NCBI RefSeq assembly: GCF_016772315.1
Contig: NZ_CP053482.1
Location: 1,674,001-1,738,000, forward strand
Direction: 5' to 3'
Origin: Thiothrix subterranea
Lineage (GTDB): Bacteria; Pseudomonadota; Gammaproteobacteria; Thiotrichales; Thiotrichaceae
Length of the DNA stretch: 64,000 nucleotides
Shown here: piece by piece, positions 1 to 64,000 of the stretch
How positions within the stretch are numbered: position 1 is the first letter of the stretch
Layout: every line of letters starts with the position of its first letter
Program-made: the position numbers and the translations under genes
Notes under the pieces: generated by a model
What the model saw: the letters and a program-made list of their open reading frames with translations, nothing else
Databases searched by the model: none
Told to the model about the DNA's origin: nothing

Positions 1-169
1 GCACACCAAGCGCATCTCGCACCATTTCGAGGCAGGTAGTCTTTATGCCTGTTCTAGCAACCGCAATTCAAGCAATTTCTAGGTGAATGGCAGCCAATCG
101 CTTGCTTTATTGATCAGATTGGATTATTGCTTTGTGCATTCGTGATTAGCCCAGCGAGAAACGTGATAA

Positions 170-943
170 ATGCCCCCGGAACATGCCCTTGTCGTCCGTA
201 ATATCAAAAAACGCTTCGGTGATTTAGCCGTCCTCAATGGCATTTCACTCACAGCCCACAAAGGCGACGTGATTTCCCTATTAGGATCAAGCGGTTCAGG
301 CAAAAGCACCCTGCTACGCTGCATCAATCTGCTCGAAACACCTGATGAAGGCGAGGTCTATGTCACCGGCGAATTGATCGACATGACCCGCGACCGCCAA
401 GGCAAAACCGTTCCCAAAAGCCAGAAACAAGTTGATCACATCCGCACCCGTTTAGGCATGGTCTTCCAAGGCTTCAACCTGTGGAGCCACCGCACCATTT
501 TGGAAAACATTATCGAAGCACCCGTGCATGTCCTCGGCATTCCCAAAGCCGAAGCCAAAGAATACGCCCTCGAATTGCTGCACAAAGTCGGCATTGCCAA
601 TAAAGCTGACAGTTACCCCGATCATTTATCCGGCGGACAGCAACAGCGGGTGGCGATTGCGCGAGCACTGGCGATGAAACCCGCCGTGATGCTGTTCGAT
701 GAACCGACTTCCGCGCTTGACCCCGAACTAGTCGGCGAAGTATTGCGCGTCATGCGCCAGCTTGCCGACGAAGGCATGACCATGCTGGTCGTCACCCACG
801 AAATGGGCTTTGCCCGCGAAGTATCCTCACAAGTGATCTTTTTGCACCAAGGGCAAATCGAAGAACAGGGCAGCCCCGCACAAGTCTTCAATAACCCGCG
901 TTCGGAACGTTGCCAACAATTTCTCGCCACTCAGCTCAAATAA
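170..943 (+). CDS. hisP: ABC transporter ATP-binding protein, basic amino acid (HisP type)
   Basis: This is the cytoplasmic ATPase of a polar/basic amino acid ABC importer. The 257-residue length is that of HisP. Walker A (GSSGSGKST) lies near residue 39, the signature LSGGQQQR near 153, and Walker B ([19 protein letters not shown]) near 173, followed by the switch His in [10 protein letters not shown]. The FNLWSH stretch and the [16 protein letters not shown] segment closely match enterobacterial HisP as I recall it. It is followed at 18 bp by the periplasmic binding protein and then two permeases, so one operon is likely. The substrate (His, Lys, Arg or Orn) cannot be fixed from sequence. 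The start has only a weak ribosome site. Confidence 0.93.
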
Positions 944-960
944 CCCAATAGGAGACAACC

Positions 961-1740
961 ATGAAACTACTCACCACCTTACTGTCGAGCGCTGTACTGG
1001 CATTGGCTGTTGCCGGGACTGCCCAAGCCGAAGACAAACTGCGTCTCGGTACGGAAGGCGCGTATGCCCCGTTCAACACCGTGGATAAAGACGGTAAGCT
1101 GGCAGGTTTTGACATCGACATCGGCAACGCGCTGTGCAAAGCAATGGCAACTGAATGCGAATGGGTGACATCGGATTGGGACGGATTGATTCCGGCGTTG
1201 GATGCGAAAAAGTTTGATGCGATTGTTGCCTCCATGTCGATCACGGCGGAACGCAAGGAAAAAATCGACTTCACCAAAAAATATTACACCACCCCGATTC
1301 AGTGCATCCGCGCTGTCGGCACGGACGTTGACCCGACCGACACCGCTAAACTCAAAGGCAAAATGGTCGGCGTGCAAAGCGGCGTGGTTGCTGATAATTT
1401 CGTGCGCGGCAAATTCAAAGACATCGTGGAAGTCACTGCGTACAAAACCCAAGACGAAGCCAATCTGGATTTGCTCTCTGGGCGCGTGGATTTGGTGTGT
1501 GCGGATTCGGTGGTGCTTGCGCCCGTGATCAAGGATGAGAAAAACGCGGGTAAAATCGAATTCGTCGGCGGCGATTTCAAGGACGTTGAATTCGTCGGGG
1601 AAGGTGTCGGCATTGGTATCCGCAAAGGTGATACGGCACTCGCGGAGAAGCTGAATAAGGCGATTGCTAAAATCCGTGAAGATGGCACTTACGCCGAGAT
1701 CAACAAGAAATATTTCGACTTCGACCTGTACGGGGAATAA
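961..1740 (+). CDS. hisJ: Periplasmic basic amino acid-binding protein (HisJ/ArgT type)
   Basis: This is the solute-binding protein that delivers amino acid to the HisQMP importer. It is 259 residues with a clear Sec signal peptide ending in GTAQA at about residue 23. A type II periplasmic-binding fold follows, opening with the typical sequence LRLGTEGAYAPFNTVDKDGKLAGFD. The SBP_bac_3 landmarks FDIDIGNALC, FDAIVASMSITAERKEKIDF and the C-terminal DGTYAEINKKYF are visible. The start is preceded by an AGGAGA ribosome site. It lies between the ATPase and permease genes, an order compatible with high expression of the binding protein. Specificity between Arg, Lys, Orn and His is not decided by these motifs. 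Confidence 0.92.
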   Translation: MKLLTTLLSSAVLALAVAGTAQAEDKLRLGTEGAYAPFNTVDKDGKLAGFDIDIGNALCKAMATECEWVTSDWDGLIPALDAKKFDAIVASMSITAERKEKIDFTKKYYTTPIQCIRAVGTDVDPTDTAKLKGKMVGVQSGVVADNFVRGKFKDIVEVTAYKTQDEANLDLLSGRVDLVCADSVVLAPVIKDEKNAGKIEFVGGDFKDVEFVGEGVGIGIRKGDTALAEKLNKAIAKIREDGTYAEINKKYFDFDLYGE

Positions 1741-1743
1741 GCC

Positions 1744-2430
1744 TTGCTGGATTTACAAGGTTACGGCTGGTTGCTGCTGCAAGGTCTGCAAATGACCGTG
1801 CTGGTGGGATTGTGCGCTATGTTCGTGGCAATCCTGTTCGGGTTACTGGGCGCGTGGGGCAAGTTTTCGCACTCACGCTTGGCGAATTGGGCGGCGGATA
1901 CGTATACCACCGTGGTGCGCGGCGTGCCGGAGCTGATCCTGCTGTTGCTGGTGTATTACGGTGTGCCGAAGCTGATTCAGGATGGCGCGGCGGCGTTGGG
2001 GTACGAGTTGCGGCTCGACCTCAACCCGTTTGTGGCGGGCTTTATGACCATTGGCTTTATCTACGGCGCATTTTGCACCGAAGTGCTGCGCGGGGCGTTT
2101 TTGTCCGTGCCGCGTGGGCAGATGGAAGCGGCGCGAGCGATTGGCATGAGCAAAACGCTGGCATTCCGGCGGGTGCAATTGCCGCTGGCGATGCGCATGG
2201 CGTTGCCGGGGTTGGGCAATGTGTGGATGGTGTTGATCAAAGCCACCGCGCTGATTTCCTTGATTCAGTTGGATGAATTGATGCGTAACGCCAAACTTGC
2301 CGCCACCGCCACGCATCAACCGTTTACCTTTTACTTCCTTGCCTCCCTGCTGTTCCTCGCGATTACCTTGGTGTCGATGCTGGTGTTGAAACGTGCCGAA
2401 ACCTGGGCAAAACGTGGGGTGCGGGTATGA
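1744..2430 (+). CDS. hisQ: ABC amino acid transporter permease (HisQ type)
   Basis: This inner-membrane permease forms half of the translocation channel. It is 228 residues and hydrophobic, with a His/Glu/Gln-type permease organisation. The EAA loop that contacts the ATPase is visible as GQMEAARAIGMSKTLAFRRVQLPLAMRMALPGLGN around residues 122-156. The start is probably TTG at 1744, three bases after the hisJ stop, because no upstream ATG is available in frame. Its 3' end overlaps hisM by four bases (ATGA), implying translational coupling. RGVPELILLLLVYYG is the HisQ-side counterpart of the RGTPLLVQLFLIYYG motif in the next gene. Confidence 0.9.
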   Translation: MLDLQGYGWLLLQGLQMTVLVGLCAMFVAILFGLLGAWGKFSHSRLANWAADTYTTVVRGVPELILLLLVYYGVPKLIQDGAAALGYELRLDLNPFVAGFMTIGFIYGAFCTEVLRGAFLSVPRGQMEAARAIGMSKTLAFRRVQLPLAMRMALPGLGNVWMVLIKATALISLIQLDELMRNAKLAATATHQPFTFYFLASLLFLAITLVSMLVLKRAETWAKRGVRV

Positions 2431-3119
2431 ACTGGGAATTGATCGGCGAGAGTTTACCGAAATTACTGGCGGGTACGGGGGTCACTGTGCAACTGACCTT
2501 GTTCAGCATTGCGATTGGTTTGCTGTTGGCTGTGCCGCTGGCATTGGCGCGGTTGTCACACAATCCCTTGCTGAAGTATCCGACGGCGGGGTTTGTGTTT
2601 TATTTTCGGGGTACGCCGTTACTGGTGCAATTGTTCCTGATTTATTACGGCAGTGGGCAATTCCGTGACGTGCTGAGTGACATGGGTTTGTGGACGTATT
2701 TTCGCAATGCGTGGTTTTGCGCGGTGCTGACCCTGACGCTGAATACGGCGGCGTATACGGCGGAAATTTTCCGTGGAGCCATTCAAGCCGTGCCGCGTGG
2801 CGAGATTGAGGCGGGCAAGGCGTTCGGCATGTCCGGCTGGTTATTGTTTCGGCGCGTGACTTTGCCGAAAGCGTTCCGCATTGCGTTGCCTGCGTATGGC
2901 AATGAGGTGGTGTTTTTGCTGCAAGCCACCTCGTTGGTGAGCGCGATTACGGTGATTGACCTGACGGGGGCGGCGGATTTGATCCGCTCGAAAACCTTTG
3001 CGGTGTATGAAATGTATCTCACCGCTGCGGTGTTGTACCTGATCATGACGTATGTGCTGGTGTATGGCTTCCGGCTACTGGAAAAGCGTCTGAATGCTTA
3101 CCAACACAGGTCGGCTTGA
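2427..3119 (+). CDS. hisM: ABC amino acid transporter permease (HisM type)
   Basis: This is the second permease of the importer, 230 residues. It carries the family motif RGTPLLVQLFLIYYG near residue 60 and an EAA loop GEIEAGKAFGMSGWLLFRRVTLPKAFRIALP around residue 125. It starts within hisQ (ATGA overlap) and closes the four-gene operon. Its last 22 bases overlap the 3' end of the convergent argO-like gene, so the two transcripts are antisense at their ends. A heterodimeric HisQ/HisM channel served by one HisP ATPase is the known arrangement for this family. Confidence 0.9.
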   Translation: MNWELIGESLPKLLAGTGVTVQLTLFSIAIGLLLAVPLALARLSHNPLLKYPTAGFVFYFRGTPLLVQLFLIYYGSGQFRDVLSDMGLWTYFRNAWFCAVLTLTLNTAAYTAEIFRGAIQAVPRGEIEAGKAFGMSGWLLFRRVTLPKAFRIALPAYGNEVVFLLQATSLVSAITVIDLTGAADLIRSKTFAVYEMYLTAAVLYLIMTYVLVYGFRLLEKRLNAYQHRSA

Positions 3120-3718
3120 AGTAATCCCCACGCGATCGTCCACATAATGATGCCGATTAGGATGTCGAGGATTTGCCATGTTCTGGGCTTTCGGAAGAGG
3201 GGTGAAAGCAGTCTTGCGCCGTAACCTAGCCCGAAAAACCAGATGCCCGATACGCTGACTGCGCCGAGCAGAAACCAATACTTGTCGTGTGAAGGCAATG
3301 TGCCAGCAACACTGCCGAGGATGACCACAGTATCGAGGTATACATGCGGATTGAGCAAGGTCATCGCCAGGGTAGTGGTGATCACGGCTGCGAGGCTGGC
3401 GGTGTTGGCATTGCTTGCCGCTTCCAAATAGCTGGTGGCTTGATAAGCACTGCGAAAGGCTTTGACGCCGTACCAAAATAAGAATGCAGCCCCCAGCAGC
3501 GCAAGGCTGCACGTTGCCGTTGTGCTGGTGTTGATCAGCGTACCTAAGCCTAATACCCCTGCCGACATTAATACGGCATCGCACAGGAAGCAGATCAGCG
3601 CGACCCAGAAAATGTGGTGGCGGGCTAAGCCTTGCTTCAGCACGAAGGCGTTTTGTGCGCCGATGGCGACGATTAGACCGCTGGCGATCATCGCGCCTTT
3701 TAAAACGGTTTCCAGCAT
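3098..3718 (-). CDS. argO: LysE/ArgO family amino acid exporter
   Basis: This is an inner-membrane exporter of basic amino acids, about 206 residues with six predicted hydrophobic segments. The N-terminal GLIVAIGAQNAFVLKQG and the LLNPHVYLDTVVILGS motif after the central loop are hallmarks of the LysE/ArgO family. The start at ATG 3718 is preferred over an upstream TTG at 3730. It converges on the importer operon, and pairing an uptake system with an efflux valve for arginine/lysine makes physiological sense. ArgO is usually activated by ArgP in other bacteria. No ArgP gene or site was recognised here. Confidence 0.85.
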   Translation of the reverse strand: MLETVLKGAMIASGLIVAIGAQNAFVLKQGLARHHIFWVALICFLCDAVLMSAGVLGLGTLINTSTTATCSLALLGAAFLFWYGVKAFRSAYQATSYLEAASNANTASLAAVITTTLAMTLLNPHVYLDTVVILGSVAGTLPSHDKYWFLLGAVSVSGIWFFGLGYGARLLSPLFRKPRTWQILDILIGIIMWTIAWGLLQADLCW

Positions 3719-3782
3719 GAGGACATCCAAAACGTGTAGAATAGCTTATCTTAAGCAATAACCTACTGATATATTTTACTTA

Positions 3783-5009
3783 ATGAGTACTAAAGAACCG
3801 GACATGAAAGCGGACAAGCGTGCGGAAGACCGAGGCGAATCCATTACCATGATAGAGCCGCTGCTGATTTCTGCAACCTCCCGTTTTCGCCCTGAATTAG
3901 CTGATTTGGCTTTGGATCTGACCGCCAAATCCACCGCGCTACGTAAAAGCCTGCCGGAAGGTATTGTGCGGGCATTGTCTGATCTGGTGCGTTCCATGAA
4001 TTGCTATTACAGCAACCTGATTGAAGGGCATGACACCCACCCGATTGATATTGAACGCGCCCTCAACGAAGACTACAGCGCAGACCCCCAAAAGCGTGAT
4101 TTGCAACGGGAAGCCAAAGCCCATATCGCGGTTCAGCAATGGATTGACCATGATGGGCTGAAGGGTCGAGCTACCACCCGCGATGGCATTCTGGAAACAC
4201 ATCGCCGCTTTTGTGAACTGCTCCCAGACGAATTATTGTGGGTGGAAAACCCGGATTCTGGCACACGGGAATCGCTCATTCCGGGTGAACTGCGTCAGCG
4301 TGATGTCATCGTTGGGCGGCATATCGCCATCAGCCCTGGCGCATTACACCGATTCATGGAACGCTTTCAGGCGGCTTACCGCCATACGGGGAAAGTCGAT
4401 GCGATTGTTGCAGCCGCCTGCGCCCATCACCGCTTGTTGTGGATGCACCCGTTTCTGGATGGCAATGGTCGAGTGGCGCGGTTGATGTCCTACGCCATGC
4501 TGCGGGAAGCACTGGATACCGGTGGCATCTGGTCGGTAGCGCGAGGGCTTGCCAGAAACGAAGCGCAATACAAGCGCCTGTTGGCGCAATGCGATTTACC
4601 GCGCCGTAATGATTTGGATGGTCGCGGCAATCTGAGTGAAGAGGCGCTTGCTGAGTTTGCGGTATTTTTTCTTGAAACCTGTATTGATCAAGTCGATTTT
4701 ATGGAGACGCTGGTCAACCCGCAAGGCTTGCGGGAGCGTATTTTTATCTGGACTGAGGAAGAAATCCGCGCGGGTCGTTTGCCACACAAGTCAGGCATGG
4801 TGCTAGAAGCTATTTTGTATCGTGGGGCTGTGCCGCGTGGGGAAATCGCGGGACTGCTCGGTACTGGCGACCGCAATGCACGCCGCGTGACTTCGGCGTT
4901 GCTGGAACGGGGCGTGCTTGCTGCGGAATCGACACGCGCACCGCTGCTGTTGAATTTCCCGGCGGCGTTGGCAATGCGGTGGATGCCGGGGTTATTCCCG
5001 GAAAGGTAG
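3783..5009 (+). CDS. Fic domain protein (adenylyltransferase, self-inhibited class)
   Basis: This is a probable AMP-transferase that modifies target proteins on Ser, Thr or Tyr. The 408-residue protein has the catalytic Fic motif HPFLDGNGR near residue 222, with all key residues (His, Gly, Asn, Gly, Arg). Near residue 76 lies YSNLIEGHDT, matching the inhibitory-helix pattern (S/T)xxxE(G/N), so it should be a class II, self-inhibited Fic protein. The C-terminal 90 residues look like a winged helix (GEIAGLLGTGDRNARRVTSALLERGVL), common in Fic proteins that act on their own promoters. No ribosome site is obvious, and Met8 is an alternative start. The target is unknown. Confidence 0.88.
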   Translation: MSTKEPDMKADKRAEDRGESITMIEPLLISATSRFRPELADLALDLTAKSTALRKSLPEGIVRALSDLVRSMNCYYSNLIEGHDTHPIDIERALNEDYSADPQKRDLQREAKAHIAVQQWIDHDGLKGRATTRDGILETHRRFCELLPDELLWVENPDSGTRESLIPGELRQRDVIVGRHIAISPGALHRFMERFQAAYRHTGKVDAIVAAACAHHRLLWMHPFLDGNGRVARLMSYAMLREALDTGGIWSVARGLARNEAQYKRLLAQCDLPRRNDLDGRGNLSEEALAEFAVFFLETCIDQVDFMETLVNPQGLRERIFIWTEEEIRAGRLPHKSGMVLEAILYRGAVPRGEIAGLLGTGDRNARRVTSALLERGVLAAESTRAPLLLNFPAALAMRWMPGLFPER

Positions 5010-5032
5010 CTTCATTTGCAATAGGATTTTTC

Positions 5033-5116
5033 TTATTTCAGAAACTCACCTACTTTTTGCAATAAGAATTTAGTTTCGTCGAGAATATGTACAAATACAA
5101 TGTCCGGTACATCCAT
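5033..5116 (-). pseudogene. Fragment resembling the N-terminus of a HepT-like (DUF86) protein
   Basis: A 27-codon reading frame starts eight bases after the nucleotidyltransferase stop, on the same strand. Its peptide contains DIVFVHILDETKFLL, which resembles the opening helix of HepT/DUF86 antitoxin-associated RNases ('lv.lrHILDEi.fLl'). Full HepT proteins are about 110-140 residues, so if the reading is correct only the first fifth remains. MntA, the natural partner of HepT, is also a nucleotidyltransferase-fold protein, which makes the position suggestive. The match is by eye and short. It could simply be a chance open frame. Confidence 0.35.
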
Positions 5117-5124
5117 CGTGAGAG

Positions 5125-6039
5125 TTATGCTACGTCGTTTCCCTGATAACGCTGCAACACCTGCCCAATCTCCTCCAACGCCCGCTCCGCCGCGTGTGGA
5201 CGGCTCACCGCCTCGCTGATCGAGCCGAAATGCTGTTCCAGACAATCCGTCAGCAACTGGCGGATGGCATCCGTATCCGGCGCATTCGGCAAGCGGCTGG
5301 CGAGATACACCCGTTCCAGATCGGCTTCCTTGCGGGCAAAGTAATCTTCCAGTTGCGGCAGCGTCCATTCACCCCGGCGGATCGCCTTCATCTGCTCGGC
5401 ATCGCGCTGCAAATCCATGTCCTGATGCATCAGCAATTGCTCAACCTCGCCCAGCAAGCGCACCACGTGATAGGCGAATTTCACGTCATAACCGAATTGC
5501 TCCGTCAGCGCCTTGCGCTTGCCCTCCGGCTGTTTGGTACGGATTTTGTGCATCTGCCCGTAGGCATAACCCTTGAACTTCGCCCAGCAGCCCTTGTGCA
5601 GGAACAATTGCCGCCGCTCGCGCACCAGCTTGCCGATGGGCGAGGCATACAGCACGCAATTTTCCGGCACATACAGGCTGTCGATAATGTTGGGGTTATT
5701 GTCAGCCAGCAGGCGGAAATACTTGGCAATCGCAAACACCGTCACGTCATACACCCGCCCCTTGCCACCGAGTGCTGCCGCATCGCGGATATGGTGCTGC
5801 TGGTACTGCTCGAATTGCACCGAGTAATTATCAAAGCCCGGAATTTCGCCGCGCAAATGCGGAAACATCATGGTTTTGGGCGGAATCGCAAAGGCGTAGA
5901 TGTCCATGTCCGAACTGTCGTTGCTGACCCCATACGCCACCGAACCCATGATGACTTCGTACTGCACGGCACTGCTGAGAAAATCCGGCGGGCTGGGCAG
6001 GAGCTTTTTTTGTTGGAGTGACTGGATGTGGCTGCTCAT
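5125..6039 (-). CDS. Predicted nucleotidyltransferase (DNA polymerase beta superfamily, COG3541 type)
   Basis: This 304-residue protein has an N-terminal nucleotidyltransferase fold. The catalytic helix-loop GSVAYGVSNDSSDMDIYAF (residues about 31-50) gives the GS...D.D signature of the Pol beta superfamily. The rest is a large helical C-terminal region. The start at 6039 (MSSHIQSL) is preferred to a longer upstream frame because it is preceded by a GAAGATGAAAC purine-rich site and homologues begin close to the GS motif. It is divergent from ygiQ, with about 108 bp between them. The substrate is unknown; stand-alone proteins of this type are poorly characterised. Confidence 0.75.
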   Translation of the reverse strand: MSSHIQSLQQKKLLPSPPDFLSSAVQYEVIMGSVAYGVSNDSSDMDIYAFAIPPKTMMFPHLRGEIPGFDNYSVQFEQYQQHHIRDAAALGGKGRVYDVTVFAIAKYFRLLADNNPNIIDSLYVPENCVLYASPIGKLVRERRQLFLHKGCWAKFKGYAYGQMHKIRTKQPEGKRKALTEQFGYDVKFAYHVVRLLGEVEQLLMHQDMDLQRDAEQMKAIRRGEWTLPQLEDYFARKEADLERVYLASRLPNAPDTDAIRQLLTDCLEQHFGSISEAVSRPHAAERALEEIGQVLQRYQGNDVA

Positions 6040-6147
6040 GGTTGTTTCATCTTCTCGTTGTTTACTCCACACCAATAATAAGCAAACCACACGCACCGCA
6101 CAAACTGCGCTAGAATAGCCGCTTTCACCCGTTACTGAAGCCACCCC

Positions 6148-8475
6148 ATGCCGCCCAACGCCAGCCCCCATGCCCCCGTCGCCCTATTCGACCACCCTAA
6201 ATACTGGGCGGAATGCTACGACACCTCGCCGTATCTCCCCATGAGTCGTGCGGAAATGGACGCGCTGGGCTGGGATTCTTGCGACATTATTATCGTCACG
6301 GGCGACGCTTATGTAGACCACCCCTCGTTCGGCATGGCAGTGATCGGGCGGATGCTGGAAGCGCAAGGTTTCCGCGTCGGCATCATTGCGCAACCGGACT
6401 GGCATTCCAAAGACCCGTTCATGGCACTGGGCGCACCCAACCTGTTCTTCGGCGTGGCAGCGGGCAATATGGACTCGATGATCAACCGCTACACCGCCGA
6501 CCGCAAAACGCGCTCTGACGACGTTTACACCCCCGGCGGCATGGCAGGCAAACGCCCCGACCGCGCCACGCTGGTGTACACGCACCGCTGCCGCGAAGCC
6601 TACCCCGACGTGCCGATCATTATCGGCGGGATCGAAGCCTCGTTGCGGCGCATTGCGCACTTCGATTACTGGCAGGAAAAAGTCCGCACCTCGATCCTGC
6701 TGGATGCCGCCGCCGACCTATTGCTATACGGCAATGCCGAACGCGCCGTGGTCGAAGTCGCGCACCGCATCGCTTCCGGCGAACCCGTTTCCCAAATCAC
6801 CGACGTGCGCGGCACCGCCTTCGTGCGCCGCGACACCCCGCAGGGCTGGATGGAAATCGACTCCAGTCGCATCGACCAACCGGGCAAAATCGACCGCATT
6901 ATCAACCCCTACCTCAACACCACCGAGATGAGTGAATGCGAAGTCGAAAAGCGCAATGTGCAATGGTTTGAATACGAAGACCCGCGCAGCAAACGCCCCG
7001 ACGAACACAAGCTGATCTTCCATCCCCGCGCCCGTTTAGACCGCGACACCACCGTTATCCGCTTGCCGTCTTACGAAAAAGTCAGCAAAGACAAAGCCTT
7101 GTATGCCCACGCCAACCGCGTGCTGCACTTGGAAACCAACCCCGGCAACGCCCGCGCTTTGGTGCAAAAACACGGCAATATTGACGTGTGGCTGAATCCG
7201 CCACCGATTCCGCTAACCACGCCGGAAATGGATTTCGTGTTCGGGCTACCCTACGCACGCTTGCCGCACCCGTCCTATAACGGCGTAAAAATCCCCGCCT
7301 ATGACATGATCCGTTTCTCGGTGAATATCATGCGCGGTTGCTTTGGTGGCTGCACCTTCTGTTCGATTACCGAACACGAAGGGCGCATTATCCAAAGCCG
7401 TTCCAAAGAATCCATCATCCGCGAAGTTGAGGAAATCCGCGACAAAGTGCCGGGATTTACCGGGGTGATTTCCGACCTTGGCGGCCCCACCGCGAATATG
7501 TACCGCCTTGCCTGCAAAGACCCGAAGATCGAAGCCGCGTGCCGCAAACCCGCCTGCGTCTACCCCGATGTGTGCCACAACCTCAATACCGACCACGCTG
7601 CCTTGAAGGAATTGTACCGCGAAGCGCGTACCCTGCCCGGTATCAAGAAAATCCTAATCGGTTCAGGGGTGCGCTATGACCTTGCCATCAAAGACCCCGA
7701 ATACGTCAAAGAATTGGTGACGCACCACGTCGGCGGCTATTTAAAAATCGCACCGGAACACACCGAGTCCGGCCCCCTGTCCAAAATGATGAAACCGGGC
7801 ATCGGCGCGTATGACGAATTCAAACGCCTGTTCGAGAAATACACCAAGGAAGCAGGCAAAGAACAATATTTGATCCCGTATTTCATCGCCGCCCACCCCG
7901 GCACGTCCGACGAAGACATGCTCAACCTCGCGCTGTGGCTGAAGAAAAACGGCTTCCGCGCCGACCAAGTGCAAGCGTTTTACCCCTCACCGATGGCATC
8001 CGCCACCACCATGTACCACACCGACAAAAACCCGCTGCACAAAGTCACTTACAAGAGCGAAAAGGTCGCCACCGCCAAATCACCGGAACAGCGCAAGCTG
8101 CACAAAGCCTTTTTGCGCTGGCACGACCCGAAGAACTGGCCGCTGCTGCGCAAAGCGATGGCGGAGATGGGGCGGCAGGAACTGATTGGCGATGGCGAAA
8201 ATCAGTTGATCCCGCATTACAAAGCGGGTGAGGAACAGTTGGTGTATGAGGCGCATCGGCGCAAGAATAAGGGCGGGGAGCATCAGAAGCGGGTGGGGAA
8301 GCCTGTGGTGAATGCCAAGCCTGCTGCTGCCAAACCAGCATCTACCAAACCGAATGCGGGTAAGCCGCAGGGGGGGAAGGTGTTGACGCAGCATACGGGG
8401 TTGCCGCCGAAGCCCAAGGCTGATTTAAGTGGACGAAAATCAACTACCAATGGGGCAAAACGGCGCGGCAAGTAA
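6148..8475 (+). CDS. ygiQ: YgiQ family radical SAM protein, complete copy
   Basis: This is the only full-length copy of four, 775 residues. It has an N-terminal B12-binding-like region (residues about 1-330), then the radical SAM cluster motif CFGGCTFC (CX3CX2C) near residue 397, then a C-terminal DUF3362-type region. The tail of about 60 residues is rich in Lys/Ala/Pro and varies between the copies. YgiQ is widely conserved but its reaction is unknown. The segment 6415-8048 is base-for-base identical to 31907-33540 in the fourth copy, while the flanks differ, a sign of recent gene conversion or duplication. The gene marks the left end of a repeated ygiQ/cargo structure extending to 33949. 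Confidence 0.95.
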
Positions 8476-8477
8476 CA

Positions 8478-10466
8478 TCACCTTAATAACAAGTTGCGCT
8501 TATTTTTTGGGAATAATTCCATGTTTTTATTTCCCGCCCTAAAACATCCATGAGTCAGCAAAATAAAGAGTGCAACAATATAAAATAAATCAAATGCCCC
8601 GCCGCCACCAAGCTGATTAGGGTCATTAACGGTAATATCCCCCATATTTCCATCAGAATTATCGGGGGGAATGGACGGCTGATAGTTCTTTGCCAAATTG
8701 ATGGCAGCTTCCGCATTAACTAAGCCATACCCACTATCAAAGTCAAAACCTGTGGATAAGGTGTTTTTAGCTTTGTTGTTTATCTGGATTATATCAATAG
8801 CCGTTTCATTAAGAATGTGTTTTATATCGACAGGTTGCAATGCTGGTTTAATTTGCAAGAGTAAGGCGGCAATGCCTGCAACGTGGGGAGCCGCGGCTGA
8901 TGTGCCAGCAATATTAGGGAAACCATTATTGTCTGTATCTTGCCTGCCAAAAAAAGTAGTATCCACATCATCTGGCGCGGTAATATCAGGTTTATTGTTG
9001 GCAACGGGAGTGTTTAACCGTTTGCCGTTAATATCAAACCGTATTGAGCCACCACCCGCCGAAGAATAATACTCAACTAATGCTGGAAATTGACCATACT
9101 TAGGCGTATTCATATAATTGCTTGCTCCCACCGTGATAACGGAAGCAGAATCAGCATGACCAAAAATCCCGCTGCTATTGGTGGCATATTCACCAATTAT
9201 GCCATCAATACTGTTTAATATGATGTATTTCATTAACTGAGGTGAAGCCCCAGATGCCTTGGTAATGACAATATCAAATTCTGTCTCACCTGACCCCATA
9301 TCATTGAAAAAGTACAAGTCTTCAATAGGGTCTTTGCCGATATTATCAAAGGTTGATGAGGCAAGGATTCGGGTGTGGTTTTTGTTGAAAATAAAAATAT
9401 CCAGATCACTCTGTGAACCGGGCGAACCACTGATGGAATAGGCGGGAGAATCCCATTGCAGCATGAGATTAAAACCCACGCCTTCAGGAACGGTGATGCG
9501 TTGATAAATGTCGCTGCTGCCATCTGGCGCAAAATTATGGGCATTCAATTTTAACACCTTATTGGTGTATTCGTGATAAGCACTTTGGTAAGCATTGCGC
9601 CCTTCATTACCCGCTGCGGTCACATAAACAACCCCTGCCTTCACTGCTTTTTGGGTGGCTTGGGTTACGGCATCCTCTTGGAAAAAGTTGGCGGAGATTG
9701 CCTTGAAATCATCTACAATAATATCGGCCTTATAATCGGACACCATTTTCAGAATAGCATTCGCAGTGGTGGCAGTGCCATTCTCGCCACTATGGAATAA
9801 CAGCTTTGCACCCGGCGCAATATCATGCACAATTTGCATCAATGCCCTACCTTCGTCTGTTCTCCCGGTGCAATCAAGCGTATCTGCCATAATAATTACT
9901 TGAGGAGGTAAATCTTGAGTGCTTTGGTCTTGTGTAGCCCCGCCAAGGCAATTATAACTATCGGAAATAACCCCTACGGTTATGCCACTACCATCAACCC
10001 CAAAAGCGGGACGGGCAATACTGGATTCTGTGGCTATATCACCTTGGGTAGTAATGCTTCCTTGTGAAGTTATTATTTTGCTTAACTTGACCTCATTCGC
10101 ATCCTCAAGGGCATCCAATTCACCTAACCGTTGAGTAGGCATTTGACCTGAAATAATCCTGCCATTAACTGCCAATGGCTTCATCCCATGCTGGATGAGT
10201 AGCGTTAGCAAGGCTTGGGGATCGCCTTTAGCGATGACATCAATAATTACTGCATGGTTTGCCTCTGATAATGAGGATTGCCGTTCAGCATGATTTGTTA
10301 ATGACAATAATTCATGCCTGATTTTGCTTTGCTTGTCAGTAAGCGTTTTTTGTCTGATCAATGTCGCTGCATTAACATCATCAGCCATAGCACTTTCAGA
10401 AAAGAGTGCCAAACCACCTAATGTAGCCATAGCTATCACCAGAAAATAATTCAACTTATTCTTCAT
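8478..10466 (-). CDS. Secreted subtilase-fold serine peptidase with Gly-rich C-terminal sorting tail
   Basis: This 662-residue protein has a Sec signal peptide (cleavage near SAMA|DD). The peptidase S8/S53-like fold shows the Asp region GVISDSYN near residue 167, the acidic segment DEGRALMQIVHDIAPGA, the oxyanion region AAGNEGRN and the nucleophile loop GTSAAAPHVAG near residue 520. The usual subtilisin His-Gly-Thr block is not evident, as in S53-like subtilases that use Glu. The C-terminus (GGGGAFDLFYIVALFILL followed by basic residues) looks like a GlyGly-CTERM-type membrane sorting tail. It overlaps the C39 gene by four bases, so it is the last gene of a coupled three-gene operon. It may trim the exported peptides encoded nearby; that is inference. 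Confidence 0.85.
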   Translation of the reverse strand: MKNKLNYFLVIAMATLGGLALFSESAMADDVNAATLIRQKTLTDKQSKIRHELLSLTNHAERQSSLSEANHAVIIDVIAKGDPQALLTLLIQHGMKPLAVNGRIISGQMPTQRLGELDALEDANEVKLSKIITSQGSITTQGDIATESSIARPAFGVDGSGITVGVISDSYNCLGGATQDQSTQDLPPQVIIMADTLDCTGRTDEGRALMQIVHDIAPGAKLLFHSGENGTATTANAILKMVSDYKADIIVDDFKAISANFFQEDAVTQATQKAVKAGVVYVTAAGNEGRNAYQSAYHEYTNKVLKLNAHNFAPDGSSDIYQRITVPEGVGFNLMLQWDSPAYSISGSPGSQSDLDIFIFNKNHTRILASSTFDNIGKDPIEDLYFFNDMGSGETEFDIVITKASGASPQLMKYIILNSIDGIIGEYATNSSGIFGHADSASVITVGASNYMNTPKYGQFPALVEYYSSAGGGSIRFDINGKRLNTPVANNKPDITAPDDVDTTFFGRQDTDNNGFPNIAGTSAAAPHVAGIAALLLQIKPALQPVDIKHILNETAIDIIQINNKAKNTLSTGFDFDSGYGLVNAEAAINLAKNYQPSIPPDNSDGNMGDITVNDPNQLGGGGAFDLFYIVALFILLTHGCFRAGNKNMELFPKNKRNLLLR

Positions 10467-11161
10467 TCCACAACCATTTTTGTTGCTGATGCGGCAGGTT
10501 TTAATGCTGAGGCGCGGATCAATTCCATTTCGTTTCTGAATTTAGGCGATAACATGACTGCCAAAGGGTGTTGTGCGGGTGTGCCAAACCCTTTTTTACC
10601 CAAGATAAATGTTTCGCCTTTCCATTCTTCTAAAAACTCATCCACCGTTAAAATCATGTTGCCACGGCTTGGGTCTGCCAGAAATACCCGGTCTTCCCTG
10701 ACACCACGGAACACCGCGAAATGTTGGTAATCCTTGGTGCTGACATAGACAACAACAGGCCCCGCCAACTCTTTTAATGCGGATAACTGCAAACGTACAC
10801 TGGCTGATTGATAACCCAATGAATGGCTTATCTTTTCCAGTTCAAGGAAGGACAAGCCGTGCTCTTCCACAACGGCATATTCTTTGACTGTTAAGGTTTT
10901 CTTGATGTAATCGAGCAGTGACTTTTCAGTGACATCATCCTGAAAGTAATATTTCATGACAGTTGCTAACGCTGCCGCACCACAGGAGTAGTCGTATTGC
11001 TGCATGACCACACTTTGATCATTAAGCTCTTTCCAGCTTTTAAAATGGTCGCCAGAGGCATTAACGGCATAGCCCATATTGCTAACGATGGGTTCGACCG
11101 TACAAGCACTCAAGAAAATAGCCAATAGGATGGGGAGATTGTGCCGCACTTTATAAATCAT
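10463..11161 (-). CDS. Periplasmic C39-family cysteine peptidase lipoprotein
   Basis: This 232-residue protein has a lipoprotein signal (lipobox LSAC near residue 19), so it is likely membrane-tethered in the periplasm. It carries the C39 triad: Cys in QYDYSCGAAALATVMKYY (about residue 59), His in YQHFAVFRGV (about 146) and Asp in FLADPSRG (about 161). C39 peptidases cleave after double-glycine leaders. Here the domain is free rather than fused to an ABC transporter, as with FapD in functional-amyloid systems. It is coupled by ATGA overlaps to a beta-barrel gene and the subtilase. Plausible substrates are the GG-leader peptides at 15205-15498 and 12178-12474. Confidence 0.88.
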   Translation of the reverse strand: MIYKVRHNLPILLAIFLSACTVEPIVSNMGYAVNASGDHFKSWKELNDQSVVMQQYDYSCGAAALATVMKYYFQDDVTEKSLLDYIKKTLTVKEYAVVEEHGLSFLELEKISHSLGYQSASVRLQLSALKELAGPVVVYVSTKDYQHFAVFRGVREDRVFLADPSRGNMILTVDEFLEEWKGETFILGKKGFGTPAQHPLAVMLSPKFRNEMELIRASALKPAASATKMVVE

Positions 11162-12075
11162 TGGACATTACGGATAAGCGTTAGCCCCATGCCAACATCG
11201 CTTGCGTCATTGGTCAGACCAACATCAAAGCTGGTTTCAAGGCGGGTTTTATCATCTAGCCGATAATCCACTGTTCCACCCAGTGAAATAGGCTCAGAAC
11301 TTGACCCATTTAACGCCGTTCCACCGTATTTTGTTTCTGTCTGGTATTGCCCTGAGATTCTGCCTGACATACTGATGGAGCGGTTGACGGCAAGACCTGA
11401 ACCTATGCTGTAGGTGAGTGCTTTTCCCGGTTGGGTGCGAATACCGTCCTGATCATCTGCAAAGGTATGGTTATAACCAACATTTAAAAATACAACGGCA
11501 GGATCTATGGATTTGGATACGCCCATACCTACGGAAGCTGTCTTGAAGTTTGAACCTATGGGCAATTCGGTTGAATCATTGGACGTTGATCTTTTATCTA
11601 TCGGAAAACTAAGGTTTGCAGAAGCGGTTATTGATGGGGAGGTGCTTGATTCAGCTTTCAGCTTGTGCATTGCCCCGACAGAAACATTTCCAACGCCTGA
11701 ACCATTGCTGCTGACGACACTGTTAATGGTTGCCGTTTCGGATTTATTTTGGATTAGCGCAATTGAAGCATTGACTTCAGTGTCTTGGGTTACACCATAG
11801 CCAATACTGAGTGGAATGGAAAAAGACCTGACTTTCCTTTTTCTGAAGTTGATTTGGTTCTCATCTGTGCTGTAATTGAAACCCAATGAAATGTACATAT
11901 CTTTAGGCTTAAGGAGTATTTCAGATTCGCGCAGGAATAGCAGGTGGCTTTTGGCATTCTTATTTTTCTTGCCTATGGTTGATGATTCTAAACCATCTTC
12001 AGCAGATACCGACATAACATCAAAGGCAATGGCTAAAAAAATGAAGAACTTTAAGCAATTTCTAAAAGAAAGCAT
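11158..12075 (-). CDS. Outer-membrane beta-barrel protein (transporter-like)
   Basis: This protein of about 305 residues has an N-terminal signal peptide (ending near SVSA|ED). The body is built of alternating polar/apolar strands (SFSIPLSIGYGVTQDTEVNASIAL, TASVGMGVSKSIDPAVVFLNVGYNH) and no long hydrophobic helices, which is typical of an outer-membrane beta-barrel. ATG 12075 is preferred to the TTG at 12081. It is the first gene of the barrel-C39-subtilase operon. By analogy with Fap-like systems, where a barrel (FapF) and a C39 peptidase (FapD) serve a secreted substrate, it may be the export pore. No direct sequence identity to FapF is claimed. Confidence 0.7.
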   Translation of the reverse strand: MLSFRNCLKFFIFLAIAFDVMSVSAEDGLESSTIGKKNKNAKSHLLFLRESEILLKPKDMYISLGFNYSTDENQINFRKRKVRSFSIPLSIGYGVTQDTEVNASIALIQNKSETATINSVVSSNGSGVGNVSVGAMHKLKAESSTSPSITASANLSFPIDKRSTSNDSTELPIGSNFKTASVGMGVSKSIDPAVVFLNVGYNHTFADDQDGIRTQPGKALTYSIGSGLAVNRSISMSGRISGQYQTETKYGGTALNGSSSEPISLGGTVDYRLDDKTRLETSFDVGLTNDASDVGMGLTLIRNVQ

Positions 12076-12132
12076 GAACAAATACCAGCATAGTTGAATA
12101 CCAAGATTAGCGGCAATATTTTATAACATAAT

Positions 12133-12162
12133 CTTGCTCTTCAAAAATATCTGAAGAGCAAG
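12133..12162 (-). terminator. Hairpin between peptide gene and barrel operon
   Basis: A perfect 11-bp inverted repeat (CTTGCTCTTCA / TGAAGAGCAAG) with an 8-base loop lies just after the stop of the 12178-12474 peptide gene. On the minus strand it is followed by a T-rich but not pure-T stretch, so it may be a partial terminator. That would give much higher peptide than protease expression. Confidence 0.6.
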
Positions 12163-12177
12163 AGAGAGTCGAACTAT

Positions 12178-12474
12178 TTACCGAGAAGCGTAATAACCAA
12201 AGTACGGCCCATAGGTAACAAGATACGTGCCTGGAGGAGCATACGTATTTGCTAGAGTTGGCTTCTTGCTTGAATAAAACAAGTCACTGCAAGAGCCTGA
12301 CCATTTAAAACAATAACGGTATTCACCTCTGACTTTTGCAGATTCTGCATTAGATAACTCCTGAGCCTCACCAGAAGAAATAGACGACAATATATCAGGA
12401 GTTCCCGTATCGGCAAACAAAGATGATGAAATAAATACCAAGGATGCCATTGCTAACGATACTTTTAATTTCAC
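12178..12474 (-). CDS. Small secreted peptide precursor, leader-core type (paralogue 1)
   Basis: This 98-residue protein has a Sec signal (cleavage near SSLFA|DT), a short leader starting TPDILSSISS, a junction NAESAKVRGE, and an aromatic, Cys-containing core of about 47 residues (YRYCFKWSGSCSDLF...YYASR). It is clearly paralogous to the product of 15205-15498. Shared elements are TPDIL, the A..ARG(G/E) junction, two core cysteines, YSSK/YYSK, an AN..TYL stretch and the C-terminal Y-A-R. The junction reads RGE here rather than RGG, so C39 cleavage is less certain. The family is unknown to me. A bacteriocin-like, signalling or structural (amyloid-like) peptide are all possible. Confidence 0.7.
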   Translation of the reverse strand: MKLKVSLAMASLVFISSSLFADTGTPDILSSISSGEAQELSNAESAKVRGEYRYCFKWSGSCSDLFYSSKKPTLANTYAPPGTYLVTYGPYFGYYASR

Positions 12475-12632
12475 AAAAAATTCTCCACGTTAAAGTTAAT
12501 TTCGCGATTTAATCAAGATAAAGAATCGCACTTCTTGCCATCAAAATACCAATTAAGAATTGATAACAAAACCTTTCAAATCCTCAAAGAAAAAGCATCC
12601 ATGCCCCATGATTATGAGGAAAAATCAAATAA

Positions 12633-12992
12633 CTATCCCTTAAAAGAAATGCTTGTATGCAGCTTATAAGAAAGAATCAAAAGCGGAATACTAAATATTA
12701 GCGCAGAAATTAATACACTTCCTCCATCAAATCCAACATAAGTAATTATATAAGCATCTATCAATAGAGTTTTAAATGCTTCAACGCCAATAACAATAGC
12801 AGCAGTAATTCTCGACCACGAAGCTAAACTTAACAATCCAAAAAAAGCAATTATTGCCAATATAGTGATAATAATTGGCAAGCTCACATTATACCAAGAA
12901 CTATTATCTGGGACGCCTTTAAGTATAAGCAAATTGTTCAGCAATACATAAGCCAAGCCCAAATAAGCCCAATTAATAATATTTGGTTTCAT
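12633..12992 (-). CDS. Small four-helix membrane protein
   Basis: This 119-residue protein has about four hydrophobic helices (for example LPIIITILAIIAFFGLLSLA and VLISALIFSIPLLILSY) and no recognised domain. It has a good ribosome site (GGAGATTTAA before ATG 12992). It lies between two peptide-precursor loci and is transcribed with them. A self-immunity role for the peptide system is a natural guess from position and size, but nothing in the sequence proves it. Confidence 0.6.
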   Translation of the reverse strand: MKPNIINWAYLGLAYVLLNNLLILKGVPDNSSWYNVSLPIIITILAIIAFFGLLSLASWSRITAAIVIGVEAFKTLLIDAYIITYVGFDGGSVLISALIFSIPLLILSYKLHTSISFKG

Positions 12993-13061
12993 TTAAATCT
13001 CCATAAATAAAAAGATGCATGAATAAATTTAACCGATGAACAATTCGTTTCATTTAATTGA

Positions 13062-13187
13062 TCAGTTTTGACAAACAAATATCTGGACAGAATCTTGGGA
13101 AACTGAGTTTCGTATGTCTGGAGTATCCGCATAACTAGTGGCAGAAGATAAAAGCAATAATGCAACAACACTTGAAGCAAATTTCAT
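13062..13187 (-). pseudogene. Truncated secreted peptide precursor (41 codons)
   Basis: This short frame has the same AAGGTAAAACTCC upstream sequence and the same signal peptide and leader as the 15205-15498 gene (MKFASSVVALLLLSSATSYA then DTPDIRNSVSQDSVQ). It then diverges into IFVCQN and stops before any core. It is the broken twin of the downstream peptide gene, produced by a duplication whose 3' part was lost. The signal and leader could still be made and exported, so a residual role is not excluded. Confidence 0.65.
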
Positions 13188-13400
13188 AAGGTAAAACTCC
13201 TTGTATTGATTAGAACATGTTGATAATAATCATAGATCACTAGTAAGCGATTAATTTCTTCTTGTGCAGATATGCAGCATAGATTAACTGATTACAGAGA
13301 AAAGGTCTCCTATCAGAATTGATAGTTTTTATCCTACACAGCATCTTTAGAGATCAACGCCTTCTATTCTCAGACAGAAGCTGATGCCCATATTTAAATG
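13187..13400. repeat. Duplicated luxR/peptide divergent promoter (copy at 13187-13400; partner 15498-15690)
   Basis: This stretch repeats, with scattered changes, the intergenic region between the intact peptide gene (15498) and luxR. It includes the peptide ribosome site, the lux-box-like palindrome at 13310-13325, and the run TATCCTACACAGCATCTTTAG. Rightward it decays before reaching a luxR start, and IS630-family ends follow at 13490. An IS insertion and partial duplication probably reshaped this side of the cluster. The rest of 13400-13490 shows nothing recognisable. Confidence 0.75.
13310..13325. promoter_or_regulatory. lux-box-like inverted repeat 1
   Basis: The sequence CTATCAGAATTGATAG is an inverted repeat (CTATCA/TGATAG, 4-base spacer). 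It fits the CT-N12-AG pattern of LuxR-type operators such as las boxes. Three other identical copies lie at 15622, 20851 and 21918. This one is upstream of the truncated peptide frame. Confidence 0.75.
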
Positions 13401-13489
13401 CCGTCATCAGCACTTTGTTTACGCTGAGATTGACGATGCCATCCCGAAACAGATAACGAATCTATTTCAATAGATATACCATCGGCAAT

Positions 13490-14590
13490 TGAAAATTCGG
13501 TTTTCATATTTTGACGACTCTAACATTATCAGTCATCAGGCTGCTTAATTCTTGGTGATATTCGCCGATGTCACGGAAGAAATTTAGGGTGGCATTCTTA
13601 AATTTCGGAAAGGTCTCGTAGTAAGTGCCGTACACCACCTTACGTTTGAAAAATCCCCATAAGCGTTCAATCAAGTTGAGATTCGGCGAGTAAGGTGGCA
13701 AAAAATGTATCTGAATACGGCAGTTTTCTGTTGCCAGATACGCTTGCACTAGTTTTGAGCGATAGTACCGTGCATTATCCGCGATGATGTGGATTTTCCC
13801 CTCAGGTTGAGCAGCTTCGAGGTCTTCCAGTAAACGGATGGCGGCTTGAGCATTGATGGTCTCTTCCGTGCGGATGAGGGGACGTAACTGCTTGAAAGAA
13901 AACACACCATTGATATTCAGGCGTTGCCGCCCCGTGTTAGAACGTAAGTTATAATCTTTGCCTTTGAGTATCCAGCCATAGCCTGCTTGAGTGTTGTGTT
14001 GAGGGTGCATTGCATCCATAAAATACACGTCATCCTGCTCGCCAAGATTCGTTTTGAGCGTTTCCCAATGGGCAATGAATTGGGTTTGGGCGGCAGCATC
14101 GGCTTTACCCGGCACGACTTTGGGTTTCTTATGGGAAAATCCCAAGCGTCCCAGTAGGGCTGACACGCTGCGCACCGCATAAGTCACTTGAAACTGTTGC
14201 TGGATATACTGCCCGACCGCTTTACCAGTGCTATGCAACGTTTCCGTCACATGCTGTTTGAGGGTTACTTGTTGCCCCACGCTCAGGTACGGTTGGCTAC
14301 CGCCCACTTTCCAATGCAACAGTTGTGTTTGACCACCCGCTTGGTACAGGTGAAACCAGTTGCGCACCGTATCTTCATCTACTAACAGCGCTTCGGAGAC
14401 TGTTTTGGCTGTCCAACCGCTGCCCAGTAAGTAAACCGCTTTGAGCCTATCGGCTAGGCGTTTTTCCTTCATTTTACGGTGAGCTTGGCGAAGCGTTGCC
14501 AATTCTGCAACGGAAAGTGTGTAATCCAACATCGGTAACATCCTTGAGCGTTATTGAGGATGGGGGGAGTGTAACTTTACCGAATTTTCA
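13490..14590 (-). mobile_element. IS630-family insertion sequence
   Basis: The element of about 1.1 kb is bounded by the 12-bp inverted repeat TGAAAATTCGGT (13490-13501) and ACCGAATTTTCA (14579-14590) around a single transposase gene. The right end coincides with the stop codon of the Sel1-repeat gene, so the insertion landed exactly at that gene's 3' end. A flanking TA duplication, expected for IS630, is not obvious, so the outer borders may be off by a few bases. Confidence 0.75.
13504..14541 (-). CDS. IS630-family transposase
   Basis: This 345-residue protein has an N-terminal helix-turn-helix region (KTVSEALLVDEDTVRNWFHLYQAGG) and a DDE nuclease domain. The acidic residues sit in VYFMDAMHPQHN, HIIADNARYYRSK and LPPYSPNLNLIERLWGFFKRK, the classic IS630/Tc1-mariner signature. 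It appears intact. Start ATG 14541 or 14532 is possible. It is unrelated in sequence detail to the second IS630-type element near 61439-62487. Confidence 0.9.
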   Translation of the reverse strand: MLPMLDYTLSVAELATLRQAHRKMKEKRLADRLKAVYLLGSGWTAKTVSEALLVDEDTVRNWFHLYQAGGQTQLLHWKVGGSQPYLSVGQQVTLKQHVTETLHSTGKAVGQYIQQQFQVTYAVRSVSALLGRLGFSHKKPKVVPGKADAAAQTQFIAHWETLKTNLGEQDDVYFMDAMHPQHNTQAGYGWILKGKDYNLRSNTGRQRLNINGVFSFKQLRPLIRTEETINAQAAIRLLEDLEAAQPEGKIHIIADNARYYRSKLVQAYLATENCRIQIHFLPPYSPNLNLIERLWGFFKRKVVYGTYYETFPKFKNATLNFFRDIGEYHQELSSLMTDNVRVVKI

Positions 14591-15109
14591 TTTACCACTG
14601 GTATACATCAAGTCTGACGATATAGTAACATTATCCCTATTCGCTTTAGCTTTCCGCAGCCATTCAGATGCAATTTTGTCATCTTTAGCTACCCCTAATC
14701 CTTTTGAGTATATCGTAGCCAATCCTAGCTGGGACATTCCATCATTTTTCTCTGCACCTTTTTCAAACCAATAACGTGCTTTTGAGAAATCCTGCACATG
14801 ATTTTGAGCACCCTTCACAGGAATCTTGTCACTTAGATACAAGTTGCCCAATGTTGATTGTGCTAAGACATCACCTTTTTCCGCAGATTTTGTGAGCCAA
14901 CTCATGCCCTGTTTGTAATCCTCCTCAACCATCCCTGTCCCCATATACCCCATCCCCAATTCAAACATTGCGCCAGCATCCCCCTGAGCAGCAGCCGTCT
15001 TTACTTGATTAATATCTTGAGAATCAAACTTATAGTCCCTAACAATTAACCCATCATCTGAGCAAGCATACAACATTAATGCAATCATCATGGTAAATAA
15101 TACTTTCAT
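14588..15109 (-). CDS. Sel1-repeat lipoprotein
   Basis: This protein of about 173 residues starts at MKVLFTMMIALMLYACS, with a lipobox-like LYAC, so it is a probable lipoprotein. It carries Sel1-like repeats (AAAQGDAGAMFELGMGYMGTG, SAEKGDVLAQSTLGNLYLSD, GAEKNDGMSQLGLATIYSKG), helical repeats used for protein-protein contacts. It lies downstream of the peptide gene at 15205-15498 with a hairpin between them. An adaptor or immunity-like role in the peptide cluster is possible but unproven. The upstream frame to 15133 is less likely as a start. Confidence 0.75.
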   Translation of the reverse strand: MKVLFTMMIALMLYACSDDGLIVRDYKFDSQDINQVKTAAAQGDAGAMFELGMGYMGTGMVEEDYKQGMSWLTKSAEKGDVLAQSTLGNLYLSDKIPVKGAQNHVQDFSKARYWFEKGAEKNDGMSQLGLATIYSKGLGVAKDDKIASEWLRKAKANRDNVTISSDLMYTSGK

Positions 15110-15161
15110 ATTTGACTTCCTTACTCTGCTCAAAAATAATTATCAAAAGATTAGAGTAGAC

Positions 15162-15190
15162 ACCTAGGTGCAAGGCTATAGCACCTAGGT
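15162..15190 (-). terminator. Hairpin after peptide gene
   Basis: A perfect inverted repeat ACCTAGGTGC/GCACCTAGGT (10 bp, 9-base loop) lies 15 bases past the peptide stop, extendable with GAGT/ACTC outside an internal mismatch. There is no long T run. It may limit read-through into the Sel1 gene or stabilise the peptide mRNA. Confidence 0.55.
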
Positions 15191-15204
15191 ACTCTCATAT
15201 CATT

Positions 15205-15498
15205 CTACCGTGCTACATAATATTTTGGCCCATTATTCGTTACCGTTCTAAGGTAGGTCCGGGTTGCTATGCTGTTGGCATAATTGCTCACTTTGCTATA
15301 ATACCGAGTCTCCCCGCACGCCCATCCACTGGATTGCCTGATGCACTGCCAATACCCACCTCTGGCACTAGCAGCATCATCTTTTGCCATAACCTGAACA
15401 GAATCTTGCGAAACCGAACCCAATATGTCTGGGGTATCCGCGTAACTAGCAGCAGAAGACAACAGCAGTAATGCTGCAACACTTGAAACAAACTTCAT
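15205..15498 (-). CDS. Small secreted peptide precursor with GG leader (paralogue 2)
   Basis: This 97-residue protein has a Sec signal (cleavage SYA|DT), a leader DTPDILGSVSQDSVQVM, a double-glycine junction DDAASARGG, and a core of about 48 residues beginning YWQCIRQSSGWACG and ending YYVAR, with two cysteines and many aromatic residues. The RGG junction is the type of site cut by C39 peptidases, and a periplasmic C39 lipoprotein is encoded at 10463-11161. It has a ribosome site (AAGGAG/TTTTACC region) and a lux-box-like operator 124 bp upstream shared with luxR. The two cysteines could form a disulfide, matching the nearby DsbD/thioredoxin genes. Function is unknown. Confidence 0.75.
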   Translation of the reverse strand: MKFVSSVAALLLLSSAASYADTPDILGSVSQDSVQVMAKDDAASARGGYWQCIRQSSGWACGETRYYSKVSNYANSIATRTYLRTVTNNGPKYYVAR

Positions 15499-15621
15499 AA
15501 GGTAAAACTCCTTTATTGATTGAGATATGTTGATAAGAAATCACTAGCCCATCTATAAGCGATTAATCTTGTCGCGTATACATATGTAGCACACCTTAAC
15601 TGATTATCGAGAAAAGGTCTC

Positions 15622-15637
15622 CTATCAGAATTGATAG
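15622..15637. promoter_or_regulatory. lux-box-like inverted repeat 2
   Basis: This is an identical copy of CTATCAGAATTGATAG, placed between the divergent peptide gene (start 15498) and luxR (start 15746). It could mediate both peptide activation and luxR autoregulation. Confidence 0.8.
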
Positions 15638-15709
15638 TTTTTATCCTACACAGCATCTTTAGAGACCAAAGCCTTCTATTCTCAGACAGAAGCTGATTCC
15701 TATATTTAA

Positions 15710-15737
15710 TTGACAATCCGCCAAATAGCACTAGAAT
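15710..15737 (+). promoter_or_regulatory. Possible sigma-70 promoter for luxR
   Basis: TTGACA (15710-15715), a 16-base spacer and TAGAAT (15732-15737) form a near-consensus promoter ending nine bases before ATG 15746. If used, the luxR transcript would be almost leaderless. The same TTG could instead be a start codon, so the two readings exclude each other. Confidence 0.35.
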
Positions 15738-15745
15738 TACAGGAT

Positions 15746-16489
15746 ATGAATAGTGCCATTTCTTCCCACTTCTACGAGCAAGTGCTACGACTAAGCAAAT
15801 GCACCGATACCCAGCAAATCCAAGCCGTGTGCGGGGAGTATTTGTGTTCCCTTGGCGGGCGCTACTATAAATACCAGTGGCTTCCCCCTACACTTATCAC
15901 ATCCTCCAAACAGATTGAATTTCTAACCTGCCCTGATCTATGGCTTGAGCGTTACGCTTGCCAAGGTTTCGGGGAAAACGATCCCAAAATCCGCTACTGC
16001 AACGAACACCGACATCCGACAAGCTGGAATGCTGATACCATTGGAAAAAAAATCACCAGCCAACATATTCCCCAACAAGATCAACTGTTTTGGCAAGATA
16101 CACTGGACATGGGGCTAGGGGATGGCGTAACCATTCCTATCCGTGGAATGGGCGGTACTAAAAGTATGTTGTGTATTGCTTACGAAGGTGCTTATGTAGA
16201 GGATGAACTTGCGCCTATCCCATTGTTGGAAGCATGGGCAACGCACGTCCACACGCATATCGAACGCCTTTACACTGCCCAACAGCTAAACAACCCCTTG
16301 AGCCAGCGCGAACAAGAAGTGTTGAAATGGACTGCCCTCGGCAAAACCAGTGATGATATTGCGGACATCCTGAAGCTTTCCCGCAACACCATTTTGTTTC
16401 ACCTTAACAGCCTGCGCCGTAAACTCAATGTAGCCAATAAACACCACTTGATTGCCAAGGCTTTCGCGTTGCATTTGCTGAACTTTTAA
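15746..16489 (+). CDS. LuxR-type quorum-sensing transcription factor (no LuxI in window)
   Basis: This protein of about 247 residues has an N-terminal autoinducer-binding domain and a C-terminal LuxR helix-turn-helix. Residues matching the TraR/LuxR acyl-homoserine-lactone pocket are visible: W and Y in WLERYACQGF, D-P in ENDPKIRY, W in PTSWN and G in LGDGVTIPIRG. In the DNA-binding domain the conserved Glu, Leu and Gly are in SQREQEVLKWTALGKT. It is therefore likely a genuine AHL-type receptor. No LuxI synthase is present, so it is a solo in this window. Four identical CT-N12-AG boxes surround it. The start could also be TTG 15710. Confidence 0.88.
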   Translation: MNSAISSHFYEQVLRLSKCTDTQQIQAVCGEYLCSLGGRYYKYQWLPPTLITSSKQIEFLTCPDLWLERYACQGFGENDPKIRYCNEHRHPTSWNADTIGKKITSQHIPQQDQLFWQDTLDMGLGDGVTIPIRGMGGTKSMLCIAYEGAYVEDELAPIPLLEAWATHVHTHIERLYTAQQLNNPLSQREQEVLKWTALGKTSDDIADILKLSRNTILFHLNSLRRKLNVANKHHLIAKAFALHLLNF

Positions 16490-16491
16490 CA

Positions 16492-18378
16492 TTACTGTAC
16501 CGCCTTGCGGATATGTGCGGCAAAGGCATCTGCTGCCAAAAAACCAACCTGACGGCTGCCAATACGCTCCTCACTATTACTACCAAAAAATAGCGTGGCT
16601 GGTGGCCCCACTACCTTAAACTGGCGCATCATCGCCTTATCATCTGCCGTATTGTGGGTAACATCCGCTTTCAACAATACCACGCCCTGCAAAGCTGCTT
16701 GTACCGCAGCATCAGGGAAAGTATTCGCTTCCATCTCCTTGCAACTGGTACACCAGTCGGCATAGAAATCCAACATGACAGGCTTACCGTTAGCCCCTTG
16801 CAATGCCTGTTGTAACGCATCGAGATTAGCAACCGTCTGGAAAGCGAGCGTAGGGCTTGCCTGCGTATGCCCCAATCCCAAGCCTTTCAAGGGATGCAAA
16901 ATGCTGGCATGTCCGCTGCCGATGGCACTGCCTGCCACCAATAAACTGCCCTGCAACAGCAGCAAAATTCCGATACCTTTCCAGAATTTGCGCCAACCAC
17001 CGCCACCTTCTGGCAAATGGCTGAATACGCCCATGTAAACAGATGACACCACCAATAACGCCGCCCATAACAACAAGGTGGCGGACGCAGGCAATACCCG
17101 TTCCAACAACCAAATAGCCACAGCCAGCAACAGCACCCCGAACGCGGCACGAACAGTTTCCATCCATCCCCCTGCTTTCGGCAACCATTTACCGGCTGAC
17201 GTACCGATCAGCAATAACGGAATGCCCATCCCCAAGCTCAAGGCAAATAACGCAGCGCCACCCAGTACCGCATCCCCACTTTGCCCGATATAAACCAATG
17301 CCCCCGCCAATGGCGCAGCGACACACGGCCCCACAATCAAGGCTGATAACGCGCCCATCAAGGCAACGCCCAACAATGAACCACCCGCCTGCTGATTGCT
17401 GATGGTGGTCAAGCGTGATTGGATACCGGCTGGCATCTGCAACTCGTAAAAACCAAACATGGACAATGCCAACAACACAAAAATCCCGCTAAATACGCCC
17501 AGCACCCACGGGTTCTGAAAAGTGGCTTGCAGATTTTGCCCAAACAAACCCGCCATGACTCCCGCTAAGGTGTATGTCAACGCCATCGCCAATACATACG
17601 TCAAGGACAATAAAAATGCCTTACGTGGGGTTAAATCCTGTTGTCCCACGATGATACCGGAGAGGATCGGGATCATCGGGAACACACAGGGGGTAAAAGC
17701 CAATAACAGCCCAAAACCCAAAAAACTTAACAACGTCAGCATCACATTACCTTGCGCCAACGTGGATGCAATCCGGTCTTGCTCGGAAATATCAACAGGG
17801 GCGGCATCCGGCACAGGTACTTCAGTCAGGGTGAACGCATCCTTGGGTTGTCCCGCCTGTATTGCGGGTAACGCCACCTTGAAGCCTTTGGTTTCCGGTG
17901 GATAGCACACCAGCCCTTCAGCACACCCTTGCCAGCCGATTTCCAGTAACAATTCTGCTGGTTGATTAAGATCAGCCCGTTTGAGTGGGATACGTATATC
18001 CGCCTGCCCATACACGGCTTTTACCTCACCAAAAAAATTATCCTGTTTGATTTGCCCTACGGGAAGTTCCACATTCCCCGCCGTCACGCCGTTAGTTTGT
18101 GGCAAGCGCACCACCCATTTATCCCGATACAAATAATGCTTAGGGGCAATTGCCCAATGCAAATGCAATGCCTCACCATCATAACGCGGCGCGGCGAAAG
18201 TAAATGCCTGTTCCGGTGGTAATGCGCCACCCGTGCCGTTGGATTCATCCACCCCCTGAATATCCGCATTGCCAATGGGAATCTGCCCATCAGCCGCTTG
18301 CAACGGATAGCTCAAACAAAGCAATATCGCCAACCAGCCTACTAAAATAGTGACCACCTGTTTTAATCTGGAAAACAT
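16492..18378 (-). CDS. dsbD: Thiol:disulfide interchange protein DsbD
   Basis: This inner-membrane protein passes electrons from cytoplasmic thioredoxin to the periplasm. It is about 628 residues with a signal peptide, an N-terminal DsbD-alpha domain (Cys in EGLVCYPPETKGF), eight hydrophobic helices with the CVFPMIPILSG motif, and a C-terminal thioredoxin domain with FYADWCTSCKEME. The start at 18378 has a GGAG site and follows the upstream gene by four bases; a longer frame overlaps it. It is the last gene of the nadA-like/thioredoxin operon preceded by lux box 3. It probably supports thiol handling of the exported Cys-containing peptides, though it could equally serve cytochrome c maturation. 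Confidence 0.9.
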   Translation of the reverse strand: MFSRLKQVVTILVGWLAILLCLSYPLQAADGQIPIGNADIQGVDESNGTGGALPPEQAFTFAAPRYDGEALHLHWAIAPKHYLYRDKWVVRLPQTNGVTAGNVELPVGQIKQDNFFGEVKAVYGQADIRIPLKRADLNQPAELLLEIGWQGCAEGLVCYPPETKGFKVALPAIQAGQPKDAFTLTEVPVPDAAPVDISEQDRIASTLAQGNVMLTLLSFLGFGLLLAFTPCVFPMIPILSGIIVGQQDLTPRKAFLLSLTYVLAMALTYTLAGVMAGLFGQNLQATFQNPWVLGVFSGIFVLLALSMFGFYELQMPAGIQSRLTTISNQQAGGSLLGVALMGALSALIVGPCVAAPLAGALVYIGQSGDAVLGGAALFALSLGMGIPLLLIGTSAGKWLPKAGGWMETVRAAFGVLLLAVAIWLLERVLPASATLLLWAALLVVSSVYMGVFSHLPEGGGGWRKFWKGIGILLLLQGSLLVAGSAIGSGHASILHPLKGLGLGHTQASPTLAFQTVANLDALQQALQGANGKPVMLDFYADWCTSCKEMEANTFPDAAVQAALQGVVLLKADVTHNTADDKAMMRQFKVVGPPATLFFGSNSEERIGSRQVGFLAADAFAAHIRKAVQ

Positions 18379-18382
18379 AGTA

Positions 18383-19417
18383 TTACTCCGCAATATCAAT
18401 GTTGATGCCCTTATCCAGCAATTCATTTTGTCGTTCTGCTAAATAATCATTATACGTTTTAAAGTGGGTGTAATAGTTGCCACTGACATAACGAAATACT
18501 TCTTTGAAATGAAAGCTAAACAACAAACCATCAATACGGGTGACTTCTTTACCTTGATTAAACAGGATAATGCCGGGGCGATAAGTTAGCCCCAATTTTG
18601 TTGCCCAGTCTTTAGCGGTGGTTTTGTTGCCTTCATTGTCGGTAATGGCAGTCGTTGACCTCGCATCCAACCTCACCACAGTGAATGCTTTCAATTCCTT
18701 TTGTACATCATCACGGCTCAATAACTTATCGTGCAAGTTAGCGCATTCATCACATCCACTATCTTCAAAAATCACCGCCAATGGGGTTTTAATAGTGGAA
18801 AAATCGGATAATGGCTTAAACAGCGAATTATCCCTTAACGTATAAACACTTTTTTCAATGTGTTGATCAAGATAGGCTTCCAATGTGGTATTCTTATAAG
18901 CTGCATCATTAACATATTTTAGAATATGCTCAAATTTTGTTGGTGAGCGGTAGCCATTTAATCGTGCTACGGCATTGTTGTTGCCATCAAGAAATAAAAT
19001 GGTGGGTGTGTATTGCACTTTTAACTGTTGCGATAGTGCTTTTTCAGTAAATGATTGATCTTTACTAAACGCCACCTCACGATCGCCTTTGGTGTTAATG
19101 GCGATGACATCAAAATGTGTTTGAATAAAATCTTTTAGCTGTGGCTTGGAAAAACTCTCTTTCAGCATTTTATCGCAGTACGGGCATTCATTGAGATGAA
19201 AAAACAGCATGACGTGTTTTTTGCTGTCGCTGGCTTCTTTAACATCATTTTGAATATCCAAAAAACTTTCTTTAAACCAATCAGGCATGGAGTGTTCAAT
19301 GCCCCCCGTAATCGCGCCGCGTTTCTGAGGTTGGTTATCGGCTTGCGTCGTTCCACATAAAAAGCAGACCATTAAGAAAAAGCCAATGGTACGAAAATAG
19401 CTAAAATACGTTTTCAT
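18383..19417 (-). CDS. Periplasmic double thioredoxin-fold protein
   Basis: This 344-residue protein has a signal peptide (ending near TTQA|DN) and two thioredoxin-like halves. The first has the redox pair CPYC in HLNECPYCDKMLKESF (residues about 74-90) and a cis-Pro region YTPTILFLDG. The second has CDEC in EDSGCDECANLHDKLL near residue 217 and a YRPGIILFNQGKEV cis-Pro region. SoxW-like thioredoxins have similar CPYC domains. It is located between a small thioredoxin gene and dsbD in one operon, so DsbD probably reduces it. Two different CXXC sites suggest separate reductase and isomerase or heme/peptide-thiol tasks. Confidence 0.8.
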   Translation of the reverse strand: MKTYFSYFRTIGFFLMVCFLCGTTQADNQPQKRGAITGGIEHSMPDWFKESFLDIQNDVKEASDSKKHVMLFFHLNECPYCDKMLKESFSKPQLKDFIQTHFDVIAINTKGDREVAFSKDQSFTEKALSQQLKVQYTPTILFLDGNNNAVARLNGYRSPTKFEHILKYVNDAAYKNTTLEAYLDQHIEKSVYTLRDNSLFKPLSDFSTIKTPLAVIFEDSGCDECANLHDKLLSRDDVQKELKAFTVVRLDARSTTAITDNEGNKTTAKDWATKLGLTYRPGIILFNQGKEVTRIDGLLFSFHFKEVFRYVSGNYYTHFKTYNDYLAERQNELLDKGINIDIAE

Positions 19418-19431
19418 TCAATTACTCCCCT

Positions 19432-19761
19432 TCAACTTATATGGCTTAACATGACTTGCTCTGTTACTTCACCCGTCAAATGATGTGCTTTTCCTTCTCT
19501 ATCAAAAATAATCAGTTCAGGAAGGTATTGGACATTTAAATGACGAGTCAGCTCTGGTTCTCTGTCCACATTGACTTTAAAAGCGGTGCAAATATCCGCC
19601 TTTTGATTCAGGACACTTTTAACGGTCACTTCGTTGGCGCGACATGAACTACACCAAGGTGCCCAAAAGCGTACAATGACAAACTGTCCAATATTTTTAT
19701 TGATAACATCAATGGCATCAATTCCAGATAACATCTGTTCTCTGTTATTAGCATCCATCAT
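19432..19761 (-). CDS. Thioredoxin-like protein
   Basis: This 109-residue single-domain thioredoxin has the active site FWAPWCSSCRANE (CSSC) and a cis-Pro near YLPELIIFDREGKA. It has no signal peptide and is probably cytoplasmic. Its first codons overlap the 3' end of the nadA-like gene by 14 bases, implying coupled translation. A dedicated cytoplasmic thioredoxin upstream of dsbD would provide the electron source for the periplasmic proteins of the operon. The active site differs from the classic CGPC. Confidence 0.85.
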   Translation of the reverse strand: MMDANNREQMLSGIDAIDVINKNIGQFVIVRFWAPWCSSCRANEVTVKSVLNQKADICTAFKVNVDREPELTRHLNVQYLPELIIFDREGKAHHLTGEVTEQVMLSHIS

Positions 19762-20788
19762 GGGTGTGTCCTAACAACTGCTCAGTATTTTTATATGCCT
19801 TCACTGCACCAACTAATACATGATCGGGAATAGTGATTTCATACTTTGCACTATCCCGTGTGCGTAAACAGTCCAATATATTTTCAAGTGAGATCATTTT
19901 CATAAAGGGACAAAGTGAACATGTTCCTATAAATTTTTTGCCCGGATACCTTGTTCTTAATTGGTCTGATAATCCACACTCCGTTACCATGAAAAAACTG
20001 TTAACTTCGGGGTGATCGGCAACATATTTCATCATGGCGTTAGTTCCACCTGTCAATTCGCCATGAACATATAAATCTGGGTTTACTTCTGAATGGAATA
20101 ATACATGAGCGTCAGGATGTTGCTTTCTAAAGTTAACGACTTGTTCTATGGTATAATTGTCATGCACGACACATGTTCCTTCCCACCCTATAATTTCCTT
20201 ATCTGGAAAGTCAGCAGCCAATGACTGCGCCATTGAATGATCTGGATAAAATAATATTTGTTTGGCTGGTAAAGTGCCAATAACATCCCGTACATTTGCA
20301 GAAGTGACAACGAAATCTGATACGGCTTTTACCTCAGCACTGGTAGTCACATAAGCAACCGCCGGAGCATTGGGATATTTAGCTTTTAACCCAGCAACAT
20401 CTTCGGCAGTAATGCTATCTGCAACTGAACAGCCTGCTTGTTTTTCCGAGCATAAGACTTTTTTGTCTGGACAGGCAATCTTGACGCATTCCGCAAGAGA
20501 AACAACACTGCACATAAGAATCACATTGGAATTTGAACTCTCAGCCCGTCGAATAAGACCGAGTGCGTCTTCAGCATAATCAGCAATGGCAAAAGTAATG
20601 TCTGGAGTCATGTAATGATGGGCAAGAGCCATGACTCCATCTATTTGTTTTAATATATTAATTTCTTCCGTGAGTGGCGCAATGGTAGCACAATCTTCCA
20701 TTTGATAGCCTGCATTGGCAAGAAGAGCATACAACCTCTCAGTTTCTTGCTTAGATACATTCAAATCAGACTCAATCCTATGTTCCAT
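19748..20788 (-). CDS. Quinolinate synthase-like protein (second NadA homologue)
   Basis: This 346-residue protein is related to NadA, which condenses iminoaspartate with dihydroxyacetone phosphate using a [4Fe-4S] cluster. Candidate cluster cysteines are present in EKQAGCSVAD, GWEGTCVVHD and IGTCSLCPFMKM. Substrate-site landmarks ALAHHYM and VTSAN are kept, but the canonical Y-x-N-T-S-A reads YVTTSAEVKA (Asn to Thr) and the HPE segment reads HSE. The chromosomal nadA at 63308-64000 keeps YSNTSA and HPE. This paralogue starts a four-gene operon 63 bp downstream of lux box 3, so it probably has a specialised, cell-density-linked task rather than basal NAD synthesis. Confidence 0.8.
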   Translation of the reverse strand: MEHRIESDLNVSKQETERLYALLANAGYQMEDCATIAPLTEEINILKQIDGVMALAHHYMTPDITFAIADYAEDALGLIRRAESSNSNVILMCSVVSLAECVKIACPDKKVLCSEKQAGCSVADSITAEDVAGLKAKYPNAPAVAYVTTSAEVKAVSDFVVTSANVRDVIGTLPAKQILFYPDHSMAQSLAADFPDKEIIGWEGTCVVHDNYTIEQVVNFRKQHPDAHVLFHSEVNPDLYVHGELTGGTNAMMKYVADHPEVNSFFMVTECGLSDQLRTRYPGKKFIGTCSLCPFMKMISLENILDCLRTRDSAKYEITIPDHVLVGAVKAYKNTEQLLGHTHDGC

Positions 20789-20850
20789 AATCCAATCCTT
20801 TGATATTCCAACACCCCTAAGACACTAACAAGAAATCTATGCAGTGTCTC

Positions 20851-20866
20851 CTATCAGAATTGATAG
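20851..20866. promoter_or_regulatory. lux-box-like inverted repeat 3
   Basis: Identical CTATCAGAATTGATAG lies 63 bp upstream of the nadA-like start codon, a spacing compatible with a LuxR operator overlapping the -35 region of a promoter reading leftward. A decayed ygiQ joint begins immediately to its right. Confidence 0.8.
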
Positions 20867-20873
20867 TTTTGCG

Positions 20874-20942
20874 CATTACCGAGGTGCCGTAGTTCACCTA
20901 CCAAGACCCGCACAGCAAATGCCCCAGCGAAACACTGATCTA
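20874..20942 (+). pseudogene. Decayed ygiQ fragment at an old cassette joint
   Basis: About 69 bases resemble ygiQ codons around residues 258-283, with an internal deletion of roughly 40 bases. ATTACCGAGGTG matches ACCACCGAGATG, and ACCAAGACCCGCACAGCAAA matches ACGAAGACCCGCGCAGCAAA in the intact copies. The EamA stop codon lies inside it. It sits directly next to a lux-box promoter, as does the joint of the second ygiQ copy at 21954. Confidence 0.7.
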
Positions 20943-21815
20943 GCTAGACTTAATTGCACCAATATATACACCAAATAAAGTAATAATAGCTCCGATTAAT
21001 GTCACGAGAGTAATACCTTCACCTAAAACAATAAAAGCAAAAATTGATGCGAAAACAGGTTCAGTTAATTCAATAATCTGAACCTTTGCAGGTGAAATAT
21101 ACGTGACAGATTTTGTGGTGCAAAAAAAACCAAGAATACTTGGAAAAATAGCCAAGCCCATAATAGCAAAGATAATTTCCTTAGTAAAAAAATCGTTTAT
21201 GGGAAAGGGAGTGCCATAAGCGGGTATGGATAAAAAAACCCCTCCCCAAAAAAGAAGTTTAAAAGTTGTTAACATGCCTCCTTCTATGTTATTGCTTTTT
21301 AGCAATACCGTAAATAATCCATAGCCACATCCCGCCAACAAAGCATTGATTGATCCGATAAATGTAATGTTTTCATTAAGACCAAGAATTATTGATATGC
21401 CAATAGCCGCGAAAAAAAATCCAATCAATTGACGACTACCCAATGAATCCTTCAGTATTAATTTGGTGAACAATATTGCCGAAAATGTACTACATGACAT
21501 CAGAATAACAGTGACATTGGCAGCACTCATTGTTTCGTAGGCATGTGTTTCAAAAAAAAACAAACAAAATATTCCGAAAAAAGCGGGTAGAATAAAATTA
21601 GTTCCAAATATATTCTTTTTTAATTCCAACTTATTAATTGCCATAAAAAATATTAATATAATTGAAGCGCCAAGTATCGTTTTCAGCAGTGCAATCCATG
21701 ATGGCGATAGGCTTTTATAGATCAAAAATTTTGAGAAAACTCCAATTGTTCCATTGAGTGCCGCAGCACATAGAGCAAAAAAAATTCCTTTTTGAGTATT
21801 TGAAATAACTTTCAT
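20940..21815 (-). CDS. EamA/DMT-family transporter
   Basis: This 291-residue inner-membrane protein has ten hydrophobic helices in two EamA repeats (first ending near GLNENITFI; second ending GVYIGAIKSS). The family exports metabolites such as amino acids, nucleosides or small signals. Its gene is AT-rich compared with ygiQ. The start overlaps the stop of a 13-codon leader frame (TAATG), and lux box 4 lies about 100 bp upstream. It forms a one-gene unit between a decayed ygiQ joint and ygiQ copy 2. A role in exporting a product of the NadA-like operon is possible but speculative. Confidence 0.85.
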   Translation of the reverse strand: MKVISNTQKGIFFALCAAALNGTIGVFSKFLIYKSLSPSWIALLKTILGASIILIFFMAINKLELKKNIFGTNFILPAFFGIFCLFFFETHAYETMSAANVTVILMSCSTFSAILFTKLILKDSLGSRQLIGFFFAAIGISIILGLNENITFIGSINALLAGCGYGLFTVLLKSNNIEGGMLTTFKLLFWGGVFLSIPAYGTPFPINDFFTKEIIFAIMGLAIFPSILGFFCTTKSVTYISPAKVQIIELTEPVFASIFAFIVLGEGITLVTLIGAIITLFGVYIGAIKSS

Positions 21816-21856
21816 TAATTAAAAACCGCCAAGTCAGATTTAACGCCATTATCCAT
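21815..21856 (-). CDS. 13-residue leader ORF coupled to the EamA gene
   Basis: Starting at ATG 21856 with the ribosome site AAAGGATTTG, a 13-codon frame (MDNGVKSDLAVFN) ends in TAA that shares its last A with the EamA ATG. The promoter and ribosome site are a near copy of those of the nadA-like gene (AAAGGATTGGATTATGG). The frame is therefore probably a relic start of a former first gene, retained as a translational coupler. Confidence 0.5.
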   Translation of the reverse strand: MDNGVKSDLAVFN

Positions 21857-21917
21857 AATCAAATCCTTTGATTTTCTAACACTACTTAACAGTAACAAAG
21901 AATTGGCACAGCGTCTT

Positions 21918-21933
21918 CTATCAGAATTGATAG
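21918..21933. promoter_or_regulatory. lux-box-like inverted repeat 4
   Basis: This is the fourth identical CTATCAGAATTGATAG, 62 bp upstream of the leader start codon at 21856, the same spacing as box 3 to the nadA-like gene. The ygiQ copy 2 homology begins about 20 bp to its right. Confidence 0.8.
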
Positions 21934-21953
21934 TTTTTAGACGTTGCCTTATG

Positions 21954-23484
21954 CCTCAACACCACCGAGATGAGCGAATGCGAAGTCGAAAAACGCAATG
22001 TGCAATGGTTTGAATACGAAGACCCGCGCAGCAAACGCCCCGACGAACACAAGCTGATCTTCCACCCCCGCGCCCGTTTAGATCGCGACACCACCGTGAT
22101 CCGCCTGCCGTCTTACGAAAAAGTCAGCAAAGACAAAGCCTTGTACGCCCACGCCAACCGCGTGCTGCACTTGGAAACCAACCCCGGCAACGCCCGCGCC
22201 TTGGTGCAAAAACACGGCAACATCGACGTGTGGCTGAACCCGCCACCGATTCCGCTGACCACGCCGGAAATGGATTTCGTGTTCGGGCTGCCCTACGCTC
22301 GCTTGCCACACCCGTCCTATAACGGCGTAAAAATCCCCGCGTATGACATGATCCGTTTCTCGGTGAATATCATGCGCGGCTGCTTTGGCGGCTGCACCTT
22401 CTGTTCGATTACCGAACACGAAGGGCGCATTATCCAAAGCCGTTCCAAAGAATCCATCATCCGCGAAGTCGAGGAAATCCGCGACAAAGTGCCGGGATTT
22501 ACCGGGGTAATTTCCGACCTTGGCGGCCCCACCGCGAATATGTACCGCCTCGCCTGCAAAGACCCGAAGATAGAAGCCGCGTGCCGCAAACCCGCGTGCG
22601 TTTACCCCGATGTGTGCCACAACCTCAACACCGACCACGCCGCCTTGAAGGAATTGTACCGCGAAGCGCGTACCTTGCCCGGTATCAAAAAAATCCTGAT
22701 CGGTTCAGGGGTGCGCTATGATCTTGCCATCAAAGATCCCGAATACGTCAAAGAATTGGTGACGCACCACGTCGGCGGCTATTTAAAAATCGCGCCGGAA
22801 CACACCGAGTCCGGTCCCCTGTCCAAAATGATGAAACCGGGCATTGGCGCGTATGATGAATTCAAACGCCTGTTCGAGAAATACACCAAGGAAGCAGGCA
22901 AAGAACAATATTTGATCCCGTATTTCATCGCCGCCCACCCCGGCACGTCCGACGAAGACATGCTCAACCTCGCGCTGTGGCTGAAGAAAAACGGCTTCCG
23001 CGCTGACCAAGTGCAAGCGTTTTACCCCTCACCGATGGCATCCGCCACCACCATGTACCACACCGACAAAAACCCGCTGCACAAAGTTACCTACAAAAGC
23101 GAAAAGGTCGCCACCGCAAAATCACCGGAACAGCGCAAACTGCACAAAGCGTTTTTGCGCTGGCACGACCCCAAGAACTGGCCGTTGCTGCGCAAAGCGA
23201 TGGCGGAGATGGGGCGGCAGGAACTGATTGGCGATGGCGAAAACCAGTTGATCCCGCATTACAAGGCGGGTGAGGAACAGTTGGTGTATGAGGCGCATCG
23301 GCGGAAGAATAAGGGCGGGGAGCATCAAAAGCGGGTGGGGAAGCCTGCGCAAACGGCAGCGAGTAAACCGAATGCGAAGCCGCAGGGTGGGAAGGTATTG
23401 ACGCAGCATACGGGGTTGCCGCCGAAGCCACAAAATACACCCAATAAATCCACGCCGCCGCACAGCAAACGGCGTAGCAAGTAA
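21954..23484 (+). pseudogene. ygiQ fragment 2 (C-terminal 504 codons plus)
   Basis: Homology to ygiQ begins at CTCAACACCACCGAG (codon about 257 of the full gene) and runs to the normal stop with no frameshift. The open frame from Met 21970 is 504 residues and includes the whole radical SAM core (CFGGCTFC). The protein is essentially identical to the full copy until the Lys/Pro-rich tail, which is different (ends [12 protein letters not shown]), whereas many synonymous bases differ. It therefore came from a diverged ygiQ, not a simple local duplication. Whether the truncated protein is made is unknown; it lacks the N-terminal B12-binding-like half. Confidence 0.9.
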
Positions 23485-23486
23485 GC

Positions 23487-24224
23487 CTATCGGCTCGTGC
23501 GTGGTGCTGCATTTCTCAAAAACATATCACCCCCAACAATATACTTCTCGAAATAATCGGTATTGTCGGGGTTAGCCCCATAAGCACTGCCAAAATCCGT
23601 CAGTGTCAATTTGGGGACATTCAGCATCTTTGCATCCTGTGTACCTTCGCAGGGCGGTTTTGGCTCGTAGTCACAACGACCTGCATCCTGCTTACGGTAA
23701 ACATGGTTGGCAAGGTCAAACATAAAGGTACTGCCACGGGTGCTTGAACCGTACCCGAAGCTGTATTCCTGCAACACAAACTCACCGTTGATGAAGCGGA
23801 AGCGGTAACTGTTTTGGTTATCGCTGCCTCCCATTGGGGTGTACTTGTTGTTGGTGATGCGCAAATCGCCGCTATCGGTGAGCATTGCCGACATGAGCCA
23901 CGGTATTTCACCACTAGGGTCAAAGCTGCTGGTTGCCACCCGCTGGAATGTTCCACTGGGCTGACTCAGGTGAACACTGAAACTGCCGCTTGTCACCCAA
24001 TCCGGCACACCGTCGCGGTTGAAATCGTAACCAAAGGCAAACTTTGCATTGGTAGGGGAGATATTGAGGGATTGGGGCGGGTTGCCTTTGATCGGTTTTT
24101 GTCCGGTTAATGCGGCGGTTGAGGTGTCTGCCTTTATCGGCGTGCTGGCATTGCAGCCTGTCAACAACACCAAGCTGACAATCAAACTCAGCGTAGAAAT
24201 TCCCCGTGAACAGATGTCTTGCAT
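23487..24224 (-). CDS. Lipoprotein with FG-GAP-like motif, unknown function
   Basis: This 245-residue protein has a lipoprotein signal (LVLLTGCNAS; Cys near residue 24). The stretch FAFGYDFNRDGVPDWVTSG resembles a single calcium-binding FG-GAP/VCBS-type loop (DxNxDGxxD). The rest is beta-rich with no recognised domain. The stop lies three bases from the convergent ygiQ copy 2. The base composition is closer to the core genes than the AT-rich cargo. It is the first gene of the second inter-ygiQ block, and no partner is evident. Confidence 0.7.
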   Translation of the reverse strand: MQDICSRGISTLSLIVSLVLLTGCNASTPIKADTSTAALTGQKPIKGNPPQSLNISPTNAKFAFGYDFNRDGVPDWVTSGSFSVHLSQPSGTFQRVATSSFDPSGEIPWLMSAMLTDSGDLRITNNKYTPMGGSDNQNSYRFRFINGEFVLQEYSFGYGSSTRGSTFMFDLANHVYRKQDAGRCDYEPKPPCEGTQDAKMLNVPKLTLTDFGSAYGANPDNTDYFEKYIVGGDMFLRNAAPRTSR

Positions 24225-24405
24225 TCAATAGCTCCTTATTTACACTGTAATGTTAATTTAGTACGAATTTAGTAATGTTACATTTTCTTCATAAAATTGA
24301 CTTGAAAAAAAACCCCTCAATGGTCTATAGTGACTGACCAACGGATGTCCAACACCCTTGAAACATCATCGGGCAACCACACAATAACGACCAAAGGAGC
24401 AGATT

Positions 24406-24582
24406 ATGGTTGACGAAACCATCAGAACGCATACTTCTTACGCACATTGCGCCCGTATGTTGAAAAAGGCAAATGAAGACTTGCAGAATGTTAAAAAATA
24501 CCTTGACCCAGCATCGCCCAACAATTATGAAACTTATCTTAACAATCTGAGAAAACTCAAGGCTTCATCCACACCCCTGTAG
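24406..24582 (+). pseudogene. N-terminal piece of frameshifted beta-helix protein
   Basis: This 58-codon frame has a good ribosome site (AAAGGAGCAG) and starts MVDETIRTHTSYAHCARML. It ends shortly after NNLRKLK. Switching frame near 24560 gives GFIHTPVGIDAKIATAETQL..., which runs without a stop into the large ORF at 24657. The two pieces therefore probably were one gene, broken by a one- or two-base indel. Alternatively the short frame is a real small protein. Confidence 0.6.
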
Positions 24583-24656
24583 GTATTGATGCCAAGATCG
24601 CCACGGCTGAAACCCAACTCGCCACTTTCAAACAAACAGAGCTGGATGCCCGCGCC

Positions 24657-26243
24657 TTGGTTGGTAAATATCTGCCTCAGTTACAAGCCTTGGAGAGCAG
24701 CGAAAATTTCTGGGAAGCCCCAGCAGGTAAATACGACGAATACATGTACATCCTTGAGGAGGAAACCTGTACCTCTACCCGCACCAATTGGCAAACCGTT
24801 GCCGCAGCCTGTCAGTCGGGCAAGTGGGGAATGCCGTTACCCGCCCTGCCAGCAGGTGAACCGACCTTCACTTTTTCCAATCGTGCCATCAGCTACACCG
24901 GAGTCAAACAAACTGATGCGGTGCGTATCTGGAATCACAATGTCACGTTGAATAACCTACAAATCACCGATCCACGCAGCTACACTGAAGCCCATCGTGA
25001 CGGTATCCAGCTTATTCCTCCGCCTAAATACGAGGACAAAATAGGTACGGATGGCAAAACGACCAAAATTAAATTGGCTGACCAGATGGTAGGCACAATT
25101 CTCGAAAACCCAACGGTCAACCAATGCAAAGTCCACGCACCAACGGGGCCGTTACAGGGCATATTCATGAGCGATGGTTTATGCCGCAATGCCACTATCA
25201 CTAACAATGATATTACCATACAAGGCGCACATGCCATTTCGTTGGCGGGTGTCTTGTCCGGCAACATCACGGGGAACACCCTGCATGAAGTGGCTGTGCC
25301 TGAGCCTATTCCGCCAGCCAAGAAGCAAGCCCAATTACCACCCCGCATCCGTCTATTCCCGCTGCGAATTGGCGGCAACATGGCAGATGATGGCGTGGTC
25401 TGTATTTTTAGCTTTGCCGCAGGCAACAGCGTCAGCTATGGGAATGTGGTAGATAGCGGTAATAAGGTCATCCGGTTGGGTGGTGGCGTTGAAGCCATAA
25501 AGGTGGAGGACTTGCGCAAAGAACTGCCACTAGAGTTTAGCAAAATGGGCGTTGGCTTGACCGACTTTAACTACGACGGGTATTTTGAGGCATGTAGCCG
25601 TTGGACGTTGCGGGATTTCATTAGCAGGGACAAGTGGGGGTATGACCAGATGGTGGCGTGGGTCAATTTGCGTTATCAGGAATATTCCAGTGGGCAACGG
25701 ATACCACCTGATAGCCCGTTGCCTGCTCCTAGCCCTGAACAGCAAGACCCCAAAGCGTTTGGTGTACGGGATATGTTGTTAAAGGCAAAAACGGCTTTGC
25801 AAGGTAATGCTGCCGTCTTTCTCGACACTAGGTTGGCAGACTTGCAGGAAACCGCCATACGCAGCTTTACGATGAAGCGTATTGCCATCAAGCACGGTAA
25901 GGTTGTGCCGTTGTATGACCTTGGCGGATACAATGCGCGGCGTGAGGCAATGCTCAAATGGCTGGTCGAGTCGGGGGATTTGGCGAATCTTGTGCCCAAC
26001 CCGAATCCTGAGACAGGTGGGCAAGGTTCAACGGGTGTGATTAACGTGGTGATTACGGACATTGACACCCAGCAGCCTGTTGCAGGGGAAAAATACATCC
26101 TGACACTGGATACTGATCCTACCAAAAACTATTCCGGCACAACGGGGGCTGACGGCAGTGTTTCAATGAAAGATGTGCCAATGGGCAGCTACACATTACG
26201 CTTCGACGACCCAACCATTGTTATTACCACCCAAACCCCATAA
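24657..26243 (+). CDS. Beta-helix protein with C-terminal Ig-like domain (5' end broken)
   Basis: The open frame is about 528 residues from a TTG, extendable upstream to about 24583. The central part (VRIWNHNVTLNNLQITD, NATITNNDITIQGAHAISLAG, NITGNTLHEV) has the short repeating strands of a right-handed parallel beta-helix. A helical region follows (CSRWTLRDFISRDKWGYDQMVAWV), then a C-terminal segment with INVVITDIDTQQPVAGEKYILT...GADGSVSMKDVPMGSYTLRF, which looks like a carboxypeptidase-regulatory/Ig-like domain. It has no signal peptide, as with type VI-secreted proteins. The next gene is DUF6402-like, consistent with an effector module. The natural N-terminus is encoded at 24406-24582. Confidence 0.65.
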   Translation: MVGKYLPQLQALESSENFWEAPAGKYDEYMYILEEETCTSTRTNWQTVAAACQSGKWGMPLPALPAGEPTFTFSNRAISYTGVKQTDAVRIWNHNVTLNNLQITDPRSYTEAHRDGIQLIPPPKYEDKIGTDGKTTKIKLADQMVGTILENPTVNQCKVHAPTGPLQGIFMSDGLCRNATITNNDITIQGAHAISLAGVLSGNITGNTLHEVAVPEPIPPAKKQAQLPPRIRLFPLRIGGNMADDGVVCIFSFAAGNSVSYGNVVDSGNKVIRLGGGVEAIKVEDLRKELPLEFSKMGVGLTDFNYDGYFEACSRWTLRDFISRDKWGYDQMVAWVNLRYQEYSSGQRIPPDSPLPAPSPEQQDPKAFGVRDMLLKAKTALQGNAAVFLDTRLADLQETAIRSFTMKRIAIKHGKVVPLYDLGGYNARREAMLKWLVESGDLANLVPNPNPETGGQGSTGVINVVITDIDTQQPVAGEKYILTLDTDPTKNYSGTTGADGSVSMKDVPMGSYTLRFDDPTIVITTQTP

Positions 26244-26257
26244 GCAAGGAAACCATC

Positions 26258-27391
26258 ATGGCGTTACTAACAGAAAATAATGGATCATCCTGTACAGTGG
26301 ATTGCGTATCTGCTAACCAACAGGTTGGTAGTCCCCAACAGGTTTGGATAAAAAAAATCCCTGACCTTGATACGATGTGGCATGGAACACCTATCCGCTG
26401 GGTCATGATGGAAGCGGCGGGTAAGAACTACAATGTTCCCGTTTATGACATTCAAGTTTATGGAGAAGGTCTTGCCTCTTCCACCAATGGATATGACATG
26501 ATCGCCCTTGACCATCCCGGCGCACAAGCATATTTGGTGGCGGTCAATCCTTCAAAACCAATGCGCCTTAATGAAATTCCTGATGCAATGGATAAAATGG
26601 GTTGGAAAATTGCAGCGCAAACCATGCGCCATTGGTTTTCAATAAAACCTGCATGGCCAACGCCACCTGATGACATGCCAATTCTGATTAAAACGGGGGA
26701 AATTGATTCATTAACACTAAAGTCTAGTCAGTACAATGACCAAATCATCAAAATGGATTGGGTATTGCAGTTTCCAAGAGTTGTGGATGCTTTTGAAGAT
26801 CTTTACAACAATTGGATGTCTGATGCGGGAAAAGCTGAGCTTAAAAAACAACTCTTGAAAGCAGGTTGGCAACCGAATAGTTCTGCCCCATTTAGATTGG
26901 GACAGAATATTAGTACAGCACGGGAACTAAATTCTATTTGTCAAGTTAATTTTCGCGGCTTTGGAAGCAAATTAGACACATTAGATGATCTTTATGGTGC
27001 ATTGGGAATTGCCAATTTTTATCTAGCAGTTACTGGTTCAGTCCTATGGTCTTCAGCAACATCTGCCGCCTTTGATGTTGAACGAATCGGCATTTATGTA
27101 AAAGATACATTTGACTTTAACAGTGGCATGTTTGAAAAAATTGTTCCGCTTGGCATTTGGAATCACGAGCGTTGCTTGTCCAAAATTGAATCAATTGACT
27201 ATGCTGCTACTCCAGTAATTCTACCAATGCCATCCCCCGTTACAAGAAGCTTGAAATACCCTGGTTTTATTCCTATCTACAATCGTCATTTTAGGGACTG
27301 GCAGGCAACAACAGGTACAGGTGGAGATTTCGTCGTTTACTCTGATGTTATGTGGATGCCCGTAAATGTTGCACCGGTACAATTACCATGA
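26258..27391 (+). CDS. DUF6402-like protein, putative secreted effector component
   Basis: This 377-residue soluble protein has no signal peptide. The C-terminal third contains ERIGIYVKDTFDFNSG and LGIWNHERC, which I associate with DUF6402, a domain found with type VI secretion/PAAR or Rhs-type toxin loci. No catalytic motif is recognised. It starts 14 bp after the beta-helix gene, and its stop overlaps the start of a small membrane protein (ATGA), the usual layout of an effector and its immunity protein. The assignment to DUF6402 is from memory of motif style and should be tested against Pfam. Confidence 0.6.
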   Translation: MALLTENNGSSCTVDCVSANQQVGSPQQVWIKKIPDLDTMWHGTPIRWVMMEAAGKNYNVPVYDIQVYGEGLASSTNGYDMIALDHPGAQAYLVAVNPSKPMRLNEIPDAMDKMGWKIAAQTMRHWFSIKPAWPTPPDDMPILIKTGEIDSLTLKSSQYNDQIIKMDWVLQFPRVVDAFEDLYNNWMSDAGKAELKKQLLKAGWQPNSSAPFRLGQNISTARELNSICQVNFRGFGSKLDTLDDLYGALGIANFYLAVTGSVLWSSATSAAFDVERIGIYVKDTFDFNSGMFEKIVPLGIWNHERCLSKIESIDYAATPVILPMPSPVTRSLKYPGFIPIYNRHFRDWQATTGTGGDFVVYSDVMWMPVNVAPVQLP

Positions 27392-27807
27392 CCACATGGT
27401 TTTACCAACACAGATCTATATTATTTTTTTTAATGGCGACCTTTTTGTTTATAATATTATCTATGTCATTGTGGCAAAATGGAGGACGATGGTTATCATC
27501 ATATGGAATGGAAAAAATTAGTCCTAAAGGTTATTACCGCCTAGTTACCCGAATACATCCTATAGATGAATATGGTTACGTATATTTGTATAATAACCAG
27601 ACAAATGAACTGCTTGCCACAAGTGAGGAGTATATGATAGCCGATAATTCACGGGTTACTTGGGTAAGTGAGTGTCAAGGAAAACCCTCTATAGATGTAG
27701 GAATGAATATATGTTTCCAGATTACGCCAGAGCCAGCGCAACCTTGCTGTAAAGCAGGGCAAGCCATGATTCCGCTACAAGCAAAAGCTATTTATATAAA
27801 AAATTGA
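27388..27807 (+). CDS. Small membrane-anchored protein, candidate immunity protein
   Basis: This 139-residue protein starts at [10 protein letters not shown] (ATGA overlap with the DUF6402-like stop). One N-terminal transmembrane helix ([19 protein letters not shown]) is followed by a periplasmic domain of about 105 residues with four cysteines (including QPCCKAG). Translational coupling to a putative effector and a one-helix periplasmic layout fit an immunity protein against a periplasm-acting toxin. Homology is not recognised. The gene is AT-rich, and its stop codon abuts the joint with ygiQ copy 3. Confidence 0.6.
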
Positions 27808-27812
27808 TAACA

Positions 27813-29648
27813 GGCGGCATCGAAGCCTCGTTGCGGCGCATTGCACACTTCGATTACTGGCAGGAAAAAGTCCGCACCTCGATCCTGCTGGATGCCGCCG
27901 CTGACCTGTTGCTGTACGGCAATGCCGAACGCGCCGTGGTCGAAGTCGCGCACCGCCTTGCCTCCGGCGAACCCGTTTCCAGCATCACCGACGTGCGCGG
28001 CACCGCCTTCATCCGCCGCGACACCCCGCAGGGCTGGATGGAAATAGACTCCAGCCGTATCGACCAACCAGGCAAAATCGACCGCATTATCAACCCCTAC
28101 CTCAACACCACCGAGATGAGCGAATGCGAAGTCGAAAAGCGCAACGTGCAATGGTTTGAATACGAAGACCCGCGCAGCAAACGCCCCGACGAACACAAAC
28201 TGATCTTCCACCCCCGCGCCCGTTTAGACCGCGACACCACCGTGATCCGCCTGCCGTCTTACGAAAAAGTCAGCAAAGACAAAGCCTTGTACGCCCACGC
28301 CAACCGCGTGCTGCATTTGGAAACCAACCCCGGCAATGCCCGCGCCTTGGTGCAAAAACACGGCAATATTGACGTGTGGCTGAACCCGCCCCCGATTCCG
28401 CTGACCACGCCGGAAATGGATTTCGTGTTCGGGCTGCCCTACGCTCGCTTGCCGCACCCGTCCTATAACGGCGCGAAAATCCCTGCCTATGACATGATCC
28501 GTTTCTCGGTGAATATCATGCGCGGCTGCTTTGGTGGCTGCACCTTCTGTTCGATTACCGAACACGAAGGGCGCATTATCCAAAGCCGTTCCAAAGAATC
28601 CATCATTCGCGAAGTCGAGGAAATCCGCGACAAAGTGCCGGGATTTACCGGGGTGATTTCCGACCTTGGCGGCCCCACCGCGAATATGTACCGCCTCGCC
28701 TGCAAAGACCCGAAGATCGAAGCCGCGTGCCGCAAACCCGCGTGCGTTTACCCCGACGTGTGCCACAACCTCAATACCGACCACGCCGCCTTGAAGGAAT
28801 TGTACCGCGAAGCGCGTACCTTACCCGGTATCAAGAAAATCCTGATTGGTTCAGGGGTGCGCTATGACCTTGCCATCAAAGACCCCGAATACGTCAAAGA
28901 ATTGGTGACGCACCACGTCGGCGGCTATTTAAAAATTGCGCCGGAACACACCGAGTCCGGCCCCCTGTCCAAAATGATGAAACCGGGCATCGGCGCGTAT
29001 GACGAATTCAAACTCCTGTTCGAGAAATACACCAAGGAAGCGGGCAAAGAACAATATTTGATCCCGTATTTCATCGCCGCCCACCCCGGCACGTCCGACG
29101 AAGACATGCTCAACCTCGCGCTGTGGCTGAAGAAAAACGGCTTCCGCGCCGACCAAGTGCAAGCGTTTTACCCCTCACCGATGGCATCCGCCACCACCAT
29201 GTACCACACCGACAAAAACCCGCTGCACAAAGTCACTTACAAAAGCGAAAAAGTCGCCACCGCAAAATCACCGGAACAGCGCAAGCTGCACAAAGCATTT
29301 TTGCGCTGGCACGACCCGAAAAACTGGCCGCTGCTGCGTAAGGCGATAGTGGAGATGGGGCGGCAGGAACTGATTGGCGATGGCGAGAACCAGTTGATCC
29401 CGCATTACAAGGCGGGCGAGGAACAGTTGGTGTATGAGGCGCATCGGCGCAAGAATAAGGGTGGGGAGCATCAGAAGCGGGTGGGGAAGCCGAATGCGGC
29501 TGCAATGGCGGGTAAGCCGAATGCGGGGAAGCCGCAGGGTGGGAAGGTGTTGACGCAGCATACGGGGTTGCCGCCGAAGGCGCGAGCGGATGGGCAGAAG
29601 TCAAATGCAACCAAAGCAAAACGACATCGTAAAGATAATTTCACATGA
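27813..29648 (+). pseudogene. ygiQ fragment 3 (C-terminal ~612 codons)
   Basis: Homology to ygiQ starts abruptly at GGCGGCATCGAAGCC (codon about 155), six bases after the stop of the preceding gene, and runs in frame to a stop at 29648. The radical SAM motif is intact. It has a few private amino acid changes (NGAKI, FKLLF, AIVEMG) and its own tail (ends [11 protein letters not shown]). The open frame from TTG 27804 reads 614 residues. Its nucleotide pattern is a mosaic of synonymous differences relative to the other copies. It is interpreted as a displaced 3' part of an earlier resident ygiQ. Confidence 0.9.
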
Positions 29649-29675
29649 CGTGATGAAAAACGTTGACAAGTCATT

Positions 29676-29728
29676 AAAAAAAAAAAAAGACTGTGTTTAA
29701 TTTCTTATTAGACAAGAAATTAAACACA
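29676..29728. terminator. A13 tract plus 15-bp perfect inverted repeat
   Basis: Thirteen consecutive A residues (29676-29688) precede a perfect 15-bp inverted repeat TGTGTTTAATTTCTT/AAGAAATTAAACACA (29692-29728, 7-base loop). Read leftward this is a hairpin followed by a T run, the form of an intrinsic terminator. Read rightward it sits in the promoter region of the amidase-like gene. No leftward gene is present, so it may be a relic or an operator. Confidence 0.6.
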
Positions 29729-29758
29729 TCTTACGCTTGACACAACGGGGGTTCTATC

Positions 29759-30538
29759 ATGCTGGCTTTTTCTGCTTCTTCACACAACCATATTATCAAA
29801 AAGTGCTTATTGACCTTGCTTCCACTTGGATTTTGCTATATAGCCCCCGCTCATGCGGAGAGTTATACGGCAACAACTGCAAAAAGTTATGCAACCTCAC
29901 ATTACAGTAAATCTTACGGAACAGGAACATCACAGAATCCTTTTCCTAATGTTTCAGATGTTGGAGGTAATTGTACTAATTTTGGGAATCAAGTTATCAG
30001 TTCAGGTTTATTATCCAAAACAACACCAAAGTCTCTCAATGACGCACTAGTTAAAGATAAAAAGTTTCCCAGCTCTACCAGAAAAGAGTGGTTTTTTGGA
30101 TGTAATTCAGTAGGCAATACATGTCAAAGCCCATCTTGGCGTGGAGCACAATCAATGTTTGTTTTTTCCCGTGATCAATCCAATGGAAAAGCTCTTAGGA
30201 TGGCGCAGGTCACAAAAACAGCACTTGTTAATGGAAAACTGACACCACTTGATCACACGAAAGTTAAAGTGGGAGATATTATTTTTGCTGATTTTAATTT
30301 CAGTACTGTTTTCTACGGCAATGATGTAGACCACACAATGATCGTTACTGAAGTAAAACCTTTGAGTTGGTGGAATATAATTCAAAAGTCAAAATATAAT
30401 GCAATTAGATTAACCTATCAAACATCAAACAGTACTGATAGAGGTTTGGGTGACATTTGGTCAGAGAATAGTGGGTATTTTTGGTGGTCACCAGAACCTG
30501 CATTCTATGTGTATCGTCCTAGCGAATATCGCAGATGA
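29759..30538 (+). CDS. Secreted amidase-like (Amidase_6-type) protein
   Basis: This 259-residue protein has a signal peptide (ending near PAHA|ES). The mature N-terminus SYATSHYSKSYGTGTSQNPF then VGGNCTNFGNQVISSG resembles the putative amidase domain Amidase_6 (YA..Y....N..F..F...GGDCTNFVSQ), a papain-like/CHAP-related fold with catalytic Cys in NCTNF. A His in VDHTMIVTEV (about residue 190) is the likely partner. An enzyme of this type could act on peptidoglycan or peptides in the periplasm or outside. It is AT-rich cargo between ygiQ copies 3 and 4, followed by a membrane-anchored protein on the same strand. Confidence 0.7.
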   Translation: MLAFSASSHNHIIKKCLLTLLPLGFCYIAPAHAESYTATTAKSYATSHYSKSYGTGTSQNPFPNVSDVGGNCTNFGNQVISSGLLSKTTPKSLNDALVKDKKFPSSTRKEWFFGCNSVGNTCQSPSWRGAQSMFVFSRDQSNGKALRMAQVTKTALVNGKLTPLDHTKVKVGDIIFADFNFSTVFYGNDVDHTMIVTEVKPLSWWNIIQKSKYNAIRLTYQTSNSTDRGLGDIWSENSGYFWWSPEPAFYVYRPSEYRR

Positions 30539-30649
30539 AAAATAATGTGGAAGTTACTTGTAATGTCAGGTTTCTATTTTCTAATGAAGTGAGTGACTTC
30601 CACTTTAGTAATTAACAGTTAATTGTTCAATTGTTTCAGGAGTAAATTC

Positions 30650-31786
30650 ATGATTTTTTTAAAGAAGCACTTCATTCTATTGATTGCTTTAGTCATTAGT
30701 TTTGTCAGTGGTTCATTGTTTTTATTATACCCAAAAAATTCCCCAGACATTCTTGGTAAATCAGATGGTTCACAAAATACCTCTAATGACCAAAACAATG
30801 AAAAGCCATCATTTCAATCGCAAGAAGTCATTTCCACCAACAAAAAAAATCAATATGAATCTCATAATGAAATAAAATCTTATGATGATAAGAAAATAGC
30901 AGAATGGACTGCAAAAGTTAGACAGTGGGTAAGCGAATTTCCATTCCCTCAGGAAACCACTCGTTCTATCCTCGGTGCAAATCCAGATGATGTACAACAA
31001 GCTTTACAGGCATTCAATCAACGACTACAGGATGAGATTGTTAATAACAATTTTCTATCAAAAAATGAAAAAGATCATATTTTATGGGACATATACACTA
31101 ACACTACATGGTTAGGGAATAACAACGCTCTACAGGCAATTGTTCAAGATAATTTGGCGAGCATGACTCCGTTTGGCTTGACCGACGAAATTCGTGCCAC
31201 CTATCAAACATGGGCATCGAATGGAAATAAGACGTTAGAAAGTCGCCATGATTTGTTGGAAATAGTTGATGGCATACTAAATGTAGACAATAATACGCTT
31301 GATAACGCAGCTAAACAACAATATGTTAAAAGTATCCCATCAGCTAAAGAATTACTACTAGATCAAATCAGAATGACTAACGAGAGTGATGAGGCACAAA
31401 ACCTAACAGGTTTTGCTATCGACTTATACGCATCTCATGCTACTTCGAATGAAATGGAAGAACTGTCATCTACAATACAAGCAATATCTGCATCTAACCC
31501 AGCAAATTCCCTACAACTCTATCATTCAACATTGAAAAATCTTCTTTCTCAATCTAAGAGTTCCGATCAAGCTACTCGTTTAATATTAGCTTCTCCCTCA
31601 CCGGATTTAAATCAATCACTCACATTCTTGTTAAAAGAAGATGGTAATATTGCACTTGCTGACATACCACCGACCACACGAACCGAATTGTTGACTTATC
31701 TTCAGTCACAAGAAAATTCCATTCGTGGTACAGATATAGAACCCGATTGGAAACTTTCGATCAATCGCTTGCAAACCGGAAAATAA
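30650..31786 (+). CDS. Membrane-anchored helical protein, unknown
   Basis: This 378-residue protein starts at MIFLKKHF with a CAGGAG ribosome site. One N-terminal transmembrane helix (FILLIALVISFVSGSLFLLY) is followed by a low-complexity Asn/Gln/Lys linker and a mainly helical periplasmic domain of about 300 residues. No family is recognised. It lies about 110 bp downstream of the amidase-like gene in the same direction, so an effector/immunity or enzyme/inhibitor pair is conceivable. Its stop is 22 bases before the joint with ygiQ copy 4. Confidence 0.6.
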   Translation: MIFLKKHFILLIALVISFVSGSLFLLYPKNSPDILGKSDGSQNTSNDQNNEKPSFQSQEVISTNKKNQYESHNEIKSYDDKKIAEWTAKVRQWVSEFPFPQETTRSILGANPDDVQQALQAFNQRLQDEIVNNNFLSKNEKDHILWDIYTNTTWLGNNNALQAIVQDNLASMTPFGLTDEIRATYQTWASNGNKTLESRHDLLEIVDGILNVDNNTLDNAAKQQYVKSIPSAKELLLDQIRMTNESDEAQNLTGFAIDLYASHATSNEMEELSSTIQAISASNPANSLQLYHSTLKNLLSQSKSSDQATRLILASPSPDLNQSLTFLLKEDGNIALADIPPTTRTELLTYLQSQENSIRGTDIEPDWKLSINRLQTGK

Positions 31787-31808
31787 CTCACGCGCTTATC
31801 ACCGTTCA

Positions 31809-33949
31809 ACCACCCCTCGTTCGGCATGGCAGTCATCGGGCGGATGTTGGAAGCGCAAGGTTTTCGCGTCGGCATCATTGCGCAACCCGATTGGCATTCC
31901 AAAGAGCCGTTCATGGCACTGGGCGCACCCAACCTGTTCTTCGGCGTGGCAGCGGGCAATATGGACTCGATGATCAACCGCTACACCGCCGACCGCAAAA
32001 CGCGCTCTGACGACGTTTACACCCCCGGCGGCATGGCAGGCAAACGCCCCGACCGCGCCACGCTGGTGTACACGCACCGCTGCCGCGAAGCCTACCCCGA
32101 CGTGCCGATCATTATCGGCGGGATCGAAGCCTCGTTGCGGCGCATTGCGCACTTCGATTACTGGCAGGAAAAAGTCCGCACCTCGATCCTGCTGGATGCC
32201 GCCGCCGACCTATTGCTATACGGCAATGCCGAACGCGCCGTGGTCGAAGTCGCGCACCGCATCGCTTCCGGCGAACCCGTTTCCCAAATCACCGACGTGC
32301 GCGGCACCGCCTTCGTGCGCCGCGACACCCCGCAGGGCTGGATGGAAATCGACTCCAGTCGCATCGACCAACCGGGCAAAATCGACCGCATTATCAACCC
32401 CTACCTCAACACCACCGAGATGAGTGAATGCGAAGTCGAAAAGCGCAATGTGCAATGGTTTGAATACGAAGACCCGCGCAGCAAACGCCCCGACGAACAC
32501 AAGCTGATCTTCCATCCCCGCGCCCGTTTAGACCGCGACACCACCGTTATCCGCTTGCCGTCTTACGAAAAAGTCAGCAAAGACAAAGCCTTGTATGCCC
32601 ACGCCAACCGCGTGCTGCACTTGGAAACCAACCCCGGCAACGCCCGCGCTTTGGTGCAAAAACACGGCAATATTGACGTGTGGCTGAATCCGCCACCGAT
32701 TCCGCTAACCACGCCGGAAATGGATTTCGTGTTCGGGCTACCCTACGCACGCTTGCCGCACCCGTCCTATAACGGCGTAAAAATCCCCGCCTATGACATG
32801 ATCCGTTTCTCGGTGAATATCATGCGCGGTTGCTTTGGTGGCTGCACCTTCTGTTCGATTACCGAACACGAAGGGCGCATTATCCAAAGCCGTTCCAAAG
32901 AATCCATCATCCGCGAAGTTGAGGAAATCCGCGACAAAGTGCCGGGATTTACCGGGGTGATTTCCGACCTTGGCGGCCCCACCGCGAATATGTACCGCCT
33001 TGCCTGCAAAGACCCGAAGATCGAAGCCGCGTGCCGCAAACCCGCCTGCGTCTACCCCGATGTGTGCCACAACCTCAATACCGACCACGCTGCCTTGAAG
33101 GAATTGTACCGCGAAGCGCGTACCCTGCCCGGTATCAAGAAAATCCTAATCGGTTCAGGGGTGCGCTATGACCTTGCCATCAAAGACCCCGAATACGTCA
33201 AAGAATTGGTGACGCACCACGTCGGCGGCTATTTAAAAATCGCACCGGAACACACCGAGTCCGGCCCCCTGTCCAAAATGATGAAACCGGGCATCGGCGC
33301 GTATGACGAATTCAAACGCCTGTTCGAGAAATACACCAAGGAAGCAGGCAAAGAACAATATTTGATCCCGTATTTCATCGCCGCCCACCCCGGCACGTCC
33401 GACGAAGACATGCTCAACCTCGCGCTGTGGCTGAAGAAAAACGGCTTCCGCGCCGACCAAGTGCAAGCGTTTTACCCCTCACCGATGGCATCCGCCACCA
33501 CCATGTACCACACCGACAAAAACCCGCTGCACAAAGTCACCTACAAAAGCGAAAAAGTAGCCACCGCCAAATCACCGGAACAGCGCAAGCTGCACAAAGC
33601 GTTCTTGCGCTGGCACGACCCCAAGAACTGGCCGCTGCTGCGCAAAGCGATGGCAGAGATGGGGCGGCAGGAACTGATTGGCGATGGGGAGAACCAGTTG
33701 ATCCCGCATTACAAGGCAGGTGAGGAACAGTTGGTGTATGAGGCACATCGGCGCAAGAATAAGGGCGGGGAGCATCAGAAGCGGGTGGGGAAGCCTGTGG
33801 TGAATGCCAAGCCTGCTGCCGCCAAACCGAATGCGGGTAAGCCGCAGGGTGGGAAAATGTTGACGCAGCATACGGGGTTGCCGCCGAAGGCGCGGGCGGA
33901 TTTTGGCGGTAAGCCGAGACCGACCAACAAATCCAAGCGAGGACGGTAA
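31809..33949 (+). pseudogene. ygiQ fragment 4 (C-terminal 707 codons plus)
   Basis: ygiQ homology starts at ACCACCCCTCG (codon about 57) and continues in frame to the stop at 33949; the open frame from Met 31826 is 707 residues. The first 100 bases differ from copy 1 at about 8 sites, then 31907-33540 is identical to 6415-8048 over 1634 bases, after which differences resume. The tail ([12 protein letters not shown]) is distinct. It lacks only the first 57 codons. It is probably the oldest displaced piece, perhaps the remains of the original chromosomal gene. Confidence 0.92.
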
Positions 33950-34008
33950 TGGCTAATCATCCAACAAGCGTAGTATTATCGCCCTAACAACAATTCATCG
34001 GGGCTGTT

Positions 34009-34686
34009 ATGAAAGTAGACGAATACCTCCAATTGCTGAACGATCGCAAGAAAATCAGTGATGTAAAAGAAAAAATCATTCGGCGATTGTGGGGTAACGA
34101 ATCTGACAGTTTCCCGAAACCTTGGGTATCTTCTGCCGAATTACTAGAACTGACAGGTCAGAAATACTTTGACCGACGCACCAGAGAACTCCGCGACCAA
34201 TTGGGCTGCAACATTGAAACGATTTACCTTGACGCATTTTCTGGTCACGCATGGCGCATCCATTCTCCAGAACTGGCAGATGCACAAGACCGTGAATACT
34301 TGACCCAAAGCCAGAAAAACAAGCTATTTCAAGACAATGGTTTCACCTGCGTCACCTGTGGCGTGCATATCCAACCCGGTGTCAGAGGCTTGCAAGCCGA
34401 CCACAAAGTACCGCTCTCGCGTGGTGGTGGCAACGAACTTCACAATTGGCAACCCATGTGCAACAACTGCAATGTGGGCAAACGCAGAGCGTGTGAAGGA
34501 TGTTCGCTGGATTGCCAAACCTGTTCTTGGGCTTTCCCTGAAAAACATGGGGTACGAGCCATGTTTTCGATCAGTGAACAAACCCTGAGAAGAGTGACCG
34601 GATACGCCAACCGGATGGGCAAAAGCCGCGACCAAATCATGGAGTCGGCGGCTAATGAATATCTGGATAAGCGGGAAAAAGATTAA
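34009..34686 (+). CDS. HNH endonuclease, restriction-type (copy 1)
   Basis: This 225-residue protein has an N-terminal helical DNA-recognition-like region and a central HNH nuclease with zinc-binding cysteine pairs (FTCVTCG ... MCNNCN ... CEGCSLDCQTC) and catalytic residues in LQADHKVPLSRGGGNELHNWQ. It is convergent with, and overlaps by four bases, a cytosine methyltransferase, so the two form a type II restriction-modification pair. It is about four-fifths identical in protein to the copy at 37283-37960. The recognition site is unknown. The sequence upstream (33930-33980) is repeated at 37187-37242. Confidence 0.85.
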   Translation: MKVDEYLQLLNDRKKISDVKEKIIRRLWGNESDSFPKPWVSSAELLELTGQKYFDRRTRELRDQLGCNIETIYLDAFSGHAWRIHSPELADAQDREYLTQSQKNKLFQDNGFTCVTCGVHIQPGVRGLQADHKVPLSRGGGNELHNWQPMCNNCNVGKRRACEGCSLDCQTCSWAFPEKHGVRAMFSISEQTLRRVTGYANRMGKSRDQIMESAANEYLDKREKD

Positions 34687-35693
34687 GCGGCTAAACGGCT
34701 GCTATTCGCTATATCAAGCGCATAAATAATTTGTCTGCCTACCGCTTCAGCTACGGGTGGTGGCAAAGCATTACCTACTTGTCTATAAGCTGGCGTTTTC
34801 TTGCCGTAAAACTCCCACCAATCAGGGAAACCTTGAATTCTAGCAGCCATCCTCACCGTCAATAACGGCATGTATTCGTAGCCAATCTTATTTTTGTAGC
34901 CAACGAAACCCTTTTCCGGTGGATGCTCACCAACCAGATTACCGTTTACGTGCAAAGCCTGCCATGCGCGTCTGGCACGGGTTGGTCCAAGATCAGGCCC
35001 ACCGTGTTTTTTAGAGCCACCAACTAAGGTAGGAGCAATTTTGTTAGCCTTTTGTTTCCACTCTGCTGCATATTCCCAGCCTTGGGATGCCATTAAATCA
35101 TATAAGGCTTCACCAACTGTTGGGGGAGTAATCTTGTAGACAGGCCATGCAAAGTAGTTTGCATATTCTGCTTTTAATGCCACCAAAATGACTCGTGGGC
35201 GCAATTGAGGTACGCCAAAATCACAAGCATTGAGCAATTTCCAGAAAACCTTGTAACCCATGCGTATCAATCGAGATTCAATTTCAGCGCGGTAAGCATC
35301 AAATTTTGCATCCAACAGACCAGCCACGTTTTCCAACATGACTGCTTTGGGCTGAGTGTTGTTCACAATGTCTAATGCGGCAGGAAATAAATCCCGCTCA
35401 TCCTGCTTGCCAAGTTGCTTGCCTGCTGTTGAAAAGGGTGGGCAGGGAACACCGCCTGCAACAAGATCAACGCCTTTGTATTGATGAGAGGAATATTTAG
35501 AAAACTCTTCTATGCAACCCTCAACGATTTGACCCCAGCCCAAGTCATGTAACGCATTGTTATGTCTGAGTGTCTGACACGCTGGCTTGTCTATATCCAT
35601 CAATAGCTGGTGCTGAAAACCTGCCAAGTGTAAACCAAGTGCCTGTCCGCCTGCTCCGGCGCACAATTCGATAGAGGTATACTCACTTTTCAT
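34683..35693 (-). CDS. DNA (cytosine-5) methyltransferase (copy 1)
   Basis: This protein of about 336 residues has the C5-methylase motifs: I (ELCAGAGGQALGLHLAGF), IV with catalytic Cys (GGVPCPPFSTAG, near residue 84), VI (LENVAGLLD), VIII (PQLRPRVILVALK) and X (YRQVGNALPPPVAEAVG). ATG 35693 aligns with the paralogue's start; a TTG at 35708 would overlap the tumA stop. It protects DNA against the convergent HNH nuclease. It is paralogous to 37957-38967. No Vsr repair gene was seen. Confidence 0.9.
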   Translation of the reverse strand: MKSEYTSIELCAGAGGQALGLHLAGFQHQLLMDIDKPACQTLRHNNALHDLGWGQIVEGCIEEFSKYSSHQYKGVDLVAGGVPCPPFSTAGKQLGKQDERDLFPAALDIVNNTQPKAVMLENVAGLLDAKFDAYRAEIESRLIRMGYKVFWKLLNACDFGVPQLRPRVILVALKAEYANYFAWPVYKITPPTVGEALYDLMASQGWEYAAEWKQKANKIAPTLVGGSKKHGGPDLGPTRARRAWQALHVNGNLVGEHPPEKGFVGYKNKIGYEYMPLLTVRMAARIQGFPDWWEFYGKKTPAYRQVGNALPPPVAEAVGRQIIYALDIANSSRLAA

Positions 35694-35704
35694 CGTTCTA
35701 GAAC

Positions 35705-36061
35705 TCAAATCGCATACTGGATATTAAACGCCGTAGCCTTCACCACCGGACGCACAGATCGGTTCTGCTTGCACAGTTCCACAATGCCGTAGCGTTCCAT
35801 CGTCTTCAAAGTACGGCTGAGGTTGCTGGTTTGCCGCCCGCTCAGAGTCGCCAAGGCTTTCAAGGTTTCCGGCTGGTTTTCCTCAATCATTCTCAGCAGG
35901 CGCATGTTGTTGTCGCTCAACACTTCACTCAGGGATTTCATGGAACTGAACCAAATTTTGGGTTCGCCCTGTTGCGGTGTGTAACGTCCGGCTGCAATCG
36001 CCAGTACCCGTTGCTGGAACTGTTCGCGGGGCATGATTCCAACATTCAAAACGGTATTCAT
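35705..36061 (-). CDS. TumA-like antitoxin / winged-helix DNA-binding protein
   Basis: This 118-residue protein has a C-terminal winged helix (LSDNNMRLLRMIEENQPETLKALATLSGRQTSNLSRTLKTMERYGIVEL). The N-terminal GRYTPQQGEPKIWFSSMKSLSEVLS is typical of the HVO_A0114/TumA-type antitoxins that accompany TumE (DUF6516) toxins. Immediately upstream is a 35-codon fragment resembling the start of TumE, so the toxin is broken and this antitoxin is an orphan. It may still repress its own promoter or, being close to the methylase gene, influence its expression. Confidence 0.7.
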   Translation of the reverse strand: MNTVLNVGIMPREQFQQRVLAIAAGRYTPQQGEPKIWFSSMKSLSEVLSDNNMRLLRMIEENQPETLKALATLSGRQTSNLSRTLKTMERYGIVELCKQNRSVRPVVKATAFNIQYAI

Positions 36062-36077
36062 GGTTTGCTCACCTCAT

Positions 36078-36185
36078 TCAAAATCTGGTTAAGTACGCCT
36101 CAATTTTGTACCAATAACCGTTTTCTTCCGTGTATTCCGTGCCATTCAGTTCCAGCAGGATGCTCAGTCCGTCATCGTATGCCAT
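36078..36185 (-). pseudogene. Fragment of TumE-family toxin (35 codons)
   Basis: The frame MAYDDGLSILLELNGTEYTEE then NGYWYKIEAYLTRF* matches my recollection of the first third of TumE/DUF6516 proteins, which continue with a conserved HGIRYSLTLHD region. Here a stop follows instead. It lies 17 bp upstream of the antitoxin on the same strand. The residual peptide is unlikely to be toxic. Confidence 0.55.
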
Positions 36186-36374
36186 ACCATCATCTTTATT
36201 ATCAGCAGATGATAGCCATCATAACAGGAATATACGCTTGCCTGCAAAAATACAACGATAAATCAAAGCGGGTCAGACTCGATTGATTTTGAATTCAAGA
36301 TTTGGGTTGCCATTGGATGTACAAATCACGTCATTCCTCCTAGACTATCCACATAGCCTAACGAGGAACGCCCC

Positions 36375-36653
36375 ATGCCCAGCACCGCCGCCAAAGATGA
36401 CCGCATCAGCATCCGCACCCCACCCGAACTGAAGCGGATGCTGATTGCGGCTGCGGCTGTTTCCAACATTTCCATGACCGATTTCCTGTTGAATGCCGCC
36501 CGCAAAGCCGCCGAAACAGTGCTGGCAGAATCCCGCCAAATCACCCTGAACCAGCAGGAATGGGATCGTTTCATGGACTTGCTGGATAACCCACCGCCAC
36601 CCAATGCCGCCCTACGTGCCGCCATGCAACGCCATCATACCTTGCTGGATTGA
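36375..36653 (+). CDS. tacA: DUF1778/TacA-type antitoxin
   Basis: This 92-residue protein has an N-terminal ribbon-helix-helix (DRISIRTPPELKRMLIAAAAVSNISMTDFLLNAARKAAETVL) and a C-terminal toxin-binding tail (ITLNQQEWDRFMDLLDNPPPPNAALRAAM). This is the standard architecture of TacA/AtaR antitoxins, which neutralise and co-repress with a GNAT toxin. The toxin gene follows with a four-base overlap if TTG is used. The start is at ATG 36375, 12 bp after a GAGG-like site. Confidence 0.88.
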   Translation: MPSTAAKDDRISIRTPPELKRMLIAAAAVSNISMTDFLLNAARKAAETVLAESRQITLNQQEWDRFMDLLDNPPPPNAALRAAMQRHHTLLD

Positions 36654-36658
36654 GCCGG

Positions 36659-37150
36659 ATGCAAATTATTCCCTTCAACCCCGCGATAGCGCGGGATGCG
36701 TTCGATTGCGGCGAATCTGCTTTGAACCACTACTTGCAACAACTGGCAGGGCAACACAGCCGCAAAAACGTCAGCCGTACTTTCGTTGCCATTGATAACG
36801 ACACCGTGACAGGCTTCTACAGCCTGAGCATGGCGGAATCGCAATTGGAAGATTTGCCTGCCGCTACCCGCAAGAAATTGCCCCCACAATACCCCGTTCC
36901 CGTCGCCCGCTTGAGCCGCTTGGCAGTAGACAAAACCTGCCAAGGGCAACGCATGGGTGAACTCTTGCTGATGAATGCATTGGCACGCTGCGCCAGAATT
37001 GCGGGGGAAATCGGTACGGTCGGCATTATCGTGGATGCCAAACACGAGCAGGCGCAACGCTTTTATCTGAAGTATGGGTTTACGCCCTATACGACCAAAC
37101 CGCTGACGCTGTTCATTCCAATGCAGACGGTGATGCAATCGTTGCCTTAA
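36659..37150 (+). CDS. tacT: GNAT acetyltransferase toxin (TacT/AtaT type)
   Basis: This protein of about 163 residues has a GNAT fold. FDCGESALNHYLQQLAGQHSRKNVSRTFV near the N-terminus and the acetyl-CoA loop RLSRLAVDKTCQGQRMGELLL, followed by FYLKYGFTP, are typical of TacT/AtaT toxins that acetylate aminoacyl-tRNA. It is paired with the DUF1778 antitoxin upstream. A TTG at 36650 is an alternative start overlapping the antitoxin stop. It lies between two restriction-modification copies and, unlike the tumE fragment, looks complete. Confidence 0.88.
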   Translation: MQIIPFNPAIARDAFDCGESALNHYLQQLAGQHSRKNVSRTFVAIDNDTVTGFYSLSMAESQLEDLPAATRKKLPPQYPVPVARLSRLAVDKTCQGQRMGELLLMNALARCARIAGEIGTVGIIVDAKHEQAQRFYLKYGFTPYTTKPLTLFIPMQTVMQSLP

Positions 37151-37186
37151 CAGGTATTTCTTTCTTGCACCCTAACGCCATTAGGC

Positions 37187-37242
37187 ATCCTTCCACAGCG
37201 CGGACGGTAGATGGCTAATCACCCAACATGCGTAGTATTATC
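37187..37242 (+). repeat. Repeat of ygiQ-tail/downstream sequence (second joint)
   Basis: GCGCGGACGGTAGATGGCTAA and the following CGTAGTATTATC closely repeat 33930-33980, which is the end of ygiQ fragment 4 and its downstream flank. The HNH/methylase copy 2 follows, as copy 1 follows the original. This marks the left edge of a roughly 1.8-kb direct repeat and preserves a scrap of ygiQ 3' end. Confidence 0.7.
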
Positions 37243-37282
37243 AAGCACTATGCATGTTGAATAAGATTAACCAAGGGCTATT

Positions 37283-37960
37283 ATGAACGTAGACGACTAT
37301 CTCAACTCACTGAATGAACGTAAGAAAATCAGCGATGTAAAAGAAAAGATCATTCGACGCTTATGGGGTAACACGTCCGACAGCTTCCCGAAACCGTGGG
37401 TTTCCTCTGCCGAACTGCTGGAACTGACAGGTCAGAAATATTTCGATAGACGCACCAGAGAACTCCGCGATCAACTGGGTTGCGACATTGAAACGGCATA
37501 CCTAGAATCATGTTCTGGTCACGCATGGCGCATCCATTCCGCAGAACTGGCAGATGCACAAGACCGTGAGTATTTGACTCAAAGCCAGAAGAACAAACTA
37601 TTCCAAGAGGCTACGTTCACTTGCTCTACTTGCGGTGTGCAACTTCAGCCCGGTGTCAGAGGCTTACAAGCTGATCATAAAGTGCCACTTTCCCGTGGTG
37701 GCGGTAATGAACTGTCGAATTGGCAACCGATGTGCAACAACTGCAATGTCGGCAAAAGAAGAGCGTGTGAAGGATGTTCACTGGATTGCGGGACATGCTC
37801 TTGGGCTTTTCCTGAAAAACACGGGGTAAGAGCGATGTTTTCCATCAACGAAGCCACCCTGCGCCGAGTGGATAAATACGCCGCTCAAACAGGCCAAAGC
37901 CCTGATAACATCATGGAAACGGCAGCAAACTACTATCTTGATGAGCAAGAAAACAGTTAA
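37283..37960 (+). CDS. HNH endonuclease, restriction-type (copy 2)
   Basis: This 225-residue paralogue of the 34009-34686 nuclease has the same HNH/zinc layout (FTCSTCG ... ADHKVPLSRGGGNEL ... MCNNCN ... CEGCSLDCGTC). Differences cluster in the N-terminal 20 residues, around residues 70-76 and 110-120, and in the last 30 residues. Both copies appear intact, so they may recognise the same or slightly different sites. It is convergent with methylase copy 2, overlapping by four bases. Confidence 0.85.
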   Translation: MNVDDYLNSLNERKKISDVKEKIIRRLWGNTSDSFPKPWVSSAELLELTGQKYFDRRTRELRDQLGCDIETAYLESCSGHAWRIHSAELADAQDREYLTQSQKNKLFQEATFTCSTCGVQLQPGVRGLQADHKVPLSRGGGNELSNWQPMCNNCNVGKRRACEGCSLDCGTCSWAFPEKHGVRAMFSINEATLRRVDKYAAQTGQSPDNIMETAANYYLDEQENS

Positions 37961-38967
37961 GCCGCCAAACGTTCACTATTAGCCATATCCAGTGCAGCAA
38001 TAATTTGCTTACCCACGGCTTCTGCTACAGGCGGAGGGAACGCATTACCCACTTGCCTATAGGCGGGTGTTTTTTTGCCGTAAAATTCCCACCAATCAGG
38101 AAAGCCTTGGATTCTGGCTGCCATCCTAACCGTCAGCAACGGCATGTTTTCATAGCCAATCTTATTTTTATAACCGACAAACCCCTTTTCTGGTGGATGC
38201 TCACCCAGCAGATTGCCATTCACATGCAGTTCTTGCCATGCACGTCTAGCGCGAGTGGGACCAAGATCAGGCCCACCATGTTTTTTAGAGCCACCAACTA
38301 ACGTAGGGGCAATTTTGTTAGCTTTCTGTTTCCATTCTGCTGCCCCCTCCCAACCTTGTGAAGCCATTAAGTCATACAGCATTTCACCAACGGTAGGAGG
38401 AACTGTTTTATTTTCAGGCCAAGTAAAATAGCGGGAAAATTCAGATTTCAACGCCACCAACACAACCCGTGGGCGCAATTGAGGCACGCCAAAATCAGAA
38501 GCATTGAGCAATTTCCAGAAAACCGTATAACCCATTTTTTCTAAACAGGCTTCAATGTCAGCTCTGTAATCATCAAATTTTGCATCCAGCAAGCCAGAGA
38601 CATTTTCAAGCAAGACCGCTTTGGGAGTAGTATTTTTTACAATCTCCAATGCTGCCGGAAACAAATCCCGCTCATCCTTCTGACCAAGTTGCTTGCCTGC
38701 TTTCGAGAAGGGCGGACAAGGAACGCCACCGGCAACCAGATCAATGCCTTTGTAGCGGTGGGAGGTAAATTTGGCAAATTGTTCCACACACCCTTCAATA
38801 ATATCGCCCCACCCTAAATTATGGTGTTCATTGTTATGTTTGAGTGTTTTGCACGCAGGTAAGTCTATTTCGATGAGCACTTGATGCCTAAAACCAGCCA
38901 AATGAAGCCCAAGGGCTTGCCCGCCTGCTCCGGCACAAATCTCGATAGAGGTGTATCTGTTTTTCAT
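37957..38967 (-). CDS. DNA (cytosine-5) methyltransferase (copy 2)
   Basis: This 336-residue paralogue of 34683-35693 has all C5-methylase motifs (EICAGAGGQALGLHLAGF, GGVPCPPFSKAG, LENVSGLLD, PQLRPRVVLVALK, YRQVGNAFPPPVAEAVG). The target-recognition part between motifs VIII and IX is almost unchanged (QKANKIAPTLVGGSKKHGGPD), which suggests the same DNA specificity as copy 1. It starts at ATG 38967. No regulator gene precedes this copy. Confidence 0.9.
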   Translation of the reverse strand: MKNRYTSIEICAGAGGQALGLHLAGFRHQVLIEIDLPACKTLKHNNEHHNLGWGDIIEGCVEQFAKFTSHRYKGIDLVAGGVPCPPFSKAGKQLGQKDERDLFPAALEIVKNTTPKAVLLENVSGLLDAKFDDYRADIEACLEKMGYTVFWKLLNASDFGVPQLRPRVVLVALKSEFSRYFTWPENKTVPPTVGEMLYDLMASQGWEGAAEWKQKANKIAPTLVGGSKKHGGPDLGPTRARRAWQELHVNGNLLGEHPPEKGFVGYKNKIGYENMPLLTVRMAARIQGFPDWWEFYGKKTPAYRQVGNAFPPPVAEAVGKQIIAALDMANSERLAA

Positions 38968-39071
38968 GATGACGACATTTACTCAATTTACGCAATGGCC
39001 TTCAATTGATGATACAGGCGCAAACATTCGTAATCCAGTAGAGCCTTGAACCCCCGCAAGAGGGTATCGCC

Positions 39072-39293
39072 GTGACTGCCATAGCCGCCAGATTATGCAA
39101 AAACGGACAAGGCCAAGCCGTCCGCATCCCGCGCATTTTCCAGTTTGAAGGCATTGATGAAATGCTGATTCGGCGCGAAGGCGATGCACTCATCATCACC
39201 CCCAAGCGCAAAAGCTGGACATCGTTTGCCGACATTCCCAGTGCCGACGCTGATTTCATGGCAGAACGCCCTCACATCGCCACCCATGACTGA
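39072..39293 (+). CDS. Orphan VapB/AbrB-type antitoxin
   Basis: This 73-residue protein (GTG start) has a SpoVT/AbrB-fold N-terminus (RLCKNGQGQAVRIPRIFQFEGIDEMLIRREGDALIITPKR) and a short toxin-binding tail (SWTSFADIPSADADFMAERP), as in VapB/VagC antitoxins. No VapC PIN-domain toxin follows; the next gene is convergent DUF2007 and overlaps it by 22 bases. The toxin was probably lost. This is the third toxin-antitoxin trace within 3.2 kb. Confidence 0.7.
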   Translation: MTAIAARLCKNGQGQAVRIPRIFQFEGIDEMLIRREGDALIITPKRKSWTSFADIPSADADFMAERPHIATHD

Positions 39294-39631
39294 AAACCCG
39301 GAATGCCCAGCACAAACCAGAGCATGAACAACAGCAACACCAACCAAAACAACACTGGCTTACTAAAAATCCCCAGCGCTGCAAATGACGGGTCTTTATC
39401 GTCGCTCGAAACACTACCCACTGACGTGCTGTCATATTCCGCCACCACCGCCAACGCCGCGTCGTATTGCTGCTCGCTGACCAGCACCCGTGCGAAATCA
39501 TGCACAGCCGCATCGCCTACCGCCGATTGCAGGTAACGACCACCCACTTCCGCTTCAATTCCGCGACTCTGCAACATGCCCGCGACAATATCAGCCTCGA
39601 TTAAATTGGCAGCACGATACACTATTTTCAT
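39272..39631 (-). CDS. DUF2007-domain membrane-anchored protein
   Basis: This 119-residue protein has an N-terminal DUF2007 domain (MKIVYRAANLIEADIVAGMLQSRGIEAEVGGRYLQSAVGD) of the type described as a putative PII-like/signal-transducing fold. A C-terminal transmembrane helix follows (VLFWLVLLLFMLWFVLGIP). It lies 15 bp downstream of the flavoprotein reductase gene on the same strand, so the two may be co-transcribed. Function is unknown. Confidence 0.75.
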   Translation of the reverse strand: MKIVYRAANLIEADIVAGMLQSRGIEAEVGGRYLQSAVGDAAVHDFARVLVSEQQYDAALAVVAEYDSTSVGSVSSDDKDPSFAALGIFSKPVLFWLVLLLFMLWFVLGIPGFQSWVAM

Positions 39632-39646
39632 AACATCTATTCACCA

Positions 39647-40678
39647 TTACCCCTGCATCGCCTTCAGCGTATCCGGGCTGTATTCAAACGAATCGTAAAA
39701 CAACTGCGCTTCCGGCAAGCCCTGCGCCAAAAACGCCGTTTGCGCCGCATTCACCATCGGTGGCGGCCCGCTCAAATACACATCATGCCCCGACAAATCG
39801 GGGAAATCACGTGCCACCGCATCATGCACCCAGCCCGTGCGCCCTGCCCAAGCATCTTCCGGCAACGGCTCCGACAACACCGGCACGTAAGTCAACAATG
39901 GGTGACGTGCTACCCAGCTACGCACCACACTATCCATGTACAAATCCGCCTTAGCCCGCACGCCCCAATACAACTGCACTGGCTTATCCAGCCCTTGCGC
40001 CATCATCTGTTCCAACATGCCTTTTAGCGGCGCAAACCCCGTGCCACCGCCCATCAGAATCAGCGGACGTTCGGATTCGCGGATATAGAAACTCCCCAAC
40101 GGCCCCTCAATGCGCAACAAAGCCTTTTCCTTCATCTCATTGAACACATGGCTGGTGAAATAACCACCCGGCACATGCCGAATATGCAATTCCAAAAACT
40201 GATCGTTAAACGGCGCATTCGCCAGCGAAAAACCACGGCGTTTGCCATCTTTCAGCAAAATGTCGATGTATTGCCCCGCCCGAAACCGCAAGCGTTCGGA
40301 CGCGGGCAATTTCAGCGTCAACTCCATCACATCCGCCGCCAATTTACGCAGCTTTTCGACCCGCACCGGCAAGGCTTTGATTTCAATGTCCGGCTCAGAA
40401 CCCACACGCGGCGCATCCAATTCCACATCGCTCATAGCGGCTGCCATGCACAAAAACGCCTTGCCGCGTTCTTCGTCATACGGCGCAAGCCCTTGCGGTT
40501 CACCAAACGGGTAATGCACCTGCCCACTCAGCACCGTGGCAGCACACGAACCACATACCCCGCCGCGACAACCGTAGGGCAACGCCACGCCTTGGCGCAA
40601 ACCCGCCTCCAAAATTGCCTCGTTAGCTTCTGCCCAAAATGTGTGTCCCGAAGGCTGAACCGTTACCTTGAAAGTCAT
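39647..40678 (-). CDS. NAD(P)H-flavin oxidoreductase with N-terminal 2Fe-2S ferredoxin domain
   Basis: This protein of about 343 residues is built as plant-type ferredoxin domain ([19 protein letters not shown] with a later Cys in AFLCMAA), an FAD-binding barrel ([24 protein letters not shown]) and an NAD(P)-binding domain ([21 protein letters not shown]). This is the layout of CDP-6-deoxy-delta-3,4-glucoseen reductase-like and phenol hydroxylase P5-like proteins. In bacteria without the dideoxysugar pathway such genes are general electron-transfer reductases. ATG 40678 fits the family start ([11 protein letters not shown]). It is divergent from purT. Confidence 0.85.
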
Positions 40679-40784
40679 TGCTGTATCCATGAAAGTCTCG
40701 AATCGGCAGAGTGTAACGCGCAGGAATCGCTTGTGCTATTCTCCAGATTTTTCCACCCACTTGTTGCCCGCTCGGAGGCCATTC

Positions 40785-41981
40785 ATGCGCATCGGAACCC
40801 CGCTTTCCCCCTCAGCCACCCGCGTCATGCTGCTCGGCAGCGGCGAACTCGGCAAAGAAGTCATCATTGCCCTGCAACGCTTAGGCGTGGAAGTAATCGC
40901 GGTCGACCGTTACGCCGATGCACCGGGGCATCACGTCGCACACCGCGCCCACGCCATCAATATGGCAGACCCGCAAGCCTTACGCGCCTTGGTGAAAGCC
41001 GAACAACCGCATTTTATCGTGCCGGAAATCGAAGCGATTGCCACCGACGAACTCGCGGCTATTGAAGCGGATGGCTTAGCCACCGTCATCCCCACCGCTC
41101 GTGCCACGCAACTGACCATGAACCGCGAAGGCATCCGCCGGTTGGCAGCGGAAACCTTGGGTTTGCCGACTTCGCGCTACCACTTCGCCTCCAGTTTGGC
41201 AGAGATGCAAACTGCCGCCGATGACGTGGGCTACCCCTGTTTCGTCAAGCCGGTGATGTCATCCTCAGGCAAAGGCCAGTCGATGCTAAAAAGCGCAGAC
41301 GAGGTGGAAGCCGCGTGGGAATACGCACTGTCAGCGGGGCGGGTGAATCATGGGCGGGTAATCGTGGAAGAATGCATCCATTTTGATTACGAAATCACCC
41401 TACTCACCGTGCGAGCTGTGGGGGAAAACGGCGCAATTGCCACCCATTTCTGCGACCCGATTGGGCATCGCCAAGTCAAAGGCGATTACGTCGAAAGCTG
41501 GCAGCCGCAAGCCATGAGCACCAGTGCCCTTGCCAAAGCGCAGGACATTGCCGCGAAAATTACGGATAACCTCGGCGGGCGCGGCTTGTTTGGGGTGGAA
41601 TTATTCGTGCGCGGCGATGACGTGTATTTCTCCGAAGTCAGCCCGCGTCCGCACGACACCGGCATGGTGACGATGGCAACACAATTCCAGAACGAATTCG
41701 AGCTACACGCCCGCGCCATCCTCGGTTTGCCTGTGAATACCGCATTGCATTCCACAGGCGCAAGTGCGGTAATTTACGGCGGGATGGAAGCGGAAGGCAT
41801 TGCGTTTGAAGGCGTGGAACACGCGCTGCAAGTGCCAGAAAGCGACGTGCGTTTGTTTGGCAAGCCGGTGGCGTTCGAGCGGCGGCGCATGGGCGTGGCG
41901 TTAGCGCGGGGTAAGGATACCGATGAAGCGCGGGCGCGAGCGGCGGAAGCGGCAAGTCGGGTGAAGCCAATTAAAAATTAA
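40785..41981 (+). CDS. purT: Formate-dependent phosphoribosylglycinamide formyltransferase PurT
   Basis: This 398-residue enzyme carries out formate-dependent formylation of GAR in purine synthesis. It belongs to the ATP-grasp family: the N-terminal [29 protein letters not shown], the ATP-binding loop [12 protein letters not shown] (residues about 155-166) and the C-terminal [14 protein letters not shown] are diagnostic of PurT. The start at 40785 has a CGGAGG site; the longer frame upstream is not used. A perfect palindrome at 42011-42038 follows the gene. Confidence 0.95.
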
Positions 41982-42010
41982 CCCCCTAAAAGTGCAAATA
42001 CCACACCACC

Positions 42011-42038
42011 GTAGAGACGCAAAATTTTGCGTCTCTAC
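42011..42038. repeat. 28-bp perfect palindrome, dispersed repeat copy A
   Basis: The palindrome begins GTAGAGACGCAAAA and ends with its exact reverse complement, followed by TGGCAG. A near-identical copy is at 43319-43346. It lies between convergent purT and an XRE gene and could act as a bidirectional terminator. Similar GTAGAGACGC hairpins are common dispersed repeats in cyanobacteria and some other bacteria (from memory). Confidence 0.8.
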
Positions 42039-42093
42039 ATTGGCAGACCCTGGCAACAAATTCATGCGCTACCCCTCCATCCCCAGCTTGCAA

Positions 42094-42366
42094 TTAGACT
42101 GTCGCGCCACCTGCCGAATACTGCTTCCACTGATGATTCGATGCCCCATTCGACTGGAAATACACCTCCAATAAATCGGGAACCGAAGTCCGTAACGTTG
42201 CTGCCACTTTGATTAAGGTCGACACTTTCGCCTCCTGAATCTCTGCCCGCATCAGCTTGTGCCAGGTTTGCCGCGAAAGCCCCGAACGCTCTGCCACGTC
42301 TTTGATGCTGAGACCCAACACCTGCATCCGGCGTTGCACGTAGTTGGCTAAATCCATTGATGACAT
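42094..42366 (-). CDS. XRE-family transcriptional regulator
   Basis: This 90-residue protein has a helix-turn-helix of the Cro/C1 type (RRMQVLGLSIKDVAERSGLSRQTWHKLMRAEIQEAKVSTLIKVAATL). It is a close paralogue of the N-terminal 70 residues of the 43383-43991 product (shared SRQTWHKLxRAEIxEAxxSTL), which adds an Ig-like domain missing here. It is divergent from the LuxR-like gene at 42537, so it may regulate that promoter. The start matches that of its paralogue (MS.xDLA.Y). Confidence 0.8.
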   Translation of the reverse strand: MSSMDLANYVQRRMQVLGLSIKDVAERSGLSRQTWHKLMRAEIQEAKVSTLIKVAATLRTSVPDLLEVYFQSNGASNHQWKQYSAGGATV

Positions 42367-42536
42367 CCCCTGTTCCCTCGATAATACCCAATAATGGCAT
42401 TGAGTTTCACGGTTTGGGCGTGGGGCAACAAGGTAGAAATTTCCACCCTTGACGATGCCGCTTGAGCGTGGCAGTCGACTGCCGTTAGACTAGTGGTACT
42501 AACACCCAAAGCCCCGTTGCTGGGAAGTCTGGATTT

Positions 42537-43307
42537 ATGCGCCCTCATCAATATTTACTCGGTGACTTTGTTAATACACTGTTTTCCAAACCCTCGTTTC
42601 AAGAACGCTTCACGCTTTACGTCAACTTCATCGAAACGTTGGGGTTTGAAGGGCGGGTTGTCTACACCTACTTGCCGCTGTTGAGCATGGAACGTGAAGG
42701 CAAGCTATTCCCAGCACCGCCAGAATTCACGCATACGAATGATTACCCGGTTAATTTTCTGCAACACTACGTCGCTGAAAACTTGGATCGCTGCGACATC
42801 AGCGTCAAAAAAATCAAAAACCACGATTTTTCCCTGACAAACTACCGCGAACACGCTGAAACCATCGGGCTGAAACCTGATGAAAATCGTTTTGATAAGT
42901 TAGCCACGCAATTATACGGCTGCGTGAATGCCCTCAGTATTCCCGCTGCGGGGGCAATCGGCATTTCCACCATCAATATTATCAGCAGCGAACACCCTGA
43001 TATTTTTAACCATTTAATGCGCGAACGCGCCGAACTGTTGTTGCAGATGACGCAGATATTCCACAGTTTGGTATTATCCGACCCGCAAACCTGTACGCGG
43101 TTTACCTCGCCGTTTTTGCCAAGCTTAAATGAAACCGAAATCACCATTTTGCGTTACGCTGCCACGGGTAAGCCCTTCAAAAACATTCAAGATCACACGG
43201 GGATTTCGTATCGCTACGCCAGCAAGGTGCTGGATAAACTGCGCGATAAATTAGGGGGGATTAATCGGGATAGATTGTTCTATTTAGCCGGATTATTGCA
43301 TTTGTAA
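42537..43307 (+). CDS. LuxR-like transcriptional regulator with unusual sensor domain
   Basis: This 256-residue protein has a C-terminal helix-turn-helix of the LuxR/GerE type in diverged form (LNETEITILRYAATGKPFKNIQDHTGISYRYASKVLDKLRDKLGG). The N-terminal half (FIETLGFEGRVVYTYLPLL, YVAENLDRCDISVKKI) loosely follows the autoinducer-binding domain layout but lacks the classical W...Y...DP pattern seen in the LuxR at 15746. It may sense another ligand. It is bracketed by the two dispersed palindromes and by two XRE paralogues. Confidence 0.7.
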   Translation: MRPHQYLLGDFVNTLFSKPSFQERFTLYVNFIETLGFEGRVVYTYLPLLSMEREGKLFPAPPEFTHTNDYPVNFLQHYVAENLDRCDISVKKIKNHDFSLTNYREHAETIGLKPDENRFDKLATQLYGCVNALSIPAAGAIGISTINIISSEHPDIFNHLMRERAELLLQMTQIFHSLVLSDPQTCTRFTSPFLPSLNETEITILRYAATGKPFKNIQDHTGISYRYASKVLDKLRDKLGGINRDRLFYLAGLLHL

Positions 43308-43318
43308 ATCAGCCTAAT

Positions 43319-43346
43319 GTAGAGACGCAAAATCTTGCGTCTCTAC
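43319..43346. repeat. 28-bp palindrome, dispersed repeat copy B
   Basis: This second copy of the GTAGAGACGC... hairpin differs from copy A by one central base (AAAATCTT instead of AAAATTTT) and is also followed by TGGCAG. It lies 12 bp after a LuxR-like gene and before a convergent XRE gene, again in a terminator-like position. Confidence 0.8.
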
Positions 43347-43382
43347 GCTGGCAGACGACCTGCCATGACTGGGATGTCTAGC

Positions 43383-43991
43383 TCACGGTATCACTTTAAC
43401 CATGCAATACAGCCCAGCATGAGAAGGAATCGCCATTTCGCCCGCCGCATTGACACATTTCCAATGCGAAATCACCGCACTGCACGGCGTATTGGGTGCA
43501 CGCAAACGCACCGCTAAACGCACCTGCTCGCCCGGCTTGGTATCGGGAATCGGCACACTTTCACTCGCTGGTAAGAGTTTGGTGTCGCCATCAATACTCA
43601 CGCATTGCAAGTGCCAACCAATCCAAGCTTCTTTGCCTAAATTGGTGACTTCCCAGATTTTCTCAAATTCTTCCCCGGCGCGAACCTGACTATTGTCGGG
43701 GAAGGTTACATCCGCCACAAAGCCCAGCACAAACGCGGTACTACCGCCTCTGCGCCCGGCTTGTGACACCTCACGTCCATTAAAAAAGATACGTAACATG
43801 CTTAACGGGTGAGTTTCCAGCGTATCCGCCACCTGAGTCAGGGTGGATAATCTGGCCTCACCAATTTCTGCACGTAACAACTTATGCCATGTTTGACGTG
43901 AAATACCAGAGCGTTTTGCAGCTTCCGTAGTCGTCATCTGCATGGCACGCAGACGCAACCGCAAGTAATCTGCCAAATCTAATGCAGACAT
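43383..43991 (-). CDS. XRE helix-turn-helix protein with NBR1-type Ig-like domain
   Basis: This 202-residue protein has an N-terminal Cro/C1-type HTH (MQMTTTEAAKRSGISRQTWHKLLRAEIGEARLSTL). A C-terminal beta-sandwich follows with FVADVTFPDNSQVRAGEEFEKIWEVTNLGKEAWIGWHLQCV, matching the NBR1 Ig-like pattern (F..D.T.pDg..v.pG..F.K.W.v.N.G...W). The combination of a phage-repressor-like HTH and an Ig-like domain occurs in some bacterial regulators and surface-associated proteins. There is no signal or transmembrane segment, so it is cytoplasmic. It is paralogous to the 90-residue protein at 42094-42366. Confidence 0.8.
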   Translation of the reverse strand: MSALDLADYLRLRLRAMQMTTTEAAKRSGISRQTWHKLLRAEIGEARLSTLTQVADTLETHPLSMLRIFFNGREVSQAGRRGGSTAFVLGFVADVTFPDNSQVRAGEEFEKIWEVTNLGKEAWIGWHLQCVSIDGDTKLLPASESVPIPDTKPGEQVRLAVRLRAPNTPCSAVISHWKCVNAAGEMAIPSHAGLYCMVKVIP

Positions 43992-44213
43992 GTTTATTAT
44001 TCCTCAATGATCAACTGACGAATATCAATTTAACAGAAAGGAAATCAAGACGATAGAGTGCACAATATTTTAAGTTATGAATAATATACAATGCATAACC
44101 ACCAAAACCCCACCTTCACTGCGATCGGTGAACGGATGCAAACCGTTTGGAAACAAGGAATTGCCGAACGGATGGCTATCCATTAGTATCCAAACCTGAA
44201 CCTCACCGGATTA

Positions 44214-45038
44214 ATGATTATTATGCTGAAGTATCTGGCACATTTAAGTTGGGTAAGCGCCTGTAGCCTGTTGTTACTGTTAACAAGCTGCGATAACGCT
44301 CCCGAAAACCCAGCAGCCTCGCCCTCCTCCAACGTCACCGTCTTGGAAACCTATATCCAAGCCTTGGAACTGGAAAATGAGACGCTGGATACCCGGTTTG
44401 GCAAATTACAAATCACCCACAGCCAGCCCGACTCCCCCCCAGACTCCTTGATGCTGAATGATAAGAAGATTTTCCAACAAGAAGGTTTTTACCTGTCGCT
44501 GCACTACTACATTAAACAAAATAACCGCGATGTGGTGCTGTTTGGTACGAATTGCGGCGGCACGGCTTGCCCGCAAAACCAGTTCCATTTCCTGCTGTTG
44601 GAGGAAGACGCTGACCCCATCATGGTGAGCCATGCCGATTTCAACGCCGTGCCAGAAGATCTCACCGTGAATGTCGATGGCGAACGCTTATTGCTGGATC
44701 TGGGTTTCCAAGCGGGCAAACACAAAAATGCGGTACTGCAAGGCAGTCAATTGGGCATTGAACTCGAAACCGTGCCCAAAAGCTTTGTTGGCGAAGAAAA
44801 CTGCCGCTGGTTGTACGAAGAAGCCCTAGGCGCGTGCAAAGAACACCGCGAAACCGATGGCAACTGCGCCGACCCGCAAGCCAGTTTCCCCGGCTACCTA
44901 ACACGCGGGGTCGCGGCGGTAGGTGAACACCCCGGTTTTGTCGGTGAATCGTTCGCACGGCGCTGCAAGATTGCCTGCGAAAGCGCCAAAATCGTTGATT
45001 ACCCCACGTTTGCCAAAGAAGTGTGCAGCAAGTCTTAA
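44214..45038 (+). CDS. Lipoprotein of unknown function
   Basis: This protein of about 274 residues has a lipoprotein signal (LLLLLTSCDNAPEN; Cys near residue 26). The mature part has eight further cysteines, notably a C-terminal Cys-rich segment (CRWLYEEALGACKEH, GNCADPQ, RRCKIACESAK) likely to form disulfides. No domain is recognised. It is convergent with, and overlaps by four bases, the radical SAM gene. The 222 bp upstream of it show no gene. Confidence 0.75.
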   Translation: MIIMLKYLAHLSWVSACSLLLLLTSCDNAPENPAASPSSNVTVLETYIQALELENETLDTRFGKLQITHSQPDSPPDSLMLNDKKIFQQEGFYLSLHYYIKQNNRDVVLFGTNCGGTACPQNQFHFLLLEEDADPIMVSHADFNAVPEDLTVNVDGERLLLDLGFQAGKHKNAVLQGSQLGIELETVPKSFVGEENCRWLYEEALGACKEHRETDGNCADPQASFPGYLTRGVAAVGEHPGFVGESFARRCKIACESAKIVDYPTFAKEVCSKS

Positions 45039-46552
45039 TTCAGAAAGCGTAATTGGCGCTGATTGCCACTTTTACCGCCATCCTGTGGCGTTGCCCGGTT
45101 TTTACGGGCTTCGCTCAAAAACGGAATCTGCCCTTTCTGCCCCGTCACTGCATAATCTTGCAGCAAAGCGTCTTCCAACACGCTTGGCTCAATCCCCAGC
45201 ACTGCCTGCCCAGCGCCATGTACCAGCACGAATAAACGTGGCAACGCAATTTGATGCGTTTGTTGCACTTGCGCATAAATCCAAGCCGACAATGCCCAGA
45301 AACGCGCAAACGGCGCATCCCCCAACAACAACGGCAAGGTATGCGCAAACCGCCCGGAATTGGCGATCATGTCCCAATAGCGGGCAAACCGATTCATCTG
45401 TTGCATGGTGTCGAAATCCACCCGATCGGTACGCAAAATGTTGTACGGCGGCTGCGGGTTGTACACCATCCCAAACGCCTCGGTATGGCGAATAATCGGC
45501 GTACCACGTAAGCGTTTGAGGATACCCACCTGAATTTCATGCGGATTCAAGGCCATCAAACGGTCAAAACCCGCCCCAAAACTCGGCAAATCCTCCCCCG
45601 GCAACCCAAAAATCAGATCGGTGTGCAAATGCGCGGCAGAATGTTCCCGCAACCAACGGATATTTTCCGCCGATTTTGCATTGTCTTGCTTGCGGCTAAT
45701 CAGCGCCTGCACCTCTGGGTTAAAGGTTTGAATGCCAATTTCAAACTGCAAAGAACCGGGTGGAAAACGGGTAATCCGTTCCTTAAGCGCGTCCGGCAAA
45801 TGGTCGGGAATCAGCTCAAAATGCAAAAACGTTGCCGCATCCAAGCGTTCCAAGAAAAAGTCCAGAATCGCCACCGTCGTGGCAATTTTCAAGTTAAAGG
45901 TGCGATCCACAAAGCGAAACTGACGCAAACCCCGCTGCCACAGCCGATCCATTTCCGCCAAAAAGTGTTGTAGTTCAAACGGCAACGCGGTTTTATCCAA
46001 GGCAGATAAGCAAAACTCGCATTTAAACGGACACCCGCGTGAGGCTTCCACGTAAATTGAGCGTGTTGCTAAATCATCCTCGGTGTATTGCGTATACGGT
46101 AGCGTCAACTGCGCCAACGGCACTTGTTCGCCAGCAATAATCTTGTTTAAGGGCTTTTGCCCGTGCAGCAATTGCCCGCACAATTGCCGGAAACTCACCT
46201 CGCCCGCCCCGGTAATCACGTAATCCGCCTGCTGCACAATCGTTTGTTGCGCGGTTTCGTAACTGACTTCCGGGCCGCCTAACACAATCACCACGTCCGG
46301 GGCGAGTGCTTTGAGCAACGCTACTAAGGCGGTGGTTTCGGTGATATTCCAGATATACACCCCCAAACCGATGATACGCGGTCGACCGATTAATAATTGC
46401 TCAGCAATATCCAACGGGCGCATTGCAATCGTAAATTCCATGATTTTTGTTTGCGCTTGCCACTCACCCTGATTGGCTAATAAGTAGCGTAAACCCAACG
46501 ACGCATGGGTGTAGCGCGCATTCAAAGTGGCAATAATAATAGTGTTTACCAT
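45035..46552 (-). CDS. B12-binding radical SAM protein with DUF4080-type C-terminus
   Basis: This 505-residue protein has an N-terminal cobalamin-binding Rossmann domain (PRIIGLGVYIWNITE, DVVIVLGGPEVSYE), a radical SAM core with CPFKCEFC (CX3CX2C, near residue 175), and a C-terminal region like DUF4080. It belongs to the COG1032 superfamily, which includes methyltransferases and ring-forming enzymes; the substrate is unknown. It is not closely related to ygiQ. It has an AT-rich 374-bp region upstream. Confidence 0.85.
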   Translation of the reverse strand: MVNTIIIATLNARYTHASLGLRYLLANQGEWQAQTKIMEFTIAMRPLDIAEQLLIGRPRIIGLGVYIWNITETTALVALLKALAPDVVIVLGGPEVSYETAQQTIVQQADYVITGAGEVSFRQLCGQLLHGQKPLNKIIAGEQVPLAQLTLPYTQYTEDDLATRSIYVEASRGCPFKCEFCLSALDKTALPFELQHFLAEMDRLWQRGLRQFRFVDRTFNLKIATTVAILDFFLERLDAATFLHFELIPDHLPDALKERITRFPPGSLQFEIGIQTFNPEVQALISRKQDNAKSAENIRWLREHSAAHLHTDLIFGLPGEDLPSFGAGFDRLMALNPHEIQVGILKRLRGTPIIRHTEAFGMVYNPQPPYNILRTDRVDFDTMQQMNRFARYWDMIANSGRFAHTLPLLLGDAPFARFWALSAWIYAQVQQTHQIALPRLFVLVHGAGQAVLGIEPSVLEDALLQDYAVTGQKGQIPFLSEARKNRATPQDGGKSGNQRQLRFLN

Positions 46553-46926
46553 AATTAAAATCGTATTTTATCCATTTAAATTTCTGATTAATTAGCAATT
46601 AGCATCACCATTATTTTCAAACCATTGTTTTACATGGCTCATAAATGATGATTATTGATTAATTTAATTAACCAGCGAAATTTTTATCAGCAAAAAAATG
46701 ACAATACTGTGTCTCTGATATACACTCAGTTACCTTATACTATGTTGTTATATAGATACAGTGAAGTTGATTAGTGTCGCCAATCATTCATCACCCCAAA
46801 CCTTACCGTTTGTCAGTCGCACGTCAAAATCTTCTTCATTAGAATATATTGATATGCTAATATCTTTTTAATCTTTCGATCAACTTTAGTAAAATTTCTT
46901 TTTAAATTAAAAACTTAGGTTAATTT
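46553..46926. other. AT-rich intergenic region
   Basis: This 374-bp gap is markedly AT-rich compared with its neighbours and separates the divergent radical SAM and 3D-domain genes. No ORF of convincing codon use, RNA structure or repeat was recognised. It presumably carries both promoters and may be a site of past insertion. Confidence 0.5.
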
Positions 46927-47331
46927 ATGTTTACTGTAAAACGTCTCCTAACAGTGGTTCTTCTAACCATTAGCATGGTTGGAATCGCCTCGGCTGGGCA
47001 GAAACGGCCGAACAGCCTTAATGTAACCGCTACCGCTTATAACTCGGTTTCCAAGCAAACTGATAGTACTCCAGACATCGCCGCATGGGGCGACCGCCTA
47101 ACACCTGGCATGAAAGCCATCGCTATTTCCAGAGATCTGTTGAAAAAGCATGGCCTTAGCTACGGTGACAAGGTAAAAATCAAAAGCCCAGATGGTGAAT
47201 ACCTCGACGGCGAATACGTCGTTATGGACAAAATGCACTCACGCTGGCGCAAAAAAATCGACATCTACATGGGAAGAGATGTCCACAAAGCAAAACGCTG
47301 GGGAAGACGCACCGTGAGCATTCACTGGTAA
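46927..47331 (+). CDS. Exported 3D-domain protein
   Basis: This 134-residue protein has a Sec signal peptide (ending GIASA|GQ). A single 3D (double-psi beta-barrel) domain follows: NVTATAYNS, DIAAWGDRLTPGMKAIAISRDLL, VVMDKMHSRWRKKIDIYMGRD and AKRWGRRTVSIHW carry the three conserved Asp residues, as in the MltA C-terminal domain and Gram-positive resuscitation factors. It probably binds or processes cell-wall glycan in the periplasm. A clear intrinsic terminator follows. Confidence 0.85.
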   Translation: MFTVKRLLTVVLLTISMVGIASAGQKRPNSLNVTATAYNSVSKQTDSTPDIAAWGDRLTPGMKAIAISRDLLKKHGLSYGDKVKIKSPDGEYLDGEYVVMDKMHSRWRKKIDIYMGRDVHKAKRWGRRTVSIHW

Positions 47332-47359
47332 AATCCCCTCTTCGATCGAAAGATTTCCG

Positions 47360-47387
47360 AAAGCCCGCACCTATCGCGGGCTTTTTT
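47360..47387 (+). terminator. Rho-independent terminator
   Basis: The stem AAGCCCGC/GCGGGCTT (loop ACCTATC region) is followed by six T residues, 29 bp after the 3D-domain gene stop. Confidence 0.9.
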
Positions 47388-47416
47388 CTTAGCAAACAAA
47401 CGCTTATTATGCGCCC

Positions 47417-48676
47417 ATGCAAACCCCAGAAACTTATGATGTTGTGATTCTCGGCGCAGGCGCGGCGGGATTAATGTGTGCAGCGATGGCCGGAAAACGC
47501 GGGCGGCGCGTGCTATTGCTCGACAAAGCCGACAAAATCGGTAAAAAAATTCTCATCTCCGGCGGCGGACGTTGTAATTTCACCAATCTGCACGTCAACC
47601 CAGCCGCTTATTTGTCTCAGAATCCCCACTTTTGTAAATCCGCACTGGCACGCTACACCGCCAACGATTTCCTTGATTTGATGCGTCACTACCACTTGAG
47701 CTGGCATGAAAAAACCTTGGGGCAACTGTTTTGTGACCAAAAAGCCCCCGCGATCGTGGAGATGTTGTGGACAGAGTGTCAGCAAGCCGCTGTCACCTTG
47801 CGCCTCAATACCGACGTCACCCAGATTCAGCGAGCAGACGCGCAATTCCACCTGCACACCACGCAAGGGGCATTCCAAGCAGCGTCACTGGTGATTGCCA
47901 CCGGCGGCCCCTCGATTCCACGCATGGGAGCAACCGATTTCGGCAGCCACATCGCCAAACAGTTTGGCTTGAAAAACATTCCGTTTTCGCCCGCACTTGT
48001 GCCGTTCACGTTTGACCAGACTTTATTAGAAGGCTTATTCGCGGGCTTGGCAGGTGTTAGTACGCCCGTGGCGGTCAGTTGCGGGGACGGTTATTTTCGC
48101 GAACAGATGCTGTTTACGCATCGGGGCTTGAGTGGCCCGGCAATGTTGCAAATTTCATCGTATTGGCAAAAAGGAGCAGCAGTACAAATTGACTTGCTAC
48201 CGGGGCTAGATGCTTATGCGTGGCTACAAAGCGTGCAACAGCAACGCCCGAAAGCGGAATTGAAAACGTTGTTAGCCGAAGTCTTGCCCAATCGCTTGGC
48301 GCAACGCTTGTGCGAAACCTTGTTTCCTAACCGTCCGTTGGGGCAATACGGCGATAAAATGCTTCAGTCGATTGCCGCGCAATTGCACGCATGGGAATTA
48401 ACCCCGGCGGGTACAGAAGGAATGCGCACGGCTGAAGTGAGCTTGGGTGGGGTGGATACGCGCGAATTATCGTCTAAAACGCTGGAAGTCCGCAAAGTGC
48501 CGGGGCTGTATTTCATTGGTGAAACCGTGGATGTCACCGGCTGGTTGGGGGGTATAATTTTCAGTGGGCGTGGGCGTCGGGTTGGTGTGCGGGGCAGTAT
48601 GCTTAACATCATCCCCGCCATCTGGCGGATCCAATTGCCGATAAATCCGTTCTGCCATCCACTCGAAAGCGGTTGA
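47417..48676 (+). CDS. YhiN/BaiN-family FAD-dependent oxidoreductase with frameshifted 3' end
   Basis: This HI0933-like flavoprotein begins with the dinucleotide-binding VVILGAGAAGLMCAAMAGKRGRRVLLLDKADKIGKKILISGGGRCNFTN. It continues normally to VTGWLGG near residue 377. The family then ends with YNFQWAWASG. Here a run of six G (about 48546-48552) puts the ribosome in another frame (IIFSGRGRR...), giving an alien 43-residue extension to 48676. Adding one G restores GGYNFQWAWASGWCAGQYA and a stop at 48606. It may be a true mutation, a slippable tract or a sequencing error. Confidence 0.85.
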   Translation: MQTPETYDVVILGAGAAGLMCAAMAGKRGRRVLLLDKADKIGKKILISGGGRCNFTNLHVNPAAYLSQNPHFCKSALARYTANDFLDLMRHYHLSWHEKTLGQLFCDQKAPAIVEMLWTECQQAAVTLRLNTDVTQIQRADAQFHLHTTQGAFQAASLVIATGGPSIPRMGATDFGSHIAKQFGLKNIPFSPALVPFTFDQTLLEGLFAGLAGVSTPVAVSCGDGYFREQMLFTHRGLSGPAMLQISSYWQKGAAVQIDLLPGLDAYAWLQSVQQQRPKAELKTLLAEVLPNRLAQRLCETLFPNRPLGQYGDKMLQSIAAQLHAWELTPAGTEGMRTAEVSLGGVDTRELSSKTLEVRKVPGLYFIGETVDVTGWLGGIIFSGRGRRVGVRGSMLNIIPAIWRIQLPINPFCHPLESG

Positions 48677-51600
48677 GTTGAATTCATCGTCAGCCATCAT
48701 ACGGGCAAACAGGGCTTCATTGTCATCCATGCGCTCGACAATTAGCCCATTCAAAGCATCTTTCAGCAGGCTTTTGAAGTCCTCGAAGCTATTGACCTTA
48801 GCAGCTTGTTGCAGGGTAGTATCTTCCACTGCCTGCTGTTGAATCTGGTTAAAGAAAAGCTCATCGGCTTGGGTAAAATCGCCACCGAAACGCTCATTCA
48901 GCAAGTCAATCAGGCACGACAGGGCAACCCTTTCCTCTTTCCCCCCACCCGTTCCCACATCGGTAGGTGCTTTCAGTGGGTCAGCCGCTGCGCCATCATT
49001 CAAGTGGATTCGCCGTGTTTCTTGTTTCTCAGCGCGATAAAATTCAAGGTCAACCAGATCATCAACACGCTCGGTATCGGCAAAGGGTCGGCGTGGCAGT
49101 TTGGTTAGCAAAAAGCGGGCATAGACGTACAGCAGTTCCAACTCTTGATCTTGAAACGGGATAACCTGCGATAAAAAAGCGTAAGTATTGCGGAAATTGA
49201 CCAACTGGCTTTTGAATTGGTCTTGTTGGGCTTCCTCCTGCTCACCAAAACGCACGACAGCTTTGTCTAGCAAGCTATTCATTTTGGCGTGGTCTTTCTG
49301 ATTGATTTTGTCCTTGAGTGGGTCAAAACATTGGTAGAACACCAAGGTATCTTCCAGCGTGAACAGGTGATATTCCATGACCTGATGTTGTAAATCATAG
49401 AGCTTTTGGGCATCTAGCAAATCTTCTGCTTGGGTGACTTCGTAAAAGGGCTTGAAAGCCTTGTAGATGTCATCGGTTTTATTCCTGAAATCCAACACAA
49501 AGGTATCGGTTTTGCCCGCACAGGTTCGGTTGAGGCGTGACAGGGTTTGGACTGCCTGAATCCCGGATAGGCTTTTGTCCACGTACAGGGTGTGTAGGTA
49601 GGGCTGGTCAAAACCCGTTTGGTATTTTTCGGCTACCAGTAATACCTGATATTCATTGCTGTCGAATTGTTCGGGCAATTCCTGTTCCTTGATGCCCTTA
49701 TTCATTCGCACTTCGGTAAAGCTGCTTCCCGGTATGTCCTTATCATTGACCGTACCCGAAAAGGCCACCAAGGTACGCACGTCGGTGTAGCCTTTTTTCT
49801 GGATGTAAGCATCAAAAGCGCGTTTGTAGCGTACTGCGTGTAAACGCGATTCTGTGACGACCATCGCCTTGGCACGTCCCGCGATTTTAGCCCGGACGTG
49901 TTGACGGAAATGTTCAATGATGATTTCAGTTTTTTGTTGGATGACGGTTGGGTGCAACGAAGCAAAACGCATTAATGCTTTGGTGGTTGGGGTGCGTACC
50001 ACTTCCGGGTCATCTTCACTTTTCAGTTTGAGCTGGTAGAACGTGTCGTAAGTGGTGTAATTCGCCAACACATCAAGGATGAATTTCTCTTCAATCGCTT
50101 GTTTCATGGTGTACTTATGAAACGGCGCTTTGCCATCTTCCCCCGGCTCATCAAAAATATACTTGGTCTTGTATTTGGGGGTAGCGGTAAAACCGAAAAA
50201 GCTGATGTTTTCCTGCTTACCGCGTTTCATTAGGGTACGCACGGCAGATTCCAGCGGGTCAATATCGCCTTCCACATCGCCGTATTCATCGCGATGCGCT
50301 TCCAAGTACTGCTGGGCGGCTTCCTGAATACCTTCCTTGTTGAGGATACCTTTCAAGTCCATCGCGTTTTCACCCGTTTGGGAACTGTGCGCCTCGTCAA
50401 CGATCACGGCAAAACGTTTGCCCTTGCTCGTCCATATCAAAGGCTGATAAGCACCTTGATCACCATCCACCTGTTCAGCTTTTTCTTGGTTGAGCTTGTC
50501 GATGGTTTCGACCACAAACGGGAATTTCTGCAAGGTGCAAATAATGATTGGGGTGTGGCTGGTCAGTGCATCCACCAATTGGCGGGTATTTTCGTCGATG
50601 CGCTTGATGACCCCTTCTTTGTGTTCAAACTGGTAGATGGTTTTTTGTAGCTGCTGATCCAATACCCGCCGGTCTGTGACCACGATGGTGGTATCAAACA
50701 CTTTTTTATCGGCGGCATTGTGCAAACTCGCCAGATGGTGCGCCAACCACGCGATGGAATTGGATTTACCCGAACCGGCAGAATGCTGGATCAGGTAATT
50801 ACGCCCCGCACCCACAGTGCGGGTATGCATCACCAGTTTACGCACCACATCCAGTTGGTGGTAACGTGGGAAAATCAGCGTTTCTTTCTGGATGCGGGTG
50901 ATCCCTGTCGGGCTATACAGCTTTTTCTCTTCCACTTGCAGGTGCATGAATTTGCCGAGAATCGACAACAGGCTGTCACGCGTCAATACTTCCCGCCACA
51001 AATACGTGGTGGCATAACCATTTTCAACAGGTGGATTACCCGCACCGTGTTTGTACCCACGGTTGAATGGCAGGAAATGGGTGCGCTGACCATCAAGGCG
51101 CGTGGTCATGAATACGCGGGTGGTATCAACGGCAAAATGCACTAATGCCCGTTGCTTGAAGGTAAACAGCAATTCCTTGGGATTGCGGCGTTCTTTGTAC
51201 TGCTTTTTCGCATCCTCCACCGTCTCACTGCCTGACATTTCATTTTTGAGTTCCAGCGTGGCGATGGGTAAACCGTTCAGGAACAGCACCATATCCAGTG
51301 ATTTTTTGTCCTGTGCGCTGAAATAAAGCTGGCGGGTGACACTGAGGCGGTTTTCCGCGTATAGCTCCCACGTATCGGGGTTCAGTTGGTTATTGGGGGC
51401 GAAGTAAGCCACCCGAAACGGTTTGCCAAAACACTTATAACCGTGGCGCAGGACGTGCAACATGCCCTTATTGGCAAGTTCTTTGTGCAGGCTTTCCAGC
51501 AGGTGCTTGCGGCTGTTGTCAGCGTGGATGCGCCGGAATGCCTGCCATTGTTTGGGCTGGGTTGCTTCGATGAAACGCAGCACGCTATCAGGCTTGAAGG

Positions 51601-51712
51601 CGTAAGCCTTGTCATAAGGGGTGTCATCGGCAACATAACCGCCCAATTCCAGCAAATCCGCTTCAATGGCGGCTTCAAAACGGTCTTCGGTATGGGTTTT
51701 TCCGGCTGGCAT
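48467..51712 (-). CDS. hsdR: Type I restriction enzyme R subunit HsdR
   Basis: This 1081-residue motor-nuclease subunit of the HsdRMS complex has an N-terminal nuclease region (RFEAAIEADLLELGGY ... DMVLFLNGLPIATLELKN, a D...ExK site), helicase motif I (QHSAGSGKSNSIAWLAHHL, near residue 310), motif II (VIVDEAHSSQ, near 437), motif III (FFGFTATPKYKTK) and motif VI (QTLSRLNRTCAGK). The last ~57 residues (after IYRQL) run antisense through the 3' end of the yhiN-like gene and are atypical. The native C-terminus may have been lost when the island joined this locus. Confidence 0.92.
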   Translation of the reverse strand: MPAGKTHTEDRFEAAIEADLLELGGYVADDTPYDKAYAFKPDSVLRFIEATQPKQWQAFRRIHADNSRKHLLESLHKELANKGMLHVLRHGYKCFGKPFRVAYFAPNNQLNPDTWELYAENRLSVTRQLYFSAQDKKSLDMVLFLNGLPIATLELKNEMSGSETVEDAKKQYKERRNPKELLFTFKQRALVHFAVDTTRVFMTTRLDGQRTHFLPFNRGYKHGAGNPPVENGYATTYLWREVLTRDSLLSILGKFMHLQVEEKKLYSPTGITRIQKETLIFPRYHQLDVVRKLVMHTRTVGAGRNYLIQHSAGSGKSNSIAWLAHHLASLHNAADKKVFDTTIVVTDRRVLDQQLQKTIYQFEHKEGVIKRIDENTRQLVDALTSHTPIIICTLQKFPFVVETIDKLNQEKAEQVDGDQGAYQPLIWTSKGKRFAVIVDEAHSSQTGENAMDLKGILNKEGIQEAAQQYLEAHRDEYGDVEGDIDPLESAVRTLMKRGKQENISFFGFTATPKYKTKYIFDEPGEDGKAPFHKYTMKQAIEEKFILDVLANYTTYDTFYQLKLKSEDDPEVVRTPTTKALMRFASLHPTVIQQKTEIIIEHFRQHVRAKIAGRAKAMVVTESRLHAVRYKRAFDAYIQKKGYTDVRTLVAFSGTVNDKDIPGSSFTEVRMNKGIKEQELPEQFDSNEYQVLLVAEKYQTGFDQPYLHTLYVDKSLSGIQAVQTLSRLNRTCAGKTDTFVLDFRNKTDDIYKAFKPFYEVTQAEDLLDAQKLYDLQHQVMEYHLFTLEDTLVFYQCFDPLKDKINQKDHAKMNSLLDKAVVRFGEQEEAQQDQFKSQLVNFRNTYAFLSQVIPFQDQELELLYVYARFLLTKLPRRPFADTERVDDLVDLEFYRAEKQETRRIHLNDGAAADPLKAPTDVGTGGGKEERVALSCLIDLLNERFGGDFTQADELFFNQIQQQAVEDTTLQQAAKVNSFEDFKSLLKDALNGLIVERMDDNEALFARMMADDEFNSTAFEWMAERIYRQLDPPDGGDDVKHTAPHTNPTPTPTENYTPQPAGDIHGFTNEIQPRHFADFQRFRR

Positions 51713-51780
51713 GGGGTGTCCTTTAGGGTAAACAGCAAGCGCATAAGTGGCGATAAATTACCATTAATTGCTTACATCTT

Positions 51781-51836
51781 CATCCGCATTCATCCGCATT
51801 CATCCGCATTCATCCGCATTCATCCGCATTCATCCG
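51781..51836. repeat. Tandem 10-bp repeat (CATCCGCATT x5 plus partial)
   Basis: Five perfect units of CATCCGCATT plus a partial sixth lie between hsdR and the upstream ATPase gene and include that gene's stop codon. The unit length is not a multiple of three, so unit gain or loss can change the end of the upstream protein and its coupling to hsdR. Confidence 0.9.
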
Positions 51837-53487
51837 GTTTGGTGTAAAAAGTAGCAATACTCGCACCTTTCATCTGTAACTGCTTTGATTGTGTTAGCTT
51901 TCTCAGCAAGGCTTTGGCTTGTCCTTCAGACAACCGGCATAACTCCATTGCCTCACTGCGGCTGATTTGCCCGTGTTGTGCCACGTAATTCAAAATGAGT
52001 TGCTCATTCTGCAAGCTGGAAAAACCGACTTGGCGCGTGTAAGCCGCTTTATCGCCCAATGCTTGGTATAGCCCAGCCGACAGTGTGTAAGAACGCCCTT
52101 TGGTCACGCCATGTGCTTGAACCAAGCCTGCTTCATGCAAAGTTTCCAGCACCCGCTTGGCCTGATCCAGGTCTTTTTGTAAATGCTGTGCCAGCTCTTC
52201 ACTGGTGATACGCCGGTATTCGCGCAACACTGCCAAGGTGATCAGGCTATCAATCGGTAACTGGCTACCCCGCTGACTTTCTTCATCAACCACCATTTTC
52301 AGGAAATTCAGGTCAGCTTCCGCCGTACTCAACTTCAGCACAACATTGACCGCATCGGTACGCCGATAATCCGGTTGCGGACGACCAAAGCGCAACAAAC
52401 CCCGGTAAATCAGATCCACCCCACGCCCGGAACGCTCCACCAAACCAATCCGCTTCATGGCATCCGCCAAGGCGGGATTGCGCGGGCGGGGTTCGGTGGT
52501 CAGCAGGTTATGCAGCGTTACCCCTTCAACCAAGCCACCGGGATTACTGATGGTTAAACCCTCATCATCCAGCCGCACATGCACCGCACCCAAACGGGTG
52601 TAATCACGGTGAATAATGGCATTGGCGATGGCTTCACGGAATGCCGCTCTATCGACCTGCGGCACGGGTACACGGAACAGACCCACTTGCAGCTCACGCT
52701 CTGGATTGAAAGGGCGAAAACTGGTTTCCAACCAATCCAACAGTTTCAGCAACGGGAAACGCCGGAACTCATTGAAACGCACGGCCTCACGTTCCAACAC
52801 CTGAAACGCCAGTTCGTGGGTGGGGACAAACTGGCGTAAGGCGGCCTCGCGCCCCAGCAACAATAAGCCCAGCAGGGTAGGTATGCGGCTACCGTCAGGG
52901 GTGCGGCGGGTCAAACCCAATGCGCCGTCCAAGGCTTCGTCATCCAGTTCCAGTAATATCCGGTCGCCACCGTAATGCTGGATATTCTGGCGCAAGCGTT
53001 CCCGTTCCAGCGGGTCAAAATCGCTGAGTTGCGCCCCTTGCACCGGCTGAGCCGACAAATCCAACTGGCCTAAGGTGGTTGAGCGGCTGATGAAATCATG
53101 CGGCAACAGCGGGACACATTCGGGCGAACCGTCAAACTTGAGCCGCCGCCGTAAATAAACACCTGCGGTGGTGGCGGTTGCTGAATGGGCTTGGGGTACG
53201 CTGATGCGGGCAACGCGGATACCTTGCACATCCACAACCTCCACCATCACAGCCAGCGAAGGGGAGGTGCGGGCGGCAATCAGGCCAACTAACGCATTTG
53301 CCATCTGGTGGTCGGGGTGCAAGCCAGTCGGCGTACCGTCATCCTCAACACCTAGCCACAGTTCGCCGCCTTCGGTATTGGCAAGGCAAATTACTGCTGC
53401 CAGCAAATCGCTATCGGGTAGTTTCTTGCGGTCGCTTTTGAATTCGATGGTGAGGGTTTCGTGAGGGGGTAATTCATGGGTTTGCAT
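51820..53487 (-). CDS. AlbA/Schlafen-like ATP-binding protein in type I RM operon
   Basis: This protein of about 555 residues has an N-terminal AlbA_2-type domain (TIEFKSDRKKLPDSDLLAAVICLANTEGGELWLGVEDDGTPTGL). A central region follows with an ATPase-like motif (FREAIANAIIHRDY, GGLVEGVT, ERSGRGVDLIYRG), and the C-terminus has two winged-helix segments. This matches COG2865 proteins often carried inside type I RM operons. The start at 53487 has an AGGAGG site and overlaps hsdS by 14 bases. The C-terminus (KPDECG) and stop are formed by the 10-bp tandem repeat. It may modulate restriction or act as an additional defence factor. Confidence 0.8.
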   Translation of the reverse strand: MQTHELPPHETLTIEFKSDRKKLPDSDLLAAVICLANTEGGELWLGVEDDGTPTGLHPDHQMANALVGLIAARTSPSLAVMVEVVDVQGIRVARISVPQAHSATATTAGVYLRRRLKFDGSPECVPLLPHDFISRSTTLGQLDLSAQPVQGAQLSDFDPLERERLRQNIQHYGGDRILLELDDEALDGALGLTRRTPDGSRIPTLLGLLLLGREAALRQFVPTHELAFQVLEREAVRFNEFRRFPLLKLLDWLETSFRPFNPERELQVGLFRVPVPQVDRAAFREAIANAIIHRDYTRLGAVHVRLDDEGLTISNPGGLVEGVTLHNLLTTEPRPRNPALADAMKRIGLVERSGRGVDLIYRGLLRFGRPQPDYRRTDAVNVVLKLSTAEADLNFLKMVVDEESQRGSQLPIDSLITLAVLREYRRITSEELAQHLQKDLDQAKRVLETLHEAGLVQAHGVTKGRSYTLSAGLYQALGDKAAYTRQVGFSSLQNEQLILNYVAQHGQISRSEAMELCRLSEGQAKALLRKLTQSKQLQMKGASIATFYTKPDECG

Positions 53488-54748
53488 GGTTAGCCTCCTG
53501 CTGCCAGTTGCGCAGATCAATTTTACCCGTGACCGCCGCCGTAATCAGCGCAGTACGGTACTCCTTGAGCTTATCAATCGTCTGCTTATTCAGCTCCACC
53601 ATTCGATCAATCCGCGCCGTCTCCTTATCCAAATACACTGCAATATCATTTTGTTCTTTGATATTCGGAACAAAAACTGGAATGTTTTGTATATCCGACA
53701 TATTGAAGTGAGCAACCGTACTCCCAAGTGATAATTTTTTTATAAACTCATCAGCTAAACCCGCATGTAGAGAGTTCAACAAAAAAATAGGATTCATGCT
53801 GGTTTTATCAAACTGAAATAGCACCATTCTTTGACCTATACAGAGTTTTATATCATCAGGAACAATACAGGTTTCTCCCGCTGGTGCTTCTCGCGTAAAG
53901 AGAATATCACCCGCTTTTGGCTTGGCACGTCTTGTCCATTCCTCATAAGTATCTTGGTTTGTATACTTAGCTTTATCGAGTATCAGTTTTCCATTTCTAA
54001 CATTTGTTGTACGCACAACTAAGTATTCGCCATCTTCAAAATACTCTGCTGTTTTGTGTTCTGTATCAGTAATATTTTGCACTACAAACTTTAATCGACG
54101 TTGTTGCCAATGCTTCGGCACTTTCCCCAGCCACTCAACGCCGGAATCTTTCAGCGTTACAGCGGGGTTCAAGCCTTTGGTGACAGCGTGGGTAATCAAT
54201 GCAATCCGCTGCTCGTTGAGCCTGTCGATCAGGGTTCTTTTCTTGGCAATAAGCTGGTCGATTTGCTGGGTTTTGTAGTCAAGAAATTGCGCAATGGTTT
54301 GCTGTTCTTGATAGGTTGGGTATGAAATTAAATAGTTGCCTAAATCAGTTTGGGTAATGCTAGGCAATGCCGTTTGAGTCGCCAACAAATTAAATTGCAG
54401 GGTTGTGGCGAAAAAATATAAAAACCGCCCATGTGTTTGCTCTAAGATCACACTGTAAAACATGGTGTCTACAGTCCAGAATTTTTCATTTACATACAAC
54501 GGCTTGTCAATAGTACCTTTTCGACCAAAAAGCACCGACTCACCATCATACAAATATTCAGTAGCAAACCTGAAGACACCACCAGACCCAAAAACAGGAT
54601 AACCCTCAGAACTTTCGACTTCCTTATAATCACGACCATTCTGAATTTCAGCAACGAATTTCAGGCGGCGGACTTCCCAGTGGTCGGGGATTTTGCCGAG
54701 CCATTCGATGCCAGATTCGCGGTAGACGGGATACGCGGGGTAGTCCAT
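53474..54748 (-). CDS. hsdS: Type I restriction enzyme specificity subunit HsdS
   Basis: This 424-residue protein has two target-recognition domains, each starting with the conserved phrase S(G)(I/V)EWLGK(I/V)PxHWxxRRLKFV (residues about 11 and 205), and each followed by a coiled-coil spacer (QQIDQLIAKKRTLIDRLNEQRIALITHAVTKG and MVELNKQTIDKLKEYRTALITAAVTGK). It determines the bipartite DNA target of the complex. It overlaps the hsdM stop (TAATG). The middle of each TRD is AT-richer than the rest, as is usual for exchanged specificity domains. Confidence 0.92.
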   Translation of the reverse strand: MDYPAYPVYRESGIEWLGKIPDHWEVRRLKFVAEIQNGRDYKEVESSEGYPVFGSGGVFRFATEYLYDGESVLFGRKGTIDKPLYVNEKFWTVDTMFYSVILEQTHGRFLYFFATTLQFNLLATQTALPSITQTDLGNYLISYPTYQEQQTIAQFLDYKTQQIDQLIAKKRTLIDRLNEQRIALITHAVTKGLNPAVTLKDSGVEWLGKVPKHWQQRRLKFVVQNITDTEHKTAEYFEDGEYLVVRTTNVRNGKLILDKAKYTNQDTYEEWTRRAKPKAGDILFTREAPAGETCIVPDDIKLCIGQRMVLFQFDKTSMNPIFLLNSLHAGLADEFIKKLSLGSTVAHFNMSDIQNIPVFVPNIKEQNDIAVYLDKETARIDRMVELNKQTIDKLKEYRTALITAAVTGKIDLRNWQQEANHANP

Positions 54749-56964
54749 TAAATGACTCCTTCCAGCATCCGCGCAATCTCGGCTTCAAGGTCTTTGACTT
54801 CCTGCCCAATCATAGCCAGCGGACGCGGCGGGGCATACTCGTAAAAATGCCGCGTGAAGGGGATTTCATAGCCGACTTTGATTTTCTCAAAATCAATCCA
54901 CGCATCCGCACGGTACGGCAACACCTCGCGCTTGAGGTAGGCATTGCAATGTTCCCGCACCAACGCAATCAGTTTCGCCTTGCTGTCCTTTTCGTCGTAA
55001 CCGATAGGCAAAGGTAACGCTATAGCCGCAGGCAGCGGCACTTGTTCGGTATCGCGCAATTCAGGGTCAGGCTCAAACCCGCCAAGGCTGGCAATGCACG
55101 GCTTGGCTTGCGGGTCACGCTCCCCCAACGCACTCGGCAACAACAAGGCTTTCAATAAGGCCGCATCGGTTTTCACTTCCGCTTTGATAAACGCCGCTTT
55201 CAGTTGTTTGCTGAATTCGACACGTTCCAGCACTAACCGACCGTCAGCAAACGCCGCCTTCATCCCCACCAGCACGGACAAAATTTCTGCCTGCCGTTCC
55301 TTGCCCGCTGCAATATCCGCTTGCCGCCCCTGCAAATCCACGCGCTTGCCTGACAGGGGCAAACCGATGAAATAACTGCCCTCCTTAAACCGCTGGATAC
55401 GTGCATCATCCACTCGGAAATTCAGCCGTAACGGACGCTCCACCGTCAGTTTCAGGTAAGCAAATTCCTGATTGCGAAACACCTTGCTGACTTTCACCGG
55501 CTTGTCACCCACCACCAATACACGGCTATCATCGTCTTGACAGTCGTTGTAGATACGGGTGATTTCCGCGATATGATCGGGTTTGTTACCCTGCCCATTA
55601 CCGATTTCATTACGCTTGTTGCCCAAACTTTTCTTCATCTTTACAAAAAATTGGGTAGCGTTAATCAGTTGCACCTTGCCGCACCGCGCGGGTGCTTTGT
55701 TATTGTTGAGAATCCAGACATAGGTATAAATGCCGGTGTTGTAAAACAACTGATCGGGCAAGCCTACCACCGCCTCCAGCCAGTCATTTTCAATAATCCA
55801 GCGGCGGATATTGCTTTCACCGCTGCCCGCATCGCCGGTAAACAGGGGGGAGCCGTTGAAGACTACTGCAATGCGTGCGCCGTTATCCCTTGCTTGCACC
55901 GGGCGCATCTTGGAAATCATGTGCAGTAAAAACAGCAATGCGCCATCATTGATACGCGGCAAACCCGCCCCAAAACGCCCGTTGAAGCCACCTGTTTTGT
56001 ATTCGTCTGTGACATGCTTCTGCTGATTCTTCCACTCCACCCCAAACGGCGGATTCGCCAGCAGGTAATGGAATTTCTGGTTGGGATGCCCATCACCATC
56101 CACAAAATCACTGTCCGGCTTAGAACGCCCCGTACCCAAGGTGTCACCGTAGACAATGTTTTGGGTTGGCTCGTTCTTAATCATCAGGTCAGAACCGCAA
56201 ATGGCGTAAGATTCGGCGTTGTATTCTTGCCCGAACAGTTCGATGTTGGCTTTGCCGTTTAATGCCTTGATGAACTTTTCCGCCTCGGACAACATCCCGC
56301 CCGTCCCACACGTCGGGTCATACACCGTGATACGTTTGCCGTCTGCAAACGCAGTGCCTTGGTCGCCACCACTGGCAAATACCAAATTCACCATCAGGTT
56401 GATGACTTCGCGAGGGGTGAAGTGATCCCCGGCTTCTTCATTCGCCTGTTCATTGAAACGCCGTACCAAGTCCTCAAAGATGTAGCCCATTTCCAGATTG
56501 CTGAGGCGGTCGGGGTGCAAATCCATATCGGCAAATGCCTTGACCACCTCATACAGGCGGTTGGCATCTTCCATCTTGGTGATTTCTTTATCGAACTCGA
56601 ACTTTTCCAGAATCCGCCGCGCCGTGACCGAAAAACTACCGATGAACTTGTTCAGGTTGGTTTCCAGCTTGTCCGCATCATCCAGCAGTTTTTTGAAGGT
56701 AAAATCACTGCGGTTATGGAAGGGGATACCCAGCTTTGCATGGATGGTTTCTTCCATTTTGGCGGGCGGCATGGTCTGGTAAATCGGCTTGGTAAGTTCC
56801 GCTTTTACCTGTTCCCGCGTGGACTCCAGCACACAATCCAGACGGCGCAACACAATCAGGGGGATCATGACCCGCCGGTATTGAGGAGGGCGGTAAGTAC
56901 CACGGAGTAATTCAGCAATTTTCCAGACAAGATCACTGTGGTTGTTGAGACTGTTTTCGGACAT
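54748..56964 (-). CDS. hsdM: Type I restriction enzyme methyltransferase subunit HsdM
   Basis: This protein of about 738 residues is an N6-adenine methylase. The N-terminal HsdM domain (LVWKIAELLRGTYRPPQYRRVMIPLIVLRRLDCVLE) is followed by SAM motif I (DPTCGTGGMLSEAEKFI) and catalytic NPPF (YLLANPPFGVEWKN). It is longer than the classic 520-residue HsdM, having a C-terminal extension of about 200 residues, as found in several type I families. ATG 56964 is preferred over TTG 56979. It is the first gene of the hsdM-hsdS-ATPase-hsdR operon. Confidence 0.92.
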   Translation of the reverse strand: MSENSLNNHSDLVWKIAELLRGTYRPPQYRRVMIPLIVLRRLDCVLESTREQVKAELTKPIYQTMPPAKMEETIHAKLGIPFHNRSDFTFKKLLDDADKLETNLNKFIGSFSVTARRILEKFEFDKEITKMEDANRLYEVVKAFADMDLHPDRLSNLEMGYIFEDLVRRFNEQANEEAGDHFTPREVINLMVNLVFASGGDQGTAFADGKRITVYDPTCGTGGMLSEAEKFIKALNGKANIELFGQEYNAESYAICGSDLMIKNEPTQNIVYGDTLGTGRSKPDSDFVDGDGHPNQKFHYLLANPPFGVEWKNQQKHVTDEYKTGGFNGRFGAGLPRINDGALLFLLHMISKMRPVQARDNGARIAVVFNGSPLFTGDAGSGESNIRRWIIENDWLEAVVGLPDQLFYNTGIYTYVWILNNNKAPARCGKVQLINATQFFVKMKKSLGNKRNEIGNGQGNKPDHIAEITRIYNDCQDDDSRVLVVGDKPVKVSKVFRNQEFAYLKLTVERPLRLNFRVDDARIQRFKEGSYFIGLPLSGKRVDLQGRQADIAAGKERQAEILSVLVGMKAAFADGRLVLERVEFSKQLKAAFIKAEVKTDAALLKALLLPSALGERDPQAKPCIASLGGFEPDPELRDTEQVPLPAAIALPLPIGYDEKDSKAKLIALVREHCNAYLKREVLPYRADAWIDFEKIKVGYEIPFTRHFYEYAPPRPLAMIGQEVKDLEAEIARMLEGVI

Positions 56965-57109
56965 GAGGGGGTAAGTCAAAAATTAACGAGACTTAGTATA
57001 TACGCGATTACAAACGGAAATGCAGCAACAGCCAGCCGCAATCGACTACAGGCAAGCGCTTTAAGGTGTGCAGGGTCAGCACGTATGCTTAACCCCGCAC
57101 CCCAAAGAC

Positions 57110-57409
57110 TTACACGCAGCCAGTCGGCTTCGGCAAACCGCCGTATTTGGTAATCGGCTTCATCGGGCCGGTTTTCCATTGCGCAAACAGTTCTTTTTGA
57201 TCCATGTTAATGAATTTAGAGAACTTGCGAATCGGTGGTACGACCGCTTGATCGTCGTAATATTCACGCGCTTTCATGATCTGTTCCCATTTGGCATCGG
57301 TCAGATCGACACCATCGACTTCCGCCATGGCTTTACCGATTTCCGGTGTCCAGTCATCCATGCTAACTAAATAGCCGTCGCCGTCACGGGCAGGGATTTC
57401 TACGCTCAT
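57110..57409 (-). CDS. tusE: TusE/DsrC-family sulfur-relay protein
   Basis: This 99-residue protein has the DsrC/TusE fold (YLVSMDDWTPEIGKAMAEVDGV, FSKFINMDQKELFAQWKTGP) and the conserved C-terminal arm GLPKPTGCV with the penultimate Cys. The second cysteine that DsrC has about 11 residues earlier is absent (PITKYGGLP), so it is of the single-Cys TusE/RspA-like type. It carries sulfur as a persulfide, either for tRNA thiolation or within sulfur oxidation. It stands alone here, upstream of nothing obviously related. Confidence 0.85.
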   Translation of the reverse strand: MSVEIPARDGDGYLVSMDDWTPEIGKAMAEVDGVDLTDAKWEQIMKAREYYDDQAVVPPIRKFSKFINMDQKELFAQWKTGPMKPITKYGGLPKPTGCV

Positions 57410-57501
57410 TGTTTAAGTCTCCTCAAATTGCCTAGTAATTTAGTAAGGTATTTTACTGATAAAGGGGTAGTGTCTGTCAATACTCACACTGGCCACAAGC
57501 C

Positions 57502-59520
57502 TTAGGGTGCTGCCCCAGCAATCACACTGGTGTCGGTCAACGTAATCGCGGCACCTCTGGCAAGCTGGAACGCCGCAATCTGCCGCTGCATTTCCACCGT
57601 CACCGCCATGCTCGCGGTAGGGTCCAGCACCGAACCGTGTTCGCCGCTATTAAAACGCACCATGCCATCCGCGCCAGCCGCCGTCGCGGTTCTGCTGCTC
57701 AATTGCATCACACTTGCCAATGGCTCAGTGCCAGACAACGGCGCGTTAGCCACTCGGTTGGGAATGACCTTATCCCCCAACACTTCGATCATGTGCACAG
57801 GATGCGCTGCCGCTGCTCGCGCCCCCAACACCACCGGATCCGCCGCATCCAACACTGTTTGCGCCACCACCATGTAAGCATCATACGCTGCCGACCCCGG
57901 TGTCAGCCCCACATTGCCTAAACCGGCCTGAATCACCGGGCCAAAGCGTTCCGAACCGTCCAACAACCGCGCAATGCCACCGCCGGTAGTCACCAAGGAA
58001 GCGGGCGTTGCGGTACTTTCAACAGCCAAATACCCCGTACCTACAATGCCACCGAGCGAATGCCCCACAAAACCCACTTGCGCGGTATTCAAACGCACCG
58101 CACTGATATTGCCCAAACTGCGCCGCAATACCAACAAGTCGGCAATGCCTTGGCGGATATTGTCACGCGAGGTCGGCAAACTGCTCAGATTAATGAAATG
58201 CGTCCCTGAGGTATCAATAATGCCATCCGCCCCGGCGGTACCTGTCGACGCATTTTGCACATCCAGATTAAAGGTGCGCTCCACATCGTTCGCAAACGCC
58301 GGATTCACATCAGCACGCAGAGGATTCGTGTCTTCCGTCACGCCATGCAAGGGCAAATCAATCGCCACGCCCACATAACCGGCATCCGCCAAGGTATCCG
58401 CCACTGCCAATAAATCTTGACGATTACGGGTAATGCCGTGCTGGAAAATCACCACCGGCCAGCCACTCGCGGGCGGCGTTCCCCCGGCTACGGCACTGGC
58501 ATTCGGCACACTCAGCAACACCGGAATGGTTTGCGTCGAAGTTGCCTGTGGCGTGGGGTTAAAGCGTGTCAAAAAGCTCCCCGCCGCCCCGGTCCAAAAC
58601 GTTGTCAGCGGCGCAGTGGGATCAGCGCTACTCGGTGCGGTCAAATAATACGGCACAGCCAGCGTTCCAATGTGCACATTGGCTTTACCCGCGAGTGCTG
58701 GCACAAACGTATTGGTTGCACCCAATGCCGGGGAAATGGCGATGCTGCCAGCGGCGGCTTGGGTTTGCAGCGCCGTCAATACCGGCGTTACCGACTGGGT
58801 AGTAAAACTCCAGCTCAATACAATGCTTGCCGCGTTAACACCTTGACTGGCGGCAACGGCTTCTTGATTGTTAATCAATTGGCGCAAAGGTTCTAATGCC
58901 GCGTATTCGCCTGTCAAAGCGGTGGTGCTTTTCGCGAGTAGATACGCCGAATCACTGCTGGCAGCGCGGTCATCCGCCCCACGAATGCCATTGGTCAACA
59001 CCACAAGGTAACTGGTGCTTTCCTTTAGCGGTGTCAATGGCACTAACGCCAAGGTATCTTGCGCCGCGCCTGCTGCGGTGGCGAATAATTCACTGGCAGT
59101 GACTTCGCGAGTCACGCCGGTAATGGCTTGCGTCGCGGCATCTTTGCGCACTTCAAACACGCGCACACTGCTGCCAAGTTGCAGGGAACTCGCCTTCAGG
59201 CTTGCCCCAAACGCCGCTGTAATTGGCGCTGTCAGCCCAAAACCGTCCAGCGTATTCAGGTTATTCACCAAGCCCAATTGACCGGGGTTGGTGATCGTGG
59301 CGGTGGGAATATTTAACGTGCCATCGGTCGTGCCAGCCAACAACAGATCGTTGGTTTGCGGAATCACCCCATTACGTGGGTCGAAACGCGCCACTGCCGC
59401 GCTGCCGCTGGTGGCGTTCGCGTTTGCACTGAAATCATAGTCGCTGGAATTGCTGCACGCGCCCAAGCCCAATAAAGTCACTGCCAGCACGATACTGTGT
59501 GATAAATAATGCCGTTTCAT
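57502..59520 (-). CDS. VolA-like surface lipase lipoprotein
   Basis: This 672-residue protein has a lipobox (LLGLGACSNSSD), the virulence-factor-lipase N-terminal domain (ARFDPRNGVIPQTNDLLLAGT), and a C-terminal alpha/beta hydrolase. HGITRNRQDLLAVADTLADAGY and the nucleophile elbow GFVGHSLGGIVG are visible, with a late His in GEHGSVLDP. VolA of Vibrio cholerae is a surface lysophospholipase encoded with fadL; here too a fadL homologue lies 12 bp upstream in the same direction. It should release fatty acids for FadL uptake. That function is compromised because fadL is disrupted. Confidence 0.8.
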   Translation of the reverse strand: MKRHYLSHSIVLAVTLLGLGACSNSSDYDFSANANATSGSAAVARFDPRNGVIPQTNDLLLAGTTDGTLNIPTATITNPGQLGLVNNLNTLDGFGLTAPITAAFGASLKASSLQLGSSVRVFEVRKDAATQAITGVTREVTASELFATAAGAAQDTLALVPLTPLKESTSYLVVLTNGIRGADDRAASSDSAYLLAKSTTALTGEYAALEPLRQLINNQEAVAASQGVNAASIVLSWSFTTQSVTPVLTALQTQAAAGSIAISPALGATNTFVPALAGKANVHIGTLAVPYYLTAPSSADPTAPLTTFWTGAAGSFLTRFNPTPQATSTQTIPVLLSVPNASAVAGGTPPASGWPVVIFQHGITRNRQDLLAVADTLADAGYVGVAIDLPLHGVTEDTNPLRADVNPAFANDVERTFNLDVQNASTGTAGADGIIDTSGTHFINLSSLPTSRDNIRQGIADLLVLRRSLGNISAVRLNTAQVGFVGHSLGGIVGTGYLAVESTATPASLVTTGGGIARLLDGSERFGPVIQAGLGNVGLTPGSAAYDAYMVVAQTVLDAADPVVLGARAAAAHPVHMIEVLGDKVIPNRVANAPLSGTEPLASVMQLSSRTATAAGADGMVRFNSGEHGSVLDPTASMAVTVEMQRQIAAFQLARGAAITLTDTSVIAGAAP

Positions 59521-59532
59521 GGCAACCTCCTC

Positions 59533-60252
59533 TTAGAATGACCAGTTAAGTTGGGCGCTTACGATGTCCACACTGGAATCGTACAGCCCACGAATGGCGT
59601 AACCATTATCCGGGTTCACGTTATCAATCGGGGTTTCATCCATGAAAATGTGGGTATAACCGACATCCACATCCATATTCTTTTTCAGCTTGTAATTTGC
59701 ACCCGCCGACACCCAAGTTCGATCGGTATCCGGGGTACGTGGGGTACGCAATTGCGGGCTAGGCACGGGGGTTTCATCAAACGCCACCCCACCGCGCACC
59801 TTTAGGCGGTCGTTGTATTGGTAATTGGCTCCCAGCGCATAACGGTTCACATCTTCCCAGTCTTGGCGGGTATCCGTGACCAACGAACTGTCCGCGACCT
59901 TTTTCACGGTCAAGCTTTCAAAACTGCTCCAGTTGGTGCGGGTCACATCGCCCATGACTTCCAAACGCTCATTGACCTTATGCGCCGCCGACACCGACAA
60001 GCTGGCAGGCAAATTAGCCTCGGCAGTCGCATCCGCCGTATTAAAGCGCGTAATGCCGGTCGCCGTCACAATCGGTTGCAAACCCGGATCAATGTCATAT
60101 TCAACCTCGCCTTCCAACTCATGATCCAGCGCTGAACGGTAGCTCGCCCCCACACGGGTAGCCGGAGTTGCTTGGTACAGCACCCCCGCATTCACCCCGA
60201 AAGAAATGTCATCACCACTGATGGTTGCCTTGCTATACCAATCAGTGCCATA
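59533..60252 (-). pseudogene. fadL: fadL homologue, 3' fragment
   Basis: About 240 codons encode the C-terminal half of an OmpP1/FadL/TodX outer-membrane channel. GVNAGVLYQATPATRVGASYRSALDHELEG, ASLSVSAAHKVNERLEVMGDV and the barrel end DSSVDIVSAQLNWSF with a terminal Phe are visible. The 5' half is at 62490-63194, separated by 2.2 kb of IS DNA. The reading frame begins at TRKPFYGTDW, the first residues of which are probably from the IS end. It still sits directly upstream of the VolA-like lipase gene. Confidence 0.85.
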
Positions 60253-60272
60253 AAATGGCTTTCTAGTAATCA

Positions 60273-61385
60273 ACTGATGTTACGCAGTAGCCCGAAAAGC
60301 GAGCAACTCCTCAAAAGCCGCCTTGATGGCTTTGCGGTAGAGTTTTGCTTTGAGGGCAAAGTGGTTAAGTTTTTTCCTCACAGTCAAACATTCCATCTTG
60401 AACACGGCAACAATCGAGGCAAATAGATGGTTGGCTTGTGTCCTGGGTGTGTGGGCAGGCGACTTGGCAAAGGCGGCATTGGACTTGAGCGATTTGTGAA
60501 AGACCTCCACTTTCCACCGTTTTTGGTAGAGTGAGGTGATTTCGTCCCACTCAGCGTCCAGCTTGCTACAGACCAGATACAAAATGCCGCTGCTGCCATC
60601 CTTGTTTGTAAAGACTTGCCGGACAAGCCTGACGGGGAAATTCAGCCCCTTCAGCCAGCCCGTGACGGCGTGTTGTTCTGACCATTCCAGTTGGTCGAGC
60701 CGGGTGTAACGTTTTTCCTTGCGAGCAGCTTCGCTCAAGGCCACCAGCCGATTGCTTTTCAGTGCCATGATGAAGTCCTTGTGCCGGGTTTGCTTGATGT
60801 GTTCCATGTTTTCGCTGGATGCGAACCAGATGTCTGTCAGAATCCATGAAAATTTCACCTGATTCTGGATAGTGGCATCAATCATAGCCCGCATCTGTTC
60901 ATTCTTGGTGATGTCACTGCACCGCTTTTCTTGCCGGGTTTTGAGGTCACAATAACGCAGTGGTTTACGTACCAGTTCAAACGCAACCGGAATGGAGGTG
61001 TCGTTCGCGTGGTAGAGGCAGTTCACTAAATTGATGCCCTTGATGTTCCGTCCTAGGCAGTGGTCATAATGCCAGCAAATCAGGTCGTTTTCGTCCATAT
61101 GGGGCTTTTCTTCCACCGTGTCATCAATGATGAGAACCCCATCATCCGATTCAACCTCACGGACGAGACTTTTGACCTGTTTCCAAAGGTCTTTCGAGGT
61201 GTAGTCGCGTTCGGACAGGAAGCGGCTGATCGCATCATGGCTGACTTGACCATCCAGCATTTGAGATAAGCCTGTCGCCGTGGCGTAACCAAACGTCACG
61301 CTCAGGTAGTCGGTGTAGAGGTCTAGGCGGTTCTGGTTCATCACTGGAATATAGACGACTCGGCTAGGGAGTGCGTAACATCAGT
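60273..61385 (-). mobile_element. IS4-superfamily/IS701-like insertion sequence
   Basis: An element of about 1.1 kb has terminal inverted repeats ACTGATGTTACGCA (60273-60286) and TGCGTAACATCAGT (61372-61385) and an exact 5-bp direct repeat AATCA on both sides (60268-60272 and 61386-61390). This is a cleanly bounded, apparently recent insertion next to or inside the IS630-type element. Confidence 0.85.
60280..61344 (-). CDS. Transposase, IS4-superfamily (IS701-like)
   Basis: This 354-residue DDE transposase has the acidic motifs VLIIDDTVEEKPHMDEND, SWILTDIWFASSENMEHI and the YQKRWKVEVFHKSLKSN (Y-x2-R-W-x-E-x-F/K) signature near residue 279. An N-terminal domain (MLDGQVSHDAISRFLSERDYTSKDLW) is typical of IS701-like proteins. 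It is complete. The family name is tentative, since the 5-bp target duplication differs from the 4 bp I recall for IS701. Confidence 0.85.
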   Translation of the reverse strand: MMNQNRLDLYTDYLSVTFGYATATGLSQMLDGQVSHDAISRFLSERDYTSKDLWKQVKSLVREVESDDGVLIIDDTVEEKPHMDENDLICWHYDHCLGRNIKGINLVNCLYHANDTSIPVAFELVRKPLRYCDLKTRQEKRCSDITKNEQMRAMIDATIQNQVKFSWILTDIWFASSENMEHIKQTRHKDFIMALKSNRLVALSEAARKEKRYTRLDQLEWSEQHAVTGWLKGLNFPVRLVRQVFTNKDGSSGILYLVCSKLDAEWDEITSLYQKRWKVEVFHKSLKSNAAFAKSPAHTPRTQANHLFASIVAVFKMECLTVRKKLNHFALKAKLYRKAIKAAFEELLAFRATA

Positions 61386-61438
61386 AATCAAGTAAATATG
61401 GTTAACTGACGGTCAATAAAGGCAACTATGAGTAATGT

Positions 61439-61984
61439 ATGACATTAAAAATCACCTTCACTGATGATGAGGTAGCGGAGCTGTTCTACTGGAAGGAGCG
61501 CCACCCTCATCCCAGAGTCCGTAAGAAAATGTCCGTGCTGTACCTGAAATCCCAACAGTTGACGCATAAGGAAATCAAACGATTGGAAAGGATTACAGAA
61601 GCCACGCTGCTTGCCTACCTAAACGCCTACCAACAACCTAACGGTTTAGAAGCTCTTAAAGAAATACGCTTCAATAAACCAAAGAGTGATTTGATGGCAT
61701 ATAAAGACAAGATTGAGACCTATTTTCGTGAATATCCACCCGCGACCAGCAAGGCAGCAGCCGCCAAGATTGAGGAGCTGACAGGCATCAAACGCAGCGA
61801 GGACAGGGTACGTATCTTTATGAAGAAAATAGGGATGGACATCCGTAAAGTGGGGATGATACCCGCCAAAGCTGATGTGGAAGCACAAGAAAAGTTCTTG
61901 GAAAATGAACTTAAACCGCGCATTCAAGAAGCTCAAGAAGGTAAACGCGCCCTTTTTTTGTCGATGCCGCCCACTTCGTTTTAG
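61439..61984 (+). CDS. IS630-type transposase, first frame
   Basis: This frame of 181 codons encodes helix-turn-helix domains (LTHKEIKRLERITEATLLAYLNAYQQPNG, AAAKIEELTGIKRSEDRVRIFMKKIG). It loses the transposase reading after EGKRALF. The run of seven T at 61953-61959 is a good -1 slippery site: after slippage the reading becomes FFVDAAHFVLAPFLG, which contains the first catalytic Asp. Production of the fused transposase by programmed frameshifting is plausible, as for other IS630 members. Confidence 0.8.
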   Translation: MTLKITFTDDEVAELFYWKERHPHPRVRKKMSVLYLKSQQLTHKEIKRLERITEATLLAYLNAYQQPNGLEALKEIRFNKPKSDLMAYKDKIETYFREYPPATSKAAAAKIEELTGIKRSEDRVRIFMKKIGMDIRKVGMIPAKADVEAQEKFLENELKPRIQEAQEGKRALFLSMPPTSF

Positions 61985-62001
61985 CACCGTTTCTGGGATT
62001 T

Positions 62002-62487
62002 TTGTGGTCATTTTCCCGCGTATTCATCAAAGCGCCCTGTGGTCGACAACGTTACAACGTATTGGGCGCACTCAATGTGATAACACTGCAACTGATCACC
62101 CTCACTAACGATACCTATATCAACGCTGGCAGCGTGTGTGAATTATTGGAAAAAATTGCAGCGTTAGCACTCAAAATACCGATCACGTTGGTCTTGGATA
62201 ATGCCAAGTATCAACGCTGTGAAGCCGTGTTTGCCTGTGCGAAAAGGCTCAATATTGAACTATTGTTTTTACCGACCTATTCACCCAACCTCAATCTGAT
62301 TGAACGGTTGTGGAAGTTCGTCAAGAAAAAATGCTTGTACTCGAAGTACTATGATAAGTTTCCCGCTTTCAAGTCGGCCATCACCAACTGTCTCGACAAG
62401 CTGGATACTGATCACAAGAAAGAACTGGCACAGTTGATGACAACAAACTTTCAAACCTTTAAAAATGTTCAAGTCTTGGCGCTGTGA
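62002..62487 (+). CDS. IS630-type transposase, second frame (DDE domain)
   Basis: The open frame of the catalytic half shows the second Asp in ITLVLDNAKYQRCEA and the third acidic residue in LLFLPTYSPNLNLIERLWKFVKKKCLYSKYY, the IS630 hallmark. The frame actually extends back to the T7 run at 61953, so the functional product would be a fusion with the first frame. It has no start codon context of its own. Confidence 0.8.
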   Translation: MWSFSRVFIKAPCGRQRYNVLGALNVITLQLITLTNDTYINAGSVCELLEKIAALALKIPITLVLDNAKYQRCEAVFACAKRLNIELLFLPTYSPNLNLIERLWKFVKKKCLYSKYYDKFPAFKSAITNCLDKLDTDHKKELAQLMTTNFQTFKNVQVLAL

Positions 62488-62489
62488 GG

Positions 62490-63194
62490 TATATCGGTTG
62501 CCGCATTCGATAAAGCAGGCAAACGCGCCAAGCATTGGGTCAGCAACGCGCCACTGTTCGCCGCGCTCGCAATGCTGCGGCAAGCGGCTGCCGAATCAAT
62601 CGCCGTTTGCAATTCAACGTGCAGGTATTGCGCACTCACCCCCGCCCCCACACTGAGTTTGTCATTCACTTGGTAAGCAATCGCGGGGTTGACATTGACC
62701 GTTTGAATGCTGGATTCGAGCGCATTGTAACGCCCGATCCAATCCTCATCGTATTCCGTACCCAAGCCAAATGGCGCATTGACGCCAATACCGGCACTGA
62801 GTTTATCGCCATAGCTGTGTACCACATACGCATTCGGCACCAATGCCGGATTGCCGCCATCAGCATTTGTCCCCGTCAAGGTGGTCGCGGCGACATCCAG
62901 ATTACCGCCGGTCAGCGCGGGGTTTACCCGTGAGGCTTTGTCGGTGAAATCGGCTTTGGGCGCAATCAAATGCCCTGCGGCGCTGGTATGCGTCCCCGCC
63001 GCCAAAGCCGTCATCCCCGCTGGGTTGAACCAAACCACGGACGCATCATCAACCGCTACGGCTGAACCTGAATAGGCATTCCCCGCCCCAGAACCAGACT
63101 GGTTTGCCAGTGCAAAACCCGCTGCTTGAACCGTCGTGCTCAGCGCAGCACTGATTAACGTTGCCAAGGCACTTTTTGTGATGGTGTTAACCAT
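62490..63194 (-). pseudogene. fadL: fadL homologue, 5' fragment
   Basis: This is the N-terminal half of the FadL-type channel: signal peptide ending in TVQA, then the hallmark AGFALANQSGSGAGNAYSGSAVAVDDASVVWFNPAGMTALAAG (hatch domain with the N-F/W-NPAGM motif). The barrel begins with APFGLGTEYDEDWIGRYNALESSIQTVNVNPAIAYQVNDKLSVGAG. After NAATDI the frame enters IS sequence and stops. Promoter and ribosome site (GGAGGAG) are intact, so a truncated, probably degraded protein could still be made. Confidence 0.9.
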
Positions 63195-63307
63195 ATTTAA
63201 CTCCTCCTAATTCCGAATGGGACAATTGTTTTAAAATACGCGCCTCTCTAGCGTACTGAACAAATGTAGCAGGATTAGGGGAGTAAATGCTCTATCCAAT
63301 AGTGTAT

Positions 63308-64000
63308 TTAATGACCTGAATCACGGCGCATCTTGGCAAAATCCAACATCCGCTGGGTTGAGCGCAAGGCTTTTACGCGCACACTTTCTTCCACAAAGAT
63401 CTCATTGCCCCCGGTTTCCAAGACGCTTAACAGATTGTGTAAGCCATTCATCGCCATCCAAGGGCAATGGGCGCAACTTTTGCAGGTTGCCCCTTCGCCC
63501 ATGGTCGGGGCAGCAATGAATGTCTTATCGGGTGCGGCTTGCTGCATCTTGTAGAAAATCCCGCTATCCGTCGCCACAATAAAACGCTGATGCGGCAAAG
63601 TTTGCGCGGCTTTGATCAATTGCGACGTGGAACCTACCGCATCTGCCAACCGGATAATGTCTTCCGGTGATTCGGGATGCACCAGCACACCCGCATCGGG
63701 GTATTTATCCAGCATCTCCCCCAGCGCCCGAAACTTGAATTCGTCATGCACCACGCAAGCGGCTTGCCACAGCAACATATCCGCCCCGGTGAGGCGTTGG
63801 ATATAGCGCCCCAAATGCTTATCGGGGGCCCAGAGGATTTTCTTGCCTTGTTCATCCAGCCAAGTGACCAAATCGACCGCAATACTCGACGTTACCACGT
63901 AATCGGCGCGTGCTTTGACTTCAGCGCTGGTGTTGGAATACACCACCACGGTACGATCGGGGTGTTCGTCACAAAATGCAATAAACTGTTCAGCGGGGCA
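63308..64000 (-). CDS. nadA: Quinolinate synthase NadA (partial, cut by window end)
   Basis: This is the 3' part of the chromosomal nadA, reading beyond the window edge. The canonical landmarks [55 protein letters not shown] and the cluster cysteine region [14 protein letters not shown] are present. NadA forms quinolinate for NAD synthesis with a [4Fe-4S] cluster. It contrasts with the paralogue at 19748-20788, which departs from the YxNTSA and HPE motifs. It lies 113 bp downstream of the fadL 5' fragment on the same strand. Confidence 0.92.

Follow-up and report, generated by a model that had tools for sequence, protein, structure and literature searches.

A ygiQ array in Thiothrix subterranea as a probable integrase-free, homology-anchored cassette array

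How does a housekeeping gene come to be followed by a series of its own 3' parts, with unrelated genes in between? This question is raised by the window analyzed here, a stretch of 64,000 nt from Thiothrix subterranea (its genome is G000 below), in which an intact ygiQ is followed on the same strand by three 5'-truncated copies, each with a tail of its own and with unrelated cargo between them. This layout, the core of the original prediction, is confirmed, with the copy starts refined to codons of about 255, 159 and 57. Truncated copies are named after the gene nucleotide at which they start (copy765, for example).

The array and its parts

The elements are as follows, by position in the window.

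6148-8475, + strand: intact ygiQ, 775 aa, first array element (Pfam Radical_SAM_N, Radical_SAM, DUF3362)
6415-8048, + strand: stretch of the intact gene (nt 268-1901) that recurs with 100% identity at 31907-33540, in the farthest copy
8476-12005, - strand: cargo; S8 peptidase, C39 peptidase and Phenol_MetA_deg protein (Pfam and genome comparison)
12178-21815, strand mixed or unstated: cargo; DDE_3 transposase, Sel1, LuxR-type regulator, DsbD, thioredoxin-like, NadA, EamA transporter (Pfam)
13504-14541: the DDE_3 transposase (Pfam)
15710-16489: the LuxR-type regulator (Pfam)
21954-23484, + strand: ygiQ 3' copy765, from codon ~255, with its own tail
23487-27807: cargo; lipoprotein-like ORF (- strand, by eye), 528-aa protein, DUF6402 protein, 151-aa ORF
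27813-29648, + strand: ygiQ 3' copy478, from codon ~159
29759-31786, + strand: cargo; Amidase_6 protein plus a 387-aa ORF that has no Pfam match
31809-33949, + strand: ygiQ 3' copy170, the farthest, from codon ~57
34009-35708: type II restriction-modification (R-M) unit 1; HNH endonuclease (+ strand), C5 cytosine methylase (- strand)
37196-37210, + strand: 15-bp relic covering the last codons and the stop of ygiQ, preceding R-M unit 2
37283-38967: R-M unit 2; HNH endonuclease and C5 methylase, 78% DNA identity to unit 1
39057-39272, + strand: array end; short conserved reading frame, VapB-type antitoxin-like by eye only

The truncated copies are 94.5, 94.6 and 97.9% identical to intact ygiQ over 1.5-2.1 kb, and are thus not chance similarities. 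The last codons differ among the four copies after a common block of ten residues, around which the DNA is highly conserved; the intact gene carries a tail class of 17 residues that it shares with the intact gene of G009. No clear or simple rise in synonymous identity toward the ygiQ 3' end, as a sign of tail exchange, was seen. The reading frame at the array end also occurs in G003, G007, G009 and G012, and G000 and G009 are collinear from there onward; a 216-bp conserved 'element' considered at this place was rejected, being this short reading frame. The original prediction also states that no integrase is seen. Pfam scans of 30 window ORFs agree (some shorter ORFs fell outside the scan): none is a tyrosine or serine integrase, and the DDE_3 transposase is the sole mobile-element gene among them.

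A simple tandem duplication would leave copies with the same tails that are each other's closest relatives. Instead, both tails and cargo differ. The tree that had been proposed as a check was built and is not decisive: in the AU test on positions 800-2150, a clade of the four G000 copies is not rejected (p 0.359), yet on the trees only intact ygiQ and copy170 pair. The case against tandem duplication rests on the tails, the cargo, and the shared junctions and before/after-like pairs described below.

Recurrence of arrays, junctions and cargo

ygiQ arrays are present in 9 of the 16 Thiothrix genomes searched, in one of the nine only as a remnant, and none was seen in 47 other genomes of the same order, 37 of which had a match. 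Nor is ygiQ alone, since mfd and rtcB carry like arrays, making it one of at least three such genes; mfd pieces occur in 7 of 16 genomes and rtcB arrays in 3 of 16, and three array loci were found in 864 kb of G000. G003 departs from the one-way layout at both additional genes. Its mfd pieces lie more than 400 kb away on the opposite strand, and its rtcB is internally deleted, with an opposite-strand piece; for want of a close intact rtcB this genome was left out of the rtcB array count. The copies had also been said to lengthen with distance from the intact gene; this is true of G000 but not general, the copies starting, in order, at nt 174, 663 and 1694 in G003, at 396 and 1708 in G015, and at 792 and 1711 in G009.

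Several junctions are common to different genomes. One at nt ~1700 is found with the same preceding cargo in four (G002, G003, G009 and G015), and the ygiQ piece that begins there is followed by three kinds of downstream sequence. Another, at nt 478, is found in G000 and G014, again with the same preceding cargo, so that the DUF6402 protein, the 151-aa ORF and the junction are common to both. An apparent junction at nt 786 in G013 was left out of the junction count, since there a transposase gene with an 8-bp repeat splits one copy; by eye this transposase is of the IS66 type. Identical repeats of up to 1.6 kb could in principle mislead an assembler, but the nt ~1700 junction recurs in separate assemblies, three of them single contigs, and the copies differ by 2-6% overall from the intact gene. 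We regard an assembly artefact as exceedingly improbable.

The cargo is in part closely linked to ygiQ. Throughout the 16 genomes, all six close R-M nucleases begin 60-73 bp past a ygiQ stop, and all five near-full close HNH genes of family fam7 end just ahead of a ygiQ piece; a 27-residue fam7 fragment in G003 does not adjoin ygiQ. A search for tail and cargo beside an intact ygiQ elsewhere, another suggested check, found the R-M unit in this position in G012 and a PIN-type pair in G006. The S8 cargo unit likewise stands behind intact ygiQ in G009, at 91.4% DNA identity. These adjoining HNH genes, together with the highly conserved DNA around the ten-residue block, would fit insertion driven by site-specific integration or homing, through a recombinase acting at the 3' block or through the nucleases themselves. 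However, the copies start at many positions in the gene and most extend to its end, a pattern that differs from the fixed short att repeats at both ends of an integrase island, and long relics with such varied 5' ends are ill-suited to a single att site. Clustering of junctions within ygiQ was not significant (permutation p 0.053), and we claim no hotspot. R-M genes are associated with one cargo class; scanning turned up no R-M, HNH or integrase gene among ORFs of the S8, DUF6402 and amidase units, no HNH or integrase gene in 10 mfd/rtcB cargo ORFs, and no integrase in 20 cargo ORFs from other arrays and loci, which are a subset of all cargo ORFs. A site-specific or homing process is thus very unlikely.

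Recent insertion events

Two pairs of genomes look like the states before and after an insertion. G011 has a single ygiQ followed by a vapB-like gene, and its tail and the start of vapB stand at the end of the G015 array, in copy1708. In G015, copy396 matches G011 at nt 1201-1320 and 1441-1560, where the intact gene does not; the intact gene is again G011-like at nt 1561-1680 and 1861-2160, so that this pair would need more than one exchange. The second pair is G012, in which ygiQ and its R-M unit are collinear, at 94.5%, with 31809-37147 of G000 (copy170 and R-M). In both pairs the upstream anchor is kept and older 3' material appears moved downstream. The contrast of single-copy G011 and G012 with G015 and G000, along with an identical block of 1634 bp in G000, is the pattern of insertion with target duplication. 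These pairs speak for the original proposal of repeated insertion at the 3' part of ygiQ, in which an incoming tail and cargo are fused to the resident 5' part and the older 3' part is pushed downstream.

Identity between copies is uneven along the gene. Intact ygiQ and copy170 of G000 share a block of 1634 identical bp, gene nt 268-1901, flanked by differences on either side: six mismatches near the junction, at nt 195-267, and past the block a divergent tail. G003 presents two nested cases, with 1547 bp identical between the intact gene and copy174 (nt 340-1886; seven mismatches at nt 192-339) and 766 bp identical between copy663 and both of these (nt 720-1485; seven mismatches at 676-719). 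Identical runs of at least 766 bp occur in 4 of 35 within-genome pairs, the next longest being 200 bp, and the longest run over 668 between-genome pairs is at most 338 bp.

The original prediction favored homology-facilitated illegitimate recombination, that is, one-sided joining at each event. The differing junction positions and the lack of a visible integrase agree with this, and the process has been proposed for Vibrio cholerae arrays (PMC5361080). However, under one-sided joining the identical block should begin right at the junction, whereas six, seven and seven mismatches intervene, and junctions are common to several genomes with the same cargo. As an account of every event it is improbable, and it would be needed just where a junction first arises. 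Since mismatches separate each junction from its identical block, the recent events resemble two-sided homologous recombination with a donor in which a truncated copy was already present, joined on the right through homologous arms. A single crossover with a circular donor was rejected, as it predicts divergence between donor and resident in the duplicated block, where identity is seen.

The chief rival is gene conversion: cargo would have been captured early, and intrachromosomal conversion or unequal crossing-over would since have kept the ygiQ parts identical. The identical blocks begin 57-166 bp past the junction and end ahead of the tail, which is where heterology might bound a tract of conversion, and the clade of four G000 copies, as noted, is not rejected. 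Against this, only the farthest G000 copy has a long identical block, whereas the nearer copy765 and copy478 have identical runs with the intact gene of at most 146 and 200 bp. Furthermore, identity between G000 and G009 is 97-99% in three blocks downstream but falls to 92.6% across ygiQ and the S8 unit, a greater divergence than in the flanks that suggests import, and the before/after-like pairs also count against homogenization. We therefore consider homogenization unlikely, while giving it more weight than any other rival.

We conclude that the array is probably an integrase-free, homology-anchored cassette array. Each unit would open with the 3' end of a core gene and its particular tail, continue with cargo and close with the beginning of a 5'-truncated piece of that gene. 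A donor segment with ygiQ at both ends would enter a related cell and be inserted by RecA-type homologous recombination on both sides. At the left crossover the resident 5' part would acquire a different 3' end together with cargo; at the right one the truncated piece brought in would be joined to the resident 3' part, which would now lie farther downstream, followed by its old cargo. Whatever resident sequence lies between the two crossovers would end up in two copies, so that one intact gene and one relic remain. New junctions would be rare, probably arising by illegitimate joining, and selection keeping the first copy whole may account for the mostly one-way layout. The same process would act at mfd and rtcB.

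On the donor and its route of entry, no donor of the whole G000 array was found among the 16 genomes. ComEC is encoded in 16/16 Thiothrix genomes, but the search also gives matches in 10/14 control genomes, E. coli included, so its presence is no sign of competence. Two Neisseria-type DNA uptake 10-mers have no match in the window. Plasmid-borne ygiQ (31 records, identity 60-80% throughout, Thiothrix absent from the listed organisms) and phage-borne ygiQ (17 records, six at 60-80% identity and 11 lower; one IMG/VR contig at 72%) were rejected as sources.

Implications and known systems

In an open-access library searched for ygiQ, Thiothrix genomic islands, comparative genomics and R-M systems, no title or abstract opening describes this pattern. 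The chances seem about even that Thiothrix and at least one sister genus run a genome-wide, integrase-free cassette system of this kind. Housekeeping genes (ygiQ, mfd, rtcB and perhaps ten in all, an extrapolation from one fifth of one genome) would then serve as landing pads, and homologous recombination would carry their 3' ends, cargo attached, from species to species; each gene would have a cargo pool of its own, and the stacked relics would preserve the sequence in which cargo was acquired. If so, cells could acquire and trade defence, toxin-antitoxin and metabolic genes in ordered cassettes with no mobile-element enzyme, the housekeeping gene serving as the address. As the relics would hold the order of events in readable form, successive gains of genes by plain recombination could be put in sequence in natural genomes. 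Tools that find islands through integrases or tRNA sites would overlook these, and the before/after-like pairs make the mechanism directly testable.

Chromosomal integrons use an integrase and attC joining sites. Their arrays are alike in that the newest cassette lies beside a fixed gene and older ones are pushed off (PMC5361080, in part); the scanned Thiothrix ORFs hold no integrase, and the units meet at long ygiQ pieces, which would take the place of attC. In C-terminal displacement of Rhs and contact-dependent toxins, a new 3' end likewise supplants the old and orphan tips are strung downstream (as cited in PMC5361080), but the tail exchanged in Thiothrix is the short basic end of a housekeeping protein, with no toxin domain. 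R-M genes of Helicobacter pylori are reported to insert with long target duplication (Nobusato et al. 2000, as cited in PMC1643837, PMC4978471 and PMC3154945), so that direct target repeats flank an insert that often carries R-M genes; in Thiothrix the repeats are nested core-gene pieces of up to 2.1 kb with many cargo types, and the mosaic boundaries point to donor arms on both sides.

A further parallel in layout is the set of T6SS immunity-gene arrays of V. cholerae, which have their anchor in a secretion-system cluster and effector-immunity pairs as cargo (Kirchberger et al. 2017, PMC5361080). They share a homologous upstream anchor, a new module that shifts old 3' material downstream, no known integrase, and spread by homologous recombination. 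No T6SS effector-immunity pair was identified in the Thiothrix cargo, which consists of R-M, PIN-type, peptidase and transporter genes and uncharacterized ones such as DUF6402. Set against the arrays described there, those of Thiothrix are anchored on housekeeping genes (ygiQ, mfd and rtcB), keep long relics of the anchor gene, and hold cargo unrelated to it.

The ygiQ array in the window

The Thiothrix subterranea genome that contains the window at C1:1674001-1738000 (G000; 4 contigs, 4.08 Mb) carries an intact ygiQ together with three 3' copies on the same strand, which start at gene nt 765, 478 and 170. Each copy has its own stop, and the tails diverge past a conserved 10-residue block.

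Intact ygiQ: window 6148-8475
15-bp ygiQ end: window 37196-37210, preceding the second R-M unit

The cargo between the copies encodes S8 and C39 peptidases, a DDE_3 transposase, a LuxR-type regulator, DsbD/thioredoxin proteins, NadA, EamA, DUF6402 and Amidase_6. Past the last copy lie two R-M units, each an HNH nuclease plus a cytosine methylase. A scan of 30 window ORFs revealed no integrase. A 321-bp direct repeat (84%; window 13083-13400 and 15394-15712) brackets transposase and Sel1 genes.

Mosaic boundaries and proposed recombination with an incoming segment

Within G000, the intact ygiQ and the farthest copy differ at 6 positions within nt 195-267, are identical over the next 1634 bases and diverge in the tail. 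A similar layout is found in a second Thiothrix genome, G003, where the intact gene and the copy starting at nt 174 have 7 mismatches at 192-339 followed by 1547 identical bases (340-1886), and the copy starting at nt 663 differs from both at 7 positions (676-719) before 766 identical bases (720-1485). These G000 and G003 cases account for the 4 of 35 within-genome ygiQ pairs with identical runs of at least 766; the next longest run is 200, and the longest among 668 between-genome pairs is 338.

If a donor segment bounded on each side by ygiQ sequence recombined twice with a single resident gene, the outcome would be a donor-like start, a duplicated resident middle and an intact gene with a donor-like tail. 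Judged from the sequences, such recombination would give exactly the observed mosaic layout, and the nesting of the G003 set agrees with the prediction for two successive events. In contrast, one-sided illegitimate joining as the source of the copies predicts zero mismatches next to the junction, where mismatches are in fact observed. Gene conversion is a possible source of the identical blocks.

Two genome pairs resemble states before and after recombination with a two-ended donor. In T. lacustris DSM 21227 (G011), the only ygiQ precedes a gene that looks vapB-like by eye, and an alignment with G015 that starts in the upstream flank and takes in the intact ygiQ shows 95.96% identity over 5764 bp. 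When the two were compared in 60-nt windows, the intact G015 gene diverged from G011 at nt 1201-1320 (88 and 83%) and 1381-1560 (87, 68 and 77%), and the G015 copy starting at nt 396 was 97-100% identical to G011 in 13 of 17 windows over nt 661-1680 (the others 90, 93, 95 and 88%). The intact G015 gene is near G011 once more at 1561-1680 and 1861-2160 (94-100%), and more than one exchange is therefore needed. In the final two windows its identity is 77 and 45%, against 98 and 92% for the copy starting at nt 1708, which is followed by the same vapB start and then an insertion; thus, a G011-type 3' end now closes the G015 array. In T. caldifontis (G012), the intact ygiQ and R-M unit are collinear with G000 31809-37147 (94.5% over 5344 bp), and the upstream part matches G000 5152-8414 at 93.2%.

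Between G000 and G009, identity is 97.1, 98.6 and 99.1% in three downstream blocks and 95.1% in one upstream block (5138-6039), and 92.6% over 6079-12005, which spans ygiQ and the S8 unit; we read this lower identity as evidence for import. In a tree of ygiQ nt 100-760, G011 and G015 fall outside an 11-row group with G000-like species (98% SH-aLRT), and in a tree of nt 1740-2150 their copies nest in a 22-row group with those species (97%). On the other side, grouping the four G000 copies as a clade was not rejected over nt 800-2150 (AU test, p 0.359), fourfold-site identity showed no simple rise toward the ygiQ 3' end, clustering of ygiQ junctions was not significant (p 0.053), and a search of the 16 genomes found no donor with the complete G000 array. 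ComEC is present in 16/16 Thiothrix genomes, yet also in 10/14 controls, E. coli among them.

Distribution, shared junctions and gene-tied cargo

Nine of the 16 Thiothrix genomes (G000, G002, G003, G004, G007, G009, G013, G014 and G015) contain additional ygiQ pieces. The truncated pieces total 19, with G013 pieces 404 and 786, split by a transposase gene, counted as one; they include two small remnants, the G004 piece and the third of those in G002. Of the 19, 18 are located downstream of the intact gene in the same orientation; the other, in G014, is on a separate contig. No ygiQ array was seen in 47 other genomes of the order, 37 of which have a ygiQ match. The transposase gene that interrupts the G013 relic (loci L129 and L130) is IS66-type by eye, with an 8-bp repeat, TGAATGCG.

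Cargo is tied to ygiQ ends. All six close copies of the R-M nuclease (84% or more) in the 16 genomes begin 60-73 bp past a ygiQ stop, the preceding ygiQ being intact in G012 and truncated or a relic in G000 (two), G002, G003 and G014. Likewise, all five close copies of a 140-aa HNH ORF (80% or more over at least 115 of 140 residues) terminate directly 5' of a ygiQ piece; the exception is a 27-residue fragment in G003, 4.9 kb beyond the last ygiQ piece and within a duplicated cargo stretch. A 1312-bp cargo stretch occurs twice at 97% in the G003 array region (L117:23051-24362 and 29028-30339), the second copy without an adjoining ygiQ piece.

Junctions are also shared between genomes. The junction at nt ~1700 and its preceding cargo are common to G002, G003, G009 and G015. 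What follows the piece varies: R-M in G002, a vapB-like start in both G009 and G015, and a different sequence in G003. Material to the left and right of a ygiQ piece has therefore been exchanged separately. The junction at nt 478, with its preceding cargo, is common to G000 and G014. In the ygiQ cargo of T. fructosivorans (G007; L121:8032-18155), a DrmD-like SNF2 helicase adjoins a sacsin-domain protein of 2494 aa that weakly matches TmtA; the two may form a defence pair.

Arrays at mfd and rtcB and relation to known systems

Beyond the window, a survey of 800 kb of G000 yielded two further loci of this kind, at mfd-like and rtcB-like genes, both named from sequence alone (C1, NZ_CP053482.1; L numbers, local coordinates).

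Intact mfd-like gene: C1:287465-290968 (L174:7465-10968), 1167-aa helicase
Intact rtcB-like gene: C1:1600034-1601287 (L154:6034-7287), 417-aa protein
rtcB piece: C1:1587804-1588282 (about L153:13802-14326)

The remaining local repeats comprised tandem repeats confined to one ORF, a few pairs that were short or of low identity, and a pair of genes judged HipA-like by eye. These two genes share 79% DNA identity and lie either side of the rtcB array (L153:8889-10199 and L154:7791-9086).

The G000 mfd pieces, downstream on the same strand, start at gene nt 2114, 2227 (with an internal deletion) and 2221; metabolic and other cargo extends across 20 kb of this array (C1:287465-311523; L174, L175). 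Close mfd pieces occur in 7/16 Thiothrix genomes; in six of these (G000, G002, G005, G009, G013 and G015) they are downstream and share the strand of the intact gene. In the rest of the order, a search at a cutoff of 1e-80, which misses short pieces, found an mfd match in 39 of 47 genomes and a piece in one, G071.

Among the 16 genomes, rtcB arrays occur in G000, G005 (L192) and G007 (L190, L191), with tail and downstream sequence common to G007 and G000 and to G007 and G005. One G007 piece retains the 5' end and has an internal deletion; three G007 pieces start at the identical gene position, nt 747, with an identical 50 bp preceding. The one-way layout breaks in G003, where the mfd pieces are >400 kb distant on the other strand, and the sole close rtcB copy lacks its middle and has a small opposite-strand piece ~10 kb away (L193). 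Scanned mfd and rtcB cargo includes kinase, vWA and AAA proteins, DUF2357, rubredoxin reductase, a permease and aminotransferases.

The nearest known systems are the immunity arrays of V. cholerae (PMC5361080) and insertion with long target duplication in H. pylori, and the working principle of the Thiothrix arrays is of that kind. As far as the literature searched shows, what is new in Thiothrix is the use of housekeeping genes as anchors, the long nested relics, the gene-tied cargo and the recurrence at several genes across the genus.
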